A stretch of DNA of 64,000 nt, from NCBI RefSeq assembly GCF_001402875.1, contig NZ_CP012946.1, forward strand, positions 3,140,001-3,204,000, read 5' to 3'. Positions within the stretch are counted from its first letter, which is position 1. Each line of letters opens with the position of its first letter. A program made the position numbers and the translations under genes. The notes beneath the pieces are model-generated. The model saw only the letters and a list, made by a program, of their open reading frames with translations. It had not been told where the DNA came from and did no database searches. Below, in pieces: positions 1-64,000 of this stretch. Origin of the DNA: Blastochloris viridis. Its GTDB lineage: Bacteria; Pseudomonadota; Alphaproteobacteria; Rhizobiales; Xanthobacteraceae.

Positions 1-1559
1 GGCGCGGGCTCTGGCGCCGCGGCGGCCGCGGGGTCGGGAATCGCCCCGAGCATGCGGCCGATTTCGCGGAACGCCACCCGCTCGCCAGCCGACAGCGCCG
101 AACGCGGCGTCTCCGGCTTCGCCGGCTTGGCGGGCGCCGGCTCGGCCGGGGTGCGCAGCTGCACCACGTTGGCGTCGGCGCTGCGGGCCGGCGGCGGCGC
201 GGGCTGATCGAGCGGCGCCGGCGCCGTCTCGGCAGACCGCAGCGCACGGCAGACGCCGAAGCCGCGATAGCCCTGGAACACCCGGGCGCGGTCGAACACC
301 GGCAGGCCGGCGAGGTCGACCAGCGCCAGATCATCGTAATCGGTCGACCACATCACGTTCACGCCCGACCAGGTGTCGTGCTTGGCAAGGGCGCGGCCGA
401 TGCGGCCGTCGGCGTCGAAACCGAGCCGGTCAGCAAGCTCGGCCAAGGTGCGGCCAATCACGTCGGCGGCACGCTGGCCGACCGCCTCGGCCAGTTCGGG
501 CGACACCTGGGTCAGCCGGCCGGCGGCGTCGGTCTGCCAGACGAACCGCAACGGCAGGCGGCGGGCCGGGATCGCAGACCCGGTGGCGGCAGTGGCAGCG
601 ATGGGCGGCATATCGGTCACCGGCAGGGCGGGAGCGGTGGGTGCGGCGGTCTCCGGCGCCGGCGAGCCGGCCTCGGGCGCCGCTTCAGGCGTCGCCTCGG
701 CTGGCAGCTCGGCCGGCGGCTCGGCCGGAGGTTCAGTCGCCGGCTCGGCCGGCGGTTCGGGCACCGGCGGTTCGGGCACCGGCGCGAGCGCGGCGGCAAC
801 CGGCTCCGCGACAATGGCGGCGGCAACGTCGGCACCCGCGGCAACCCGGACCGGCGCGATGGGCGCGGTGGGCACGGCAGCGGACCGGACCGGCGCGGCC
901 GGCGGCGGCGCGGCCACGGCGGCCGGCTTGAGCCATCCCAGCAGCACGCGCGCGCCACCGACGGCGAGCGCCTGCAACGTGATGCGGTGTCCTGCGACCT
1001 CCCGCACGGCCGGACCCGAGGCGGCTTCGGCGATCCAGGCCGGCGCATCGCCGACCAAAGCGTTCAGCGAGGCGGCATCGATCGGGGCCACGGCGGCCGG
1101 GCTGCGCGCCAGCACGGTGCCGGCGGCATCGGCGACGAACACCGGCGGCGCAGCGATGGCAGCGATGAGGCGGGCGACCTCGGCCAGCGGCGCGGCGGCG
1201 TCGCCGCCCTCCTCCAGCGAGGCGATGGCGATGAGGTCGCCGAGCGCGGTGGCGGTGAGGCGGCGGCAGGCGCTGGTGACCGGGGCGAAGCGGGCGCCGG
1301 GCAGGCGCAGCCGTTCCAGCCGGGTTTCGCCGCCGCGCGACAGCACTCCCCGCAGGCGGCCGAGTTCACGGCGCAGCGGCGCGGCCTCCGGCAACGCGCG
1401 CCCAAGCGTCTCCGCCCCGCCGAGGGCGGCAAGGCCGCGGGCATTGGCAAGCACCACCGTGGCGTCGGGCAACAAAGCCCACGCCGGTCCCCGCCGAACA
1501 AGCAGCCCGGCGAGCGTGGCGTCGCTGAGGGCGGCGATCAGCCGATCAAGGTCGATCAT
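1..1559 (-). CDS. PAS-domain sensor histidine kinase, N-terminal part (cut by left edge)
   Basis: Reading the minus strand from the ATG at 1559 gives one uninterrupted frame to the window edge (about 519 codons). It begins MIDLDRLIAALSDATLAGLL, continues with PAS-like segments, a long Ala/Pro/Glu-rich linker (about residues 225-320), then a second PAS-like segment around RLPLRFVWQTDAAGRLTQVS (about residues 335-430). No transmembrane segment is seen, so a soluble sensor is likely. The kinase core would lie to the left of the window; the assignment as a histidine kinase rests on resemblance to PAS-rich kinases of Bradyrhizobiaceae and is an inference. Base composition is extremely GC-rich, which keeps the opposite strand open as well, but only this frame gives a protein with recognisable domain texture. 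It is divergent from the phasin genes. Confidence 0.7.
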   Translation of the reverse strand, partial: MIDLDRLIAALSDATLAGLLVRRGPAWALLPDATVVLANARGLAALGGAETLGRALPEAAPLRRELGRLRGVLSRGGETRLERLRLPGARFAPVTSACRRLTATALGDLIAIASLEEGGDAAAPLAEVARLIAAIAAPPVFVADAAGTVLARSPAAVAPIDAASLNALVGDAPAWIAEAASGPAVREVAGHRITLQALAVGGARVLLGWLKPAAVAAPPPAAPVRSAAVPTAPIAPVRVAAGADVAAAIVAEPVAAALAPVPEPPVPEPPAEPATEPPAEPPAELPAEATPEAAPEAGSPAPETAAPTAPALPVTDMPPIAATAATGSAIPARRLPLRFVWQTDAAGRLTQVSPELAEAVGQRAADVIGRTLAELADRLGFDADGRIGRALAKHDTWSGVNVMWSTDYDDLALVDLAGLPVFDRARVFQGYRGFGVCRALRSAETAPAPLDQPAPPPARSADANVVQLRTPAEPAPAKPAKPETPRSALSAGERVAFREIGRMLGAIPDPAAAAAPEPA

Positions 1560-1723
1560 CAGTCGCGTCCGACGCTTCTTTGTAACGTTCCGAGCTTTTC
1601 TACTCGCGATATTATTAGGAACTCGTCGACGTCGCGTCCATGTCAAGGCAGGCGTCCGATCACGAAACACTTTCTTAAGGTTAACTTTGCCGGCACAACG
1701 ACGGCCCCGCGCTACCCCGCATC

Positions 1724-1745
1724 GCAACAATTATGTTGCAGTGCA
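1724..1745. promoter_or_regulatory. Candidate PhaR-type operator upstream of phasin
   Basis: A perfect inverted repeat GCAACA-atta-TGTTGC (1724-1739) runs directly into TGCA-G-TGCA (1737-1745), about 75 bases before the first phasin start. In alphaproteobacteria PhaR represses phasin genes by binding TGC/GCA-rich palindromes, so this is a plausible operator. The repeat is seen; the regulator assignment is inference. Confidence 0.45.
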
Positions 1746-1818
1746 CAATAAGCGGTGCTATCGTCCTTTTCGTTGCAGCCCGGACCTTGACGAACTCGGG
1801 CACCCAAGGAGGTTTCCA

Positions 1819-2193
1819 ATGGTCAACAAAGCCCCTCAACTCGACGTCCCGCCGGAATTGCGCGATTTCGCGGAAAAGAGCGTCGAACAGACCAAGAAGG
1901 CGGTCGACAGCTATCTCGGCGCCGCGCAGAAGGCCGTCGGCACCATCGAAGATTCCGCCGACGCGGTGCAGGCGTCGGTCAAAGACCTCGGCAAGAAGGC
2001 CATGGGCTTCGCCGAAACCAATCTGGCGGCGAGCTTCGACCTCGCCCAGCGGCTGATCCGCGCCCGCGACGTGCAGGATCTGATGCGCATCCAGACCGAG
2101 TTCGTGCAGGATCAGGTCAAGGTGCTCACCGAGCAGGCCAAGGAACTCGGCTCCATCGCCCAGAAGGCGATGAAGGTGAACACGCCGTCCTGA
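1819..2193 (+). CDS. Phasin family protein
   Basis: Protein of 124 residues, MVNKAPQLDVPPELRDFAEK..., almost entirely amphipathic helix with heptad-like spacing, rich in Ala, Lys, Glu and Gln, matching the Phasin_2 family that coats polyhydroxyalkanoate granules. The start is chosen because AAGGAGG (1806-1812) lies seven bases before the ATG; longer upstream reading in this frame is only the antisense of the sensor kinase. It is followed 113 bases later by a second phasin, with which it shares the FAEKSVEQ/DIAEKSVTQ opening, so the pair probably arose by duplication. A PhaR-like palindrome lies upstream. Confidence 0.9.
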   Translation: MVNKAPQLDVPPELRDFAEKSVEQTKKAVDSYLGAAQKAVGTIEDSADAVQASVKDLGKKAMGFAETNLAASFDLAQRLIRARDVQDLMRIQTEFVQDQVKVLTEQAKELGSIAQKAMKVNTPS

Positions 2194-2306
2194 GCGAAGG
2201 CCCGCGCAGACGCGGGCAACGACGTCGACCGGACCTGTCCCCGGGCTGCCTGCGGCGGTGGGACGGCAAGCAGTGCGCCGCCGCGACAAACTGAAGGACA
2301 ATCACC

Positions 2307-2783
2307 ATGGCCGAGTTCAAGACCGAGACCAAGCCCGTGGCCGAAGCCAAGCCGCAGAAGGCAAAGGCGGTGACGGCCGCGGAAACCGAACTGGACATGT
2401 CAGCGACGATTCGCGACATCGCGGAGAAGAGCGTGACCCAAGCCAAAGATGCCTATGACAAGATCAAGTCGGTGGCGGAAGAGACCACCGACCTGATCGA
2501 AGACACCTATGTGACCGCGAGCAAGGGCTTCTCCGACTTCAACGTGAAGGCGCTGGAAGCTGCCCGCACCAACGTCAACGCCTCGTTCGACTTCGCCCGC
2601 GCCCTCCTGCAGGTGAAGTCGGTATCGCAGGCGGTCGAGGTGACCTCCAGCCACATCCGCAAGCAGTTCGAGGTGCTGATCGACCAAAGCCGCGAGCTGA
2701 CCGAGATCGCCCAGAAGATCGCCAACGAGAGCGCCGAGCCGATCAAGGCCAGCGTCGAGAAGATCATCAAGCCGGTCCACTGA
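2307..2783 (+). CDS. Phasin family protein
   Basis: Protein of 158 residues beginning MAEFKTETKPVAEAKPQKAK, with a charged low-complexity N-terminus (about 30 residues) and then the helical phasin core (RDIAEKSVTQAKDAYDKIKS to the C-terminus). This is the common Rhizobiales phasin type acting on storage-granule surfaces. GAAGGA (2293-2298) lies eight bases before the ATG. It is the second gene of a tandem phasin pair and is closed by a strong hairpin terminator, which marks the end of the unit. Confidence 0.92.
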   Translation: MAEFKTETKPVAEAKPQKAKAVTAAETELDMSATIRDIAEKSVTQAKDAYDKIKSVAEETTDLIEDTYVTASKGFSDFNVKALEAARTNVNASFDFARALLQVKSVSQAVEVTSSHIRKQFEVLIDQSRELTEIAQKIANESAEPIKASVEKIIKPVH

Positions 2784-2817
2784 TCGGCGACCCACACCAC
2801 AAGCGCGCACCATTACC

Positions 2818-2850
2818 AATGGCCGGGCCGACGCCCGGCCATTGCTGTTT
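2818..2850 (+). terminator. Rho-independent terminator of phasin unit
   Basis: Perfect 11-bp stem AATGGCCGGGC (2818-2828) with GCCCGGCCATT (2833-2843), four-base loop CGAC, followed by GCTGTTT. It lies 35 bases after the second phasin stop. Confidence 0.85.
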
Positions 2851-3006
2851 GCGTCCGGCGCCGCCGTCGCGCGGAAACACAGCAAGCAGCGCGGCGAAGA
2901 ACGGCTTGCTGAGGCCGTTGGAGAGGAACCAGACCACCGCGCCGCTGGCCGGAGCCACGAAGGCGGTGACGTTGAGCCACTCATACTGACGGCCCCGGAC
3001 CTCGCC

Positions 3007-3097
3007 TCGTCATGCCCGCGCTCGTGGCGGGCATCCGCGCCTTAAAATCTTTTGAAATCAATGACATGGGTGACCGGGACAAGCCCGGCCATGACGA
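3007..3097. repeat. Pair of inverted GC-rich palindromic intergenic repeats
   Basis: TCGTCATGCCCG (3007-3018) reappears in reverse complement as CGGCCATGACGA near 3086-3097, and each arm is itself a hairpin (ATGCCCGC with GCGGGCAT; CCGGG with CCCGG). This matches the short dispersed palindromes common between genes in Bradyrhizobiaceae. The surrounding 2851-3294 stretch has no convincing gene; a minus-strand stretch around 2870-2985 encodes a short hydrophobic peptide that may be a gene relic. Confidence 0.6.
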
Positions 3098-3157
3098 TGG
3101 CGGGTTATCACCGAGGGCCGAGAGTATCATACGGATTCCGGTTGATTCCCTCATGAG

Positions 3158-3194
3158 ACCGGAAACAGCCTCGGTGAAAAATCCTTGATCGGGA
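3158..3194. repeat. Dispersed 37-bp repeat, copy 1
   Basis: The segment GGAAACAGCCTCGGTGAAAA followed by ATCCTTGATCGGGA (ending 3194) is nearly identical to 5069-5105, where it reads GGAAACAACCTCGCCGAAAG then ATCCTTGATCGGGA. Both copies are on the same strand in intergenic DNA. Confidence 0.7.
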
Positions 3195-3294
3195 GCAGTT
3201 GCACAACGGCCTTGGGTGTGGCGTTTTTGTTACATACATCCATGAATGTTTGATGCACACTGCAGCGCCTCACTCAAGGACAAGGAGGGCGTTC

Positions 3295-3963
3295 ATGAAA
3301 GTCTCGACGAGGGTTGCGGCACTGGTCGCGGGCGCGGTTCTCGCGACCGCTGCGGTTGCCACGACGGCGTCGGCCGCCGATCTGGCGCGCCGAGGGGTCG
3401 CAAAGTCTGCCGAATTGGTGCCGCTGTACAATTGGAGCGGCATCTATATCGGCGCCAACGCCGGCTACGGATTCAACGCCGAGGACGGTGACGATTACGG
3501 CTATAGCTATGGCGACGACGGCGGTTTTGTCGGCGGCGGCCAGATCGGGGTGAACTGGCAGTTCAACCAGTTGGTCGTCGGCGTCGAGACCGACATCCAG
3601 TATGCCGACCTCACGACCAAATACGTCACCGGCTACGAGGACGGCGTGGAGTGGTTCGGCACCGTGCGGGCGCGCGCCGGCTTCGCCATCGAGCGCTTCT
3701 TGGTCTACGCCACCGGCGGCTTCGCCTATGGCGGCGGCGACTCCGCCTATTTCAACGGCGTCAAGAACGACGACACCAAGACCGGCTGGACCGTCGGCGG
3801 CGGCTTCGAATACGCCTTCTCGCCGAACATCACCGGCCGGATCGAGGGCCTCTATGTCAGCCTCGACCGCGACGACCACGGCAGCCGCCCGGCCTATGTC
3901 GAGAAGGAACTGGAGTTCGGCGTCATCCGCGCCGGCCTGAACTTCAAGTTTTCCACCTTCTGA
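3295..3963 (+). CDS. Outer-membrane beta-barrel protein (Omp25/31-like)
   Basis: Protein of 222 residues with a clear signal peptide (MKVSTRVAALVAGAVLATAA..., cleavage after TTASA, before ADLARRG). The mature part shows alternating aromatic/hydrophobic beta strands (NWSGIYIGANAGYGF, GGQIGVNWQFNQLVVGVETD, GTVRARAGFAIERFLVYATGG, GWTVGGGFEYAFSPNITGRIEG) and ends in Phe, the usual sorting signal for the BAM complex. This is the Omp25/Omp31 small-barrel family of Rhizobiales. AAGGAGG at 3282-3288 fixes the ATG at 3295 rather than upstream in-frame starts. A GC-rich hairpin downstream (4131-4160) may end the transcript. Single-gene unit. Confidence 0.9.
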   Translation: MKVSTRVAALVAGAVLATAAVATTASAADLARRGVAKSAELVPLYNWSGIYIGANAGYGFNAEDGDDYGYSYGDDGGFVGGGQIGVNWQFNQLVVGVETDIQYADLTTKYVTGYEDGVEWFGTVRARAGFAIERFLVYATGGFAYGGGDSAYFNGVKNDDTKTGWTVGGGFEYAFSPNITGRIEGLYVSLDRDDHGSRPAYVEKELEFGVIRAGLNFKFSTF

Positions 3964-4371
3964 CCGGGACGGAAGGTCTTCTGCTCGATCGGCTCGAACT
4001 CCAGAGAATGGACTTTCGAAGCCGGCAAATCATTCCACGCGAGCTCCCTTGACCGGGAGCGGCGTGCCACCGCCACCAGGACGCCGGTTGTCGTACCCTG
4101 CCCGGCGTCACTGGTGCGGGCGCCTGCACACCGGGCGGCCGATCCATCACGGCCGCCCGGACCCTGGCCGGGCTGCGGCCGGCAGACCGCGAGCGCGCGT
4201 CCCCGGTTCACCGCCGCATCGGAGCCGGGCGAGGCTGACGCCGCGGCCAGAGTAGCCTGCCGGAGCCTTTGGCCAGGGGTGCAGGCGGGCGCGGTGGCCC
4301 TTCGTGGCCACCGCGCCCCTCGCGTGGTAAGCGAACGGCGTCCCAATCTCCATTGCCGTCAAGCCGGAGCC
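3964..4371. other. Non-coding stretch between omp and tetR
   Basis: About 400 bases without a convincing gene on either strand. Apart from the 11-bp-stem hairpin at 4131-4160 nothing notable is seen. Confidence 0.5.
4131..4160 (+). terminator. GC-rich hairpin, possible terminator of omp gene
   Basis: Perfect 11-bp stem CCGGGCGGCCG (4131-4141) with CGGCCGCCCGG (4150-4160) and an eight-base loop. There is no T-tract after it and it is 170 bases past the omp stop, so the role is uncertain. Confidence 0.35.
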
Positions 4372-4995
4372 ATGCGCCGAACCAAGGAAGAAGCCTTTCA
4401 GACCCGGAGCGATCTGCTGGACGCGGCCGAAGTTCTGTTCTGGGAGCGCGGTGTCGCCCGCACCACGCTGGAGGAGATCGCCCGCGCCGCCGGCACCACC
4501 CGCGGCGCCATCTATCACCACTTCGAGAACAAGCACGACCTCCTCCTGACGCTGCTCGACCGGCGACTGCTGCCCCACGACGACGACCTCGCCAAGATCG
4601 AAGCAGACCAGACTGCCGATCCGATCGTCGGCCTGCGCGCCTCATCGCGCACCATCCTGGAGCGGCTCGCCGACGATCCCAGCCAGCGCCGCGTCGCCGG
4701 CATCCTGCTGCAGCGCTGTGAGCCGATCGACGACATGACCGAGACCCTCGACATCCACCGCCGCACCATTCTGCGCTCGCGTGAGCGCGTGGTACGGCTG
4801 TTCGAACGGGCTGACGCCCGCGGCCAACTGGCAGCACCGTGGACGCCGCGCAGCGCCGCGGTAAGCCTGCACGCGCTGATCACCGGGCTGATCTATGGCT
4901 GGCTTCGGGCGCCGGACGACCTCGATCTGCGCCGCGACGGCTTTGCCTGTCTCGACGCATTCTTCGCCGGCATCGTGCGGCGCCACGAGGCATAG
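4372..4995 (+). CDS. TetR/AcrR-family transcriptional regulator
   Basis: Protein of 207 residues. Residues about 10-55 form the TetR helix-turn-helix: TRSDLLDAAEVLFWERGVAR, then TTLEEIARAAGTTRGAIYHHFENKHDLL, with the canonical GAIYHHF recognition-helix end. The rest is an all-helical ligand-binding domain like that of AcrR/TtgR repressors of RND pumps. The start is the ATG after CCGGAGCC; the same MRRTKE opening occurs in the decayed regulator at 6868, so the two are paralogues. No pump genes remain beside it. Ligand unknown. Confidence 0.88.
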   Translation: MRRTKEEAFQTRSDLLDAAEVLFWERGVARTTLEEIARAAGTTRGAIYHHFENKHDLLLTLLDRRLLPHDDDLAKIEADQTADPIVGLRASSRTILERLADDPSQRRVAGILLQRCEPIDDMTETLDIHRRTILRSRERVVRLFERADARGQLAAPWTPRSAAVSLHALITGLIYGWLRAPDDLDLRRDGFACLDAFFAGIVRRHEA

Positions 4996-5068
4996 GGCCG
5001 TCCGGCAACCGCAGCCACAGGTCTGCGGCGACGCGACGTCATAGGTTTTCGGATGATCACGTCGTGAT

Positions 5069-5105
5069 CCCGGAAACAACCTCGCCGAAAGATCCTTGAT
5101 CGGGA
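5069..5105. repeat. Dispersed 37-bp repeat, copy 2
   Basis: Same orientation and nearly the same sequence as 3158-3194, again in intergenic DNA just after a gene end. No ORF spans it; its function is unknown. Confidence 0.7.
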
Positions 5106-5161
5106 ATGGCTTTTTCAACGACCGGGCTACGAAACTCCGACGTGATCGGCCTGATGTCGTA

Positions 5162-5464
5162 TCACTGCCTGTCGCGGCCACGTTCCTTCAGCGCGCCGAT
5201 GAACTCCTTGACGCCGCCGCGCAGCGGATCGAACAGCGGATTGGCCTTCTCCCGCAGCATGACTTCGCTGAGAAGCTTGAGCCCGACCACCATCGACGCC
5301 GCGGCATCCGGGCTCAAGCCGGAGGCGGCACGCGCCCGCTCGATCAAGCCGATGATGTCGTCGTGGTTGGTGGCATCAAAGGAGAACGGCAGCCGCAATG
5401 CCATGCCGTCCTCCGGCACGCCGGTCGGCGTGACGGTGATGCGGTAGTTATAGTTACGGCTCAT
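5162..5464 (-). CDS. DUF3861 domain protein
   Basis: Protein of 100 residues, MSRNYNYRITVTPTGVPEDG..., with the central HDDIIGLIERARA segment and the later FIGALKERGRD end typical of the DUF3861 family, small cytoplasmic proteins of unknown function. GGAGGT sits seven bases before the chosen ATG at 5464, which rules out the longer in-frame start at 5485. It lies 45 bases downstream of the stress-protein gene on the same strand, so the two may be co-transcribed. Confidence 0.8.
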   Translation of the reverse strand: MSRNYNYRITVTPTGVPEDGMALRLPFSFDATNHDDIIGLIERARAASGLSPDAAASMVVGLKLLSEVMLREKANPLFDPLRGGVKEFIGALKERGRDRQ

Positions 5465-5509
5465 GTTCCGGACCTCCGCTCGCACGGCCCGCAGCCGCGC
5501 CCCGTGCTA

Positions 5510-6355
5510 TCAAAACACCGCCAGCAGCGGCACGCTGCTTCGCTGCAGCAGCGTCTTCGTCACGCCGCCGAACAGCCGCTCGCGGGTCATCGAGTGGCTG
5601 TAGGCGCCGATGACGATGAGATCGAGCGCATTCTGCGCGGCGAACTCGAGCAGAACGTTGGCGATCGCCCGGCCGTGCGACACCAGATTGTTCAGCGTCA
5701 CGTCAATGCCGTGGCGGCTGAGCAGCAGCGCGACGTCAGAGCCCGGCTCCTCGCCGAGACGCGAGTTCTTGGCGGCGTCGACCACGACGACGTGCATCGC
5801 CTGGGCGGTGTTGAAGAACGGCATCGCCGCGATGATGGCCCGCCGCGCCTCGCGACTGGCGTTCCAGCCCAGCATGACGCGCGCGCCGATATCGCCGCCC
5901 TTCCAGTCCTCCGGGATCAGAAGCATCGGCGTTCCGCTCGAGGCGAACTGGGCTTCGATCGCGGGCGCAAACGACGGCAAGGCGTTGAACTGGCGGACGC
6001 CGGCAATGACAAGGTCGGCGTGCAGACAGTGCAGATAAAGGAAGTCGCTGATCTCGTTCTCCAGCACCGCGCGGAACTCGAACGACACCGACTCGTTGCG
6101 GATCGACGTCTCGAACGCCCGGAACGCATCGTCGGTGGCGTCGTTCTGAAGCGCCTTCCAACGCTGGATCACCGCCTGGATCGCAGCGCTGCCGATCGCA
6201 AAGGACTCCGCCGGCACCCGCGCCCAACCCGGCGGCGAGACGAACACGCCGATCAGGTGCGCGCCGAACCGCTGGCAAATGCTCACCGCCTGACGCGCGC
6301 GCTCCATGCTTTCCGGTGACGCATCCACCAAGACGATCACAGTCTTCAGCGACAT
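5510..6355 (-). CDS. Universal stress protein, tandem UspA domains
   Basis: Protein of 281 residues starting MSLKTVIVLVDASPESMERA. Two UspA folds are present: residues 1 to about 145, and about 150-281. The second carries the ATP-binding signature near its end (VIGAYSHSMTRERLFGGVTK, G-x2-H-x9-G-x-T/S type) and the closing strand SSVPLLAV. The tandem form is usual in alphaproteobacteria. The ATG at 6355 is preferred to the one at 6388 because the UspA fold starts directly after it. Likely operon partner: the DUF3861 gene downstream. Confidence 0.88.
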   Translation of the reverse strand: MSLKTVIVLVDASPESMERARQAVSICQRFGAHLIGVFVSPPGWARVPAESFAIGSAAIQAVIQRWKALQNDATDDAFRAFETSIRNESVSFEFRAVLENEISDFLYLHCLHADLVIAGVRQFNALPSFAPAIEAQFASSGTPMLLIPEDWKGGDIGARVMLGWNASREARRAIIAAMPFFNTAQAMHVVVVDAAKNSRLGEEPGSDVALLLSRHGIDVTLNNLVSHGRAIANVLLEFAAQNALDLIVIGAYSHSMTRERLFGGVTKTLLQRSSVPLLAVF

Positions 6356-6384
6356 GGCCCGCCCCACCCATTTCTGCATGCTCG

Positions 6385-6774
6385 TCATGCGTTGGCGTCA
6401 ACACCATGCGCCGGGTTGCGCTTGCCGAACCGGTGCTTCATCCGCTCCCGCAGCGTTTGGAATGTGACGTACAACATCGGAATGAGGAAGATGCCGAGCG
6501 TGCTTGCCGCCGTCATGCCAACGAATACCGGAGTTGCAATGTCGCGCCTGGCGATCATCGATGCGCCGTTGGCGAACACCAGCGGCAACAGGCCGAGGAT
6601 GATGGCGGTCTGGCCGCCGACGCGGACCTCCTGATAGGCGCTGCCGGTCCATTCGAAGGTGCAGCCCGGCGGCAGCGCCGTCGCCGACACCTCCGCCATC
6701 GCCTTCAGCGCCACGCCGCCCGCTCGCTTCGGCGCCAGAAAAGGCGCGCTCGCGGGCGGCTCCGCGCCACTGCC
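6385..6774 (-). pseudogene. Remnant of RND efflux pump inner-membrane subunit (AcrB/MexF-like)
   Basis: The minus-strand frame reads GGVALKAMAEVSATALPPGC, then TFEWTGSAYQE, which matches the porter-domain segment of AcrB-type pumps, and jumps at once to ILGLLPLVFANG and ATPVFVGMTAASTLGIFLIPM, the last two transmembrane helices. Roughly the stretch holding helices 8 to 11 is therefore missing, and nothing of the N-terminal three quarters remains; an in-frame stop precedes the fragment. No membrane-fusion or outer-membrane partner is left. The frameshifted TetR gene beside it is presumably its former repressor. Confidence 0.75.
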
Positions 6775-6867
6775 GAGCTACACCATCAAACGGGACACGA
6801 CCGCGGAGCCGCGGAGCCCACCGCCCGGACACATCCCGGCGGCGGTGCTGGGCTGAGGAGGGAATGG

Positions 6868-7493
6868 ATGCGCCGAACCAAAGAGCAGGCCGCAGCGACG
6901 CGCCGCACCATCCTGTCGACGGCCGAAACGCTGTTCCTGGAGCGCGGCTACGACAGCGTCTCGCTCGACGAGGTCGCCGAGGCGTCCGGGGTGACCCGCG
7001 GCGCCGTGCACTGGCATTTCGGCAACAAGCAGGGTCTGCTGCTGGCGCTTCGTGACGAGATTCCCTCGCCCATGCGCGAGCTGACCGAGCGGCTTGAGAA
7101 CGACACCACCGTCGCGCCGCTGCGGGCGCTGTCGGAGTTCGTGACCGACCTTCTGGTCCAGCTGCAATCCGATCCCAGGCGACGGACCATCCTTCGCGAA
7201 CTGCTCCGGGTGGATTGGACCTCACCCAGCGCCAGCCGCCGCCGGGCGAAACCGTCCAGTGCGAACTCAGGGCGGCATTGACGCGAATTTTCGAGGCGGC
7301 GGCCCGTGGCGGCACGTTGCCGCTACCCTGGACACCCAAGGCCGCGGCGATCGCCTTCAATGCGATGCTGAGCGGATTGATCAACGAATGGGCGCGCGGC
7401 GAGACCGATTTCGAACTGGTGCCGGACGCGGTCGCCGCCGCCAACACCCTTCTCGAAGCGTGGTCGGGCGCGACCGGTTCGCTCTCGCGCTGA
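6868..7493 (+). pseudogene. TetR/AcrR regulator with frameshift
   Basis: The first frame (6868-7281) gives a good TetR N-terminus: MRRTKEQAAATRRTILSTAE, TLFLERGYDSVSLDEVAEAS, GVTRGAVHWHFGNKQGLLLA. After RELLRVDWTS (about 7220) it turns to nonsense, while another frame from about 7215 continues with TetR-like helices (LRAALTRIFEAAARGG, AAAIAFNAMLSGLINEWARG) and stops at 7493. A small indel between about 7210 and 7260 explains this. A paralogue at 4372-4995 is intact. Located next to the RND remnant and divergent from it, as acrR genes usually are. A sequencing error is possible but the decayed pump argues for a real loss. Confidence 0.7.
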
Positions 7494-7707
7494 GACACCG
7501 CAATGGCAGCGGCGCAATCGGGCCGGCCAGCGCCGAGGTCAAACGGTGGCGCATCACGGCACGGCGCCGGAAAGATCTGCCGTCAATCGCTTTAGGACAG
7601 GAATTTTGGCGGGCGACGGTCGCGGCAACACGCCGTCGGCGCAACCCTGACAGCGGCATGCGCGCCCTGCGGCGGCAACACCGTCCGGAGCACCCGCCCG
7701 CCTGCGG

Positions 7708-7872
7708 CTATTCGCCGAGCATCATCTCAACCGCCGATATGGCCCCTTCGAGGTCGGCGATTTTTCGAAGCGTCTTGTCGCTCGGAAGCGTATCGGCCTG
7801 GGCACATTGAGTCAGCAGTTCGCGTTGGGCGTTCTTCAGCCGCTCGAGCAACGCCTGCAACTGTTCGTTCAT
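7708..7872 (-). CDS. Small hypothetical coiled-coil protein (54 aa)
   Basis: Reading from the ATG at 7872 gives MNEQLQALLERLKNAQRELL, then TQCAQADTLPSDKTLRKIAD, ending LEGAISAVEMMLGE. It has two helical stretches separated by a short linker, with regular Leu spacing suggesting a coiled coil. AAGGTG lies about eight bases before the start. It is preceded by a possible GTG-started small frame whose stop overlaps this ribosome binding site. Function unknown. Confidence 0.5.
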   Translation of the reverse strand: MNEQLQALLERLKNAQRELLTQCAQADTLPSDKTLRKIADLEGAISAVEMMLGE

Positions 7873-7878
7873 TGAAAT

Positions 7879-8079
7879 TCACCTTTTGGGCGCAGCGACC
7901 ACTTCCTGACTCGTTCTGGAAGACGGCGGCCTTGTGCGTACCGTTCGCCGCGCACCACTGCAACATCTATCTGTTTCTCTCAGGCTCAACACCTGATTTC
8001 GCCAGTAGAGAAAATTCGCCGGCCGGTTCCAAGTGACAAAAACTTCATCTCCAGGTTCAAAGGGCAGCGCCAACTGCAC
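7879..8079 (-). CDS. Possible small hypothetical protein (66 aa, GTG start)
   Basis: A GTG-started frame, MQLALPFEPGDEVFVTWNRP and onward, whose TGA lies inside the ribosome binding site of the 54-residue gene. The first half looks protein-like, the second half is Arg-rich and less so. No family recognised; it may be spurious. Confidence 0.25.
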   Translation of the reverse strand: MQLALPFEPGDEVFVTWNRPANFLYWRNQVLSLRETDRCCSGARRTVRTRPPSSRTSQEVVAAPKR

Positions 8080-8103
8080 AACCGGCCGGCCTCATGTCCG
8101 CGC

Positions 8104-10383
8104 TCACCCGCCGATATTGTAGGCCGCCAGCGCGGCCATGTTGACGATGTCGGTGTCTTTCGCCGACAGCGGCACGATCTGCACCGGCTTCTCCAGCCCG
8201 ACCAGCAGCGGGCCGATCACGGTGGCGCCGCCCAGCTCCTGCAGCATGCGGGTCGAGATACCGGCAGCGTGGATCGCCGGCATCACCAGCACGTTGGCCG
8301 GCCCCGACAGCCGGCAGAACGGGTAGGTGCCCATCAAGGTGCGGTTGAGCGCCACCTCCGCGCTCATCTCGCCGTCATACTCGAAATCGACGCCCCAGGA
8401 ATCGAGCAGCTTCACCGCCTCGATGACGTGGGCGGAGCGCTCGCCCTGCGGGTGGCCGAAGGTCGAGAACGCGAGCAGCGCGACGCGCGGCTCGGTGCCG
8501 AGCCGGCGGGCGGCGGCGGCTGCCTGCACCGCGATCTCGGCGAGGTCTTTCGCGGTCGGCATTTCGGTCACCGCGGTATCGGCAACCAGGAGGTTGCGGC
8601 CGCGCGCCAGCACCATCGACAGCCCGATCAGCCGCGCCCCCGGCTTGGGGTCGATCACCTGCCGCACATAGTCGAGCACCACCGAGAAATTGCGGGTGAC
8701 GCCCGACACCATGGCGTCGGCGTCGCCCAGCGCCACCATCGAGGAGGCGAAGTGGTTGCGGTCGTTGTTGATCATCCGCTGGCAGTCGCGCAAGAGGTGG
8801 CCTTGGCGCTGCAGCCGCTCATAGAGATGCTGGGCGTAGACGGGGCTGCGGGCGGAGAGCCCGGCATTGGTGATCTCGATGCCTTCGGGCAACTCCAGCC
8901 CGATCTCCTTGACGGCAGCCTTGATCTTGTCCTCGCGGCCGACCAGCACGGCGGTACCGAGCCGCTGGTTGACGAAGCTCGCGGCGGCGCGGATCACCTG
9001 CTGCTCCTCGCCCTCGGCGAACACCACGCGGCGCGGCCGGCGGCGCAGCCGCTCGAACACCCGGTGCAGCACGCCGGCCACCGGATCGCGCCGCTGCTGC
9101 AACTGCTGGCGATAGGCTTCCATGTCGACGATCGGCCGGCGGGCGACGCCGGTCTGCATCGCAGCCTTCGCCACCGCGGTCGGCACGGCGTGGATCAGTC
9201 GCGGGTCGAATGGCACCGGGATGATGTAGTCGGGGCCGAAGATCGGCCGCTCGCCATAGGCGGCGGCGACCTCGTCGGGCACGTCCTCGCGCGCCAGGTC
9301 CGCCAGCGCGTGCACCGCCGCCAGCTTCATCTCCATATTGATGGTGGAGGCGCGCACGTCGAGCGCGCCGCGGAAGATGTAGGGAAAGCCGAGGACGTTG
9401 TTGACCTGGTTGGGATAGTCGGAACGGCCAGTGGCGACGATGGCGTCGCTGCGCACGCTTGCCACTTCCTCCGGCGTGATCTCCGGATCGGGATTGGCCA
9501 TGGCGAAGATGATCGGGTTCGGCGCCATCGTGGCCACCATCTCCGGCGTCAAGGCCCCCTTGACCGACAGCCCGAAGAACACGTCGGCGTCGACCAGCGC
9601 CTCGGTGAGGGTGCGCGCCTCGGTGCGGGCCGCGTGGGCCGACTTCCACTGGTTCATGCCGGCGGTGCGACCCTGGTAGATCACACCCTTGGTGTCGCAC
9701 ATGATGACGTTGTCGGAGGTGAAGCCCAGCGCCTTGAGCACTTCGACGCAGGCGATCGCCGCGGCGCCGGCGCCGTTGACGACGAGCTTGGTGGTCTTGA
9801 TGTCGCGTTTTGTCAGACGGAGCGCGTTGATCAGCCCGGCATTGGCGATGATCGCGGTGCCGTGCTGGTCATCATGGAACACCGGAATGTCCATCAACTC
9901 CTTGAGCTTCTGCTCAATGATGAAGCACTCGGGGGCCTTGATGTCCTCCAAGTTGATGCCACCGAACGACGGCCCCAGATACTTCACCGCATTGATGAAT
10001 TCGTCCGGGTCCTCGGTATCGACCTCGATGTCGATGGCGTCGACGTCGGCGAAGCGCTTGAACAGCACCGCCTTGCCTTCCATCACCGGCTTGGAGGCCA
10101 GCGCGCCGAGATTGCCGAGGCCTAAAATGGCGGTGCCGTTGGTGATCACCGCCACCATGTTGCCGCGCGCCGTGTAGTCATAGGCGCGGTCCGGGTCTTC
10201 GGCGATCGCCAGCACCGGCACGGCAACGCCGGGCGAATAGGCCAGCGACAGGTCGAGCTGGGTCGCCATCGGCTTGGTCGGGGTGATCTCGAGTTTGCCC
10301 GGGCGCCCCATCTGGTGAAAATGCAGCGCCTCCTGGTCAGTAAAGGTCGGGCGCGGGCGGCGCTTGTTGGTCTTGGGCGGCAT
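8104..10383 (-). CDS. maeB: NADP-dependent malic enzyme (fused phosphotransacetylase-like domain)
   Basis: Protein of 759 residues from the ATG at 10383 (MPPKTNKRRPRPTFTDQEAL), with CAGGAAA a few bases upstream. Order: malic-enzyme N-terminal domain (about 20-160; SLAYSPGVAVP, NGTAILGLGNLG), NAD(P)-binding domain (about 165-400) and a C-terminal phosphotransacetylase-like domain (about 430-755). The malic-enzyme signature FHDDQHGTAII is present. It oxidatively decarboxylates malate to pyruvate, making NADPH; the C-terminal domain in this family serves regulation and oligomerisation rather than acetyl transfer. This is the usual large MaeB of Rhizobiales. The gene is divergent from mutS over a 235-base spacer. 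Confidence 0.95.
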   Translation of the reverse strand: MPPKTNKRRPRPTFTDQEALHFHQMGRPGKLEITPTKPMATQLDLSLAYSPGVAVPVLAIAEDPDRAYDYTARGNMVAVITNGTAILGLGNLGALASKPVMEGKAVLFKRFADVDAIDIEVDTEDPDEFINAVKYLGPSFGGINLEDIKAPECFIIEQKLKELMDIPVFHDDQHGTAIIANAGLINALRLTKRDIKTTKLVVNGAGAAAIACVEVLKALGFTSDNVIMCDTKGVIYQGRTAGMNQWKSAHAARTEARTLTEALVDADVFFGLSVKGALTPEMVATMAPNPIIFAMANPDPEITPEEVASVRSDAIVATGRSDYPNQVNNVLGFPYIFRGALDVRASTINMEMKLAAVHALADLAREDVPDEVAAAYGERPIFGPDYIIPVPFDPRLIHAVPTAVAKAAMQTGVARRPIVDMEAYRQQLQQRRDPVAGVLHRVFERLRRRPRRVVFAEGEEQQVIRAAASFVNQRLGTAVLVGREDKIKAAVKEIGLELPEGIEITNAGLSARSPVYAQHLYERLQRQGHLLRDCQRMINNDRNHFASSMVALGDADAMVSGVTRNFSVVLDYVRQVIDPKPGARLIGLSMVLARGRNLLVADTAVTEMPTAKDLAEIAVQAAAAARRLGTEPRVALLAFSTFGHPQGERSAHVIEAVKLLDSWGVDFEYDGEMSAEVALNRTLMGTYPFCRLSGPANVLVMPAIHAAGISTRMLQELGGATVIGPLLVGLEKPVQIVPLSAKDTDIVNMAALAAYNIGG

Positions 10384-10618
10384 CGGGTTTCCTGGCGAAT
10401 CTTTGGGGGGATCGGCCGGCACCCTAGGAGGTTCGCACCACTCCCTCAAGCTAAGGCGCCGGGTCCGCAACGGCATGGCGGGGTTTTGGGCCGGAAATGT
10501 TCGGCGGCAATGGCGCAAGCTCGACAATCCGCCGCCCAGTCCCCGCTCTTTCGTATTACCCACAGCCGACCGGCGGCGGCCGGGTGAATCCGGCCGGAGG
10601 CTCTGATAGCGTCCGGCC

Positions 10619-13333
10619 ATGAGCAGAGTGGAGGAGACCAGCGGCATGGAGGCGGCGGACGAGCGCGTCACGCCGCTGATGGCGCAGTATATCGAGATCA
10701 AGACCGCCAATCCGGACTGCTTGTTGTTCTACCGGATGGGTGATTTCTACGAGATGTTCTTCGAGGACGCCGAGCTGGCCTCGCGCGCGCTGGGCATCGC
10801 CCTCACCAAGCGGGGCAAGCACAAGGGCGCCGACATCCCGATGGCGGGCGTTCCGGTCGAGCGTGCCAATGATTATCTGCAGCGGCTGATCGCGCAGGGC
10901 TTCCGCGTCGCGGTGTGCGAGCAGCTGGAGGACCCGGCGGAGGCGCGCAAGCGCGGCTCGAAGTCGGTGGTGAAGCGCGACGTCATCCGCCTCGTCACCC
11001 CCGGCACCATCACCGAGGAGCAGCTGCTCGATTCCCGCCGCAACAACTGGCTGCTGGCGGTGGCCCGCGCCCGGCCGTCCTCGGCGGAGGCCGCGAGCTT
11101 CGGCCTGGCCTGGGCCGACATCTCGACCGGTGCCTTCCACGTCGCCGAGGTCGGGGGAGGCCGGCTCGCCGCCGAGGTCGCGCGGCTCGACCCCGGCGAG
11201 ATCGTGATCGCCGACGCGCTCTATTCGGATACGGATCTGGCGCCGTTCTGGCGCGAGCAGCGAGCGGTGACCCCGCTCGGGCGGGATCTGTTCGATGCCA
11301 TGACCGCGGAGCGCCGGCTCGCCGGCTTTTTCGGCATCGCCACCGCGGATGCGTTCGGGGTGTTCTCCCGCCTCGAACTGACCGCGGCCGCCGCCATCGC
11401 CGGCTATATCGAGCGCACCCAGGTCGGCAAGCGCCCGCCGCTGGCGCCGCCGCAGCGCGAGGCGCTGGGCGAAACCATGGCGATCGACGCCGCCACCCGG
11501 GTCAATCTCGAGCTGTTGCGCGCGCTGTCGGGCACCCGCCAGGGCAGCCTGATCACCGCCATCGACCGCACCGTCACCGCCGCCGGCGCGCGCCTGCTGG
11601 CCGACCGGCTGTCGAGCCCACTCGCCGACAGCGCTGCCGTCAACGCCCGGCTCGACGCCGTGGCGTGGGTCGTCGCCGACGGCGACCTGCGCCAGGCGCT
11701 GCGCCGCACGCTGGAGACCGCGCCCGACATCGAGCGGGCGCTGGCGCGCCTCGCGCTCGGCCGCGGCGGCCCGCGCGATCTTTTCGCGCTCGCCCGCGGC
11801 CTCACCGTTGCCGCCGACCTCGCCCGCACCGTGGCCGCGCGTGCGCCGCCGGCCGAGATCGCGGCGGCCACGCACGACCTCGCCGCGCCCGACCCGGCGG
11901 TGGCGGCCGTGATCGATGCCGCGCTCGCCGACGAGCTGCCGCTGCTCAAGCGCGACGGCGGCTTCGTGCGGGCTGGCTACGACGCCGACCTCGACGGCCT
12001 GCGCCGCCTGTCGGAGGATTCGCGGCGGGTCATCGCCGAAACCCAGGCGCGCTACGCCGAGGAGACCGCCGTCAAGTCGCTGAAGGTTCGCCACAACGCC
12101 CAACTCGGCTATGTCGTCGAGGTTGCGGCCCAGCACGGCGACAAGCTGCTCGGGCCGCCGTTCAACGCCACCTTCATGCATCGCCAGACCCTGGCCGGCG
12201 CGCTGCGCTTTTCCACCGTCGAGCTGTCCGAGCTTGAGTCCAAAATCGCCACCGCCGCCGAGCGGGCGCGGGCGATCGAACTCGCCGTCTTCGAGCAGTT
12301 GGTGACGCGCGTGCTCGATCAGGGCGACGCCATCAAGGCGGCGGCACGGGCGCTGGCGGTGCTCGACGTCACCACCGCGCTCGCCACCTTGGCGGCAACC
12401 GAGGACTGGACGCGGCCGGTGGTCGACGCGTCGCTGGCGTTCCGCATCAGCGGCGGCCGCCACCCGGTGGTCGAGCAGGCGCTGCGCCGCGACGGCGGCC
12501 CATTTGTCGCCAACGACTGCGACCTGTCGCCGCCGACACCGGCCGGCGACGCCGGCCGGCTGTGGCTGATCACCGGCCCCAACATGGCCGGCAAATCGAC
12601 CTTCCTGCGCCAGAACGCGCTGATCGCGGTGCTGGCGCAGATCGGCGCGTTCGTGCCGGCGAAAAGCGCCCACATCGGCGTGGTCGACCGCTTGTTCTCG
12701 CGGGTCGGCGCGGCCGACGATCTCGCCCGCGGCCGCTCGACCTTCATGGTCGAGATGGTGGAAACCGCCGCCATCCTCAACCAGGCCGGTCCCCGCGCGC
12801 TGGTGATCCTGGACGAGATCGGCCGCGGCACCGCCACCTTCGATGGCCTGTCGATCGCGTGGGCGAGCCTTGAGCACCTCCACGAAACCAACCGTTGCCG
12901 CACCCTGTTCGCCACCCATTTCCACGAGCTGACGGCGCTGTCCACCCGCCTCAAGCGGCTGAAGAACGCCACGGTGCGGGTCAAGGAATGGCACGGCGAG
13001 GTGATCTTCCTGCACGAGGTTGCCGAAGGGATGGCCGATCGCTCCTACGGCATCCAGGTCGCCAAGCTCGCCGGCCTGCCGGCGGCGGTGGTGGCGCGCG
13101 CCAAGGTGGTGCTGGCGGAGCTGGAGAAGAGCGACCGCGGCGCACCGATCCACCGTCTCGCCGACGATCTGCCGCTGTTCGCCGCGCTGCGGCCCAAGGC
13201 CGCCGAGCCTGCGTCCGCGGCTGCACCCGACCCGGTCGCCGAGTTGCTGGCGGCGCTCGACCCCGACGACATGACGCCGAAGGATGCGCTCGAGGCGCTC
13301 TACCGCCTCAAGGCGGCGGCGGCGGCGACTTGA
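10619..13333 (+). CDS. mutS: DNA mismatch repair ATPase MutS
   Basis: Protein of 904 residues. The mismatch-reading Phe-x-Glu motif is at F43-Y-E45 ([18 protein letters not shown]), followed by connector, lever and clamp domains. The ABC-type ATPase has Walker [10 protein letters not shown] (from residue 653) and Walker [17 protein letters not shown], with the helix-turn-helix dimer tail at the end. It recognises mispairs and recruits MutL. A second in-frame ATG at 10646 ([12 protein letters not shown]) fits the family's N-terminus about as well as the first. The 3' end overlaps the convergent membrane-protein gene by 26 bases. Confidence 0.97.
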
Positions 13334-14126
13334 CCGTCCGCGATCTGGCGACACTGTGCAGCGTTAGCGCAGCGTTCCAGGCGGCCGAGACCGCGAACAG
13401 CAAGAACACCGCCACCGCACCGCCGAGCGGCACCGCGGCGAGGTGCACCGCGGCCATCGCCAAGCCAAAGCCGATGATGCCGACCAGGCAGTTGGCCATC
13501 ACCGCACTGGCAGCGTTGCCGCCGATCCGGGGATGCAGGATCAGGATCAGGCTCGACAGCACGATCGGGAACACCGCGGCGATCCCCGACAGCGCCGGGC
13601 CGAGGCGAGCCGACAGCGTCACCACCGTTGCCACCAGCACACCGCACAGCCCGGCACGAAACGGCACATCCCACCATCGCGCCACCGCCGGCGGCAGAGC
13701 CACCGCTTTTGCCAGCGGCCGCGCCGCCAGCGCCGCCAGCGGCAGCACCACGCACGATAGTGCCACCGCTTCGGCAAAGCTGGGGTGCCAGACCGTCACC
13801 AGCCACGCCCCGGCGAACCACACCACGAACGCCGCGCCCAGCGCCACCGCCAGCGGCGCCCGCGGCGCCAGCGCGGCGTAGGTCAGCACCAGGAGGGCGG
13901 TGGCATCGTTGGTGGCAACGCTGGCGACGGCGCTGCCCTTGAGGAAGGCATCGTCGTGGCCAAGGGCGAGGAAGATGTAGGCCGGGCCGGCCGAGATCGG
14001 CAGCGTCGCGATCATGCCGCCGATCAGCGGCCCGGCGCGCTCGGCAAGCCGCGAGGCGGCGACCACCACCGCGGCGGTGGCCGCCATCTTGACCGCGAGC
14101 GGAAACCAAAACGGATCAAAAGCCAT
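13308..14126 (-). CDS. Conserved integral membrane protein, function unknown
   Basis: Protein of 272 residues starting [20 protein letters not shown]. About eight to nine hydrophobic segments cover nearly the whole length (for example [57 protein letters not shown]). The repeated pattern resembles small GlpM-like or permease-like proteins that sit beside mutS and glnD in Bradyrhizobiaceae; no catalytic motif is seen. Convergent with mutS (26-base overlap) and divergent from glnD. Confidence 0.75.
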
Positions 14127-14361
14127 ATCGGAACGTTTTTGTTGAAGCCAACGCCGTCGACGACTCCTGTGCCGGGGGTCGGCGCCGCGCCGGAGAATTC
14201 CCGATCCGCGCGCCCGCGGCAACCAGGTCATGGCTTCGCGCAGGTGGTGCGGCAATTATCAAGGTTGCCCGGAGACATCCTGTCCCGCACAAACACCTAT
14301 GATGCCGGCCTGACCCATCCTGGGATGACAGCGCCGCGCCGGTCAGCTATCCCAAGCCGCC

Positions 14362-17193
14362 ATGCCGCGAACCTCGTGCGCCCAGCCACGCAGTCCCCTC
14401 CGCAGTCGTGCTCCCCGCCCGTTCGAGGCGGTGTTCGACGAAGCTGCGTTCGGAGCCGATCTCGACGCCATCGCCCAGACGCACCGCGGCGATCCCTCCG
14501 CGCTCCGCATGGCGGTGGTGCATCGCGCCAAGCAGGCGCTGGCCGACGGCCGCCGCCAGACCGAGGCGTGGCTGCGCGAGGACGGCCAGGGCCGCGCCTG
14601 CGCCGCCCGGCTGTGCGATATGGAAGACGCCCTGATCCGCATGCTCTACGAGCGGGTCGGCGCCGCCATCTACGGCTCGGACCACCATTCCACCTCCGAG
14701 CACATGGCGGTGGTCGCCACCGGCGGCTATGGCCGCGGCCTGCTCGCGCCGGGCTCGGACATCGATCTGCTGTTCCTGTTGCCCTACAAGCAGACCGCCT
14801 GGGGCGAGAGCATCGCCGAATCGATCCTCTACACCCTGTGGGACATCGGCCAGAAGGTCGGCCACGCCACCCGCTCGATCGACGAGTGCATCCGCCAGGC
14901 CAAGGCCGACATCACCATCCGCACCGCGGTGCTGGAGGCGCGGTTCGTGTGCGGCGACCGCACGCTCTTTGACGATCTGATCGCCAGGTTCGACCGCGAG
15001 GTGGTGTCCGGCACCGCCTCCGAATACGTCACCGCCAAGCTTGCCGAACGCGACGAACGCCACCGCCGGGTCGGCGCCTCGCGCTATCTGGTCGAGCCCA
15101 ACGTCAAGGACGGCAAGGGCGGGCTGCGCGACCTCCACACCCTGTTCTGGATCGCCAAGTACGTCTACCGCGTGCGCGAGCCGGCCGGCCTGCTGCAGCA
15201 GGGCGTGTTCTCCAAGGCCGAATACAGCACGTTCCGCCGGGCCGAGGACTTCCTGTGGTCGGTGCGCTGCCACCTGCATTTCCTCACCGGCCGCGCCGAG
15301 GAGCGGTTGTCGTTCGACGTCCAGCGCGAGATGGCGCAGCGGCTCGGCTACACCGAGCACCCCGGCCAGCGCGACGTCGAGCGGTTCATGAAGCACTACT
15401 TCCTGACCGCCAAGGACGTCGGCGACCTCACCCGTATCGTCTGCTCCCAGTTGGAGGAGAACGAGGCCAAGTCGCTGCCGGTGCTCAACCGCTTTGTCCA
15501 GCGGCTGATCCCCAGGCGTCGCAAGAGCCTGGGCGATGCCGGCGACTTCATCGTCGACCACGGCCGCATCACCATCACCGACGACGAGGTGTTCGAGCGC
15601 GACCCGGTCAATCTGATTCGTCTGTTCTGGCTGGCCGATCACCAGGATCTCGCCTTCCATCCCGACCCGATGCGGCTGATCACCCGCCAGCTCAAGCTGG
15701 TGAACGACGAACTGCGCTCGAACGACGAAGCCAACCGGCTGTTCCGCGACATTCTGGTGTCGAAGAACGACCCGGAGACCGTGCTGCGCCGCATGGACGA
15801 GGTCGGGCTGCTCGGACGCTTCGTGCCGGAATTCGGCCGCATCGTCGCGCTGATGCAATTTTCGATGTACCACCACTACACGGTGGACGAGCATCTGATC
15901 CGCTGCATCGGCGTGTTGTCGACCATCGAGCGCGGCACCGACCCCTCGCTCGGCCTCGCCAACGAGCTGATGGCGGGCATCCAGAACCGCGACCTGCTCT
16001 ATATCGCGCTGTTCCTGCACGACATCGCCAAGGGCCGGCCGGACGATCATTCCATCCTCGGCGCCCGCGTCGCCCGGCGCTTCTGTCCGCGCCTCGGCCT
16101 GACCCCGGCCGAGACCGACACCGTGGCCTGGCTGGTCGAGCATCATCTGACGATGTCGACCATCGCCCAATCGCGCGACCTGTCCGACCGCAAGACCATC
16201 GAGACCTTTGCGGGCGTGGTGCAGAGCCTGGAGCGGCTGAAGATGCTCACCGTGCTCACCACCGCCGACATTCGCGCGGTGGGTCCCGGCGTGTGGAACA
16301 GCTGGAAGGCGCAGCTCTTGCGCACGCTCTATTACGAGACCGAGCCGGTGCTGACCGGCGGCTTCTCCGAGGTCAACCGCTCCGAGCGCGTCGCCGCCGC
16401 CCAGCGCCAGTTCCGCAACGCCATGGCGGAGTGGTCGGCCGCCGATATCGACGCCTATCTCGCCCGCCACTACCCACCCTACTGGCTCAAGGTCGACCTT
16501 CCGCACAAGCTCGCCCACGCCCGCTTCGTGCACGCCTCGGAGGCGGCGAGCCGGCTGCCGGCAACCCGGTTCGACCTCGCCGGCCGCGCCGGGGTCACCG
16601 AGGTGACGGTGCTGGCGGTCGACCACCCGCGGCTGTTGTCGGTGATCGCCGGCGCCTGCGCCGCCGGTGGCGCCAACATCGTCGACGCCCAGATCTACAC
16701 CACCACCGACGGCCTCGCGCTCGATACCATCGCCATCTCCCGCGAGTTCCCGGACGATGCCGACGAGACGCGCCGCATTGGCCGGGTGTGCGATGCCATC
16801 GAGAAGGCGCTGTCGGGCGACGTGCCGGTGTCGGAGGCGATGGTGCAGCGCGGCGCGCCCAAGACCCGCCAGCGCGCGTTCGACGTGCCGCCCGAGGTGA
16901 CGCTCAACAACGCCTGGTCCAACCGCTTCACCGTGATCGAGGTGACCGGGCTCGACCGGCCGGGCCTCTTGCACGACCTCACCGCCACGCTGTCGCGACT
17001 CAACCTCAACATCGCCTCCGCCCACATCGCCACCTTCGGCGAGAAGGTGGTGGACGTGTTCTATGTCACCGACCTCACCGGCGCGCTGATCACCAGCGCC
17101 CAGCGCCAGGCCGCGATCAAGCGCGCGCTGGTGTCGGTGCTGGCGCCCCCGGCCGAGGAACGGGCGCGCCGAGCGCGAACCGAGGCCGGCTGA
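14362..17193 (+). CDS. glnD: Bifunctional PII uridylyltransferase / uridylyl-removing enzyme
   Basis: Protein of 943 residues that senses glutamine and controls the uridylylation of PII proteins, hence nitrogen assimilation. The nucleotidyltransferase signature GGYGRGLLAPGSDIDLLFLL starts at residue 121. The HD hydrolase motif is LFLHDIAKGRPDDHS (His553-Asp554) with HHLTMS further on. Two ACT domains lie at the C-terminus (VTVLAVDHPRLLSVIAGACA and VIEVTGLDRPGLLHDLTATL). Length and domain order are normal for Rhizobiales. In many relatives mviN/murJ follows; here transposon relics and a tRNA follow instead. Confidence 0.97.
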   Translation: MPRTSCAQPRSPLRSRAPRPFEAVFDEAAFGADLDAIAQTHRGDPSALRMAVVHRAKQALADGRRQTEAWLREDGQGRACAARLCDMEDALIRMLYERVGAAIYGSDHHSTSEHMAVVATGGYGRGLLAPGSDIDLLFLLPYKQTAWGESIAESILYTLWDIGQKVGHATRSIDECIRQAKADITIRTAVLEARFVCGDRTLFDDLIARFDREVVSGTASEYVTAKLAERDERHRRVGASRYLVEPNVKDGKGGLRDLHTLFWIAKYVYRVREPAGLLQQGVFSKAEYSTFRRAEDFLWSVRCHLHFLTGRAEERLSFDVQREMAQRLGYTEHPGQRDVERFMKHYFLTAKDVGDLTRIVCSQLEENEAKSLPVLNRFVQRLIPRRRKSLGDAGDFIVDHGRITITDDEVFERDPVNLIRLFWLADHQDLAFHPDPMRLITRQLKLVNDELRSNDEANRLFRDILVSKNDPETVLRRMDEVGLLGRFVPEFGRIVALMQFSMYHHYTVDEHLIRCIGVLSTIERGTDPSLGLANELMAGIQNRDLLYIALFLHDIAKGRPDDHSILGARVARRFCPRLGLTPAETDTVAWLVEHHLTMSTIAQSRDLSDRKTIETFAGVVQSLERLKMLTVLTTADIRAVGPGVWNSWKAQLLRTLYYETEPVLTGGFSEVNRSERVAAAQRQFRNAMAEWSAADIDAYLARHYPPYWLKVDLPHKLAHARFVHASEAASRLPATRFDLAGRAGVTEVTVLAVDHPRLLSVIAGACAAGGANIVDAQIYTTTDGLALDTIAISREFPDDADETRRIGRVCDAIEKALSGDVPVSEAMVQRGAPKTRQRAFDVPPEVTLNNAWSNRFTVIEVTGLDRPGLLHDLTATLSRLNLNIASAHIATFGEKVVDVFYVTDLTGALITSAQRQAAIKRALVSVLAPPAEERARRARTEAG

Positions 17194-17223
17194 GAGCCGG
17201 CAGTGGGAGCCTGCCGTCGGCTC
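17194..17223 (+). terminator. Possible terminator after glnD
   Basis: GAGCCGGCAG (17194-17203) pairs with CTGCCGTCGGCTC (17211-17223) with a three-base bulge, directly after the stop codon. No T-tract follows. Confidence 0.35.
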
Positions 17224-17607
17224 CGGCCGGCGATTTCCTGAGGCCTTTAGGCAGGTGTGTCCGGGCAAAGCCGCCGTCCCGCTCCCGGCGACGCGAAGAT
17301 TTCATCTTCGGCGGGTCGAGGTCCGGCGGCAGGCTGAGGCAGGTTCGGGTGATATCAAATCCGGCCGATCAGGCCGGCGTTTTTTCGGCGGATACCGGAA
17401 AATCCCTTTCCGATGAGTCTCTTGCAGAACTCGGGCACGTCCGGGGTTTTTCGGTTGGCCTGGCGTGGCCGGATTGGCGGATTTGTGGCGGTGGCACACG
17501 AAATCTTGCCTGGTCGGCGCGTTTCGGGCTGTGCGGGCACACGGCGGGTCGATCGCCCGGCTTCCGGCGCGTCTGGCAGCGGGGACGCGACGGCAGCACC
17601 CCCGGCT
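17224..17607. other. Non-coding stretch after glnD
   Basis: No convincing gene in nearly 400 bases. Because a transposase relic follows on the minus strand, this may be the decayed end of that insertion sequence; no terminal repeat was identified. Confidence 0.4.
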
Positions 17608-17870
17608 TCAGACGAGGCGACGGACGGTCTGGAGGGCGGCGACGACCAGGATGCCGAACATCAGGTGGCACATCACCTTGGCGGCTCCGCTCACCCGGAC
17701 CGTCGAGCCGCCGTGGTTGTCCTTCAGGTTGACGTTGACGCGCTCGGCGCTGGAGCGCTGGTCGTAGCGGCCGCCTTCACCGCTGCGATATTCGGCGGCG
17801 CGGCGGGTTTTCGCCTCGCGGGCGATCTCGGTCTTCCTTGCCGCATCCGAGCGCGGGTGACTGACAAGAA
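17608..17870 (-). pseudogene. Transposase C-terminal remnant (DDE type, IS4/IS1182-like)
   Basis: The minus strand encodes [20 protein letters not shown] followed by [20 protein letters not shown] and a stop, the typical C-terminal end of a DDE transposase (R-S-S-x-E-R-V-N, K-V-M-x-H-L-M-F-G). The N-terminal and catalytic parts are missing. The exact IS family is uncertain. Confidence 0.65.
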
Positions 17871-18076
17871 AATGTGACCGTTCTCTTGCAAACCTGCCGC
17901 GGGGCGGCCATAAGCAGCGCCGCAGTCCGCACGGACGGGCAGGCGCGGCGGTCCTGAAGGACCGTCGGAGCTGACCCAGTGCGCGCAACGGGCAAGGCAG
18001 TTTAAGGCGGCCAGCGCAGGCAAATCCTGCGCCTCTCTTGAAATAGAGTGCACGCGCCTTGATGGCTGGGCCCGAC

Positions 18077-18166
18077 GGAGAGGTGGCCGAGTGGTTTAAG
18101 GCGCACGCCTGGAACGCGTGTATAGGGGAAACTCTATCGAGGGTTCGAATCCCTCCCTCTCCGCCA
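18077..18166 (+). tRNA. tRNA-Ser (anticodon GGA)
   Basis: Acceptor stem GGAGAGG (18077-18083) pairs with CCTCTCC (18156-18162). The anticodon stem CACGC/GCGTG encloses the loop CTGGAAC with anticodon GGA. There is a long variable arm (class II) and a T-arm with GGTTCGAATCC. Discriminator G is followed by an encoded CCA (18164-18166). The sequence downstream changes to mobile DNA, so this tRNA is the probable island attachment site. Confidence 0.95.
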
Positions 18167-18478
18167 CTTCGGAACAGAACTGGGCACGCCGAGAGCCGCC
18201 GATTGCCCGATATTGCCGCCCATAGCCGCCAATCACCGCACGATATTTTTGGTTATTGCGCGAAGCGTCCCGCCGATAGCCCTCTGCAGCACGATCAATA
18301 GAGGGTTCTCATCTCCCGACCAGGCAGGATAGCTCTCGCCGAAATGGCCGCTGATTGTACGCCAGCATCCGTGCCTAAAATGCTGGGGCGTCTACGGCTA
18401 CCGCAGACAAGCGTAGACAAATTCATTTCGCGGATTGCGTAGCCAAGCTGCTAGCGGGCAAGTGCCCTTGCAAGGCTG
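18167..18478. other. Island junction region after tRNA-Ser
   Basis: No gene. It holds two imperfect copies of a motif ending in GATATT (near 18196-18218 and 18228-18247) and two short hairpins: CCAGCAT (18362-18368) with ATGCTGG (18380-18386), and GTCTACG (18390-18396) with CGTAGAC (18412-18418). Such elements suit an att region with recombinase arm sites, but no integrase is present nearby. Confidence 0.4.
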
Positions 18479-18512
18479 GAATAATAATGCGTATATATGC
18501 GAATAATTATTC
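18479..18512. promoter_or_regulatory. 34-bp AT-rich dyad, probable operator of the XRE regulator
   Basis: GAATAAT (18479-18485) and ATTATTC (18506-18512) form perfect outer arms of an imperfect palindrome centred on GCGTATATATGC; 14 of 17 half-site positions are symmetric. It ends 19 bases before the XRE gene start, overlapping the likely promoter, as expected for an autoregulated repressor. Confidence 0.5.
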
Positions 18513-18531
18513 TAGCCTTTAGGAGAGTCGA

Positions 18532-19608
18532 ATGACGATCAATCGACTGAAACATTTCCGGGTCATGAATGCGGAGACCCAGACCCAAGCCGCCAAGGCG
18601 GCGGGCGTGACGCAGCCAACGTATCAGCGCTGGGAAACCGGCAAGACCGAGATTCCGAAAAGCCACCTTGCCAAGCTGGCAAAGCACTTCAAGACTACCG
18701 AATTGGAATTGCTTGGTCGTCACCCGCCGAAAAAGGCAGCGTTCTATGACGACGAGGCTCCTCTGGACCTGCAATATTACGGTGAGTGTGCGGTGCATTT
18801 CGTCGGTGGTGGCGAGCCGCTGGTGCTTTCGATTTCGGAAGAGGCACACGCGCAAGCCTATGAAGAGTTACAGAGCGACAAGCGGTTCATCGTTATGAAG
18901 GACTTGGGCAACCGCACCGTGGCGATCCGGCACAAGGCGATTTCCGAGCTCTATTTTTCTAGTGAGGCTTATGACACCTACGGGCCGGATCATGCTTATT
19001 ACAAACTGGCAACGCCAATCCAGATGCCTGACACCCGAGACTGGGCCATCGTCGAGGCCATTCGAGATGAAGAGATTGGAGGGGGCGACCACACATCAGA
19101 TTTCGCTAAGGCCGATGTTGAGCGCGTCCAACGCCAGATCATGATTACCGACGAGCAGTTCGATGAACTGGTCGCCGAGGGTGCTATCAAACCCGAGAAC
19201 CTCGCAATTGAGAAAGCCGCGAGAGCGGCGGAAACCGATGAGATTATGGCCCTAGCTCACACGGTGACGGTCCAATTCTCGACCGGCAAGCGGCGGGAAA
19301 TCGCCTATGTCGATTGCAATCTTTTCGAATGCATCGAGCCTCTTATTGATATCCATTACCCCTATGGCGGAAACGATAACGACGAACCGAACATGATCCG
19401 CTTACCGTATGAGGGTTATCACCGCACTGTGTTCTTCAACCCGGATGTGCTGGATTATATTTCGTTCCCGACCCATAAAATCGAAGAGGGTGAGGTCGAG
19501 AGCTATGACGATGGGCTGATCGATGGCGATGAAGCCAATAGTGACGATGCCATGGTCATCAAGCTGCCGAAGACCAAAAAAAGAGGGAGAGGACGAAATG
19601 AGAACTGA
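18532..19608 (+). CDS. XRE-family transcriptional regulator with unknown C-terminal domain
   Basis: Protein of 358 residues. Residues about 1-65 form an XRE helix-turn-helix (NAETQTQAAKAAGVTQPTYQ, then RWETGKTEIPKSHLAKLAKH). The remaining 290 residues are acidic and not recognised; they include segments such as VTVQFSTGKRREIAYVDCNL, LIDIHYPYGGNDND and a basic tail KTKKRGRGRNEN. AGGAGA (18521-18526) supports the start. The base composition is clearly less GC-rich than the core genes, which suggests foreign origin. First gene of the island after tRNA-Ser, with a palindromic operator candidate upstream. It may control excision or transfer. Confidence 0.8.
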   Translation: MTINRLKHFRVMNAETQTQAAKAAGVTQPTYQRWETGKTEIPKSHLAKLAKHFKTTELELLGRHPPKKAAFYDDEAPLDLQYYGECAVHFVGGGEPLVLSISEEAHAQAYEELQSDKRFIVMKDLGNRTVAIRHKAISELYFSSEAYDTYGPDHAYYKLATPIQMPDTRDWAIVEAIRDEEIGGGDHTSDFAKADVERVQRQIMITDEQFDELVAEGAIKPENLAIEKAARAAETDEIMALAHTVTVQFSTGKRREIAYVDCNLFECIEPLIDIHYPYGGNDNDEPNMIRLPYEGYHRTVFFNPDVLDYISFPTHKIEEGEVESYDDGLIDGDEANSDDAMVIKLPKTKKRGRGRNEN

Positions 19609-19616
19609 TACCAGTG

Positions 19617-19790
19617 GCCCTGAGGAGCGACCTTTCTCGGCCTCATGCTGAGGAGGCTGCCGCCGGGTCGCGCCGTAGGCGTGCCCGATGCCAGGCTCCG
19701 CAGCCGTCTCGAAGCATGGCCGAAGGCCGCCGTCAGCGTCGCCTCATCCTTCGAGACGCGGTCTTGCGACCGCTCCTCGGGATGAGGCGA
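19617..19790. repeat. Dispersed palindromic repeat element
   Basis: Contains the hairpin CCTCATCC (19742-19749) with GGATGAGG (19780-19787), extended by CGAG/CTC arms, preceded by a related CCTGAGGAG and CTCATGCTGAGGAG part. The text resembles intergenic repeats of Bradyrhizobiaceae. No gene is seen in it. Confidence 0.5.
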
Positions 19791-19830
19791 GCCGACGTCG
19801 GCCAAAGGTCAAACGTAAAGGCCGTTGGTA

Positions 19831-20961
19831 TACCCCTACGCCGATGAAATCCCCGAGTTTGGCTTGCCGATGAGGTGGAAGCGGTCGGTGATCCGGCTGG
19901 CGAGGTCAGCGGCGTAGGTCGGCAGTTTCTGGAAGAAGTCCTCGAAGGCCTGTTTGAACAGGGCGAATTTGCCATAGGCCTTGTTGAACAGCACCTTGCG
20001 CTTCATGAAGTGCCAGAACCGCTCGATCAGGTTGAGGTTGGGCGCGTAGGACGGCAGATAAACCAGCTTCAGGCGGCAGCCCGGCCTGGCCAGATAGGCC
20101 GTGAGTTCGCGCGAGTGATTGTACCTGGCATTGTCGAGCACGACCGTGATCGTCGCCGTGCCGAGATGATGGGCGCTGAGATCGTCGAACAGGCGGATCA
20201 TCGCGGCGGAAGTGATGAGGTCTTCCTCGCGGTGGACCAGCTGGCGCGTCGGCCACGACAGCGCCCCGTTGATGTTGAGCCGGGTGCGGCCGTGGTTCGA
20301 CTTCAGCTCGACGGTCTTTCCCTTGCGCAGCCAGCCATGGGCGGGCCGGCCGGTATAGGAGGGGTGGGTGGCGTCGACAAAATAGAGCGGCGCCTCGGGG
20401 CCGGCGGCGTCCATCAGCGGCTTGAGCGTGGTGTCGAGAAAGGCCTGCTGCACCAAAGCGTCGGCCTTGGCCGGCACGCACTTCGGCTTCTTGTAGACAA
20501 AGCCGAGCCGCAGCAAGAGCTTGGCCATCGCGTGGGGCGTATAGTCCACCGCGAAGGAAGTGCGGACAAAGGCGCAAGCCTCCTTGGCAGTCTGGGGAAC
20601 CTCGTCAGCGATCCAGGCCGACAGCTTCGCCTGCTGGGCGGCATCCAGCGGCGAGCACCGCCCGACATAGGCCAGCGCCTCCACCCCGGCTCGGCCGCGC
20701 TCGGCATAAAGCGCCCGGTGCTCCAGAACCGTGCTCTCGTTGAGATAGAGCGCGGCGGCGATCTGCGCCGGCGTCCAGCCATCGTCGAGCAGCAGCAATA
20801 CGTTCACCCGCCGATGCACCGCGCTGTTGATCTGCCGGCGCATCAGCTTCAGGAAATACGATCGGTCCTCAGCCGTCAGAACCAGCCCTGCCATGCCGAC
20901 AGGGAATCACCAAACCCGCGCCAGGAAAACCGAAAAATCCAAATCCTTCGGAGTCGCGGTA
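19831..20961 (-). mobile_element. IS630-family insertion sequence, complete
   Basis: The ends are imperfect inverted repeats starting TACCCCTACGCCGATG on the left and TACCGCGACTCCGAAG on the right (minus strand), each preceded by TA (19829-19830 and 20962-20963), the target dinucleotide duplicated by this family. Length 1131 bases with one transposase gene. A truncated second copy in the opposite orientation lies at 60340-60930. Confidence 0.85.
19836..20894 (-). CDS. IS630-family transposase
   Basis: Protein of 352 residues, full length for the family. An N-terminal helix-turn-helix region (TPAQIAAALYLNESTVLEHR) is followed by the DDE catalytic domain: first Asp in LYFVDATHPSYTG, second Asp in ITVVLDNARYNHS, Glu in PSYAPNLNLIERFWHFMKRK. 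Nothing is broken, so it may be active. The copy at 60407 has the same sequence over the retained part except for one residue (FLDTTLK here, FLDATLK there). Confidence 0.93.
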   Translation of the reverse strand: MAGLVLTAEDRSYFLKLMRRQINSAVHRRVNVLLLLDDGWTPAQIAAALYLNESTVLEHRALYAERGRAGVEALAYVGRCSPLDAAQQAKLSAWIADEVPQTAKEACAFVRTSFAVDYTPHAMAKLLLRLGFVYKKPKCVPAKADALVQQAFLDTTLKPLMDAAGPEAPLYFVDATHPSYTGRPAHGWLRKGKTVELKSNHGRTRLNINGALSWPTRQLVHREEDLITSAAMIRLFDDLSAHHLGTATITVVLDNARYNHSRELTAYLARPGCRLKLVYLPSYAPNLNLIERFWHFMKRKVLFNKAYGKFALFKQAFEDFFQKLPTYAADLASRITDRFHLIGKPNSGISSA

Positions 20962-21167
20962 TATGACGTATCCTTGCCTTGCAGCCATGAATAGATTGAG
21001 AAGATGCTGGAAACTTACTTAGTTTGAGTCATTTGCCCTTAGCTCTATTTAGGAGGGCTATAGCGTAAACATAGTGCTCGTCATCATCGGCCGCGGCCCG
21101 CCACCTTGCGCTACGGCGCGCCGCGCTATCCTTGTTTTGTCAAGCGTTCGATAGAGCGCCCTTTCCG

Positions 21168-21193
21168 GACGCAGGCGCTCGAGCGCCTGCGTC
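21168..21193. terminator. 26-bp perfect palindrome downstream of traA
   Basis: GACGCAGGCGCTC (21168-21180) and GAGCGCCTGCGTC (21181-21193) form a perfect 13-bp stem 20 bases after the traA stop on the minus strand. There is no clear T-tract, so it may be a terminator hairpin or another binding site. Confidence 0.45.
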
Positions 21194-21213
21194 TTCAAAC
21201 CAAGCGCGGGCGA

Positions 21214-23573
21214 TCATATGGCATCGGCCGCACGGGCATGGCGGATGAGCGCATCGCGGCGGGCATCGCGTAGCGCTGCCGCCGGATCGGCCGCCACGGT
21301 CCGCTCCGGCACGACCTTGCGCACGATCTCGACGACACGCTCGCGGAAGGTGATGCCGCGCCGCTCGGCATAGCCTTGCGCCGGGTCGAGCCGCTCGTAA
21401 TCCGTCGCCATATCCTTGGCGCGGTCGCGCGACAGGGTGCGGACGAGACGCTCCTCGCTGGCGAAGTCGTCGCGGCCGTAATGCAGGTCCAGGCTGTCGC
21501 GGTGGCGCGACAGCGCGACATAGCTCGAATGGGCATCCAGGCCCGGCGTCGCCAGCACGAGGGCGCGGTCCACGGTCATGCCTTGCGCCTTGTGGATGGT
21601 GGCGGCATAGCCGTGGTCGATGCGATCGTAATCCTTGAGATCGAACGAGACGCTACGCCCATCGTCGGTGCGCACGGTGATGGATTGCGGGCTGACGTGT
21701 TCGATGGTGCCAAGCGTGCTGTTCTTCACGCCAAGTCCATCCCCACCAAGCCTGCGCTCGTTCTGCAGGAACATGATGCGGTCGCCGCGGGCAAAGCTGC
21801 GGTCGCCGCGCTGGGTCGTGACGCGCACGTCATCGTCGAGATCGCCGGCGGCGCGCATCCGCTCGCGCGCAGCGTCGTTGAGGGCCTGCACTTCGGCGTT
21901 CGTGTGCGTGAGGATGATGCGGCTGAGGTCCGGCGACGCCTGCCGGTCGCGGTCCCAGCGCCCGATCAGATTTTCGCGCGCTTGGTGCCGTGTCGATGCC
22001 TCATGCACCATGCCATGGGTGTCATAGGCCTGGATCGCCTCGCCGGTCCGGCCGGTTGCCAGATCGCGCGTGGCGTCGCGCTGCCAGCCCTCGCGCTGGC
22101 GGCGCACCTCGCCGATTTCCGCGCCGCCGTGGCGCTCAACGAGCGAGCGGAACGCCGCGCCCGCCTCGATGGATTGCAGCTGCTGCGGATCGCCGACCAG
22201 CACCACCTTGGCGCCGGCCTCGGCGGCATGAGAGAGCACGCGCTCCAGCTGGCGCGTGCCGGCCATGCCTGCTTCGTCGATCACCAGAACATCGCGCGCG
22301 GTGAGCGCGTCGCGGCCCTGTCCCCAGCCATGTTCCATGCTGGCGATGGTGCGCGAGGCGATGCCCGATCCGCCTTCCAGATTCTCGGCGGCGATGCCGG
22401 ACAGCGCCACGCCCCGGACCTCATAGCCCGCCGCTTCCCAGGCCTCCCGCGCCACGCCCAGCATCGCGCTCTTTCCCGTCCCGGCATAACCGACCACGAC
22501 GCCGAGATCGCGCCCGTCCGTGACATGCGCCAGCGCGTCGGCCTGCTCGCCGGAAAGAACGAGGCCCCGCAATTCCGCCCGCGCCAGCGCCGCCTTTCTG
22601 TCGGCGTCGTTCACCTCGTGGCGTTGCCGCTCCGCCATCAGTTCGGCGGCGCGGTGCAGGCGCTGTTCGGCCTCGATCATCGCTTGGGTGGTGAAGCGAT
22701 CCTCGCCCCGTCCGTCCTGGCCGAGTTCGACCAGATCGGGCGCACCGCGCATCGCGCCCATCACCGCGTTGAACTGGTCGAGCCCGTCGCTGTGCCGATG
22801 CGCGAACATCGCCATGTGTCGGCGCGTGAAGGTCGATTGCTGATGGGTGATCGCGTCCAGCGCCAGGGAAGGATCGGCGATGATCCGCGCGCCATTGCCG
22901 CGCGGTCGGCAGTCTCGATTCCTTCGCCCTTGATGCGCTGGGCCGGCGCGCCGATCTGGCATTGCGGCTCCAGCGCGATGCCCTGCGCTTCCAGGCTGCG
23001 GTGGTCGATGCGCGCGTCGATGTCGAGCTCGGCCAGACGTTCGTTGGCCAGCTCCGCCCAGCGTTCGCGCCAACGTTCCACCATCTCGGTGCGGTTCCAC
23101 TCGCGCACCTTCCGGCCGAAGCCGCTCTCATCGACTTCGCGCATGGTCAGCATGACATGGGCATGGGGTTTCGGCACGCCATCCGCGCCGATGTCCCAAT
23201 GCACATTGAGGTCGGCGATCATGCCATGCTCCACGAATTCGGCCTGCACGAAGTCGCGGGCGAGGTCGATGCCCTGGCGCGAGGTCAACTCCCGCGGCAG
23301 GGCGAATTCCACCTCGCGGGCCAGCTGCGCGTCGCGCCTCAGCTCGAACGCCTCGACGTCATTCCACAGCCGCTCGCGGTCGCGCCACGCCTCCGGTGCA
23401 TTGTCCGGCAGCATAACCTCAGAATGGACGACGCCACGCTTGGCGGAGAAGTCGTGGCTGCGCTCCAGCCGATCGTCGCGCAGTCGCGAGGCCGAGCGGT
23501 AGGCGGCAGACGCCACCGCGCTGGAGCCGGATGTGCGGCCAATGACCTTGACGTGCAGATGATAGATCGCCAT
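21214..23573 (-). pseudogene. traA: Ti-type conjugative relaxase TraA, frameshifted
   Basis: The N-terminal frame (from 23573) reads MAIYHLHVKVIGRTSGSSAV with the MobA/MobL relaxase core, including the metal-binding His motif PKPHAHVMLTMREV, but runs out of frame near 22890. The second frame carries the helicase: Walker A VVGYAGTGKSAML, Walker B VLVIDEAGMAG, GDPQQLQ, and the UvrD-like C-terminal TIHKAQGMTVDRA and YVALSRHRD, ending at 21214. The expected join is MAR-(EN)-GARIIADPS; the sequence has GGCGCGCGGATC where two GCGCGCG tracts would be expected, so a deletion of about 14 bases between short repeats probably caused the shift. TraA nicks oriT and unwinds DNA for transfer. It is divergent from traC-traD with oriT between, the standard Ti-plasmid layout. 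Confidence 0.85.
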
Positions 23574-23603
23574 CGCGACCCGATCATCAGCACGGCGAAG
23601 CGC

Positions 23604-23634
23604 ACGTCGGAACGACGTATAAGCGCGCCCTCGA
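23604..23634. other. oriT: Origin of transfer (oriT), Ti/RSF1010 type nick region
   Basis: ACGTCG (23604-23609) and CGACGT (23613-23618) form an inverted repeat followed directly by ATAAGCGCGCCCTCG. This matches the layout of the oriT of Agrobacterium Ti plasmids (CGACGTATAATTGCGCCCTTGG) and the Q-type nick consensus ending GCGCCCT. It lies in the 171-base spacer between divergent traA and traC, where Ti-type oriT sites are found. Confidence 0.8.
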
Positions 23635-23744
23635 AACTAATTTCTCGGGAATGCCCGCGCGGTTCCAAACCGTCCCGGCAACCCTACAGCATTCCGGCAG
23701 ACGCTCAACTACCCTCGCGCCATCAACAGCGCAGGGAGGACGTG

Positions 23745-24119
23745 ATGCGCAAGCCGCGGGACTTCGATGCGGAGCTGAAGGTGCTCGAAGACAAGGCGCG
23801 ACATCTCAAGAGCCGCAAGGTGCAGCAGCTTGGCGAACTGGTGATCGCCACCGGCGCCGACGCGCTCACCGCCGACGAACTGGCCGGCGCGCTGATGGTG
23901 CTGACCGAGATCAAGGATGCCGGCAAGCGGGAGGCCTGGGCGAAGCGCGGCGCTGCGTTTTTTCAGGGGCGATCCCGATCGGGCGGTGCCGGAGAGCCGC
24001 CCCCAGGCGACAGCGGCGCAACGGCGCGGCCTGCATCGACGCCTGACCGCAACACCGGCAGCGCTTCAACGCTTCCAGGTGGCCCGCAGCCGCCATCAGG
24101 CGGCACGGGCGCAGCATGA
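23745..24119 (+). CDS. traC: Conjugal transfer protein TraC
   Basis: Protein of 124 residues, MRKPRDFDAELKVLEDKARH, then LKSRKVQQLGELVIATGADA, typical of small TraC-type accessory proteins of Ti-like DNA-processing systems; the C-terminal 45 residues are a low-complexity Gly/Pro/Ser tail. GGGAGGA (23734-23740) supports the ATG at 23745. The TGA is separated by one base from traD. It is thought to help relaxosome assembly at oriT. Confidence 0.8.
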   Translation: MRKPRDFDAELKVLEDKARHLKSRKVQQLGELVIATGADALTADELAGALMVLTEIKDAGKREAWAKRGAAFFQGRSRSGGAGEPPPGDSGATARPASTPDRNTGSASTLPGGPQPPSGGTGAA

Positions 24120-24120
24120 C

Positions 24121-24339
24121 ATGCGCACTTGGCAAGTTGAGCGCCGCAAGCGCACGCGGCACCTGATCGAACTCGGCGGCCTCGTCGTCAAAGCCGGCAT
24201 CGTCGACCTCACCAGCGACGACCGAACGATCCTTTATGGCGCGCTGCTCTGGATGGCAGATAAGCTCAAAGGCGAAGAACGCGCGAAGGCATTGGCGCTC
24301 TGGGCCGCGAAAGGGAAGCAGGCGTTCGAGAATGACTAA
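24121..24339 (+). CDS. traD: Conjugal transfer protein TraD
   Basis: Protein of 72 residues, MRTWQVERRKRTRHLIELGG, then LVVKAGIVDLTSDDRTILYG, the standard TraD family of Ti/ICE-type systems. It starts one base after the traC stop. The coupling-protein gene traG that normally follows is absent, so the transfer module is incomplete here. Confidence 0.85.
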   Translation: MRTWQVERRKRTRHLIELGGLVVKAGIVDLTSDDRTILYGALLWMADKLKGEERAKALALWAAKGKQAFEND

Positions 24340-24661
24340 GCATCAGTTTCGCCAAACGACGACGGCACCTTCAATGTGTCGTGATTATAGAATGAAATGC
24401 GCTCCAAGGCATCAGCCACCTCTGCCGTTTGACATCGGGCAATTCGGCGAGATTGCGCTGTTTCCGCATGACGGCAGGCAAATGCTGAGCCTCCGATATC
24501 CCGAGAAGTTCTCCAATCCGACTCGCCTCGTTTGAAGCCGTCAAGGAAGCGTCGGTGAACTTCAGGTATGGCAGCGACCTGCACCAACACGGTGATCCAC
24601 GCCGACCGCGGGTAGGTCGGAAGTTATGCTATGCTGTTGGGGGTGTGGTTGGGGGCATCGC
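24340..24661. other. Non-coding stretch where traG would be expected
   Basis: No convincing gene or repeat in about 320 bases. TraG usually follows traD in this arrangement, so a deletion is likely. Confidence 0.4.
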
Positions 24662-25954
24662 ATGCCGGCGAAGATTCGAGTGTTTGTGAGCAGCACAATG
24701 GACGACCTCGCCAACGAGCGGGAGGCAGTCGTCGGTGCTATTAAGAGCCTGAATCTCGAGCCGGTGAACGCCGAAGGCATCCTCCCGAACGGCGGGACAA
24801 GTTGGGCCGTCCTGGAGCAGGAAATCCGGACTTCTCTGATCTGTATCCTGATCCAGGGTGAACGGTATGGCTGGATACCGACGGAGGGTTACGGCGGCGG
24901 CAAGGGCAAATCCGTCACCCATCTCGAGATCGACGTCGCCCGGGATCAAGAGATTCCAATTTTGCCCTTCTTCAAAAAGCTAAAGTACGGAGCGGATTCG
25001 ACCAGCGAAGATGCGATTCTCAGGGACAAGTTTCGCAATGAAATCGGTAACTGGAAAACCGGCTTATTTCGCTGCGAGTTCAATCTCGCATCCGACTTGC
25101 GGGAAAAGGCATTCCAGGCTTTGCTTGACGTGTTCACCAGTTCATTCCTGCGCACCGCCGTGCAAAATAGAGTTTCGAAGGTAGCAGCGCAATCGCCAGC
25201 CGCGTTCACCTTCACGAGCTGGGTGCCGCCGCCGCCTCTGGCGGACGCTTCCGCGCCGCCGGAGGTCCTGTTCGCCGGCGCAGGATTGTCGCTCAGCGCC
25301 GGCTATCCGAGTGCTAACGCCTTGGCGGGGGTTATCGGCCGAACTCTCGGCCTTGATCCAGACCAGACGTCACGCCACAGCCTAGCCCAGTTGTTCGAAG
25401 TGGCCGAGACGATGCTGGGACGCGACCGAAGCCTCAGCATCGTCAGCAAACTCCTTAATCCGCCCCTGCCCGTCGAGCCCACCCCGGCCCACGTGGCGGC
25501 GGTGCGACGGTTTCCCATCATCCTGACCACCAACTACGACCGGCTGTTTGAGCGCGCCTGTGAAATGCTCAAGATCCCATACTCCGTGCGGACGCCAGGC
25601 GACGATGTGAGCGGCGATGCAAAGCCGGCGGTCACGATCTTCAAGATCGATGGGTCGATCGACCGTCCGACGACTCTCGTTTTGAGCCCCGGCGACGCGA
25701 ATCGTGCGCGGATGGACAGGTCCTTTTGGGCCGCGGTTGAGGACGTGATGAATACATCCCGGCCAATTGTCATCGGCCACTCGATGCGCGACGCGAACAG
25801 CCTGAGCCTAATGAACGGGCGAAACCGGAAAATACGGGGAGTTTATGTAGCACCCGTGATCGATCCCATCGACGGGCGCTTGCTGCTGGACGGGCTCAAC
25901 CTTGAGGGCGTCGAAAGCTCGGCCAGCGACTACCTTTGGAGGACGCAGCCTTAA
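24662..25954 (+). CDS. DUF4062-SIR2-like fusion protein, putative defence NADase
   Basis: Protein of 430 residues. The N-terminal DUF4062 domain (about 1-110) reads PAKIRVFVSSTMDDLANERE with later GERYGWIPTEGYGG; DUF4062 domains have a TIR-related fold and occur in STAND and defence proteins. The C-terminal part (about 200-425) is SIR2-like: NAD-binding FAGAGLSLSAGYPSA, the LTTNYDRLFERA motif and the IGHSMRDANSLSLM motif. The position that carries the catalytic His in SIR2 proteins (KIHGS type) reads KIDGS, with Asp330. Such fusions usually act as NAD-depleting anti-phage effectors. The ATG at 24662 is chosen because the domain starts directly after it. It faces the stump of a HerA-like ATPase gene. 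Confidence 0.8.
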   Translation: MPAKIRVFVSSTMDDLANEREAVVGAIKSLNLEPVNAEGILPNGGTSWAVLEQEIRTSLICILIQGERYGWIPTEGYGGGKGKSVTHLEIDVARDQEIPILPFFKKLKYGADSTSEDAILRDKFRNEIGNWKTGLFRCEFNLASDLREKAFQALLDVFTSSFLRTAVQNRVSKVAAQSPAAFTFTSWVPPPPLADASAPPEVLFAGAGLSLSAGYPSANALAGVIGRTLGLDPDQTSRHSLAQLFEVAETMLGRDRSLSIVSKLLNPPLPVEPTPAHVAAVRRFPIILTTNYDRLFERACEMLKIPYSVRTPGDDVSGDAKPAVTIFKIDGSIDRPTTLVLSPGDANRARMDRSFWAAVEDVMNTSRPIVIGHSMRDANSLSLMNGRNRKIRGVYVAPVIDPIDGRLLLDGLNLEGVESSASDYLWRTQP

Positions 25955-26083
25955 GAGCAACAGGATACGACCCTATGCGCCAGGAGCGAACCCTGGCCAT
26001 ACGCCGCAAATCATACCGACGGCGGCGGCAGCCGACCGTTGGTATCAGATGCTAGGACGGGTCAGACTCCCAGGTCAGCCCTC

Positions 26084-26349
26084 TTAATCTTCACGCCGCC
26101 AGCGCTTCACTACAGCTGCGATCGCCTCAAGACTGATGGGAGGCTTCGCCCAGCCGTCCGCGAATTTGATGTCGTTCGAATCTGGAAGTTGATTGTCGTT
26201 CAGCTCGCGAATCTTAATTCTCGCAGGAATGGCAGCGGCCTCACCAACGAAGATCGCTTCGCGCCTCACCAAGGACGGCAACAGCTTCGTCAGTCCTGCG
26301 AGGCTGTCGGGCAGAAACCGACCAACGTGTTCTTGGTCGACGGAGTTTG
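26084..26349 (-). pseudogene. 3' remnant of HerA-type ATPase gene, cut by IS3
   Basis: The minus-strand frame ending at 26084 encodes TNSVDQEHVGRFLPDSLAGL, TKLLPSLVRREAIFVGEAAA, IPARIKIRELNDNQLPDSND, then FADGWAKPP. This is the characteristic C-terminal part of HerA/DUF87 helicases (DQEHV, LPDSLAGLTKLLPSL, EAIFVGEA, P-x-R). The Walker-bearing N-terminal part is gone; the IS element begins exactly where the homology stops. Confidence 0.75.
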
Positions 26350-26399
26350 TGAACCGCCCCGGGTTTGCCGGAGGCTCCAACTCCTGAGAAGGTGGAGCC

Positions 26400-26729
26400 A
26401 TGAGCAAGCAGACGAGCAGCAAGTTTTCTCCTGAGGTTCGATCGCGGGCGGTGCGGATGGTGCTGGATCACGAGCGTGAGCACCCCTCGCGCTGGGCGGC
26501 GGTGGTGTCGGTCGCCACCAAGATCGGCTGCACGCCGCAGACCCTGAACGAGTGGATCCGGAAGACCGAGGTCGACGCCGGAAAGCGGGTGGGCGTGCCC
26601 AGCGACGTCGCCGAGAAGCTCAAGGCCCTGGAGCGGGAGAACCGGGAACTGCGGCAGGCCAACGAGATCCTGCGCAAGGCGTCGGCGTATTTTGCGATGG
26701 CGGAGCTCGACCGCCGGTCCAAGACATGA
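26400..26729 (+). CDS. IS3-family transposase OrfA
   Basis: Protein of 109 residues: an N-terminal helix-turn-helix ([31 protein letters not shown]) and a C-terminal leucine-zipper-like helix ([20 protein letters not shown]) that mediates oligomerisation. It overlaps orfB by four bases (ATGA); in IS3 elements a -1 ribosomal frameshift usually fuses the two into the active transposase. Confidence 0.93.
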
Positions 26730-27631
26730 TCGCGTTCATCGACGATCACCGCGAGGTCCACGGGGTCGAGCCGATCTGCAAGGTGCTGCCGATCGCCCCC
26801 TCGACCTACCATGACCATGTCGCCAAGCGGGCCGATCCGGCGAAGCTCTCGGCGCGGGCAAAGCGCGACCAGGCCTTGCGTCCTGAGATTGCCCGCGTCT
26901 TCGCCGAGAACTTCGAGGTCTATGGCGCGCGCAAGGTCTGGCGGCAGATGGTGCGCGAGGGCTTCGACGTCGCGCGCTGCACCGTCGAGCGCCTGATGCA
27001 GGACATGGGATTGCGCGGCGTCATTCGCGGCAAGCCGGTGCGGACGACGGTGCCAGACAAGGCGGCGCCGTGCCCGCTCGACCACGTCAACCGGGTGTTC
27101 CATGCTCCGGCGCCAAACATGCTCTGGCTCTCCGACTTCACTTACGTCAGCACGTGGTCGGGCTTCGTCTACGTCGCCTTCGTGATCGACGCCTACGCCC
27201 GCCGCATCGTCGGCTGGCGCGTCTGCCGCACGGCGCACGCCAGCTTCGTGCTGGATGCGCTGGAGCAGGCGCTTCATGACCGGCGGCCCGCCCGCAAGGC
27301 CGGCCTGGTGCACCATTCGGATCGCGGATCGCAATACGTCAGCATCCGCTACACCGAGCGCCTGGCCGAGGCGGGCATCGAGCCCTCGGTCGGCAGCGTC
27401 GGCGACTCCTATGACAACGCGCTCGCCGAGACCATCAATGGCCTCTACAAGGCCGAGGTTATCCATCGAAAGGGACCGTGGCGGTCGTTCGAGGCCGTCG
27501 AGTTCGCCACGCTGGAATGGGTCGACTGGTTCAACAACCGCCGCCTGCTGGCGCCGATCGGCAATATTCCGCCGGCCGAAGCCGAGGCGCGCTACTATGC
27601 CATGCTGGAAGAGACAGCGATGGCCGCGTAA
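26726..27631 (+). CDS. IS3-family transposase OrfB (integrase catalytic part)
   Basis: Protein of 301 residues with the rve-type DDE core: [20 protein letters not shown] (first Asp), [10 protein letters not shown] (second Asp), [20 protein letters not shown] (Glu). The frame stays open upstream of the ATG, as expected for a frameshift-produced OrfAB protein. The copy at 61307 differs by one residue (HRKGPW here, HRKEPW there). Confidence 0.93.
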
Positions 27632-27670
27632 CTCAAGCCAAAACGCCTCCGGCAAACCCGGGGCGGTTCA

Positions 27671-27780
27671 GTCGCCATGGCCCTGCGTTGGACGGCGGCC
27701 GCCATGATCGAAGCCGGCAAAGATTCAAGGCTTCCGGCGGCTCAACGCCCACACTCAAACGCGACTGTTCAGATTACCTG
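27671..27780 (+). pseudogene. IS256-family transposase C-terminal relic
   Basis: ALRWTAAAMIEAGK is the conserved C-terminal motif of IS256 transposases; with one frameshift the next codons read IQGFRRLNAHTQ, matching the GFRRLxAHKQL that follows in intact proteins. Only about 35 codons remain, directly abutting the IS3 right end. Confidence 0.6.
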
Positions 27781-28514
27781 GCAATCTCTTCGCTGTGTTC
27801 CTCGCCGAGTTGAACCGCCAACGCGGCAATGTATCCGGTTATCGGCTCGAAACACGTCAAGGTGTACCGCACCGATCCCGGAATGCGTTGCACCATCGGT
27901 GCAGCCAGATCGGCGAGGCGGATCTCGACTGCTCGCGGGTCCAGCCGAAAGCCGGTCCCGATCGCCTTGAGACAGGCTTCTTTGCAAGTCCAGATTCGGT
28001 AGAACACGTCGCATGAGACGTCGAACCGTCGGAATTCGGTTAGCTCCTGCGGCGTGAGCACGATTTCGGCAACCTGCTCCTGATCCGGCATCGGTGCCAA
28101 CGCCTCCACGTCAACGCCGATGCGCTTGCGGCCCCCTATCATCGCAATGAGCGCAACATCGCGCGAATGGCTGACGCTGACGTCGAGGTCGGAACCCGCC
28201 ACGAACGGCCGCCCCGCGGGCGTGGACTGCAAGTCGACCTCGTGAGGCCGGCACCCGAGACGCGCCGCGATCAGCGTGCGCAGGATAATCCGTCGCCACA
28301 CGAAGCGCTTCCGCACAAACGCAAGCTCGAACGTGTCTGCGCGTCTCCGCTCGCCGACGCTGAGAACCGTCTCTTCAGCATGCGATGGCGCGAAATTGCC
28401 GACGTGCACAAGGTAAACCCGCGCATCGCCGGGAAAATCGCCTGTCACCTCGCTCACACGCGTCCGCATTCCGGCCTCTATCCATGCCGCAAGCCACAAC
28501 TCGGGCTCAGGCAA
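27774..28514 (-). CDS. 4'-phosphopantetheinyl transferase, Sfp type
   Basis: Protein of 246 residues. The family motifs are in order: GRPFV (P1), LDVSVSHSRD, then IGVDVEAL (Mg-binding Asp/Glu) and FYRIWTCKEACLKAIG (W-x2-KEA-x3-K). It transfers phosphopantetheine from CoA to carrier-domain serines, here presumably the free carrier protein, the five NRPS carrier domains and perhaps the carboxylic acid reductase carrier domain. It is the only gene of the biosynthetic segment on the minus strand at this end, divergent from the operon across about 480 non-coding bases. All catalytic residues look intact. Confidence 0.92.
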   Translation of the reverse strand: MPEPELWLAAWIEAGMRTRVSEVTGDFPGDARVYLVHVGNFAPSHAEETVLSVGERRRADTFELAFVRKRFVWRRIILRTLIAARLGCRPHEVDLQSTPAGRPFVAGSDLDVSVSHSRDVALIAMIGGRKRIGVDVEALAPMPDQEQVAEIVLTPQELTEFRRFDVSCDVFYRIWTCKEACLKAIGTGFRLDPRAVEIRLADLAAPMVQRIPGSVRYTLTCFEPITGYIAALAVQLGEEHSEEIAR

Positions 28515-28997
28515 TCCTGCCGCGTTGACGTTCAGTTACCGGTTGTCAACGCGCCGAACCATGGTATCCTTGGTTGCATAGTTGCTCAAGGCACCATCAA
28601 GACCGTGGCATGGCATCAGTTACAGCCTGGGCGTTTCGATTTCCGTAAGCTGCTCATGGCGCCCACCAGAAACGTCCGAAATTAGGCGTTCGGACAGCGT
28701 GATTTCGTCTCCAACAACGCGACACGGATCGATATCGAGAGGCGCGCAAAGCACGACGGAGATTTACGCCTCGAAAGTTTTCGGAGGCGTGCATTTCGCG
28801 ACATTGTTCGTCGTCTCTTGGGGTCGATAAGACTAGGTACCTCACGATCGTTGATCCCATTGAATTCAGAGGAACGGCCCACCGCGCCGTCCCTGAGAAG
28901 TTGGGTCTATTTCGGCGTACGGAATGCGGTTCTCCGACCGGAAACCGTAGCAGGCGTCCCGACACGTGCTCCCTCAACGAGACTCAAGGAGTACCAA
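28515..28997. other. Divergent promoter region of the biosynthetic cluster
   Basis: About 480 bases between the PPTase gene and the first rightward gene with no convincing ORF. It should hold the promoters in both directions; no clear operator or standard promoter boxes stand out. Confidence 0.45.
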
Positions 28998-29471
28998 ATG
29001 AACCTCGATCAACAGTCAGTCGGATTCCAGGCCACCCCGAGGCCGGCAGCGACCACCGACAGTGCGGCAGACTCGTCACCCGCTCATGTTGTGATCGTCG
29101 CAACGCTCCTGAACGCCACTGACGCGTCTCACTTCATTGACCTGAACGGCACGCGGTACGAGGTCGCCTCCGAGGACGTGATCGACATTCAGTTTCCCGC
29201 GCTGAGTTCCGCCCCCGCGCCCGCGGCGGAATCGTCCGATTCCACCAACGAGCAAGCACCTCCAAAGGAGGAGGCTGAAGGGCAACCGGCGCAGGAGGGG
29301 TCAGACAAGGATGAGCCGACGTCGGGTCCTCGGTTGGCGTTGGTGAAGATCAAGCCGACCGCAGTTCTCATCCAACATGTTCAGGTCCCTGCAATTCTGG
29401 TCGCCGCCGCCGGGACATGGCTCGCCATCGTTCCTAGCGACCAGGCGGCTGAGCAGACTGCGAGCACCTGA
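28998..29471 (+). CDS. Hypothetical acidic protein, first gene of the cluster
   Basis: Protein of 157 residues from the ATG at 28998 (MNLDQQSVGFQATPRPAATT); AAGGAG at 28986-28991 supports it. It has two ordered, beta-rich looking segments: SHFIDLNGTRYEVASEDVID (about residues 48-67) and RLALVKIKPTAVLIQHVQVP (about 112-135). They are joined by a Glu/Pro/Ser/Thr-rich linker, and a hydrophobic stretch ILVAAAGTWLAIVP lies near the end. No signal peptide. No family recognised. It is 169 bases upstream of the carrier protein and on the same strand, so probably part of the cluster. Confidence 0.6.
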   Translation: MNLDQQSVGFQATPRPAATTDSAADSSPAHVVIVATLLNATDASHFIDLNGTRYEVASEDVIDIQFPALSSAPAPAAESSDSTNEQAPPKEEAEGQPAQEGSDKDEPTSGPRLALVKIKPTAVLIQHVQVPAILVAAAGTWLAIVPSDQAAEQTAST

Positions 29472-29640
29472 GAAGCCGTCTCCGATAAGCCGAATTCCGC
29501 GCAGAGCGCTCACCAAAGAATGCTCCTGCGAACGGCTGGTCCCGTCAGCGGTGTCGACCGCCGAGATTTCGCGGCGTCCCGCAGCAGGACCTGGATGCGA
29601 ATTGTCGAGCGTGGCCGAGCAACCGCCCGGGGAATTTCCT

Positions 29641-29913
29641 ATGAGCATTCGCGACTCCATCGTCGTCTACATCGAAGAGATTTCATCCGAACGCGGCTTC
29701 GACCCTGCCAGCAACCTGTTTGAAAGCGGAGTCCTGACGTCGCTTGACGTCCTGTCGCTGGTCGCGTTCATCGAAGAGACGTTTGGCCTGGAAATCACCG
29801 GCGACGAGATTGACATGGCGAGTTTCGGCACGGTCGATGGTCTGGTGAACCTGGTCACGACGCTCCAGGCAAACGATGCGCAGAGCGCGGTTGCCGCGCG
29901 TTCACATGCGTGA
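29641..29913 (+). CDS. Free-standing acyl/peptidyl carrier protein
   Basis: Protein of 90 residues, MSIRDSIVVYIEEISSERGF. The phosphopantetheine site is in NLFESGVLTSLDVLSLVAFI, with Ser34 as the attachment residue in a T-S-L context, as in D-alanyl-carrier-protein-like and type II carrier proteins rather than the G-x-D-S-L of fatty-acid ACP. The rest is the expected four-helix acidic fold. Its last bases overlap the start of the ligase gene, which argues that the ligase charges this carrier. It probably holds the starter unit while the dehydrogenase or dehydratase acts on it. Confidence 0.88.
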   Translation: MSIRDSIVVYIEEISSERGFDPASNLFESGVLTSLDVLSLVAFIEETFGLEITGDEIDMASFGTVDGLVNLVTTLQANDAQSAVAARSHA

Positions 29914-31474
29914 CCGCACCGTGATGCTGCCTGTAAACGCCATGTTGCGCCGGAGTGCGCTCGACCTTCCGGACAAGGAGGCGATCGCTTGGCATGGCCA
30001 GCGCGTCACGTATGCGGAGCTGGACGAGGCGTCGAGCCGGATCGCCGCCTTCCTCCACCAGGCCGGCGTTGAGCGCGGCATGCGTGTTGCGATCTACTCG
30101 GCGAAGTGCATCGAGGAGGTCGCGGCGATCTTTGCCGTCATGAAGATCGGCGCGGTCCTGGTTCACATCAACCCGGCGTTTCGTGACGACAAGCTGAATC
30201 ACGTGCTGACGGAATGTGAGCCCGCCGCCCTCTTCTTTCATCCTAGCAAACACGTGATGCTCGAGCGCTCGGCCCGCGCCGCCGTGCTGCCGCCCCTGGT
30301 GATCCGGCTAAGCGCCGAAGGCGCCGTTGCCTCCGCCTTTCCGGACGCGAACCTCGTGCCGGCGATCGAACTCTCGCCGATCTTGCGCGGTCTCACCGCG
30401 GCCGGTGGGGTGTTTCCCGAAGGGTCGAACGCCGCGGACGACCTCGCCGCGATCATCTACACCTCGGGGACTACGGCGTCGGCAAAGGGCATCATGGTCA
30501 CCCATCAGATCCTGTCGGACGCAACGCTCGTCTCGGCACAGGTGCTTGGGAACGTGGCCGACGACCGCCTGATTAGCCTCACGCCGTTCTCGTTCGACGG
30601 CGCGCTTAGCCAGCTCTTCACCATGACGCTGGTCGGCGGAACGCTCGTTCTGCAGGATTCGCTGTTCCCGAAGGACGTCGTCGCGACCCTTGCCGCGGAG
30701 CGCATCACCGGCGCTCATGCGGTTCCCTCGTTCTGGCGGCTGATGCAGGAGCGCTACCCCGCCTTCGCGGACAGGGCGTTGCCGTGCCTGCGCTACCTGT
30801 CGCTGATCGGGGAGCACTTTTCCGAGCCCGACCTGCTGCGGCTCAAGCGCGCTCTGGCGTCGACGGATTTCTACATGATGTACGGAACGACCGAGGCGTT
30901 CCGATCGACCTGTCTCGCGCCGGAGGATTTCTTCACCAAGCTCGGCTCGGCCGGCAGGCCGCTGCCCGGGGTGACGATCACTGTCGTTGACGAGAACGGA
31001 CAGCCATGCCCCACCGGCACCGTCGGAGAGGTCGTGCATGCAGGCGCGTTCGTGTCGCCGGGGTACTGGAAGCGCCCGCACTCCGCGACCTTCCGGAACG
31101 GTCGCGTCCACACCGGCGACCTTGGCAGGCTCGACGCAGACGGCTGCCTCTATTTCGTCGGCCGGAAGGACACCATGGTCAAGCGATTCGGCTACCAGCT
31201 TTATCCGGAGGAGGTCGAGGCGTGCCTGCTCGCCCTCAACGGGGTTGCCCTGGCCGCCGTGGTCTGTGGCGCGGACTCCGGGGGTGGTCCTGCATTGCAG
31301 GCCTTCATCGTGTGCCGGCACGGCTCGACCCTCACCAAGTCGGCGGTGACGCAGCATTGTCGGCGCCATCTGCCTCACTACATGGTGCCGGACGACATCG
31401 CCTTCGTTGCCAGCCTGCCGACGACGGCCAACGGCAAGATCGACCGCGCCGGTCTGAGACTGGAGCAGGTGTGA
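29906..31474 (+). CDS. AMP-forming acyl/amino-acid ligase (ANL superfamily)
   Basis: Protein of 522 residues. Core motifs: A3 DLAAIIYTSGTTASAKGIMV, A5 FYMMYGTTEAFR, A7 VHTGDLGRL, A8 GRKDTMVKRFGYQLYPEEVE, and the catalytic Lys of A10 in TTANGKIDR. It has no fused carrier domain, so it activates a free acid and loads it on CoA or, more likely, on the carrier protein encoded just upstream. The start at 29906 overlaps the carrier gene by eight bases; ATG 29924 is an alternative. The substrate cannot be read; it may be a fatty or amino acid starter. Overlaps the next gene by one base. Confidence 0.87.
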   Translation: MRDRTVMLPVNAMLRRSALDLPDKEAIAWHGQRVTYAELDEASSRIAAFLHQAGVERGMRVAIYSAKCIEEVAAIFAVMKIGAVLVHINPAFRDDKLNHVLTECEPAALFFHPSKHVMLERSARAAVLPPLVIRLSAEGAVASAFPDANLVPAIELSPILRGLTAAGGVFPEGSNAADDLAAIIYTSGTTASAKGIMVTHQILSDATLVSAQVLGNVADDRLISLTPFSFDGALSQLFTMTLVGGTLVLQDSLFPKDVVATLAAERITGAHAVPSFWRLMQERYPAFADRALPCLRYLSLIGEHFSEPDLLRLKRALASTDFYMMYGTTEAFRSTCLAPEDFFTKLGSAGRPLPGVTITVVDENGQPCPTGTVGEVVHAGAFVSPGYWKRPHSATFRNGRVHTGDLGRLDADGCLYFVGRKDTMVKRFGYQLYPEEVEACLLALNGVALAAVVCGADSGGGPALQAFIVCRHGSTLTKSAVTQHCRRHLPHYMVPDDIAFVASLPTTANGKIDRAGLRLEQV

Positions 31475-32505
31475 TGCGGCGGTGCAGCGTTTGCGTCCTT
31501 CCCGAGAACTTCCCCGGCATCACCATCGACCAGGACGGCGTCTGCTCGCTGTGCCGAGACTTCACCGCCAGGCATCCACCGGCACCGTCCGCCCGCCTCA
31601 CGGATACGCTGTGGAGCCTCCTCGCAGACGCCAAAGCACGCAACCACCGTTATGACGCCGTCGTCGCGTTCAGCGGCGGCAAGGACAGCTCCTACTTGCT
31701 CCACCTACTGGCGTCGCGGTTCGGCCTCAGGCTGCTGGCGGTGACCTTCGACAACGGCTTCGTGTCGTCGGCCTGCTTCGCCAACATGCGCAACGTGGTG
31801 TCCGCCCTTGCCGTCGACCATATCGTCGTCCGGCACCGCCAGGATCATATGAACGCAATCTTCCTGGAGAGCGCGCTGTCGCGGGTCTTCCCGGACCATC
31901 TGACCAGGTTCGGCAGCGGCGTTTGTATCGCGTGCATCCGCATCGTTATCACCACGATGCTGCGCATCGCGATCGAAAAGAACGTGCCGATGGTCATGCT
32001 CGGCAATACGCCCGGCCAGGTGCTCACGTCGGACGAGGAGCTAATTTTCAAGGACAACGTCATCCCCCTGCCCCTGCGCCGGCAGTTGTTCGCGAGGCTA
32101 GCGGAGCGGACTGGGCCTTGGGCGTATGACTATCTGACGCTGTCGGCCGTTGAGTACAAGACGCGACCGTTTCCGTGGATCGTCAGTCCGCTGCCTATCG
32201 TCGGCTACGACGAGAATGAGATCTACCGCGTTCTCCCCGACCTCGGCTGGTCGAAGCCCACGGACGTCGATCCCAGCTCGACCAATTGCCGCCTGAACGC
32301 GTTCGGCATCATCCGGCACAAGAACCTGTACCGTTTCCATCCCTACGACTACGAGATGAGCCAGCTCGTCAGGCTCGGAGTACTGACCCGCGAGGCAGCG
32401 CTCGACAAGCTGAACGATCACGACGACACCGTCGTCGATGTCGCATCCGCAGTCGAACGAGACCTGATGTGCCGCTCCTGCAGTCGCTGCGGACCTGGAG
32501 CCTAG
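31474..32505 (+). CDS. PP-loop ATP pyrophosphatase (N-acetyl-sugar amidotransferase-like, alpha-ANH)
   Basis: Protein of 343 residues. The N-terminus has two CxxC pairs (RRCSVCVLPE, CSLCRDF), probably zinc-binding, and the C-terminus a third (LMCRSCSRCGPG). The PP-loop SGGKDSSYLLHLL (about residue 67) belongs to the N-type ATP pyrophosphatases, which adenylate a carbonyl and replace it with N or S. Closest general likeness is to WbpG/PseA proteins that make acetamidino groups with ammonia from a glutaminase; alpha-ANH proteins can also install thioamides. The next gene is a glutamine-dependent asparagine synthetase that could supply ammonia. The role in this pathway is inference. Confidence 0.75.
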   Translation: MRRCSVCVLPENFPGITIDQDGVCSLCRDFTARHPPAPSARLTDTLWSLLADAKARNHRYDAVVAFSGGKDSSYLLHLLASRFGLRLLAVTFDNGFVSSACFANMRNVVSALAVDHIVVRHRQDHMNAIFLESALSRVFPDHLTRFGSGVCIACIRIVITTMLRIAIEKNVPMVMLGNTPGQVLTSDEELIFKDNVIPLPLRRQLFARLAERTGPWAYDYLTLSAVEYKTRPFPWIVSPLPIVGYDENEIYRVLPDLGWSKPTDVDPSSTNCRLNAFGIIRHKNLYRFHPYDYEMSQLVRLGVLTREAALDKLNDHDDTVVDVASAVERDLMCRSCSRCGPGA

Positions 32506-32507
32506 CG

Positions 32508-34286
32508 ATGTGCGGCATCTGTGGCATCCTCGACATGCGCGACGCGCCGGTTTCGCCGGAGGCGCTGGCGGGAATGACGGCGCAGCTGTCCCACCGTGGT
32601 CCCGACGATGCCGGCGTCTACCTTGACGGCGCCGTCGGCTTCGGTCACCGGCGCCTGTCGGTTATTGATCTTTCCGGGGGACGTCAGCCGCTCCGAAACG
32701 AGGACGGCACCGTCTGGGTCACCTATAACGGAGAAATCTACAATTACCGCGGCCTGCGACCATCTTTGGAACGCAAGGGCCACCGCTTCGCCACCGATTG
32801 CGACACCGAGGTCATCGTCCACGCCTACGAGGAGGACGGGCTCGATTGCGTGTCGCAATTCAACGGCATGTTCGCGTTCGCGCTGTGGGACCGCACGAAG
32901 CGCCTGCTGGTACTGGCCCGCGATCGGTTGGGGATCAAGCCGCTCTACTATGGCGTCTTCGGCGGCGTTTTTCTATTCGCTTCAGAGATCAAAGCGATAC
33001 TGGCCCACCCGGCGGCCCGCTGTGAGATCGATCCCGACGGGGTCGCCGACTATCTGCTGTGCACGTCGCTGCTCGACAGCAGAACGATGTTCCGGGGAAT
33101 CCGCTCGCTTGTGCCTGGGGGCATCCTGGCGGTGCACGACGGCGAGCTGCGGCTTCACATCTATTGGTCGATGGCCCGCGCGGCGCTTCGCCATGCCGGC
33201 TCGTCGCTCGAAGAAAGCCGGGATGCGGTGCGCGGGCTGCTCAACTCGGCGGTCGCGGCGCAGGTGGTGAGTGACGTTCCGCTTGGCACGCTGTTGAGCG
33301 GCGGCCTCGATTCCAGCGTGGTCTCCGCGCTCGCCGCCGGCCATGTCGGCGGGCGCCTCAAGACATTCGCGATGGGCTACGACCATGGCGCCACGCTCCG
33401 GCCCGACGACATCGACGGCCGCTACGCCGAGCTGGTGGCGCGCGCCTATCACACCGAGCACACCGAGTTCGTGTTCCGGCCGGAGGACTACCGCGACGCC
33501 ATGAGCCGCGTCACCTGGCACGTCGAGAAGCCGGTCGACCTGACATCGCCCTCGCTGTTCCTACTCTATCGTGAGGTCAAGCCCAATGTGACCGTGGTGA
33601 TGTCGGGCGAAGGCGCCGACGAGCTGTTCGCCGGCTACTATTTCTTCCTCGATCGCTGCGGATCTGGCACACCGGCCGAGTTCCCGTGGGCGCCTTATCT
33701 CGACGAGGTCGGGGCGCTTCTTGATCCCGACTTCGTGGCACGAACGCGGTGCCGCGATCGTATCCGTGCAACGCTTTCGGCGGATATGGACAGCTTCCAG
33801 AGCGACGACCCGCTCAACAAGCTGCTCTACCTGTTCCTGAAATACTATCTGGTCGAGATGCTCGAACGTCTCGACAAGACCAGCATGGCGTGGGGCGTCG
33901 AATCGCGGGTCCCATTTCTGGACCACCATCTGGTCGAGTACGTCCTCAACCTGCCAGCGTGCTACAAGGCGAAGCCGGACATCAACAAGGTGGTGCTTCG
34001 TAGCGTCGCCGCCGACTTGCTACCCGCCGCCGTTGTCACGCGGCAAAAGCGGCCGGTTCCCATCCCGGTCGACCCCAAGTCGGTCTGGGCCGAGCGCAAT
34101 CGTGCCAACGCGCTGGTGCAGGCACACGACTCCCGCATCGCCGGCTATTTCGACAGGAAGAAGGTCGACGACTTTTTCCGGAAGAAGAACCAGTTCGCGG
34201 CAACCGACAACCTCGCCATCTTCAGGACCGCTCATGCTCTTGTCGCCCTCGACGCGTGGCACCAGGCATTCGGGGTGACGGCATGA
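32508..34286 (+). CDS. asnB: Glutamine-dependent asparagine synthetase
   Basis: Protein of 592 residues. Cys2 is the N-terminal nucleophile (MCGICGILD) of the class II glutaminase domain (about 1-190; SHRGPDDAG, RLSVIDLSGGRQP, YNGEIYNY). The synthetase domain has the PP-loop LLSGGLDSSVVSAL and the later GEGADELFAGY motif. The enzyme makes Asn from Asp, ATP and glutamine. Its presence in the operon fits the Asn predicted for NRPS3 module 1; it could equally feed ammonia to the adjacent PP-loop enzyme. Overlaps the next gene by four bases (ATGA). Family length is normal. Confidence 0.92.
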   Translation: MCGICGILDMRDAPVSPEALAGMTAQLSHRGPDDAGVYLDGAVGFGHRRLSVIDLSGGRQPLRNEDGTVWVTYNGEIYNYRGLRPSLERKGHRFATDCDTEVIVHAYEEDGLDCVSQFNGMFAFALWDRTKRLLVLARDRLGIKPLYYGVFGGVFLFASEIKAILAHPAARCEIDPDGVADYLLCTSLLDSRTMFRGIRSLVPGGILAVHDGELRLHIYWSMARAALRHAGSSLEESRDAVRGLLNSAVAAQVVSDVPLGTLLSGGLDSSVVSALAAGHVGGRLKTFAMGYDHGATLRPDDIDGRYAELVARAYHTEHTEFVFRPEDYRDAMSRVTWHVEKPVDLTSPSLFLLYREVKPNVTVVMSGEGADELFAGYYFFLDRCGSGTPAEFPWAPYLDEVGALLDPDFVARTRCRDRIRATLSADMDSFQSDDPLNKLLYLFLKYYLVEMLERLDKTSMAWGVESRVPFLDHHLVEYVLNLPACYKAKPDINKVVLRSVAADLLPAAVVTRQKRPVPIPVDPKSVWAERNRANALVQAHDSRIAGYFDRKKVDDFFRKKNQFAATDNLAIFRTAHALVALDAWHQAFGVTA

Positions 34287-35440
34287 GGAGCCCGGACACC
34301 GACCTTCTGATGAGCGCACAGACCTTCGTCCGGCAGGTTGTGGCACCGGTCGCGGCGGCCGCCGACGAACGGGAGGAGTTTCCCGTCGACGTCTTTCGGG
34401 CGGCCGGGCGGTTCGGCGTGTTCGGCGCCGGCTTTCCGAGCGAATATGGCGGTCTTGCGCTTGGCTGGGCTGTCTATACCGGGCTGATCCGGGAGATCGC
34501 CCAGGCCTGCGCCTCGACCGCGATGAGCGCCGTCGCACACGCCACGCTGGCGATGCTGCCAATTTTCCTTGGCGGGTCGGAGCGCCTCAAGCAGCGCCTG
34601 CTGCCGGCGCTGATCGGCGGCGAGGCCATCGCTGCCTTCGCCATGACCGAGGCGGGCAGCGGCTCCGACATCGCCGCGATCGCCACCACCGCGACCGATG
34701 CCGGCGAGCACTTTCTTCTCAACGGCTCGAAGGTCTTTATCACCAACGCCAATGTTGCCGATGTGGCCGTGGTCGTGGCCAAGACCGCGCCCGCAGCCGG
34801 CATCCTCGGACTGAGCTTGCTCGCAGTCGAGAGAGGCACCCCGGGATTCCAGGCGACGGGGCGGCGCGAGAGGAAGCTCGGCATGCGGGCCTCCGACACC
34901 GGTGAGCTTGTGTTCACGGACGCGCTGGTCCCCAAGGACAACCTAATCGGCCGCCGGAATGGTGGCTTTGCGATACTGCAGCGGACGTTGCCAGCCGCCC
35001 GCCTCGACATGGCGGCGATCGCGATCGGAATCTCCGAGCGAGCCCGCGACCTGTGCGTCGACCACGCGGTCGGCCGGCGGCAATTTGGTAAGCCGATCGG
35101 TCGCTTCCAGCTGGTGCAGCAGATGCTCGCAGACATGGAGACGAGCATCGACGCGGCGAGCCTGCTGCTCGCACGCGGCCTCGAGTTACGGGAGCGCGGG
35201 CTCCCGCTGGCCAAGGCTGCGTCGGAGGCCAAGTTGTTCGCCTCCGAAATGGCGGTCGAGATCACGCGCAATGCAATCCAGGTTCACGGGGCTTCCGGGT
35301 ACTCCAGGGATCTGCCGCTGGAGCGCCTGTATCGAGACGCCAAGCTCACGGAGATCGGCGACGGCACGTCGGAAATCCAACGTCTGATCATCGCCGACGA
35401 GATGATCAAGGAACGTCTGGCCCGGATTCCGGGTCGCTGA
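34283..35440 (+). CDS. Acyl-CoA/acyl-carrier dehydrogenase (FAD)
   Basis: Protein of 385 residues with the complete acyl-CoA dehydrogenase fold: FAD-contacting AFAMTEAGSGSDIAAI and FITNANVADV, then YSRDLPLERLYRDAKLTEIG near the C-terminus. In most members the catalytic base is the Glu of IGEGTSEIQR; here the codon is GAC and the motif reads IGDGTSEIQR, with Asp360. In NRPS clusters such flavoproteins often oxidise acyl or aminoacyl groups bound to a free carrier protein (for example prolyl carriers), and a free carrier is encoded in this operon. The start overlaps the asnB stop. Substrate unknown. Confidence 0.85.
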   Translation: MRSPDTDLLMSAQTFVRQVVAPVAAAADEREEFPVDVFRAAGRFGVFGAGFPSEYGGLALGWAVYTGLIREIAQACASTAMSAVAHATLAMLPIFLGGSERLKQRLLPALIGGEAIAAFAMTEAGSGSDIAAIATTATDAGEHFLLNGSKVFITNANVADVAVVVAKTAPAAGILGLSLLAVERGTPGFQATGRRERKLGMRASDTGELVFTDALVPKDNLIGRRNGGFAILQRTLPAARLDMAAIAIGISERARDLCVDHAVGRRQFGKPIGRFQLVQQMLADMETSIDAASLLLARGLELRERGLPLAKAASEAKLFASEMAVEITRNAIQVHGASGYSRDLPLERLYRDAKLTEIGDGTSEIQRLIIADEMIKERLARIPGR

Positions 35441-35452
35441 AGGGAGACGGGG

Positions 35453-38400
35453 ATGCCCACCACCATCGCCGCGAGCCTGGAACTCGGACGGCCCTCCGAT
35501 GAGGCGCTGGATCCGCTGTCGTTCCAGCAGGAGCGCATCTTCTTCCTGAACGAGCTCTCGCCGCAGAAGTCGATATGGACCCGCGCGTCCTGCCGGCGGC
35601 TGTCAGGGCCGCTTGATGTCCGCGCTTTGGAGGATGCAGTGGCGGTGCTGATTGACCGCCACGCCGCGCTTCGCACCCGAATCACCCTCGTCAACGGTGC
35701 ACTGTTCCAGTCGCCCTTCAAGGGCACGGAGGGGGTCTTCGAGTATGTCGACCGATCCCAAGGTGGCGATGGTGCCGACCCGTCCGCAGCGTTCGAAGCC
35801 GGCGCGCAGACCCTGCTGAACCAGGAGTACGGGCGTCCCTTTTCGCTCGAGACCGACCGTCTTTTCAAGGTCGTGCTGGTGCGCTGGGCGGAGGAGGAGT
35901 GGCAGCTCATCCTAAAACTGCATCACATCATTTCCGATGCCACCACGATCCGCATTCTGTGGAACGACCTGACGCGACTCTACAACGCACGACGGGTGGG
36001 CGAGGACGAACCGCCTCCGCTTGCCCTCGACTATGCCGACTATGCGCGCTGGCTACGGGAGCGGTTCTCCGACCGCAATACCCACGAATTGGAGAGCTAT
36101 TGGCTCTCGCAATTCTCCGACAGGCCACCGGATCTCGATCTTCCCGCCGACCTCTCGGCGCCGCCGGAGCTGTCGTTTCGAGGGGCCGCCGAACGGCGCC
36201 CGCTGCCTCCTGATCTCGTCAACCGGGTGCAGTCGTTCAGCCTGAGGCATCGCATCGTCCCGTTTTCGACGATGCTTGCGGCGCAGGCTTTGCTGCTCTG
36301 CAAGTATTGCCGGCAGGACGACATCGTCATCGGCACGGTGTTCGCCGGACGCCATCACGACCCGAGACTGAAGCCGCTCGCCGGCTTCTTCGCCAACACC
36401 GTTGCGCTGCGGCTGCGGGTCGATCCGCAAGCCACCGTCGACGATTTCGTGCGCCACGTCCACGATCGGATGACCGGCGCCCATCGCATGCAAGATTACC
36501 CGCTCGAGCGCCTCGTCGATCGACTGGAGCTGGATCGTGAGCATCGCCGCAACCCGCTGTTCCGGACGATGTTCAACATGGTCACCGAATTCGACGCGCC
36601 GCACGTGTTTCACGGCGTCCGCCAGGAGCGTGTCCTGGAGCCGGACATCACCGCGACGCAAGTCGATCTACTCCTCAATTTCCACACTGGTCCCCGCGCC
36701 TCCGAGCTGCGCCTGGAGTACAACACCGACCTGTTCGAGGCGGCCACTATTCAGCGTATTCTACGTCACTACGAGGTGCTGCTCACTGCGATGATCGAGC
36801 GCCCGGAGGCGATCGCCCGCGATCTGCCGATGTTCGACGCGGACGAGGAGCGGCTGATCCGCTTGTTCGAAGAGGGCGATGTCGCCCCGTGTGTCCTCGG
36901 CCGCGGCATCGTTGGGATGCTGGAGGAGCGTGCGGCCCGCGCACCAGATCAGCCGGCGCTGCTGACATCGGCCGGCGCACTCACTTGCAGCGAGGTGAAC
37001 CGGAGGGCCAACCAGCTCGCCGCGGCCCTCATGGAGGCCGGCGTCGCCGACGGCGACATCGTCGCGGTGATGCTGGAGCGCTCGCCGGCGATGGTGGTGG
37101 CGATCTTCGCCGCCCTCAAGGCCGGCGCGGCCTATATTCCGATTGATCCGGGCTTTCCGCAGCAGCGGATCGACTACATCCTGAAGGATGGTGGCGTCCG
37201 CTGCCTGCTCGTTGCGAGCGAGTCGCCGCCCGTGCCGGTGGGACGCCTCGGTCCCGTGCCCGTCATCAACGTCGACGACGCGACGTCCTATGCCGCGCCT
37301 GCCATCGATCCGAAGCGGACATTTGACCCCGAACGGCCGGCCTATGTGATCTACACCTCCGGCTCCACCGGCGATCCGAAAGGGGTGGTGGTCACCCATC
37401 GCGCCCTGATGAATACGCTCGCGTTCCTGGAGGCGACGTACCCGCTGGCCGCCAAGACGATCCTGCTCAAGACGAACTTCACCTTCGACGTGTCGGCTGC
37501 CGAACTGTTCGGCTGGCTGTTCGACGACGGCCGGCTCGCGGTGCTCGACCGTGGCGCGGAACGCGACAGCCGGGCCTTGCTGGACGCCATCGCGACGTTT
37601 GCGGTGACGCACGTCAATTTCGTGCCATCGATGCTGGACGTGCTGTTGGGGACCCTGTCGGCGGGCGACGTTTCGGCACTCGCCACGGTTCGTTATGTCT
37701 TCGCGGCGGGCGAGGCGCTCAAGCCCGACCTGGTCAACCGCTTCCATCGCATGGTTCCCGATGTCCGGCTCGAAAACCTGTACGGTCCGACCGAGGCTGC
37801 GATCTACGCCACCTATCATTCCCTGCCGCGCGGGACGGAGGCGAGGCGGGTTCCGATCGGCAGGCCCATTGCGAACACCTTCGCGCACATTTTTGACGAG
37901 ACGCTTCGTCCGGTTCCGGTCGGCGTTGTCGGTGAATTGTGCCTGTCCGGCGTCGGGCTCGCAGCAGAATACCTCAATCGGCCCGACCTGACCGCGGAGC
38001 GATTTTGCGCGACGCCCGATGCCGCAGGCGGTCGCCTCTACCGCACCGGCGACCTCGCAAAATGGGGCGACGACGGGCTGATATACTATCTCGGCCGCGC
38101 CGACAGGCAGGTCAAGATCCGCGGCTTCCGCGTCGAGATCGGCGAGGTCGAGCAAAAGCTGTTAGGCTGCGCGGGGGTGGCCGAGGCCGCCGTGTCCGTC
38201 AAGGACGGCCCGCTCGGCCAGAACAGCCTCGTCGCCTATCTTGCCTTCGAAAAGGACCACCCGGCTTCGATAGAGCGGATCTCGGCCGAATTGGCAGCGT
38301 GGCTGCCAAGGTTCATGATTCCAGAGGCGTTCGTCGCGCTTGACCGCCTGCCCCGGCTTCCGAGCGGCAAGGTCGACATGCAGCGCCTGCCTGCCCCAGC

Positions 38401-38758
38401 CCGAAACGGCGCGCCCGAGGCGCCGCCACAACGCGCCGCGAGCGAGCTCGAACGCACAATCATCGCCATTGCCGAAGATCTGCTCGACCTACGGGGCCTG
38501 ACGCCCGCCAGCAATTTCTTCCGCCTCGGAGGAAACTCGCTGCTGACGCTTCGCTTCATCGCGGCGCTCGATCAGGCGCTTGGCACGCGGCTGAGGGCGA
38601 TGGATTTCCTCCGGTTGCCGACCATTGCCGAGATTGCCGAGTTGATCGAGCCGATGCTCGGGCGGCCGGTGCCGATCAAGGAGCGCCTCATCCTCCTCCC
38701 GACCGGGGGGCGCCCGGCGCCGGACGGCGACGTTTCACGTCGAGACACCTCGCCATGA
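35453..38758 (+). CDS. Non-ribosomal peptide synthetase, one module (C-A-PCP)
   Basis: Protein of 1101 residues. The condensation domain (about 20-450) has HHIISDA at His157-His158, with Ala in place of the usual Gly of HHxxxDG. The adenylation domain (about 485-985) has YVIYTSGSTGDPKG from residue 631, NLYGPTEAAI, YRTGDLAKW and the A10 LPSGKVD. The carrier site is GGNSLL (Ser1029). Hand-read specificity residues are roughly D-V-A-N-F-A-L-I-Y-K, which I do not match to a known amino acid. Starting with a C domain, it should accept an acyl starter, probably from the free carrier protein. AGGGAGA precedes the start. Confidence 0.93.
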   Translation: MPTTIAASLELGRPSDEALDPLSFQQERIFFLNELSPQKSIWTRASCRRLSGPLDVRALEDAVAVLIDRHAALRTRITLVNGALFQSPFKGTEGVFEYVDRSQGGDGADPSAAFEAGAQTLLNQEYGRPFSLETDRLFKVVLVRWAEEEWQLILKLHHIISDATTIRILWNDLTRLYNARRVGEDEPPPLALDYADYARWLRERFSDRNTHELESYWLSQFSDRPPDLDLPADLSAPPELSFRGAAERRPLPPDLVNRVQSFSLRHRIVPFSTMLAAQALLLCKYCRQDDIVIGTVFAGRHHDPRLKPLAGFFANTVALRLRVDPQATVDDFVRHVHDRMTGAHRMQDYPLERLVDRLELDREHRRNPLFRTMFNMVTEFDAPHVFHGVRQERVLEPDITATQVDLLLNFHTGPRASELRLEYNTDLFEAATIQRILRHYEVLLTAMIERPEAIARDLPMFDADEERLIRLFEEGDVAPCVLGRGIVGMLEERAARAPDQPALLTSAGALTCSEVNRRANQLAAALMEAGVADGDIVAVMLERSPAMVVAIFAALKAGAAYIPIDPGFPQQRIDYILKDGGVRCLLVASESPPVPVGRLGPVPVINVDDATSYAAPAIDPKRTFDPERPAYVIYTSGSTGDPKGVVVTHRALMNTLAFLEATYPLAAKTILLKTNFTFDVSAAELFGWLFDDGRLAVLDRGAERDSRALLDAIATFAVTHVNFVPSMLDVLLGTLSAGDVSALATVRYVFAAGEALKPDLVNRFHRMVPDVRLENLYGPTEAAIYATYHSLPRGTEARRVPIGRPIANTFAHIFDETLRPVPVGVVGELCLSGVGLAAEYLNRPDLTAERFCATPDAAGGRLYRTGDLAKWGDDGLIYYLGRADRQVKIRGFRVEIGEVEQKLLGCAGVAEAAVSVKDGPLGQNSLVAYLAFEKDHPASIERISAELAAWLPRFMIPEAFVALDRLPRLPSGKVDMQRLPAPARNGAPEAPPQRAASELERTIIAIAEDLLDLRGLTPASNFFRLGGNSLLTLRFIAALDQALGTRLRAMDFLRLPTIAEIAELIEPMLGRPVPIKERLILLPTGGRPAPDGDVSRRDTSP

Positions 38759-41700
38759 CAGCCGTCGGCATTCGCAAATATCCGCCGATCCGTGCCGGCG
38801 ACCGAACCCTTCCCTGTCCGCTGACCTTTCAGCAGGAGCGGGTCCTTCATTTCTGCGAGCTCGATCCCGCCAGTTCGATCTGGGACATCAACACCTGCAA
38901 GCGGCTAGCAGGCCGTCTCGACCCGCGGCGGTTGCGCCAGGCGGCCGAGCTGCTCGCCGCCGCGCACGACGTGCTGCGCACGCGGGTGACCCGGCAGAGC
39001 GAGGGGCCGGTGCAGACCTTCGATCAGGACCTCGGCGGCGCGTTCCGTCACATCGACGCGTCGGCGGACGCCGGCCTGGACCGCGACGCCGCGCTGGCGG
39101 CGCAGATCGCCGCGATTTGCCGGAAACCGATCTCGGAATGGAGACCCGACGACCTGTTCTTCGAGGTCGTACTTGTCACGCTCGGCCCGGCCGATCAGGC
39201 CCTGATGCTGCGGGTCCACCATATCATCGCGGATGCCGCCTCTGTGGCGATCCTGTGGCGCGACCTAACGTCGATCTACAATCGGCTCGCAGGCAACGAG
39301 GCGGTAGCGCCGGCGTCGGCGGTGCTGACCTACTCGGATTTTGCGCATTGGCAGCGCCGCCATTTCGGCGCCGAGCAGACCCGCGAGCAGGAGGCCTATT
39401 GGCTGGGCCGGTTCCCGGTCGAGCCGCCAGCCCTCGACCTGCCCACTGATGCCGCGCCGTCACCGGCGATGTCCTTCAACGGCGGATTGGAGATCGTCGC
39501 TATTCCGCCCCACCTGATCGAGTCGTTCCAGCAGCAGAGCTGGGAGAGCCGCGTTCTGCTGTTTTCGAGCCTTTTCGCCGCATACCTGGTGCTGTTGCAG
39601 AAGGTTTGCCAGCAGGAGGATATCACGGCCGGCGTGCTGTTCTCGGGCCGGCACTACAGCCCGGAGCTTGCCAACACCGTCGGCTTCTTCGTCAACATGG
39701 TGGCGGTACGAGCGGACGTCCGCTTCGACGACACCTTCGAGCGCCTGGTGCAGGCCGTGCATGAACGGGTCGAGGAAGCCTATTTCATGCAGGACTATCC
39801 GTTCGAGCGATTGATTCAGAAGCTCGGCCCGGCCCGCGGCAACGGCCGCGTTCCACTGGTCCGAACGATGTTCAACCTCGTGGCGGAGCCGGAGGACACC
39901 GCGGAATTCGAGGGCGTTGCGCAGGCGCGATGGATCGACGTCGCCACCCAGACCAACGCGGTTCAGATCGATCTCATCTTTGACATCCATTGGGGATCAG
40001 CCGGCGCGGAAATCCGCATCGAGCACAACACCGACATTTTCGAGCGCGGCACGGTTGCCCGGTTGGGGCGCCACTACGTCACCTTGCTCGGCCAGCTGGC
40101 GTGCGGCTGGGACGTCGGCCTCGACCGTCTCGCCGTGGTCGGCGGCGCCGAGGCGCAGTGGCTGATCGAAGGGTGCAACCCGCCGCCGTCGCCTTTCGCC
40201 GAGGAGGCCTGCATCCACGAGCTGTTCGAGCAGCACGCCTGGCGCCAGCCGATGGCGATCGCGCTCGTCGACGGCGCCGACCGGATCAGCTACCGCGACG
40301 CCGATCGCCGGACCAATCGGCTCGCCCGGCTGTTGCGTGCCCACGGGGTCGGACCGGACAGCATTGTGGCCGTGGTCGGGCGCCGCTCGGCCGAGATGGT
40401 CCTCGCCATGCTGGCCGTCCTCAAGGCCGGCGGCGCCTACCTGCCGATCAGCCGGGACAGCCCGCACCGCTTACTGGACAACATCTTCCAGGACGCGCGG
40501 CCGCACGCCGTGATCATGCCGAATGACGATCGGCGCAAGCTCCCTCTCAACGTCCCGGTGCTGCGCCTGCGCGATGCGGACGCCGTGAGCGTCGACGAGG
40601 GGCCGCTGGAGCGTGTCACCGGGCCGTCAAATCTCGCGTACGTCATCTACACCTCGGGCTCCACCGGGCGGCCCAAGGGCGTCATGGTGGAGCACCGCAG
40701 CGTCGTCAACCTCGTGACCAATGTCGATTATCTCGAATTTCGTCCCGACGACCGGATGCTCCAGACCGGGGCGCCCGCGTTCGATGCGACGACGTTCGAA
40801 ATCTGGGGCGCGCTGCTCAACGGGCTGACGCTCCATCAGATCGACGACGAGATCCTGCTCGATTGCACCGCACTCGGCGAGGAACTCACCCGGCACCGCA
40901 TCACGATCCTTTTCCTCGTCACGCCGGTGCTCAATCAGCTGGCGGACGCCGACCCCACGGTCTTCGGCGAGTTGCGCTATCTCATCACCGGCGGTGACGT
41001 GGCGTCGATCCGCCACATCGAGCGGCTCCGGAGCGCCAACCCACGCCTGACAGTGATCAACGCCTACGGCCCGACCGAGAACACCGCCTACTCGACCTGC
41101 CACGTCGTCACCGGATCCGAACGACGAACAATGCCGATCGGCCGGCCGATCCCGAACTCGGCAGCCTATGTCTTCGACCGCCACATGACGCTGACGCCGA
41201 TTGGCGTGGTCGGCGAGCTTTATGTCGGGGGCGTCGGTCTCGCCCGGGGCTATCTTCATCGCCCCGCCCTCACCGCGGAGCGCTTCGTCATGAACCCTCA
41301 CGTTGCGGGCGAGCGGCTCTACCGTACCGGCGACCTGGTCCGTCGCCGCGCCGACGGGGTGCTAGAGTTCGTGGGCCGCGCCGACCGGCAGGTCAAGATC
41401 CGCGGCTTCCGTATCGAGCCCGGCGAGATCGAGAACCGGCTTCTGGAGGACCGCCGGCTTCGCGAGGTCTGCGTCATTCCGGTGAAGGCGGACGACGGTG
41501 GTACCTTCCTTTGCGCGTATTATATCGCCGCCGCCGGCATCGGCCCGCAGGAGCTACGGCAGCACCTGTCGGCGCGGCTTCCGGCCTACATGGTGCCTTC
41601 CGCCTATTGCCGTCTCGAGCACATGCCGCTCACGGACAACGGCAAGATCGACCTCAGCGCGTTGCCTGAGCCAGCGCGGTGGATGGCCGAAGGTCGCTCA

Positions 41701-41967
41701 GCGCGTCCGCCCGAGAACGCGGCGGAAATCGCCATCGCAAGCGTCTGGGAAGAGCTGCTCGACGCCCGGAACATCGCTGCAACTGCGAACTTTTTCGAGA
41801 TCGGAGGCCATTCCCTGAAGGCCAGCGCGCTGGCCTCGCGGCTGAGCAGGATGTTCGGATTGAAGATCACGCTCAGAAACGTGTTCGATGCGCCGACCGT
41901 GGCAGAGTTGGCGCGACTGGTCGCCACACTAGCGCAAGCGGAGCACCGTGATGGCGTCACTGGTTGA
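38755..41967 (+). CDS. Non-ribosomal peptide synthetase, one module (C-A-PCP)
   Basis: Protein of 1070 residues overlapping the previous NRPS by four bases. Condensation domain about 15-450 (HHIIADA at His155-His156, again Ala for Gly); adenylation domain about 480-970 (YVIYTSGSTGRPKG from residue 629, INAYGPTENTAY, YRTGDLVRR, LTDNGKIDL); carrier domain with GGHSLKA (Ser1020). Hand-read specificity residues D-A-F-F-I-G-A-A-Y-K resemble those for Val/Ile-type aliphatic residues, so a branched aliphatic amino acid is predicted, tentatively. It overlaps the start of the next NRPS gene by 17 bases, so the three synthetases are translationally coupled. Confidence 0.93.
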   Translation: MTAVGIRKYPPIRAGDRTLPCPLTFQQERVLHFCELDPASSIWDINTCKRLAGRLDPRRLRQAAELLAAAHDVLRTRVTRQSEGPVQTFDQDLGGAFRHIDASADAGLDRDAALAAQIAAICRKPISEWRPDDLFFEVVLVTLGPADQALMLRVHHIIADAASVAILWRDLTSIYNRLAGNEAVAPASAVLTYSDFAHWQRRHFGAEQTREQEAYWLGRFPVEPPALDLPTDAAPSPAMSFNGGLEIVAIPPHLIESFQQQSWESRVLLFSSLFAAYLVLLQKVCQQEDITAGVLFSGRHYSPELANTVGFFVNMVAVRADVRFDDTFERLVQAVHERVEEAYFMQDYPFERLIQKLGPARGNGRVPLVRTMFNLVAEPEDTAEFEGVAQARWIDVATQTNAVQIDLIFDIHWGSAGAEIRIEHNTDIFERGTVARLGRHYVTLLGQLACGWDVGLDRLAVVGGAEAQWLIEGCNPPPSPFAEEACIHELFEQHAWRQPMAIALVDGADRISYRDADRRTNRLARLLRAHGVGPDSIVAVVGRRSAEMVLAMLAVLKAGGAYLPISRDSPHRLLDNIFQDARPHAVIMPNDDRRKLPLNVPVLRLRDADAVSVDEGPLERVTGPSNLAYVIYTSGSTGRPKGVMVEHRSVVNLVTNVDYLEFRPDDRMLQTGAPAFDATTFEIWGALLNGLTLHQIDDEILLDCTALGEELTRHRITILFLVTPVLNQLADADPTVFGELRYLITGGDVASIRHIERLRSANPRLTVINAYGPTENTAYSTCHVVTGSERRTMPIGRPIPNSAAYVFDRHMTLTPIGVVGELYVGGVGLARGYLHRPALTAERFVMNPHVAGERLYRTGDLVRRRADGVLEFVGRADRQVKIRGFRIEPGEIENRLLEDRRLREVCVIPVKADDGGTFLCAYYIAAAGIGPQELRQHLSARLPAYMVPSAYCRLEHMPLTDNGKIDLSALPEPARWMAEGRSARPPENAAEIAIASVWEELLDARNIAATANFFEIGGHSLKASALASRLSRMFGLKITLRNVFDAPTVAELARLVATLAQAEHRDGVTG

Positions 41968-44900
41968 GCCGGCCTCCTTTCCGGCGTCCGCGAACCAAAG
42001 GCGGATGTATGTCCTGAACCGGCTATCGCCCGATGGCGTCGAGTACAACGTTCCGGTCGCGATCCAACTGAGCGGCGCGCTAAGTGCTGCCCGCCTGCAG
42101 GGCGCGCTCTCGGCACTGGTGGCGCGTCACAGTAGCCTACGAACTTCGTTCGCGATTGCCGACGGGACCATAATCCAGACCGTGCAGGCGCCGATGTGCG
42201 TCCCGCTAGATTTCGAGAGAGCGCGCGGCAAGGAGGGGGTCGAAGCAATCAAGCGACGCTTCGTTCGGCCGTTCGAGCTGGATTGCCCGCCACTAATCCG
42301 CGCCTGCCTGATCAGGCTGAACCGCCTCAAGCACGTTCTTCTGCTCGACTTGCACCACATTGTCTGCGACGGCGTCTCGATCGACATCCTGAGCGAAGAG
42401 CTAAGCCGGCTCTACGATGGCGATATGCTGCCCCCACTACCGGCCGACTACACAGATTTCGCACTGTGGCAGGAGAAGTTCGCCGGGAGCGGGCAAGCCG
42501 AGCAGCAGCGGGAATATTGGCTCCAGCTGCTCGACGGCGAGCGGCTGGCGCTGAACCTGCCGACCGACTTCCCTCGGCCGGCGGCGCGATCGTTCGATGG
42601 AGACCGGGTGTCGGCTCGTCCCAACCCGCAGCTCGCCGCCGCGTTGCGTGCGCTCGCGGCCCGCAGCCGCGTGTCGATGTACATGTTGCTGCTAGCCGCC
42701 TACTACGTTGTACTCGCGAAATATACCGGGCAGGACGACATCGTCGTGGGAACGCTCGCCGCCGGTCGCAACGCCGAGCAGTTTCAGGGCGTTGTCGGCC
42801 TGTTCGTCAACACCCTGGCGCTTCGCAGCCGGCCTTGCGGCGACCTCCCGTTCACCGACTATCTGGAACAGGTCCGTGACGAGTGCCTCATGGCATTCGA
42901 GAACCAAGACTGTCAGTTCGAGGACCTGGTTGACCGCATCGCGCCGCCGCGCGATCTCGGACGAAGCCCACTGTTCGACACCATGTTCACCGCCCTTTCG
43001 GCGAACAGTGTACGGACCGTCGGCGGCGGCATCGAATTCAGCCGCTACGAGCTCGACTACGAGATCGCGAAGTTCGACCTCACCTTGACCGCGATCGAGC
43101 GGCAGGATGGCGACCTGGAACTCGAGTTCGAGTTCTGTTCCGACTTATTCCGGCGCGACACGATCGAACGGCTGTCCACCCACTACCTCACTGCGCTGGA
43201 AGTCGTTGCCACCGAGCCCGACATCCGGCTGCGCGAAATCGACGTGTCGAGCGCCGAGGAGCGGCGTGCCGCTGCCAGAGGCTCGCCGCAAGCGACTGGC
43301 ACGATGCAAAGCGTGGTGGAGCTATTCGAGCGCCAGGCGCGCACGATCCCGGCGGCCGCGGCGATCTCGTTTGGCGGGGAGACGGTGGATTACGCGACCC
43401 TCGATGGTCGCGCGAATGCCATCGCGGCGCGGCTTCACGCCACCGGCGTAAGCCGTGGTTCGATCGTTGGCCTGGTCGCATTGCCCTCGGTCGAGGCCAT
43501 CGCGGCGATTCTTGGCATTCTCAAGCTCGGCGCCGCCTTTCTTCCGATTGACCCGATCACCCCGGCCGACCGTTTCCGCTCCATCGCGTCAGCCTCGGGA
43601 ATGTCAGTCGTGTTGCTGCCAAGCGCCGCCCATCCGTTCGCAGGCCTCGGACCGGCCCACCTCGCGCTCGACCCCGCCGCCACCGAGGCGCACGAGCGCC
43701 TGCCAAAGCTCGCACCAATCTCAGGCGGCGACCTCGCCTATGTGATCTATACCTCCGGCTCGACCGGCGCGCCCAAGGGCGTGATGATCTCGCACCGGGC
43801 GCTTTCCAATTACGTCACGTGGGCGGTGCGGACCTATGCCGGCGACACGCCCACCGCCTTCGCGCTGCATTCGCCTCTTTCGGTCGACCTCACCATTACC
43901 TCGGTGTTCGCGCCACTGGTCTCGGGAAACCGCATCGTGGTCTACCGCAACGACGATGCAATGGCGCTGATGCGGGACATTCTCCGCGACGACCAGGTCG
44001 AGGCGCTCAAGCTGACTCCGACCCATCTGGCGTTGCTCGCCGAGGCGCTGCGCGACGGCGCGCCCGCCAATACCCGTCTTCGCACGCTCATTGTCGGCGG
44101 CGAGGACTTCAAGACCGGCCTCGCCGCGAAGGTCCACGCCGGCCTCGGCGGTCGCGTCGGGCTCTACAACGAGTACGGGCCGACCGAGGCGACGGTCGGC
44201 TGCATGATCTACAAGTTCGACCCGATGGTGGATACGGCATCGTCAGTGCCGATCGGACGGGCGATCGACAACGCCGCGGTCTTTGTCCTTGACCGCTACG
44301 GGCTGCCGGCGCCCAGGGGAGCGATCGGCGAACTGCACATCGCCGGAGCCTGCCTGGCCGACGGCTATCTCAACAATCCCGACATGACGGCCGAGCGGTT
44401 TGTCGTGCGGCGCCTCGGTGGCCGCGAGATCCGCGTCTATAGGACCGGTGATCTTGCCCGCGTGCTGCCAAGCGGCGATCTCGATTTTCTCGGCCGCAAC
44501 GATGATCAGGTCAAGCTCCGCGGCTTCCGCATCGAGCTCGGCGAGATCGAGGCGGCCCTGCTGCGCGATCCTGAGGTGACCGACGCCGCGGTGACGCGGC
44601 GGGTGGACCCAGCCGGCGATCCCTACCTGTGCGCCTATGTCGTCGCGACCGGTGCGGTCGAGGCCGCCGACTTCCGACGCCGGCTGGGACAGTACCTGCC
44701 GCCGCACATGGTTCCATCGCGCGTGGTCGCCGTCGATCGCCTTCCGATCGGGCGCAGCGGCAAGGTCGACCGGACGGCGCTTCCCGATCCGGGCGAGCCG
44801 CCCGGCGGGAGCCGAAGCTCCGCCACGCCCCGCTCCGCAGTGGAGCTCGCCATCGCCGCAATTTGGGAGCAGGTGCTCGGCGTTCCGCGGATCGGCCTCG

Positions 44901-47900
44901 ACGACGACTTCTTTGACCTCGGCGGACAATCGCTGAAGGCGACCCTCATGATCGCCCGTGTCAACCGCGAGCTGCGCGCCGGCGTCGCGCTGCGCGACGT
45001 CTTCGTGCATCGCACGATCCGCGGCCTTGCCGGCCTGGTCGATGGAACGCGGGAGGACCCGTGGGCAGAGATCGGACAGGTCGGCCCGCGCGAGCATCAC
45101 CTGGTCTCAGCGGCCCAAAAACGGTTGTTCATCGTTCACCAGCTTGCACCGCGCGATGTCCAGTACAATGTCCCGTTCGCATTGAACGTGGCCGGACCAT
45201 TCGATCGGCAACGCTGGCAGCACGCCTTTTGCGCCCTGATTGCACGGCACGAGTCGCTGCGAACGTCGTTCGTGCTGGTCGACGATGAAATTGTCCAGAA
45301 GACGCATGCCGATGTCGATTTCACGTTCGAGGACCGCGCACCCGGCGCGCCCGTACGGCTCGCGCAGGCAGCGGAAGGCTTCGTCCGCCCCTTCGACCTC
45401 GGCCGAGCGCCACTGATCCGGGCAACGATCCTGGAGGTCGGGCCGGTCGAACACACGATTCTCATTGATGTCCACCACATCGTCGCCGACGGGCTGTCAA
45501 TCGAGATCCTCGTTGACGATCTGCGCGCCCTCTACGAAGGCCGGACGCCGGAGGCTCCCGTGGTCCAGTACAAGGACTACGCCGCCTGGCAACGTGCCCG
45601 CTCCGCAAGCGCGGACGTCCGCGCCCAGCAGGCCTATTGGCGAGCGGTGTTCCAGGGGGAAGTGCCGGTTCTCGCGCTTCCGACCGACTTTCCGCGCGGG
45701 CCCGTCCGCTCGTTCGAGGGCGACCTCGTGCGCTTCACGGTCAATCCCGCGCTCGCTGAGCGCCTGCGCTCGGTGGGACGGGCGGCCGGCGCGACCTTGT
45801 TCATGACGCTGCTGGCCGCGTACACGGTCCTGCTGTCCAAATATGCCGGCCAGGACGACATCGTCGTCGGCATCCCGGTGGCGGGGCGGAGGATTGCCGC
45901 GCTGCAACGGGTGGTCGGAATGTTCGTCAACACCTTGGCGACGCGAAACCGGCCGCGCGGCGAGCTTCGGTTCCGCGACTATCTCGACACCGTGAAGGCC
46001 CACGCGCTCGACGCCTACGGCAACCAAGAATACCAGTTCGAGGAGCTGGTGGACACGCTCGAGATCGAACGTGACCTTGGCCGGAATCCGCTGTTTGATA
46101 CCGTGTTCACGACGCTCGATGGCGGGCGCACGGCGTTCCATGCCGACGACGTCGTCGTCCGCGTCGAGGAGGTCCCCTGGAAGGTCGCGAAGTTCGATCT
46201 AACTCTGCTGGCCGAGGAGCGTGGCGATGCCATCGCCTTCGAACTGGAGTACTGCACCGGCCTGTTCCGGCGCGACACCATCGAGCGGATGGCGCGACAC
46301 TTTGTGCACCTCCTGGAGCAGATCGCGTCCAACCCGGCGCGCAAGCTGCGCGATCTCGAACCGCTAACCAAGGACGAGCGCCGGCAAATCCTGGTGGAGT
46401 TCAACCGCTCGGAGGCCAGTTTTCCGGCCGACCAGACCGTTCATGGCCTAATCGAGGAGCAGGCGGACCGGACCCCGGACGCGCCGGCCGTCGTGTACGG
46501 GGCACAGACGCTCACCTACGGCGAGTTGAACCGGCACGCCAACCAGATCGCGCGCACGCTTGTCGGGACCGGCCTCGCTGCCGAGGACGTGGTCGGCATC
46601 GTCGCGGAGCCATCGCTCGAGATGATGGTCGGCATTCTGGCGGTGCTCAAGGCCGGCGGAGCCTTTCTGCCGATCGACCCCGACTGTCCCGTCGACCGAG
46701 CTCGCGCGATGCTGGCCGACAGCCAGGCCAAAATAGTTCTGTTCGCCGGCGCCGAGCCGTGGGGAGAGACAGCACCGCCGACGCTCGACCTCAGGCAGCC
46801 GGCGCTCTACCGAGGCGACGACAGCAATCCCGGCATCACCACGTCGAGCCGGAGCCTTGCCTACGTCATCTACACCTCCGGAACGACCGGGACGCCGAAA
46901 GGCGTCATGGTCGAGCATGCCGCCGTCAACAACCTGTGTGCCTGGCATATCCGGACCTTCGCTCTGTCCAGTGCCGATCGGACCACCAAATACGCCCGGT
47001 TCAGTTTCGATGCCTCGGTGTGGGAGATCCTTCCTTCGCTGCAGGCTGGCGCCGCGCTGCACATCGTCCCGAACGAGATCCGCCTCGATCTCGCCCGGCT
47101 CGCGCGCTATTTCGACGACGCCGGCATCACTGTCGGCTTCCTGCCGACACAGGTCTGTGAACTCTTCCTGCAGTTCGACAACCGGTCACTACGCCTGCTG
47201 CTGACCGGCGGCGACCGCTTGCGCCGCGGCGGCCACGGCGCCTACCAACTCGTCAACAATTATGGGCCGACCGAGAGCACGGTGGTGGCGACCAGCGGCC
47301 CCGTCGCGGCCGACGGACCGATCTCGATCGGCAAGCCGATCGCCAATACCCGTGTCTATCTGCTCGACTCTGCCGACAGGCTGGTTCCCATCGGCGTTCC
47401 GGGCGAGCTGTGCATCGCTGGGCAGGGGCTCGCGCGAGGCTATCTCGGCGATCCGGTGCGGACCGCCGAGAAGTTCGTCGCCAACCCGTTCGAACCGGGA
47501 GAACGGCTCTACCGGACCGGGGACGTGGCGCGGTGGCGGCCGGACGGATCGCTCGACTATCTCGGCCGCACCGACAGCCAGGTGAAGATTCGCGGTTGCC
47601 GCATCGAGCCGCGCGAGGTCGAAGCGGCCATCCTCGCCCACGACGCGGTGAAAGACGCCGTCGTCGTCGCCCGAGAAAATCGCAATGGCGACAAGCAGCT
47701 CTACGCCTACGTCGTCTGGCGCGCCGCCACGAGCCTCGGCGACCTAAAGGCCCATCTCGGCCAGCGTCTTCCGGACTTCATGCGCCCGACCTTCTTCGTG
47801 ACGCTCGACGCGATACCGCTAAATGCGCGCGGCAAGGTCGACCTCGCGGCGCTACCGCGCGAGGACAGCGACACCGCGGCCGCCGGCGAGGCGCCCCGCA

Positions 47901-50900
47901 CCCCAGCCGAACGGCGGCTCGTCGCCATCTGGAGGCAGGTTCTGGACCGGGCCCGCATCAGCATTCACGACAATTTCTTTGCGATCGGCGGCGACTCGCT
48001 ACGCGCCACCATAATGATCGCCAAGGCCAACAAGGCCCTCGGCACCGCAGTCGCCCTCGGCGCGGTGTTCGACCGGCCGACCATCGCCGCGCTCGCGGTG
48101 TGTTTCGCCGCGGGCCTGGCGAGCGAGACAACGACGCTGGTACCGGCGGAGAACCGCCTGCACTATGCCACGACGCCGACCCAGGCACTGCTCCATGCGG
48201 TCTGCACCGCCCGGGGCGGGATCGAATACAATCTTCCAATGGCGTTCCAGATCGGTGGCGGGCTCGACATCGCACGGCTGGAACGCGCTTTCCGCGAGGT
48301 CATCGACCGCCACGAATCGTTGCGCACTGGTTTCCTGGCCGTGGATGGCCGCGTCGTCCAGTACGCCGTTCCGAACGTGGGCTTCGCGATTGAGCGCCTT
48401 TCGTCCTGCGACGAGGCAGAGATCGGCGAGGTCACGCGCGACTTCATCCGGCCCTTCGACCTGTCGTTGCCACCCCTGATCCGGGCGGCCGTCGTCCCGC
48501 GCGGGCCCGGTCGCCATGTTCTTCTCATCGATATGCATCACTTGGTGAGCGACGGCACCTCGATGGGCCTGTTGCTCAAGGAGATCGCGGCACTCTATGC
48601 CGGCGTGCAATTGCCGCGTCCCGCCACAACCTACAAGGACTTCGCCGAGTGGCTCGATGGCCATTTGCGCAGCGACCGGATCCGCGCCCACGAGTCCTAT
48701 TGGCGCCGCATCCTCGACGCGCCGCCGGCCCCGATCCGGCTCGACGCCGACTTTCCGCGCGAGGGGCGGTTCGCGTTCGCTGGCAGTCGGATCAATGTCA
48801 CCGCTGACGCGCCGCTGCACGGCGCGTTGCGGTCGCTTTGCGCGCGTGAGGACGTCACGCTTTATGTGCTTCTGCTCGCCGCCTACAACGTTCTTCTCTC
48901 CAAATACAGCGGCCGTGAGGACATCGTCATTGGCGTGCCGACGGTCGGCCGCTATCTCGCGGACGTCCACGACGTGGTCGGAATGTTCGTGAGCACCCAT
49001 GTGATCCGGAGCCGGCCGCGCGCCGAACGCCGCTTCGATGAGTTCCTCCGGGAGGTCAAGGCCGGAGTTCGCGGCGCCGTCGAGCACCAGGAGTACCAGC
49101 TCTGGGACCTCATGGTGGAGCACACGGTCGCCACCGGCCGGCCCTTGTTCAGCGCCGTCTTCGTCGTTCAGGACCAAGCCTTCACCAGCATCGAGATACC
49201 CGGCCTTGAGATCGAGGAAATCGACCCGCACTACAACATTGCCAAGTTCGATCTAACCATGGGCGCGGTCGAGCGCCCCGGGCGTCTCGATTTCGAGCTC
49301 GAATACAACACGGATCTGTTCCGCCGCAGCACCGCAACGCGGATCGTAGGGCATTATCTCCGCGTTCTCGACCAGATCGTCGCAGACCCCGGCCGGATGC
49401 TGCGACAGATCGAGATCGTGACGCCGGCCGAGAAGGACGCGCTGCTTCCCGCCGTCCGGGATGAGGCTCCGGCTGGGGAGGACGATGCTTCGGCTGTGAC
49501 CGTGGTCACCCTGTTCGAACGGCAGGTTCGCGCCGCCCCGGACCGCATCGCCGTAGCCCACGATGGCATTGCCGTGAGCTACCGTGACCTCCACCGGCGG
49601 GCGCAGCAGCTCGGGCAGCGGCTGGCGGCGGAGGGAGCCGGGCCGGGAACGATCGTCGGCCTGCTTGTGCCCCCCTCGGTGGAGATGGTGTCCGCCCTGC
49701 TGGCGATCTGGGCGACCGGCGCGGCCTGCGTCCCGCTCGGCACCTGTGATCCGCCGCGACGGGTCGCGGCCCGGCTCGCCGAAACCGGTGTAGCGCTGCT
49801 GCTCTGCGACCGCGGCGCCGAATCGAACGCGCTTCCGGTCCCAGTGGTCCGTCTCGACGACACGATTGAAGCGGACACGGCCCCCCTCGATCGCCCGGCC
49901 GATCCCGACACGCTCGCCGTCGTGGGTGCTGCTGCGGATCGCGACGGCGCGCGGATGAACGTTATGATCGAGCATCGCTCGCTGCTCGACCGGGCCCATT
50001 GGTTCATCGATAGGTTCGCGGTCGGCGAGACTGACCAGACGGTGATGTATGGCGATCTGACGTCGGGTGCCGCCCTCCTCACGCTGGTCTCGACGCTATG
50101 CGCCGGCGGGGCGGTTTGGATCGCGCCGGACGAGGCGCGGTGGTGCGCGACGACGCTACTCGAAGGCTTGAGATTTCGCGGCGTAACGGTCGCCTGGCTG
50201 CCGGCAGCGCTGTGCGAACGGCTCGCCGTAGCTACGGATCTGCCGCTGCGGACCCTGATCACGACCGGCGGAGCTGCCTCCCCGCTGCGGCGCAGCGGCT
50301 ACGAATTCGTCACATGCTTCGGACTGCCCGAGCACATCGACGTGACGACCTGCACGCCGGTGACGGCCGCAACGGCCGAGAACCTGGTCGGCCCCCCGAT
50401 CGCTGACGCGCTGGCCTATATCATCGGTCACGACGACAGCCTGCTGCCGGTCGGGGTGACCGGCGAGCTCTGTCTCGGTGGGTCGGGCCTGGCGCGGGGC
50501 TATCTCGGCGATAAGGGGACGACCTCGCGCCGCTTCACGCCGAATCCGCACGTCCCCGGCACCCGGATCTTCCGCTCTGGTCTTCGCGCACGGCGGCTCG
50601 CGGACGGTGGGATCGAGCTGATGGATCGCGTCGATGTGCACATCGACGGCTGCCGTGTCCATCTCGCCGAGATCGAGTGCCGCTTGCGCGAACACGCGAA
50701 CATCACCGACGCGGCCGTTGTGCACGGTCACGGCGATCGCCGACAGCCAGCGTTGTGCGCGTTTATTGTGGTCAAGGGCGCGCTACCGGGCTCGGCCGCG
50801 GCCTTGGTCCGCGACCTGAGGCGACATCTTGCCGAGTGGCTACCGGCGTACATGATCCCAGACGCGTACGTTCCGGTCGCCGCGCTTCCGCGCGACGAAA

Positions 50901-51244
50901 CGGGCCGGGTTGCGGCGGACATGCTGCCGATGCCGCAACGTCCGCCGCTATCGGTGGCGGACGAGAACGCGGACCCAAGCCTGGTATTGGCCATCCGGGC
51001 GATGGTCGAGGAGTTTGTTGGCGTGCCGCCGATCGACGCCACGACCGACCTGCGCAGCGTCGGCATGACCTCCCTTGCGGCGGTGACGCTGCATGCCCGC
51101 GTTGCCGCCCGGTTCGGCGTCGCGCCGAACCTGTGCCAATGGCTGGACGCACCGTCCATCGCGAGCCTGTCCCACCATCTCTCGGAGGCGTTGCGCGGCG
51201 ATCGCCGGAACGTCCCGCTGACAGGGGAAACAACGCCGTCATGA
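41951..51244 (+). CDS. Non-ribosomal peptide synthetase, three modules (C-A-PCP)x3
   Basis: Protein of about 3097 residues (ATG 41951; a GTG three bases earlier is possible). Module 1: C HHIVCDG (His135), A motif YVIYTSGSTGAPKG (597), carrier Ser994, specificity residues D-L-T-K-I-G-E-V-G-K, matching the Asn code except for one conservative position. Module 2: C HHIVADG (His1175), A YVIYTSGTTGTPKG (1638), carrier Ser2016, code D-A-W-F-L-G-N-V-V-K, identical to the Leu code. Module 3: C HHLVSDG (His2196), but the A domain (about 2510-3000) is degenerate: from residue 2655 the A3 P-loop reads LAVVGAAADRDGARMN, A5 reads CFGLPEHIDV, A7 reads FRSGLRAR, and the A10 Lys is lost. Its carrier Ser (GMTSLAA, Ser3041) is kept. 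No thioesterase, reductase or epimerase domain follows. Confidence 0.93.
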   Translation: MASLVEPASFPASANQRRMYVLNRLSPDGVEYNVPVAIQLSGALSAARLQGALSALVARHSSLRTSFAIADGTIIQTVQAPMCVPLDFERARGKEGVEAIKRRFVRPFELDCPPLIRACLIRLNRLKHVLLLDLHHIVCDGVSIDILSEELSRLYDGDMLPPLPADYTDFALWQEKFAGSGQAEQQREYWLQLLDGERLALNLPTDFPRPAARSFDGDRVSARPNPQLAAALRALAARSRVSMYMLLLAAYYVVLAKYTGQDDIVVGTLAAGRNAEQFQGVVGLFVNTLALRSRPCGDLPFTDYLEQVRDECLMAFENQDCQFEDLVDRIAPPRDLGRSPLFDTMFTALSANSVRTVGGGIEFSRYELDYEIAKFDLTLTAIERQDGDLELEFEFCSDLFRRDTIERLSTHYLTALEVVATEPDIRLREIDVSSAEERRAAARGSPQATGTMQSVVELFERQARTIPAAAAISFGGETVDYATLDGRANAIAARLHATGVSRGSIVGLVALPSVEAIAAILGILKLGAAFLPIDPITPADRFRSIASASGMSVVLLPSAAHPFAGLGPAHLALDPAATEAHERLPKLAPISGGDLAYVIYTSGSTGAPKGVMISHRALSNYVTWAVRTYAGDTPTAFALHSPLSVDLTITSVFAPLVSGNRIVVYRNDDAMALMRDILRDDQVEALKLTPTHLALLAEALRDGAPANTRLRTLIVGGEDFKTGLAAKVHAGLGGRVGLYNEYGPTEATVGCMIYKFDPMVDTASSVPIGRAIDNAAVFVLDRYGLPAPRGAIGELHIAGACLADGYLNNPDMTAERFVVRRLGGREIRVYRTGDLARVLPSGDLDFLGRNDDQVKLRGFRIELGEIEAALLRDPEVTDAAVTRRVDPAGDPYLCAYVVATGAVEAADFRRRLGQYLPPHMVPSRVVAVDRLPIGRSGKVDRTALPDPGEPPGGSRSSATPRSAVELAIAAIWEQVLGVPRIGLDDDFFDLGGQSLKATLMIARVNRELRAGVALRDVFVHRTIRGLAGLVDGTREDPWAEIGQVGPREHHLVSAAQKRLFIVHQLAPRDVQYNVPFALNVAGPFDRQRWQHAFCALIARHESLRTSFVLVDDEIVQKTHADVDFTFEDRAPGAPVRLAQAAEGFVRPFDLGRAPLIRATILEVGPVEHTILIDVHHIVADGLSIEILVDDLRALYEGRTPEAPVVQYKDYAAWQRARSASADVRAQQAYWRAVFQGEVPVLALPTDFPRGPVRSFEGDLVRFTVNPALAERLRSVGRAAGATLFMTLLAAYTVLLSKYAGQDDIVVGIPVAGRRIAALQRVVGMFVNTLATRNRPRGELRFRDYLDTVKAHALDAYGNQEYQFEELVDTLEIERDLGRNPLFDTVFTTLDGGRTAFHADDVVVRVEEVPWKVAKFDLTLLAEERGDAIAFELEYCTGLFRRDTIERMARHFVHLLEQIASNPARKLRDLEPLTKDERRQILVEFNRSEASFPADQTVHGLIEEQADRTPDAPAVVYGAQTLTYGELNRHANQIARTLVGTGLAAEDVVGIVAEPSLEMMVGILAVLKAGGAFLPIDPDCPVDRARAMLADSQAKIVLFAGAEPWGETAPPTLDLRQPALYRGDDSNPGITTSSRSLAYVIYTSGTTGTPKGVMVEHAAVNNLCAWHIRTFALSSADRTTKYARFSFDASVWEILPSLQAGAALHIVPNEIRLDLARLARYFDDAGITVGFLPTQVCELFLQFDNRSLRLLLTGGDRLRRGGHGAYQLVNNYGPTESTVVATSGPVAADGPISIGKPIANTRVYLLDSADRLVPIGVPGELCIAGQGLARGYLGDPVRTAEKFVANPFEPGERLYRTGDVARWRPDGSLDYLGRTDSQVKIRGCRIEPREVEAAILAHDAVKDAVVVARENRNGDKQLYAYVVWRAATSLGDLKAHLGQRLPDFMRPTFFVTLDAIPLNARGKVDLAALPREDSDTAAAGEAPRTPAERRLVAIWRQVLDRARISIHDNFFAIGGDSLRATIMIAKANKALGTAVALGAVFDRPTIAALAVCFAAGLASETTTLVPAENRLHYATTPTQALLHAVCTARGGIEYNLPMAFQIGGGLDIARLERAFREVIDRHESLRTGFLAVDGRVVQYAVPNVGFAIERLSSCDEAEIGEVTRDFIRPFDLSLPPLIRAAVVPRGPGRHVLLIDMHHLVSDGTSMGLLLKEIAALYAGVQLPRPATTYKDFAEWLDGHLRSDRIRAHESYWRRILDAPPAPIRLDADFPREGRFAFAGSRINVTADAPLHGALRSLCAREDVTLYVLLLAAYNVLLSKYSGREDIVIGVPTVGRYLADVHDVVGMFVSTHVIRSRPRAERRFDEFLREVKAGVRGAVEHQEYQLWDLMVEHTVATGRPLFSAVFVVQDQAFTSIEIPGLEIEEIDPHYNIAKFDLTMGAVERPGRLDFELEYNTDLFRRSTATRIVGHYLRVLDQIVADPGRMLRQIEIVTPAEKDALLPAVRDEAPAGEDDASAVTVVTLFERQVRAAPDRIAVAHDGIAVSYRDLHRRAQQLGQRLAAEGAGPGTIVGLLVPPSVEMVSALLAIWATGAACVPLGTCDPPRRVAARLAETGVALLLCDRGAESNALPVPVVRLDDTIEADTAPLDRPADPDTLAVVGAAADRDGARMNVMIEHRSLLDRAHWFIDRFAVGETDQTVMYGDLTSGAALLTLVSTLCAGGAVWIAPDEARWCATTLLEGLRFRGVTVAWLPAALCERLAVATDLPLRTLITTGGAASPLRRSGYEFVTCFGLPEHIDVTTCTPVTAATAENLVGPPIADALAYIIGHDDSLLPVGVTGELCLGGSGLARGYLGDKGTTSRRFTPNPHVPGTRIFRSGLRARRLADGGIELMDRVDVHIDGCRVHLAEIECRLREHANITDAAVVHGHGDRRQPALCAFIVVKGALPGSAAALVRDLRRHLAEWLPAYMIPDAYVPVAALPRDETGRVAADMLPMPQRPPLSVADENADPSLVLAIRAMVEEFVGVPPIDATTDLRSVGMTSLAAVTLHARVAARFGVAPNLCQWLDAPSIASLSHHLSEALRGDRRNVPLTGETTPS

Positions 51245-52371
51245 CTCGACCGGTTTCGATCGACGCCGCGCTCCAGGATGTCCTGGACCTGGACCGCGAC
51301 CGCCTCGCGCTCCTGGCCGCGACCGACCAGCCGAAGGTCGGGTACGTGTCCATTCAGACCCCAGAAGAGATTCTGCTAGCGGCCGGCGCGATCCCGTTTC
51401 GCTTGACCGGCGAGTTTAGCGCCGACCCCGACGGCGCGATAACGTACCTCGGCGGCAACTACTGCTCTTACGTGCTGAGCTGCCTCGGAGAAGGGCTCGC
51501 TGGCGTCTACGGCTTCGCCGACGCAGTGGTGTTCGTCGACGCTTGCGACATGCGCAAGCGTCTATGGGAAACCTGGGCCCGGGCCGTTCCCGGCTGCGAG
51601 AGCTGGTTCGTGGAACTCCCCAGTGATGCGAGCCCGCTGTCCAAATCGTTCTTCGCCGGCCAACTCCGCAAGCTGATCCGCCGACTGGAGCAACGCTATG
51701 GCCGGGTGGTCGGCGAGGAAGCGCTTCGCGAGGCCATCGCGCGGTGCAACCGTACGCGCGAGCTGATGCAGCAGCTCCAGGATGGCAACCGGCGCGGCCG
51801 TCCGCTGCTGACGGGGCAGCAATCGATCGCTGTGGTAAAGGCTGCGACGACTGGGCTGAAGGACGAGTTTAATGGCCGCATGGCGGCGCTTCTCGACGCG
51901 ACCGCATCGCACGAGCCCCTAGCTGGGCGCCAGCGCCACCGCGTGATGATTTGCGGCAGCTATTTCGACCAGCCGGCGATCGTTGAGGTCATTGAGGCGA
52001 CCGGCGCCGACGTGGTCTGCTCCGACATCAGCAACGGGGTCAAATATTTCGAAGGCCGGATCGATCCCGACAACGAGCCGGTCGCGGCCATCGCCGACTA
52101 CTACCTCGAGAAGCACACAAGCGCGCGCCGTATCGATACCGACGTCCGGCTGCGCCACATGTTTGACCTGTTGCGAGACTATCGCGTGGATTCAGTTATC
52201 TACTTCGCTCTGAAGTTCTGTGACACCAACCTCCACGACTATCCCTACATCAAAGAGAAGCTGCGAGAGCGGAAAGTCCCCGTTCTGTTCATCGAAGGCG
52301 AGCACAACGGAACCAATATTGCCAGCATCAAAACACGCATCGAGACATTCCTGGAACCGCGGTTCTTCTGA
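51241..52371 (+). CDS. 2-hydroxyacyl-CoA dehydratase family subunit (HgdA/HgdB type), first
   Basis: Protein of 376 residues. The 2-hydroxyacyl-CoA dehydratase (D-component) fold is recognised from VGYVSIQTPEEILLAAGAIP at the N-terminus, the VVFVDACDMRKRLWETW segment and the C-terminal LKFCDTNLHDYPYIKEKLRE with the closing TRIETFLE. Candidate [4Fe-4S] ligands are Cys75 or Cys81, Cys102 and Cys327. These enzymes are radical dehydratases or, in the benzoyl-CoA reductase branch, reductases, driven by low-potential electrons from an ATP-hydrolysing activator. ATGA overlap with the last NRPS shows it belongs to the operon. Substrate (CoA ester or carrier-bound acyl) is unknown. Confidence 0.85.
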   Translation: MTRPVSIDAALQDVLDLDRDRLALLAATDQPKVGYVSIQTPEEILLAAGAIPFRLTGEFSADPDGAITYLGGNYCSYVLSCLGEGLAGVYGFADAVVFVDACDMRKRLWETWARAVPGCESWFVELPSDASPLSKSFFAGQLRKLIRRLEQRYGRVVGEEALREAIARCNRTRELMQQLQDGNRRGRPLLTGQQSIAVVKAATTGLKDEFNGRMAALLDATASHEPLAGRQRHRVMICGSYFDQPAIVEVIEATGADVVCSDISNGVKYFEGRIDPDNEPVAAIADYYLEKHTSARRIDTDVRLRHMFDLLRDYRVDSVIYFALKFCDTNLHDYPYIKEKLRERKVPVLFIEGEHNGTNIASIKTRIETFLEPRFF

Positions 52372-52380
52372 GGAGGCGAG

Positions 52381-53598
52381 ATGGACCGGGAGAGCATCGC
52401 GCAACAGCGCGCCACGCAATACGAGAACATGCTGCATCTGATCGGCCGCCAGCGGGCCCCGACAGAGGAGGCCGCATCGCTGCTCGCCACGACCCGGATG
52501 CGCTCCATCGTCAACTGCTACCGGATCGCCGAGGCCTACAAGGGTGGTTCGAAGGTTGCCTACGTGTCGGAGCAGTTCCCGACCGAGGTCGTGTTTGCCG
52601 CCGGCGCGCTGCCGTGGAATATCGAGTCGATGTCGAACATGCTCGCGCAGTCTCTCGACATCGACCACGTCTTCCGTCTTACCCAGGAGCGAGAGCTTTC
52701 CCGCGACATCTGCTCGTTCCTTCGCGGGCCATTCGGAATGATGCTCGCCGAGTGTTACCCGCGGCCTGACGTCGTGCTCACCAACGACCAGCCCTGCGAG
52801 GGGCTGCTCAAGACTATCTTCATGGCCGGCAAGCGCTACGGCACGCCGACCTTCGCGCTGCACACACCGAATCTGCTGGATAACGACGCGCTCGATTATC
52901 TCGTTCAGCAGATCGAGACAATGCTGACCCGGATCGCCGAGGTGTTTCAGGCCGAGCTCGATTCGGAGTGCCTGCGCAGCAGCGTACGGAACTCAAATCG
53001 CGCCCGTGTGTACTATCGCAAGGCGGCCCGGCTCCTGGAACGCCACGCCCTGCCCGGCGTGGCACGCGAGCTTCTGGAGATCTTCGGGATGAACTATTTC
53101 GGCGCCCCCGAAAACGTCGAGCTCTGCAAGTCCTTGTCCGAGGAGGCGGCGGTGCTGGCCGAGACCGGGGGGCCCAAGCGCCCGCGGGTGATGTGGATCG
53201 GCCAGACGCCGGGCGATACCGACGAGTTACTCCGACACTTGGACCAATCCGTCGACATTCTGTACTGGGCGGCACTGTGGGAAGCAAATTTGGCAGAGCT
53301 CGACGAGGAACAGCCGTTCCGGAGCATCGCCGAGCGGGCGATCCGTTACCATTGGAGCGCCGAGCGAATGGAACGCGACCTCGACCGCATTGCCGACACC
53401 TATGGGATCGAGGGGTTCATCATCGCCAACACCTGGGGGTGTCGAAACATGATGGCCATTGGTCCGGGGTTCCGATCCCTGGCAGCCCGCAAAGGGATCA
53501 AGCACCTGACCATCAGCATCGATCCCGTCGACCGGAACAACTACGTCTTCACCCATATCAAGAACCGCGTCGACGCATTTCTGGAGACATTGCGGTGA
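52381..53598 (+). CDS. 2-hydroxyacyl-CoA dehydratase family subunit (HgdA/HgdB type), second
   Basis: Protein of 405 residues beginning MDRESIAQQRATQYENMLHL, starting nine bases after the first subunit stop behind AGGAGGCG. Family hallmarks: VAYVSEQFPTEVVFAAGALP, RELSRDICSFLRGPFG, NDQPCEGLLKTIF and, near the end, GFIIANTWGCRNMMAIGPGF and the closing HIKNRVDAFLETLR. Cysteines in RDICSF, AECYPR, DQPCEG and TWGCRN are candidate cluster ligands. It should pair with the first subunit as a heterodimer. N-terminal homology between the two subunits is recognisable, as usual in the family. Confidence 0.85.
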   Translation: MDRESIAQQRATQYENMLHLIGRQRAPTEEAASLLATTRMRSIVNCYRIAEAYKGGSKVAYVSEQFPTEVVFAAGALPWNIESMSNMLAQSLDIDHVFRLTQERELSRDICSFLRGPFGMMLAECYPRPDVVLTNDQPCEGLLKTIFMAGKRYGTPTFALHTPNLLDNDALDYLVQQIETMLTRIAEVFQAELDSECLRSSVRNSNRARVYYRKAARLLERHALPGVARELLEIFGMNYFGAPENVELCKSLSEEAAVLAETGGPKRPRVMWIGQTPGDTDELLRHLDQSVDILYWAALWEANLAELDEEQPFRSIAERAIRYHWSAERMERDLDRIADTYGIEGFIIANTWGCRNMMAIGPGFRSLAARKGIKHLTISIDPVDRNNYVFTHIKNRVDAFLETLR

Positions 53599-53611
53599 GC
53601 GGAGAAGCGCG

Positions 53612-54382
53612 ATGATCACGCTCGGCATCGATATCGGCTCGCTGTCGACCAAGTCGGTCCTGATGGAGAACGACGAGGTGATGGCGTTCGACGTGGTCCT
53701 GACCGGAGGCACCAACCGGAAGGCGGCCGAAACCACTATCGAGAACGTGCTCGCCAAGTCCGGAGTGACGCGCGGCGACGTGAAATTCGTCGTCTCGACG
53801 GGCTACGGGCGGGAGAACCTGCCGTTCGCCGACAAGCACGTGTCGGAGATCACTTGTCACGGAATTGGCATGCATCTCAGGAACCCGGACATCCGAACCA
53901 TATTGGAGATCGGCGGCCAGGACAGCAAGGCCATCCGGATCGACGACAGCGGGCGGGTCGAGCAGTTCGCCATGAACGACAAATGCGCTGCCGGCTGCGG
54001 ACGCTTTCTCGAGGTCACCGCGCGCGCGATGGGCCTCGGTCTCGGCGAGCTTGGCGACGTATCGGCGCGCGCGAGCAATCCGCTGCGGATCAGCAGCACC
54101 TGCGCGGTGTTCGCCGAGACGGAAATCGTATCCCTCGTCGCCGTCGGAACGCCGATCCCAGACATCGTTCGCGCCGTACACGACTCGATCGCCCAGCGCG
54201 CGGTCGTGCTGCTTCGCCAGGTCGGAATCAGCGGGGCGGTCGGGATGAGCGGCGGCGTGGCACTCAACAGCGGCGTGGTCCGCGCCCTGGAAAGTAAGCT
54301 GCAGACGAACCTCTACATCGTTGACAACCCCCAGGTGCGGGGCGCGATCGGGGCCGCCTACATCGCCCAGCGGCTAGTTTAG
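53612..54382 (+). CDS. 2-hydroxyacyl-CoA dehydratase activator (HgdC/BadF-BadG-BcrA ATPase)
   Basis: Protein of 256 residues, MITLGIDIGSLSTKSVLMEN, with the ASKHA-fold phosphate motif at the start, EIGGQDSKAIRID in the middle and GMSGGVALNSGVVRALE near the end. Cys125 (NDKCAAGCGRFLE) and Cys164 (SSTCAVFAETEI) are 39 residues apart, the same spacing as the two cluster ligands of the Acidaminococcus HgdC (Cys127/Cys166), which bind the [4Fe-4S] cluster at the dimer interface. It hydrolyses ATP to inject one electron into the dehydratase. With the two subunits before it, this makes a complete and apparently functional system. Confidence 0.92.
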   Translation: MITLGIDIGSLSTKSVLMENDEVMAFDVVLTGGTNRKAAETTIENVLAKSGVTRGDVKFVVSTGYGRENLPFADKHVSEITCHGIGMHLRNPDIRTILEIGGQDSKAIRIDDSGRVEQFAMNDKCAAGCGRFLEVTARAMGLGLGELGDVSARASNPLRISSTCAVFAETEIVSLVAVGTPIPDIVRAVHDSIAQRAVVLLRQVGISGAVGMSGGVALNSGVVRALESKLQTNLYIVDNPQVRGAIGAAYIAQRLV

Positions 54383-54668
54383 AACATCTTGCTGCAAACG
54401 GGGGCGACGGCTTTGCGACGGAAGAGGCGGGAATGCGAAAACCGGAGTATCCGCTCGATGCCGCGAGATCGCCGGGTGCTCTTGAGCGCTGGCGGATGGG
54501 TTGGCGCGGAATGACGATTGAAAGAGAGGTCGGCGTCCTTCGGGCGCGACGCAACTCCAGCCACCGTTCGTGCGCGGTGATGTACGAGTCGACGCGCAAC
54601 GACCTAAGGACAGGGTTTCGCCGCGACGCTGCGCGGGGGCGAAGCGACCGCTTGCGCGGGGACCGACC
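54383..54668. other. Non-coding stretch between dehydratase activator and aminomutase genes
   Basis: Nearly 290 bases. On the minus strand the text resembles dispersed intergenic repeats of Bradyrhizobiaceae; a short Arg-rich frame on the plus strand looks accidental. The following gene may have its own promoter here. Confidence 0.4.
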
Positions 54669-56099
54669 ATGGCGACTGTGACGCTTCCCGGCTCGGCCGT
54701 TTCGACTCGCTATCATGCGATCGGCCGCTCAACCGTTTCCGGGATGCCGGAGTGGCAGAGGCTGGACTCGGACCTTCGCCACGGGATCGACATCGTCGCG
54801 CGGGTAATGCCGTTCCGCACCAACCGGTACGTGGTGGAGAACCTGATCGACTGGTCGCGGGTGCCAGGAGATCCGATCTTCCAGTTGGTGTTCCCGCAGC
54901 TCGGCATGCTGTCGAAGACCGATTTCGACGACGTGCGAACGCTGGTGGAGGCGGCCGCCGACGTCGAGTCGATCGGGCGTGCTGTCGAGCGGATTCGCCG
55001 CGGCCTTAACCCACATCCCGCGGGGCAGCTTACCCACAACACCGCGAAGATCGCTGGCCGGCCGCTCCCGGGCGTACAGCACAAGTACCGCGAGACTGTC
55101 GTGTTCTTTCCAGCTCAAGGGCAGACCTGCCACGCCTATTGCACCTATTGCTTCCGGTGGGCCCAATTCGTCGGCATGCCAGGAATGCGGATCGAAGCGA
55201 GGAGCACGGCCGACCTTGTCGCCTATCTCAAGGCGCACCCAGAGGTCACCGATATCCTGATCACCGGCGGCGATCCGATGATCATGGCGACCCGAACGCT
55301 TCGGCGCTATATCGAGCCACTACTCGCCCCCGAACTCGAGCACGTCCAGAACATTCGGATTGGCACCAAGTCACTCGCCTATTGGCCGCAACGCTTCGTG
55401 TCCGATGCCGACGCCGACGACTGCCTCAGGTTGTTCGGGGAGGTCGCCGCGGCGAACCGGCATCTCGCAATCATGGGACATTACACTCACCCGATCGAGC
55501 TTCAGCCTGCTCTCGCACGCGAGGCAATCCGGCGCATCCGCGACACCGGCGCCCAGGTGCGGATGCAGGCGCCGTTGATCCGTCACGTGAACGATGCTCC
55601 CGAAATATGGTCGGAGCTGTGGCGTACCGGCGTGCGGCTCGGGCTCGTCCCCTACTACATGTTCATCGAGCGCGACACCGGTCCCCACAGCTATTTCGCG
55701 GTGCCGCTCGTGCGCGCCCACGAGATCTTCCGCCGTGCCGCCGCGAGCGTCTCGGGCCTTGCGCGCTCCGCCCAAGGACCGACCATGTCCGCACTCCCCG
55801 GCAAGATCAGGATTCTGGGGGTCGTTACCCGCACCGAGCTGACCGATCGTCAAAGGACCGTGGCGTTTCGCAACGGCTCATCGTCCGCGGTCGATCCGCG
55901 CGAACAGCTGCTCGTCTGCGATTTCGTTCAGGCGAGGGATGCCAGCTTGATCCAGACGGTGTTCTTCGCTGCCTTCGACCCTGGCGCGACATGGCTCGAC
56001 CAAATGCGACCGGCATTCGGGCAGGAGCGGTTTTCGTTTGAGCAAGCTGGGGAGCGCACGGCGCCGCTTCACGCGTTCACCGAATGCCTGCTGGACTAA
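54669..56099 (+). CDS. Lysine 2,3-aminomutase family radical SAM enzyme (KamA-like)
   Basis: Protein of 476 residues. Radical SAM motif Cys154-x3-Cys158-x2-Cys161 (TCHAYCTYCFRWAQ), followed by VTDILITGGDPMIM and YIEPLLAPELEHVQNIRIGT, typical of the KamA family. Lys379 in LPGKIRIL aligns with the PLP-binding Lys of GGGGKIPL in lysine 2,3-aminomutase. The enzyme shifts an alpha-amino group to the beta position; lysine to beta-lysine is the archetype, but glutamate and others are known, so the substrate is open. The start at 54669 gives an N-terminus without Arg-rich junk from the longer frame. About 80 bases upstream of the aminotransferase gene. Confidence 0.85.
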   Translation: MATVTLPGSAVSTRYHAIGRSTVSGMPEWQRLDSDLRHGIDIVARVMPFRTNRYVVENLIDWSRVPGDPIFQLVFPQLGMLSKTDFDDVRTLVEAAADVESIGRAVERIRRGLNPHPAGQLTHNTAKIAGRPLPGVQHKYRETVVFFPAQGQTCHAYCTYCFRWAQFVGMPGMRIEARSTADLVAYLKAHPEVTDILITGGDPMIMATRTLRRYIEPLLAPELEHVQNIRIGTKSLAYWPQRFVSDADADDCLRLFGEVAAANRHLAIMGHYTHPIELQPALAREAIRRIRDTGAQVRMQAPLIRHVNDAPEIWSELWRTGVRLGLVPYYMFIERDTGPHSYFAVPLVRAHEIFRRAAASVSGLARSAQGPTMSALPGKIRILGVVTRTELTDRQRTVAFRNGSSSAVDPREQLLVCDFVQARDASLIQTVFFAAFDPGATWLDQMRPAFGQERFSFEQAGERTAPLHAFTECLLD

Positions 56100-56182
56100 G
56101 CCGCGCCGGCCTCGACGAGGTGATATTCGACGAGCCGTGTCAGGCCACGGCTTGATCCGGTCTTCGGCGAAGAGGGGTGATC

Positions 56183-57556
56183 ATGTCGACCGAATTCCCC
56201 GAAATCGGCGGGACCCAGGACGTGTTCTATGGCCGCCCGCCCGCCGTGCCGCTCCCGATGATGGCGCGTGCCGAGGGCATCCGGTTCTGGGACGAGGCCG
56301 GGAAAGAATACATCGACGCCTCGTCCGGTCCCATGGTGAGCGCGCTCGGACACTGCAATCCCAACGTCGTCGCCGCAATGTCGCGCCAGGCCCTGCGGCT
56401 CGATTACGCCTACCCCCAGATCGCGCGAAGCCGGAGCAACCTCGATTACGCCGCGCGCCTGAGCGCCATGGCCGGTCCCGGGTTCGAACGGGTCAACTTT
56501 GCCTCCGGCGGCAGCGAAGCGATCGACAATGCGCTGAAGTTTGCGCGCCAATATGCGCTTGCGACCAACCAGGCGTCGCGACGCCGTATCATCTCGCTCG
56601 ATCCTTCCTACCATGGGGCAACGATTGCTTCGCTGGCTGCCGGCGGCAACGACACGCTGCGACCATTTTTCGACGGATTCGCTGTGATGGCGCAAACGAT
56701 CCGGGCTCCCGTGACGTATCGGCTGAATCCGGGCGAGACCCCGGAATCAAGCGCCGCAGCCAGCGCCCGGGAGCTCGAGGACACGATCGTCGCGCTCGGT
56801 CCCGAGACCGTCCTGGCGTTCCTGATCGAGCCGGTGGGTGGTGTCTCGACGGGCGCAGTGGTGCCGCCGGCGGGCTTCTTCACCGCCATCCGCGACATCT
56901 GCACCCGTCACGGCGTGTTCCTGATCTTCGACGAGGCGATCTGCGGCGCCGGCCGGACCGGGACGTTCTTCGCTGCCCATCACTGGCCGGACGTCCGGCC
57001 GGACATCATCGTCCAGGCCAAAGGCCTGGGCGCCGGCTACGCGCCGCTGGCCGCGATGCTGGTGTCGGCAACCCACGCCGACACGCTGGCGCGCCTGACC
57101 GGCTTCAATTTCAGCTATTCCTACAATGCAAACCCGGTGTCGTGCGCAGTGGGACTCGCGGTCCTCGACGAATTCGACAGGCTCGACCTTTGCGCCAATG
57201 CCATCAGGCGAGGAGCAGAGCTGCGGACCGGTCTTGAGGCGCTAAAAGAGTCCTGCCCTCTGGTTGGCGATGTTCGTGGATTGGGCATGTTGCTCGCGGT
57301 CGAACTGGTCGCAGACAAGGCGACCAAGGCCCCCTTGCAGCAGGAGTTTCGGGCGCTTGACCGGCTGCGCCGCCACGCACTCGACCTCGGCCTCCTGATC
57401 TACGCCCGTGAGACGGCGGGCGGCCGGTTTGGGCAGTGGTTCATGGTTGCCCCGCCCCTCGTGGCGACCCATGAGGATACCGACCTCATCCTGGAACGGA
57501 TCGCGCGTTTGCTCGACAGGGTCGCCTCCGATGCAGTGGCCGCTCGGCTCCTTTAG
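56183..57556 (+). CDS. Class III PLP-dependent aminotransferase
   Basis: Protein of 457 residues. The fold type I class III signature is complete: SGGSEAIDNALKFARQY, HGATIASLAAGG, FLIEPVGG, FLIFDEAICGAGRTG, then VQAKGLGAGYAPLAAM with Lys280 as the PLP lysine. This class acts on omega- or beta-amino groups and on amino acid side chains. Directly after an aminomutase it could transaminate the beta-amino product, but that is inference. ATG 56183 is preferred to the GTG two codons earlier. Last gene of the rightward biosynthetic series. Confidence 0.9.
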   Translation: MSTEFPEIGGTQDVFYGRPPAVPLPMMARAEGIRFWDEAGKEYIDASSGPMVSALGHCNPNVVAAMSRQALRLDYAYPQIARSRSNLDYAARLSAMAGPGFERVNFASGGSEAIDNALKFARQYALATNQASRRRIISLDPSYHGATIASLAAGGNDTLRPFFDGFAVMAQTIRAPVTYRLNPGETPESSAAASARELEDTIVALGPETVLAFLIEPVGGVSTGAVVPPAGFFTAIRDICTRHGVFLIFDEAICGAGRTGTFFAAHHWPDVRPDIIVQAKGLGAGYAPLAAMLVSATHADTLARLTGFNFSYSYNANPVSCAVGLAVLDEFDRLDLCANAIRRGAELRTGLEALKESCPLVGDVRGLGMLLAVELVADKATKAPLQQEFRALDRLRRHALDLGLLIYARETAGGRFGQWFMVAPPLVATHEDTDLILERIARLLDRVASDAVAARLL

Positions 57557-57640
57557 ATCCCATCCATGTCAATCGGCTCGGAACATTGACCCCCGATCGG
57601 CGCCCAATATTGGCTCTGACGCAATTTTGGTGCAGGCGCA

Positions 57641-57865
57641 CTACGGGGCGCCGATTAGTCTGGCCTGAAGCAAATCGAGCTTGGCGCGTCCATACATTTG
57701 ACGCTTGACGAGCTTGAGCTTTGTAATCTGGCCTTCGGTTTGTCCGTTTGACCAGGCCGACGTCATCGCGGCCCTGACTGCCGCTTTATCCTTGGCGACG
57801 CCGTTGGCGAACGATGCGACCAGGCTCGCGCTGGCTCGCGTCAACCATGGCTCAAGGTGCGGATT
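57641..57865 (-). pseudogene. ISL3-family transposase C-terminal remnant
   Basis: The minus strand encodes RASASLVASFANGVAKDKAA, VRAAMTSAWSNGQTEGQITK, LKLVKRQMYGRAKLDLLQAR and a stop, the conserved end of ISL3 transposases (W-S-N/S-G-Q-x-E-G, K-R-x-M-Y-G-R-A). The rest of the element is gone. Confidence 0.75.
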
Positions 57866-58023
57866 CCGACGAAGCCGGCCGGCGTTCCGATTTGAAGCCG
57901 GCCACTCCGAGCGGACCTCCCGGGTCAGGGTGATGGTGCCTTTCGGCGGTTGAAGGGGTCAAGCGGGATCGGGCGGCGCGTCGACGGCCCGGCGGTGGAG
58001 TGGGCCCTTTGGATCGGACAGGG

Positions 58024-58821
58024 TCATGCGGCCGGATTGACCATCGTCCGGGCGTGTTGGTCCTCGAACATTGCGGGGCTCAGATAGCCGAGCGCCGAAT
58101 GGAGGCGCCGGCTGTTGTAGACGTCGTCGATGAAGCGGGGAAGGTCGGCGGCCACGTCCTCGAAGGTCTCGTAAGCCATCGGATAGACGGCTTCGACCTT
58201 CAGCGTTTTCATGAAGCTCTCCGCCTTGGCGTTGTCGTAGGGATTGCCGCGGCGTCCCATCGAGCCGACGAGCTCGTATTCGGCGAGCGCCGCACGGTCG
58301 AGCCTTGCTGCGTACTGGGCCCCGCGGTCGGAATGATGGACGCAACCAGGCGGGGGCTTGCGCCGCGCGACGGCCGCCTGCAGCGCCGCCAGGGTCAGGC
58401 GGGCATCGATGGTGCGGGCCATCGCAAAGCCGACGACGCGGCGCGACCATCCATCGAGGATGATGGCGACATAGACGAACCCGGCAAGGATGGGGACGTA
58501 GGTGATGTCGGCCACCCAGAGCTGGTCGGGACCGGTCGGCGTCATCTGCGCGGCGCGGTTGGGAAAGATCGGCTCGGCGTGATTGCTGTCGGTGGTCGTC
58601 ACGTGACGGCGGCGAGAGCGCGGTTGGAGGTCGTGCTCGCGCATCAACCTCCTGATCTTCTTGTGGTTTACAGCCATACCCCGATGCCGGAGCGCGGCCC
58701 GGACGCGGCGCCAGCCGTAGCTCTCGAACTCCTCGCAAATGCTCGCGATGGCTTCGACGACGGCGGTATCGTCCAAGGTCCCGGAGGGCCGCTCGTAATA
58801 GGTGGAGCGCGCGATCCCCAT
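58024..58821 (-). CDS. IS3-family transposase OrfB
   Basis: Protein of 265 residues, [20 protein letters not shown], with the DDE core: [20 protein letters not shown] (first Asp), [10 protein letters not shown] (second Asp), [20 protein letters not shown] (Glu). It starts at the base shared with the orfA stop (TGATG). In this IS3 group the two frames are joined by ribosomal frameshifting. It looks intact. Confidence 0.92.
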
Positions 58822-59171
58822 CAGCCGGCATCCTTCGGCGACAGAGAGGCCGCAGGGCCGACAATAACGGACGTAGTCCCGCTTCTTGGCCGTGGTGCGC
58901 TTTTCAGCGCCCCCTTTAGAAACTCAAGCTCGAGCGCCTGCTTGCCGACGAGCCGCTCCAGCGCGCCGATCCGGGCTTCATAGGCCTGGATCTTGGTCGC
59001 CGCCTCGACGTCGGCATCGAAGTCCCCAGCCTCGTACTTGGCGACCCAGACCCGGATCAGGTTGCGACAGATATCATGGCGCCTGCTCAGCGCATGAAGA
59101 GTCTCTCCAGCCAGAAACTCCTGGGCAACCTGACGCTTGAACTCGACACGATGTGATCGATGCTTCGCCAT
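58821..59171 (-). CDS. IS3-family transposase OrfA
   Basis: Protein of 116 residues, [20 protein letters not shown], with a helix-turn-helix ([20 protein letters not shown]) and a zipper-like helix ([20 protein letters not shown]). The run of A and G after LEFLKG is a possible slippery site. The end SPKDAG is typical of this IS group. Confidence 0.92.
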
Positions 59172-59305
59172 GGGCTTTCTTCCTTCGAAAGCCCGGACCC
59201 GGTCAATTCACGCCGTCAAAACTGTCCGATCCAAAGGGCCCACTCCAGTCGCGGAAAATACTTGCACGCTACGCGCGGAACCCGCCGGGTGCGACCTGCC
59301 GTCAT

Positions 59306-59320
59306 TGGCATAATATGCCA
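59306..59320. promoter_or_regulatory. Palindromic operator candidate of parDE
   Basis: TGGCAT (59306-59311) and ATGCCA (59315-59320) around AAT form a palindrome 46 bases before the parD start, overlapping a possible TATAAT-like region (CATAATAT). ParD antitoxins autoregulate through such sites. Confidence 0.5.
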
Positions 59321-59366
59321 TGCGTGCTATGGTCGGGCATCGGAATCGAACAGCGAGGTCCCCGTC

Positions 59367-59660
59367 ATGCCGACACGCAATGTCGTCCTGACCGATCATC
59401 ATGAAAAGGTCATCGACCGGCTGGTGAAGTCCGGCCGCTACCAGAACGCCAGCGAGGTGATGCGCGAGGGCCTGCGCATGATCGAGCAGCGGGAAGAGCG
59501 GGAGGCCGCAAAGCTCAAGGCGCTGCGCGAGGCTGCCAGCGTCGGCTTCGCCGATCTCGACGAAGGCCGGTTCGACGATGTGCCGGTCGACAGGCTGGAG
59601 GACTATATCGGCGGTCTTGGGCGTGAGGCCGCGGTGCGGGCGCGCAAAGCCAGCGCCTGA
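59367..59660 (+). CDS. parD: Antitoxin ParD (type II, ribbon-helix-helix)
   Basis: Protein of 97 residues, MPTRNVVLTDHHEKVIDRLV, then KSGRYQNASEVMREGLRMIE, the standard ParD/CopG ribbon-helix-helix N-terminus, with a C-terminal acidic toxin-binding tail (FADLDEGRFDDVPVDRLEDY). It represses its own operon and neutralises ParE. Four bases separate it from parE. The gene pair stabilises mobile DNA. Confidence 0.9.
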   Translation: MPTRNVVLTDHHEKVIDRLVKSGRYQNASEVMREGLRMIEQREEREAAKLKALREAASVGFADLDEGRFDDVPVDRLEDYIGGLGREAAVRARKASA

Positions 59661-59664
59661 CGGG

Positions 59665-60033
59665 ATGGCCGACTTTCGCCTGTCCGCGTCGGCGCGCGCC
59701 GATCTCGTCGAGATTCTCGAATGGACGCACGAGCATTTCGGGGAGCTGGCCCGGCTGCGATACGAACGTCTGCTCATCATCGCGCTACGTGAACTGGCCA
59801 CTGAGCCGGAGCGAACCGGCAGCGTCGCGCGTCCAGAACTCGGCGCGAATGTGCGAAGCTACCATCTGCGCCATAGCCGGGATCGAGCGCGACACGAGAG
59901 CGGCGTCGTTCGGCGGCCGCGTCATCTGCTGCTCTATCGCTTCGCCCGTTTGGATCTGATCGGCGTCGGGCGTGTGCTGCACGACGCTATGGAGATCGAA
60001 CGGCATCTCCCGACCGACTACGGCGATGGATAG
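59665..60033 (+). CDS. parE: Toxin ParE (RelE/ParE superfamily)
   Basis: Protein of 122 residues, MADFRLSASARADLVEILEW, with the middle RYERLLIIALRELATEP and C-terminal LLYRFARLDLIGVGRVLHDA MEIERHL pattern of ParE gyrase-poisoning toxins. It is a little longer than the usual hundred or so residues owing to an Arg-rich insertion around SRDRARHESGVVRRPRHL. Four bases after parD, seven bases before the convergent relaxase remnant. Confidence 0.88.
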   Translation: MADFRLSASARADLVEILEWTHEHFGELARLRYERLLIIALRELATEPERTGSVARPELGANVRSYHLRHSRDRARHESGVVRRPRHLLLYRFARLDLIGVGRVLHDAMEIERHLPTDYGDG

Positions 60034-60039
60034 CCCGCC

Positions 60040-60339
60040 TCACAAGCCGAGCCCGCGCCTGCGGCCGAAGGACCAGTCGACGCCGCCATCGGCGCGGGCG
60101 ACGCCCGAGATGTGCTGATCGATGTGCTTCTCGACCGAAGGCGTCCAGAGCACCAGCTTGAAGCCCAGCCCATCGCCGATCCTCGCGAAGCGGCCGGAGG
60201 ACAGCGCGAAGCGCTGGCGATAGGTCCCGGCGACAAACTCGCCGCCGGCGGATTGCTGGAACGGCATGTTCATCTCGCCGGCGAGCCTCTGGCCGAGCGC
60301 GTCCAACTCGCGCTGCCGGAGCGTGCCGAGGAGGTCATA
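60040..60339 (-). pseudogene. C-terminal remnant of DUF3363-type relaxase/mobilisation nuclease
   Basis: The minus strand encodes LGTLRQRELDALGQRLAGEM, then GEFVAGTYRQRFALSSGRFA, IGDGLGFKLVLWTPSVEKHI and GGVDWSFGRRRGLGL before a stop. This is the conserved end of DUF3363 relaxases of Rhizobiales (AGTYRQR, GLGF-x-L-V-x-W-x-P-S-x-E, GGVDWSFGR-x-RGLG). The gene is cut at 60340 by the IS630 copy, so the catalytic N-terminal part is lost. It belongs to a different relaxase family from traA. Confidence 0.78.
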
Positions 60340-60930
60340 TACCGCGACTCCGAAGGATTTGGATTTTTCGGTTTTCCTGGCGCGGGTTTGGTGATTCCCT
60401 GTCGGCATGGCAGGGCTGGTTCTGACGGCTGAGGACCGATCGTATTTCCTGAAGCTGATGCGCCGGCAGATCAACAGCGCGGTGCATCGGCGGGTGAACG
60501 TATTGCTGCTGCTCGACGATGGCTGGACGCCGGCGCAGATCGCCGCCGCGCTCTATCTCAACGAGAGCACGGTTCTGGAGCACCGGGCGCTTTATGCCGA
60601 GCGCGGCCGAGCCGGGGTGGAGGCGCTGGCCTATGTCGGGCGGTGCTCGCCGCTGGATGCCGCCCAGCAGGCGAAGCTGTCGGCCTGGATCGCTGACGAG
60701 GTTCCCCAGACTGCCAAGGAGGCTTGCGCCTTTGTCCGCACTTCCTTCGCGGTGGACTATACGCCCCACGCGATGGCCAAGCTCTTGCTGCGGCTCGGCT
60801 TTGTCTACAAGAAGCCGAAGTGCGTGCCGGCCAAGGCCGACGCTTTGGTGCAGCAGGCTTTCCTCGACGCTACGCTCAAGCCGCTGATGGACGCCGCCGG
60901 CCCCGAGGCGCCGCTCTATTTTGTCGACGC
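60340..60930 (+). mobile_element. IS630-family element, truncated second copy
   Basis: Starts TACCGCGACTCCGAAGGATT with TA before it (60338-60339) and follows the right end of the element at 19831-20961 in opposite orientation. It breaks off at 60930 where the IS3 copy begins; the remaining half is absent beyond that IS3 copy. Confidence 0.88.
60407..60930 (+). pseudogene. IS630 transposase, 5' half only
   Basis: Encodes residues 1 to about 174 of the transposase found intact at 19836-20894 (MAGLVLTAEDRSYFLKLMRR to LYFVDA). The frame is then interrupted by the IS3 element after the first catalytic Asp. One residue difference was noticed (FLDATLK). Confidence 0.88.
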
Positions 60931-60980
60931 TGAACCGCCCCGGGTTTGCCGGAGGCTCCAACTCCTGAGAAGGTGGAGCC

Positions 60981-61310
60981 ATGAGCAAGCAGACGAGCAG
61001 CAAGTTTTCTCCTGAGGTTCGATCGCGGGCGGTGCGGATGGTGCTGGATCACGAGCGTGAGCACCCCTCGCGCTGGGCGGCGGTGGTGTCGGTCGCCACC
61101 AAGATCGGCTGCACGCCGCAGACCCTGAACGAGTGGATCCGGAAGACCGAGGTCGACGCCGGAAAGCGGGTGGGCGTGCCCAGCGACGTCGCCGAGAAGC
61201 TCAAGGCCCTGGAGCGGGAGAACCGGGAGCTGCGGCAGGCCAACGAGATCCTGCGCAAGGCGTCGGCGTATTTTGCGATGGCGGAGCTCGACCGCCGGTC
61301 CAAGACATGA
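60981..61310 (+). CDS. IS3-family transposase OrfA (copy 2)
   Basis: Identical protein of 109 residues to that at 26400-26729; one silent base difference was noticed (GAG instead of GAA in the zipper helix region). Confidence 0.93.
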
Positions 61311-62212
61311 TCGCGTTCATCGACGATCACCGCGAGGTCCACGGGGTCGAGCCGATCTGCAAGGTGCTGCCGATCGCCCCCTCGACCTACCATGACCATG
61401 TCGCCAAGCGGGCCGATCCGGCGAAGCTCTCGGCGCGGGCAAAGCGCGACCAGGCCTTGCGTCCTGAGATTGCCCGCGTCTTCGCCGAGAACTTCGAGGT
61501 CTATGGTGCGCGCAAGGTCTGGCGGCAGATGGTGCGCGAGGGCTTCGACGTCGCGCGCTGCACCGTCGAGCGCCTGATGCAGGACATGGGATTGCGCGGC
61601 GTCATTCGCGGCAAGCCGGTGCGGACGACGGTGCCAGACAAGGCGGCGCCGTGCCCGCTCGACCACGTCAACCGGGTGTTCCATGCTCCGGCGCCAAACA
61701 TGCTCTGGCTCTCCGACTTCACTTACGTCAGCACGTGGTCGGGCTTCGTCTACGTCGCCTTCGTGATCGACGCCTACGCCCGCCGCATCGTCGGCTGGCG
61801 CGTCTGCCGCACGGCGCACGCCAGCTTCGTGCTGGATGCGCTGGAGCAGGCGCTTCATGACCGGCGGCCCGCCCGCAAGGCCGGCCTGGTGCACCATTCG
61901 GATCGCGGATCGCAATACGTCAGCATCCGCTACACCGAGCGCCTGGCCGAGGCGGGCATCGAGCCCTCGGTCGGCAGCGTCGGCGACTCCTATGACAACG
62001 CGCTCGCCGAGACCATCAATGGCCTCTACAAGGCCGAGGTTATCCATCGAAAGGAACCGTGGCGGTCGTTCGAGGCCGTCGAGTTCGCCACGCTGGAATG
62101 GGTCGACTGGTTCAACAACCGCCGCCTGCTGGCGCCGATCGGCAATATTCCGCCGGCCGAAGCCGAGGCGCGCTACTATGCCATGCTGGAAGAGACAGCG
62201 ATGGCCGCGTAA
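61307..62212 (+). CDS. IS3-family transposase OrfB (copy 2)
   Basis: Protein of 301 residues like that at 26726-27631, all DDE residues intact, one Gly-to-Glu difference (HRKEPW) and one silent difference in YGARKVW. Overlaps orfA by four bases. Confidence 0.93.
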
Positions 62213-62284
62213 CTCAAGCCAAAACGCCTCCGGCAAACCCGGGGCGGTTCAGTCGCGGCCTTCGCGTCATGCAAGAGCCTTCGC

Positions 62285-64000
62285 CTATACAACATCGAAC
62301 GAGCGGCTTGGCGCCAGGGGCGACAACATGGTTGAGCTTGATGTCTCCGGGATCAGACCCATCTTCAACAGCTCGGAAATATACATGACTATCAAATACT
62401 TCGAGAGTTGCGGGATCTTTCCCAGCCGCAGACGCGCTTTTGCCACTGCCCGCTCGAACTCGCTCGACGGAACCAGCGAGCCGGAGACCGGGTCGAGCGG
62501 CCTTTCGTATCCATGCAAAAGCGGCAGCACCGAGTGCTTTTGACTGTGCGCCGGCAACGCCCGCAACGCATTGCCGAAAGCTTCGAGCCACGCCTTGTAA
62601 TCGGATATGCGCCGAACTCGGTGGCCCGACTCTTCAAGCCAACCGACCACGGTGTCGAGGGAGACGCCATCGTCGTGAGGATTGACAAGGCTGTAGGTGC
62701 GATAGCCGTATTGGTAGCCGAGGCCCAAGGTGACGATAGCGTTCGCGGTGAAATCCACCGGCAGGCCGTCATAGTGCGCCCTCGATGGCGGAATTGCCGC
62801 ATCGGTGCGATAGAAGCTCCGCGGCGCCAGCGAGGTGAGTATCACGCTGAGAAGCAGGCGCGTGAACGCATCCGGCAGATTGATCTGCCCCTCGAAATCG
62901 CGGTGCGCAAGGATCATGCTCGACCGGAAGACGGTCACGGGGAGGCCGAATTTCTCGTGCGCTTCGCGCAGCAGCACCTCGCCGGACCATTTGCTGGTGG
63001 CGTAGCCGCTCGCATAGGCACGGTCGATGGTCATGCTCGCAAGCGATTGCCGGATATCTCCCTCCTCATCGAGAGCGTTGCGCCCCTCGGACGGCGCAGC
63101 GACCGCGATACTGGAGATGAAGACGAATTCCTTCAGCCGGCCGGTCAACGCCAGTTCGATCAACTCCGTTGTGCCAAGCACATTCGCGTCGAATAGCTGG
63201 CTGTAGGGCAGGATGTGGTTGACCAGGGCTCCGGCGTGGACGATCGCATCGACCTCGCCGGATAACCGCTCCCAGGTATCGTTGTCGAGGCCGAGTTGGG
63301 GGAGCGCGATGTCGCCGGCAATGACATCCAGATGCCGCGCCGACAGGCGGCGAAACTCATGTCGCAGACGCGGATCGTGTCCTTCGAAGGCACTCGCGAG
63401 CCGCTCGTAGGCTGCGGCCCTATCCTTTCCGCGAACAAGGCAGATCAGCCTTCCGCCGGTACTGGCGAGGCTGGTGAGCAGCGTCAGGCACAGGAAGCGC
63501 CCAAGAAAGCCGCTGGCGCCCGTCAGCAACACCGTCTGTCGAGCCGCATCGGAACCGGGAAGCGCGGCAGCGCGTTCAAGCACCGCCGGGGCAATAAACT
63601 TATCCAAAGTCAATTGGCTGGCATGGTAGGCGGTCGCGCCGACACCATGAACGGACGAGACGGAGAGGCGATCGGTGCCCTTCTGCCGCTTCTGCTCGAT
63701 GTAATCGGCGAGGCTTTTGAGGTCCGTCCCCCGGCTGATGATCATGTCGATTGGAACCCGCGTATCGAAAGCCTCCTCAAGGACGATCGAGAGCTGGACA
63801 GCCGATAGTGAATCGCCGCCGAGATCGCGGAAGTAATCGGTGGGTTTGACGTCGATATCGGAGCTGCCAAAGATGCTTTGAACAGCTTGTTGGACGGTCT
63901 CGATGACGGTCTGCCCGCTGCGGTTCCGGTAGATATCCCGCAGCTTCTCGATCTCCCGAGACGAGATGTCGCCATGGAGCTTGTCCAGCTCGGCGGCATA
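62285..64000 (-). CDS. car: Carboxylic acid reductase-like protein, C-terminal part (carrier + thioester reductase; cut by right edge)
   Basis: The minus-strand frame is open from the right edge to 62285 (571 codons). At its start it has a carrier domain (DYFRDLGGDSLSAVQLSIVL) and then the NADP-binding reductase: VLLTGASGFLGRFLCLTLLT (G-x2-G-F-L-G), AGALVNHILPYSQLFDANVL, FISSIAVAAPSEG, SGYATSKWSGEVLLREAHEK (Y-x3-K), INLPDAFTRLLLSVIL. Sequence and layout match carboxylic acid reductases (A-PCP-R), which reduce acids to aldehydes with ATP and NADPH; the adenylation domain lies beyond the window, so an NRPS-like protein remains possible. It needs a phosphopantetheinyl transferase such as the one at 27774. 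The IS3 copy ends 33 bases past its stop codon. Confidence 0.85.
   Translation of the reverse strand, partial: YAAELDKLHGDISSREIEKLRDIYRNRSGQTVIETVQQAVQSIFGSSDIDVKPTDYFRDLGGDSLSAVQLSIVLEEAFDTRVPIDMIISRGTDLKSLADYIEQKRQKGTDRLSVSSVHGVGATAYHASQLTLDKFIAPAVLERAAALPGSDAARQTVLLTGASGFLGRFLCLTLLTSLASTGGRLICLVRGKDRAAAYERLASAFEGHDPRLRHEFRRLSARHLDVIAGDIALPQLGLDNDTWERLSGEVDAIVHAGALVNHILPYSQLFDANVLGTTELIELALTGRLKEFVFISSIAVAAPSEGRNALDEEGDIRQSLASMTIDRAYASGYATSKWSGEVLLREAHEKFGLPVTVFRSSMILAHRDFEGQINLPDAFTRLLLSVILTSLAPRSFYRTDAAIPPSRAHYDGLPVDFTANAIVTLGLGYQYGYRTYSLVNPHDDGVSLDTVVGWLEESGHRVRRISDYKAWLEAFGNALRALPAHSQKHSVLPLLHGYERPLDPVSGSLVPSSEFERAVAKARLRLGKIPQLSKYLIVMYISELLKMGLIPETSSSTMLSPLAPSRSFDVV

Follow-up and report, generated by a model that had tools for sequence, protein, structure and literature searches.

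An NRPS gene cluster of Blastochloris viridis with an HGD-D dehydratase system that most likely acts at the starter end

The window analysed here, a 64,000-nucleotide stretch of the Blastochloris viridis genome, contains a non-ribosomal peptide synthetase (NRPS) cluster in which, judging from conserved gene content, the dehydratase system HgdABC is part of the peptide pathway. It most likely acts at the starter end. Radical enzymes of the HGD-D dehydratase type are oxygen-sensitive and are familiar from anaerobic fermentation. Our preferred reading, to which we assign a probability of roughly 0.43, is that the cluster belongs to a scattered family of NRPS pathways defined by a carrier-bound starter unit, on which HgdBA would perform an alpha-elimination, followed by reduction by an acyl-CoA-dehydrogenase homologue (ACAD). 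The genes and flanking elements are listed below; ORF start positions are our choice from the sequence.

26350–27675, + strand: element that we take to be of IS3 type, left flank of the cluster (rve and HTH_21 domains)
28998–29471, + strand: orf0, 157 aa, upstream of the carrier gene
29641–29913, + strand: free acyl/aminoacyl carrier protein, 90 aa, motif LTSLDVL (PF00550)
29906–31474, + strand: stand-alone adenylation ligase, 522 aa, proposed starter loader (PF00501/PF13193)
31474–32505, + strand: PP-loop enzyme, WbuX/N-acetyl sugar amidotransferase type (TIGR03573 partial, below cutoff)
32508–34286, + strand: AsnB, glutamine-dependent asparagine synthetase-like amidotransferase (TIGR01536 above cutoff)
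34283–35440, + strand: ACAD, proposed enoyl-thioester reductase (best NCBIfam match AcrC, below cutoff)
35453–38758, + strand: NRPS1, C-A-T, first module (Pfam domains)
38755–41967, + strand: NRPS2, C-A-T (Pfam domains)
41948–51244, + strand: NRPS3, three C-A-T modules, third A domain degenerate (Pfam domains)
51241–52371, + strand: HGD-D subunit, HgdB/BzdN-like (PF06050)
52381–53598, + strand: HGD-D subunit, HgdA-like, in a clade of its own (PF06050)
53612–54382, + strand: HgdC, acyl-CoA dehydratase activase, ATP-dependent electron gate (TIGR00241 above cutoff)
about 54669–56099, + strand: KamA-type radical SAM enzyme, proposed 2,3-aminomutase (TIGR00238 below cutoff)
56183–57556, + strand: class III aminotransferase (PF00202)
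60931–62256, + strand: presumed IS3-type element, right flank, same orientation as the left copy (match to left copy)

Pfam and NCBIfam scans of positions 29641–57556 backed every element named in the original prediction. Five C-A-T modules follow each other in modular order (Pfam scans, alignment by eye), but the last A domain is degenerate. The genes had been described as a single overlapping run; this is true of six junctions, which overlap by 1–20 bases (carrier/ligase, ligase/PP-loop, AsnB/ACAD, NRPS1/NRPS2, NRPS2/NRPS3 and NRPS3/HgdB, the last by 4 bases), whereas the other junctions as far as HgdC have short gaps. Position 28998, given previously as the start, belongs to a separate small ORF that precedes the carrier gene. 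This orf0 lies upstream of the carrier gene in all five proteobacterial-type clusters (the window, Rhodopseudomonas rhenobacensis, Bradyrhizobium jicamae, a Rhodospirillales MAG and a Syntrophobacterales MAG), with 27–50% identity in the other four. Pfam gave no match for it, and a fold comparison with the PDB gave none at E ≤ 0.001; its AF2 model (mean pLDDT 63.6) is in part a small beta-barrel. The class III aminotransferase has an orthologue in R. rhenobacensis (84%) and another in the Rhodospirillales MAG (62%); the Syntrophobacterales and B. jicamae cluster regions yielded none.

The core of the family consists of the carrier, ligase, PP-loop enzyme, 2,3-aminomutase-like enzyme, AsnB, ACAD, first NRPS module and HgdBAC. 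It was present in 10 of 10 clusters read whole, from Alphaproteobacteria, the Syntrophobacterales MAG and Paenibacillus-type genomes, and no whole cluster without the dehydratase genes was seen; the NRPS modules after the first vary. Using the PP-loop enzyme as query gave the same association with HgdA in 14 of 14 genomes from two families, on one contig in 12 of them. In one family, 9 of 104 genomes gave PP-loop matches, and the same 9 gave HgdA matches; in the second, 5 of 394 genomes had the PP-loop enzyme, all with HgdA (three from fetched clusters, two from a separate search). It is this recurrence, in whole clusters and in PP-loop-carrying genomes, that places HgdABC in the pathway. HgdA homologues of at least 38% identity were found at 18 loci (L010–L027), 16 of which showed NRPS homology; at the remaining two the contig begins no more than 160 bases upstream of HgdA. 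Four of the source genomes are MAGs, in which binning errors are possible. The order of the starter-gene block is kept in other phyla, so the gene grouping is not due to chance; HgdC precedes HgdB in genomes G1012 and G1013 and in P. zanthoxyli. The smallest form seen, a Spirochaetales cluster, has HgdBAC with just one complete NRPS module. Together with the Etf genes described below, these patterns bear out the original prediction that the dehydratase set is tied to the NRPS pathway, probably at its starter end, and the core proved to be conserved in several genomes across phyla. A literature search of partial coverage on the pairing of NRPS and HGD-D genes returned nothing relevant.

Alignments, one of them to HadC and BzdN, show three cysteines in each HGD-D subunit, which we take to be ligands of a [4Fe-4S] cluster. 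The three motifs of HgdB are present in 11 of 11 clusters, and C111, C139 and C354 of HgdA in 29/29 and 13/13 rows of two alignments. HgdC has the bridging cluster cysteines C125 and C164 in 12/12 rows. The HGD-D pair scored below the named dehydratase equivalogs (HadC 123 of 700 bits, HadB 26.3 of 750) and did not reach the benzoyl-CoA reductase models (BzdN 144.3 of 453.8, BcrC 102.7 of 421.15, BcrB 25.2 of 486.55). The nearest PDB entry to HgdB was BzdN (8s02_B, 140.9 bits), followed by HadC (3o3m_B, 98.2 bits), and its best NCBIfam model was the double-cubane reductase (173.6 bits), ahead of BzdN and HadC. This proximity to a reductase subunit rather than to the dehydratase HadC counts against our preferred reading. 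It agrees with a less likely alternative, in which HgdBAC would work like a benzoyl-CoA reductase and depend on ATP: the ACAD would oxidise a ring or conjugated acyl group bound to the carrier or a PCP, and HgdBAC would reduce it in one-electron steps. Matches of the ACAD to prolyl-carrier dehydrogenases point the same way. However, the BzdN, double-cubane and prolyl-carrier matches are all far below cutoffs, and the best PDB profile matches of HgdA are distant and nearly tied (MbdO 53.8 bits, HadB 50.3 bits). Although the class I benzoyl-CoA reductases (BzdNO/MbdNO) and double-cubane reductases are the best sequence relatives of HgdB, the window has one activase gene, and no aromatic degradation or aromatic-starter gene was assigned in it.

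The ACAD itself best matched chain C of 5ol2 in the PDB and, below cutoff, the acryloyl-CoA reductase AcrC in NCBIfam; its motif IGDGTSEIQ is present in 11/11 clusters. An Asp occupies what we take to be the position of the MCAD catalytic Glu, so the direction of the reaction cannot be read from the sequence. In all five whole Paenibacillus-type clusters, the ACAD is accompanied by CarE/AcrA-like Etf genes (best match of P. tyrfis EtfA: CarE, 6fah), as would be expected if an enoyl thioester were formed and reduced. This favours the ACAD as the reductase, against the ring-reduction scheme, and makes a reductive Stickland pair of radical alpha-elimination and enoyl reduction the best model. With the P. 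tyrfis Etf as query, neither the five proteobacterial-type clusters nor the Spirochaetales contigs gave a match, which counts against our preferred reading. The HgdABC, HadABC and LcdABC systems with their partners AcdB-Etf, AcrCAB and CarCDE resemble the present clusters in having two HGD-D subunits, each with three cysteines that align, the activase with its two cysteines, the ACAD partner and, in Paenibacillus-type clusters, the CarE-like Etf. In contrast to them, the genes here are part of an NRPS operon that also encodes a free carrier, and the scores of HgdB and HgdA fall far short of all named equivalog cutoffs. Nor was a CoA-transferase gene or a gene forming an alpha-hydroxy acid assigned in the cluster; the lack of the latter counts against our preferred reading.

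Among the starter-end proteins, the carrier motif LTSLD and the ligase pocket motifs SFDGALSQ and MYG.TEAFRST are identical in 11/11 clusters. The best NCBIfam match of the ligase was TIGR03098, below cutoff. By the residue numbering we assume, its pocket retains the Asp typical of amino-acid-activating domains, plus an Arg. These residues speak against the lipopeptide starter proposed originally, in which the substrate of the dehydratase would be an acyl chain such as a hydroxy fatty acid. A ligase and free carrier ahead of an NRPS that starts with a C domain would suit such a starter, as would the matches of the ligase to fatty-acid CoA ligase models, also below cutoff. However, Asp and Arg presumably mark amino or dicarboxylic acid substrates rather than fatty acids, and the core includes a 2,3-aminomutase-like enzyme and AsnB; we regard a lipopeptide starter as highly improbable.

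The PP-loop protein is proposed to form an amidine or amide. It matched TIGR03573 over its N-terminal half only (118.8 bits, cutoff 203.2), did not reach the WbuX model threshold and weakly matched PDB 8wex; its AF2 model is poor. Its motif SGGKDS and the AsnB motifs MCGICG and SGGLDSS are found in 11/11 clusters, and AsnB could be merely its glutaminase partner. The WbuX/WbpG-type amidotransferases of acetamidino sugars share the SGGKDS motif, N-terminal Cys pairs and an AsnB neighbour, which adjoins WbuX in an Azospirillum sugar locus, whereas the window enzyme sits in an NRPS cluster. Distant PP-loop relatives (about 30% identity) occur inside NRPS proteins on Streptomyces and Roseovarius plasmids.

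The enzyme originally called KamA-like does match that family, but as a remote member below all cutoffs shown, and LAM (2a5h) was its only PDB match. In common with glutamate 2,3-aminomutase (EAM) and LAM, it has the CxxxCxxC motif and, close to where the PLP lysine is expected, a conserved GK. Against TIGR04368 (cutoff 650), both the window enzyme (83.5 bits) and that of P. tyrfis (201.7 bits) fell below the equivalog level. The best specific model for the Paenibacillus-type and Spirochaetales enzymes was glutamate 2,3-aminomutase, below cutoff; 6/6 of them carry Lys at the LAM Asp293 position and Asn at the second side-chain position, replacements that we take to be the EAM signature. In the window type, MAFFT paired an Arg with the Paenibacillus Lys and gave Ser at the second position, whereas HMMER opened a gap and paired a Glu with Asp293. 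The first side-chain residue is ambiguous between these alignments, which counts against our preferred reading, as does the occurrence of the window-type enzyme alone elsewhere.

The flanking IS copies (1326 bp) differ by 3 mismatches, and no target-site duplication was seen at them. Their placement on either side of the cluster, a tRNA-Ser and a TraD-like gene upstream, and two further HGD-D pairs in the same genome would fit HgdBAC as a mere neighbour with an unrelated CoA role, carried on an island, but this is highly improbable given the constant company of HgdA and the PP-loop enzyme in two families, the gene content common to distant phyla and the HgdB–NRPS3 overlap.

In our preferred reading, the alpha-elimination and reduction of a carrier-bound starter, the aminomutase would make a beta-amino dicarboxylic acid, most likely beta-glutamate, and the ligase would load this or a related acid onto the free carrier. 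AsnB and the PP-loop enzyme may convert the free carboxylate of the starter to an amide or amidine. HgdC would drive single electrons into HgdBA by ATP hydrolysis, and a ketyl radical at the thioester carbonyl would expel the alpha-substituent to give an enoyl thioester, which the ACAD with Etf would reduce. The precedent is the HadABC–AcdB or lactyl-CoA dehydratase–AcrCAB pair of amino-acid fermenters, here operating on a carrier protein. The starter is probably glutamate-derived, an identity that we infer from a few pocket residues and the numbering assumed for them. At somewhat less than even odds, an NRPS line has taken over an HGD-D enzyme of the ketyl-radical kind for work on carrier-bound acyl groups. 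Its ATP-dependent activase would drive it, and in Paenibacillus-type clusters a bifurcating Etf would supply it while also serving the enoyl reductase. In its boldest form, this proposal has an alpha-amino instead of an alpha-hydroxy group expelled, because no hydroxy-acid gene was found.

Module 1 would then take over the starter, and the chain in the window would be extended by approximately Gly/Ala, Val/Ile, Asn and Leu. The corresponding A-domain codes are DVANFALIY in NRPS1 (Gly/Ala-like, weak; nearest PDB entry the second A domain of LgrA), DAFFIGAAY in NRPS2 (Val/Ile-like), and DLTKIGEVG (Asn-like) and DAWFLGNVV (Leu-like) in NRPS3. Inspection by eye showed that the fifth A domain has neither the ATP-binding motif A3 nor the lysine of A10 in 5/5 proteobacterial-type clusters; amino-acid loading is therefore predicted for four modules. 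The domain scan detected no thioesterase (TE) in NRPS3, and the TE of P. tyrfis had no match anywhere in the window; Paenibacillus-type clusters have a separate TE gene. In the window, the chain would have to leave the line with no TE and beyond a final module unable to load itself, which the proposed pathway does not explain.

The occurrence of clusters sharing this core in distantly related bacteria suggests that the first peptide unit is made by an undescribed chemistry. Cultured hosts include R. rhenobacensis, B. jicamae and several Paenibacillus; with a family that crosses phyla and has a one-module minimal form, this makes product isolation and in vitro work feasible. If our reading is correct, clusters of this kind may depend on anoxic conditions for expression or activity, and the radical chemistry of amino-acid fermentation would have been transferred to natural-product assembly, providing a route to remove a substituent adjacent to the thioester, which to our knowledge has no counterpart in any other NRPS pathway.

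Scans with Pfam and NCBIfam bore out the gene list of the original prediction at 29641-57556, with start codons picked by us from the sequence. From the carrier gene to that of the acyl-CoA-dehydrogenase homologue (ACAD), adjacent genes overlap or almost touch. The genes of the WbuX-type PP-loop enzyme and the asparagine synthetase-like amidotransferase (AsnB) are separated by 2 bases, NRPS1, NRPS2 and NRPS3 overlap successively, and HgdB starts 4 bases ahead of the end of NRPS3. Gaps of 286 and 83 bases precede the KamA-type radical SAM (rSAM) gene and the aminotransferase gene, respectively. The left end had been placed at 28998; the stretch 28998-29471 is a separate ORF (orf0). No Pfam family was found for orf0, and a fold search with its modelled small barrel gave no match; alignments revealed homologues in the other four proteobacterial-type clusters (27-50% identity).

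Genomes were scanned with an HgdA alignment of 29 rows; this gave 32 loci, of which 18 (L010-L027) had at least 38% identity and the remaining 14 at most 31%. NRPS homology was present in 16 of the 18; in the other two (L012 and L025), the contig starts no more than 160 bases upstream of HgdA. Ten clusters were read whole: the proteobacterial-type clusters of the window, Rhodopseudomonas rhenobacensis, Bradyrhizobium jicamae, a Rhodospirillales MAG and a Syntrophobacterales MAG, and the Paenibacillus-type clusters of P. tyrfis, P. tepidiphilus and three genomes from the P. zanthoxyli family (G1012, G1013 and G1080). All ten contain a carrier, ligase, PP-loop enzyme, KamA-type rSAM enzyme, AsnB, ACAD, an NRPS1 homologue, the two HGD-D subunits HgdB and HgdA, and the activase HgdC. 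HgdBAC and NRPS genes also occur together in eight of eight further Paenibacillus loci (L015, L017-L020, L022, L023 and L027; read with up to 10 kb of flanking sequence). HgdC and a MATE gene precede HgdB-HgdA in G1012, G1013 and a partial P. zanthoxyli contig, and in the Rhodospirillales MAG the rSAM and aminotransferase genes lie upstream on the opposite strand. One contig of a Spirochaetales MAG carries all core genes except HgdC, and a second contig opens with another HgdA, followed by HgdC.

Two variations accompany these loci. In the Spirochaetales MAG, a methyltransferase gene is followed by what appears to be a second HgdB/HgdA set, split across two contigs (L021 and L025); in L025, genes for HgdC, for a MATE transporter and for an aminotransferase come after HgdA. 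In the Syntrophobacterales (L011) and B. jicamae (L014) clusters, KamA is followed by a methyltransferase of class I (52-59% identity to the P. tyrfis one), which occupies the slot of the window's aminotransferase; none of this type was found in the window.

Most clusters had originally been found via HgdA, and the association was therefore examined in reverse, using the P. tyrfis PP-loop as query. In the P. tyrfis family, PP-loop matches occurred in 9 of 104 genomes, the same nine that match HgdA. The P. zanthoxyli family, searched in one direction (from PP-loop to HgdA), had PP-loop matches in 5 of 394 genomes; HgdBAC lies near the PP-loop in the three genomes read, and G008 and G009 match HgdA. 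PP-loop and HgdA share one contig in 12 of these 14 genomes and lie on different contigs in G812 and G008. As the reverse search recovers HgdA, a chance neighbourhood was rejected. Matching contigs by length between HgdA and PP-loop hits gave a weak and incomplete correspondence (13 of 27 contigs longer than 20 kb among the matches listed), based on clustered lists with the best 120 of 158 PP-loop hits and, for KamA, 71 of the 120 hits listed. KamA was dropped as a cluster marker because the same family is found alone elsewhere: stand-alone relatives of the window type (L069-L072; ~50% identity) have no other cluster genes within 18-19 kb.

The cysteine positions of HgdBAC are preserved. HgdA retains C111, C139 and C354 in 29 of 29 alignment rows and 13 of 13 cluster rows, HgdB has its three Cys motifs in 11 of 11 clusters, and HgdC retains C125 and C164 in 12 of 12 rows. 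All scores of HgdB and HgdA against named equivalogs were far below cutoff, which places them in a separate clade whose reaction is not readable from names. When amino acids are fermented, the dehydratase step is followed by an enoyl reductase step, and a bifurcating Etf can supply the activase with reduced ferredoxin. Our model follows this precedent: HgdBAC would perform a radical alpha-elimination and ACAD an enoyl reduction, in series, on a carrier-bound starter. Alternatively, HgdBAC may be a benzoyl-CoA-reductase-like enzyme. HgdB aligns over its full length with both BzdN and HadC, cysteines in register, and its higher score with BzdN (140.9 bits) than with HadC (98.2) or MbdN (98.0) favours this alternative. 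Elsewhere in the same genome (L008; C1:2280001-2300000), two HGD-D/activase sets in tandem have as neighbours an SrpI-like shell gene (type 2A encapsulin) and a protein of the class V aminotransferase family that may be a cysteine desulfurase.

In the serial dehydratase and reductase model, the second enzyme would be ACAD. Its best NCBIfam model is the acryloyl-CoA reductase AcrC (350.6 of 640 bits), and in the PDB it matches chain C of 5ol2 best, among the best 60 of 122 hits; Etf is present in the same entry. EtfB-EtfA open all five whole Paenibacillus-type clusters. The P. tyrfis EtfA contains two Fer4 stretches; CarE, from the caffeyl-CoA reductase complex, is its nearest match and LctC the next. 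Searches of the Spirochaetales contigs and the five proteobacterial-type clusters with these Etf proteins gave no match. The cluster ACADs carry an Asp in the motif IGDGTSEIQ (11 of 11), whereas MCAD presumably has Glu at this position, making the direction of the ACAD reaction uncertain.

The ligase pocket motifs SFDGALSQ and MYG.TEAFRST are identical across 11 of 11 clusters, which argues for a single common starter acid; in PheA numbering, we take the relevant residues to be Asp 235 and Arg 330. The lipopeptide starter considered in the original prediction was set aside, as both the ligase pocket and the core genes speak against it. Two rSAM types occur: one in the proteobacterial-type clusters (identity to the window enzyme 45-84%), the other in Paenibacillus-type and Spirochaetales clusters (614-621 aa, three measured). 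For this second type, the best specific model, glutamate 2,3-aminomutase, scored under its cutoff. The second type has Lys and Asn at what we take to be the Asp293 and Asp330 positions of lysine 2,3-aminomutase (LAM). In the window type, MAFFT aligned an Arg to the Paenibacillus Lys, within a motif that is the same in five of five clusters, and HMMER opened a gap against LAM and set a Glu opposite Asp293. With alignments ambiguous for the window type, these residues tentatively suggest an rSAM substrate with a side-chain carboxylate.

In 11 of 11 clusters, AsnB retains both of its motifs. For the PP-loop enzyme, the likeness to WbuX is partial, and the predicted model of the enzyme was poor (mean pLDDT 50.4). 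Related WbuX-like domains occur within NRPS-type proteins encoded on two plasmids, one of Streptomyces sp. NBC_01216 (L086) and one of Roseovarius pelagicus (L087); the Streptomyces domain lies close to asnB and to a gene for tyrosine 2,3-aminomutase. In Azospirillum, an AsnB-WbuX pair belongs to a sugar locus, whereas here PP-loop and AsnB sit in an NRPS cluster. From the partial WbuX likeness and the neighbouring genes in these other loci, we infer that the pair may form an amide or amidine.

A-domain codes were read by alignment and given the meanings we presume for them. The NRPS1 code, DVANFALIY, is weakly Gly/Ala-like, and the nearest PDB match of this domain is LgrA's second A domain, which we take to be a Gly domain; NRPS2 has a Val/Ile-like code, and NRPS3 has Asn-like and Leu-like codes. 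The fifth A domain lacks the A3 motif and the A10 Lys, its T-domain Ser being kept, in all five proteobacterial-type clusters, where no TE was found after the fifth module. A TE is present in P. tyrfis and P. tepidiphilus and, by homology, in the other Paenibacillus-type clusters. Paenibacillus-type modules vary in number and code, and in the Spirochaetales NRPS1 protein a single full C-A-T module is accompanied by a further Condensation stretch, so the part common to the clusters is the starter and first residue.

Annotation of the window centred on 18000-57600, and several features surround the cluster:
18077-18166, tRNA-Ser gene, upstream of the cluster
20371-20967 and 60334-60930, inverted repeat of 597 bases, 99%
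22962-24119, TraD-domain protein, upstream of the cluster
24626-25954, DUF4062 and SIR2-like protein, weak matches to ThsA/SIR2 defence models
59160-59660, gene for a ParD-type antitoxin, lying past the cluster and before the right IS copy

The tRNA-Ser gene and the TraD-domain protein hint that an island has integrated here; when the final 16 to 40 bases of the tRNA gene were searched on the + strand of the window, no further exact copy was found. IS copies at 26350-27675 and 60931-62256 lie on either side of the cluster, oriented alike and with 3 mismatches over 1326 bp; no target-site duplication was seen, and a composite transposon was rejected. The left copy of the 597-base repeat holds part of a DDE transposase gene (19836-20894), and the partial copy adjoins the right IS element. 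In the window's family, 17 of 198 genomes had some HgdA-profile match, strong in only two, including its own genome, and matches in two other genomes of the genus were weak and partial; the cluster is thus patchy. A search for plasmid relatives of HgdA gave no match. The host genome has photosynthetic reaction-centre genes, making anoxic growth likely.

No described HGD-D and NRPS pairing was found in open-licence PMC papers, as covered by queries of which two may miss '2-hydroxy...' in their wording. We infer the chemistry of such a pathway; the gene content of the clusters was established by sequence comparison. The clusters represent a real and conserved family of NRPS pathways to which an HGD-D radical enzyme is dedicated; the family has probably moved horizontally.
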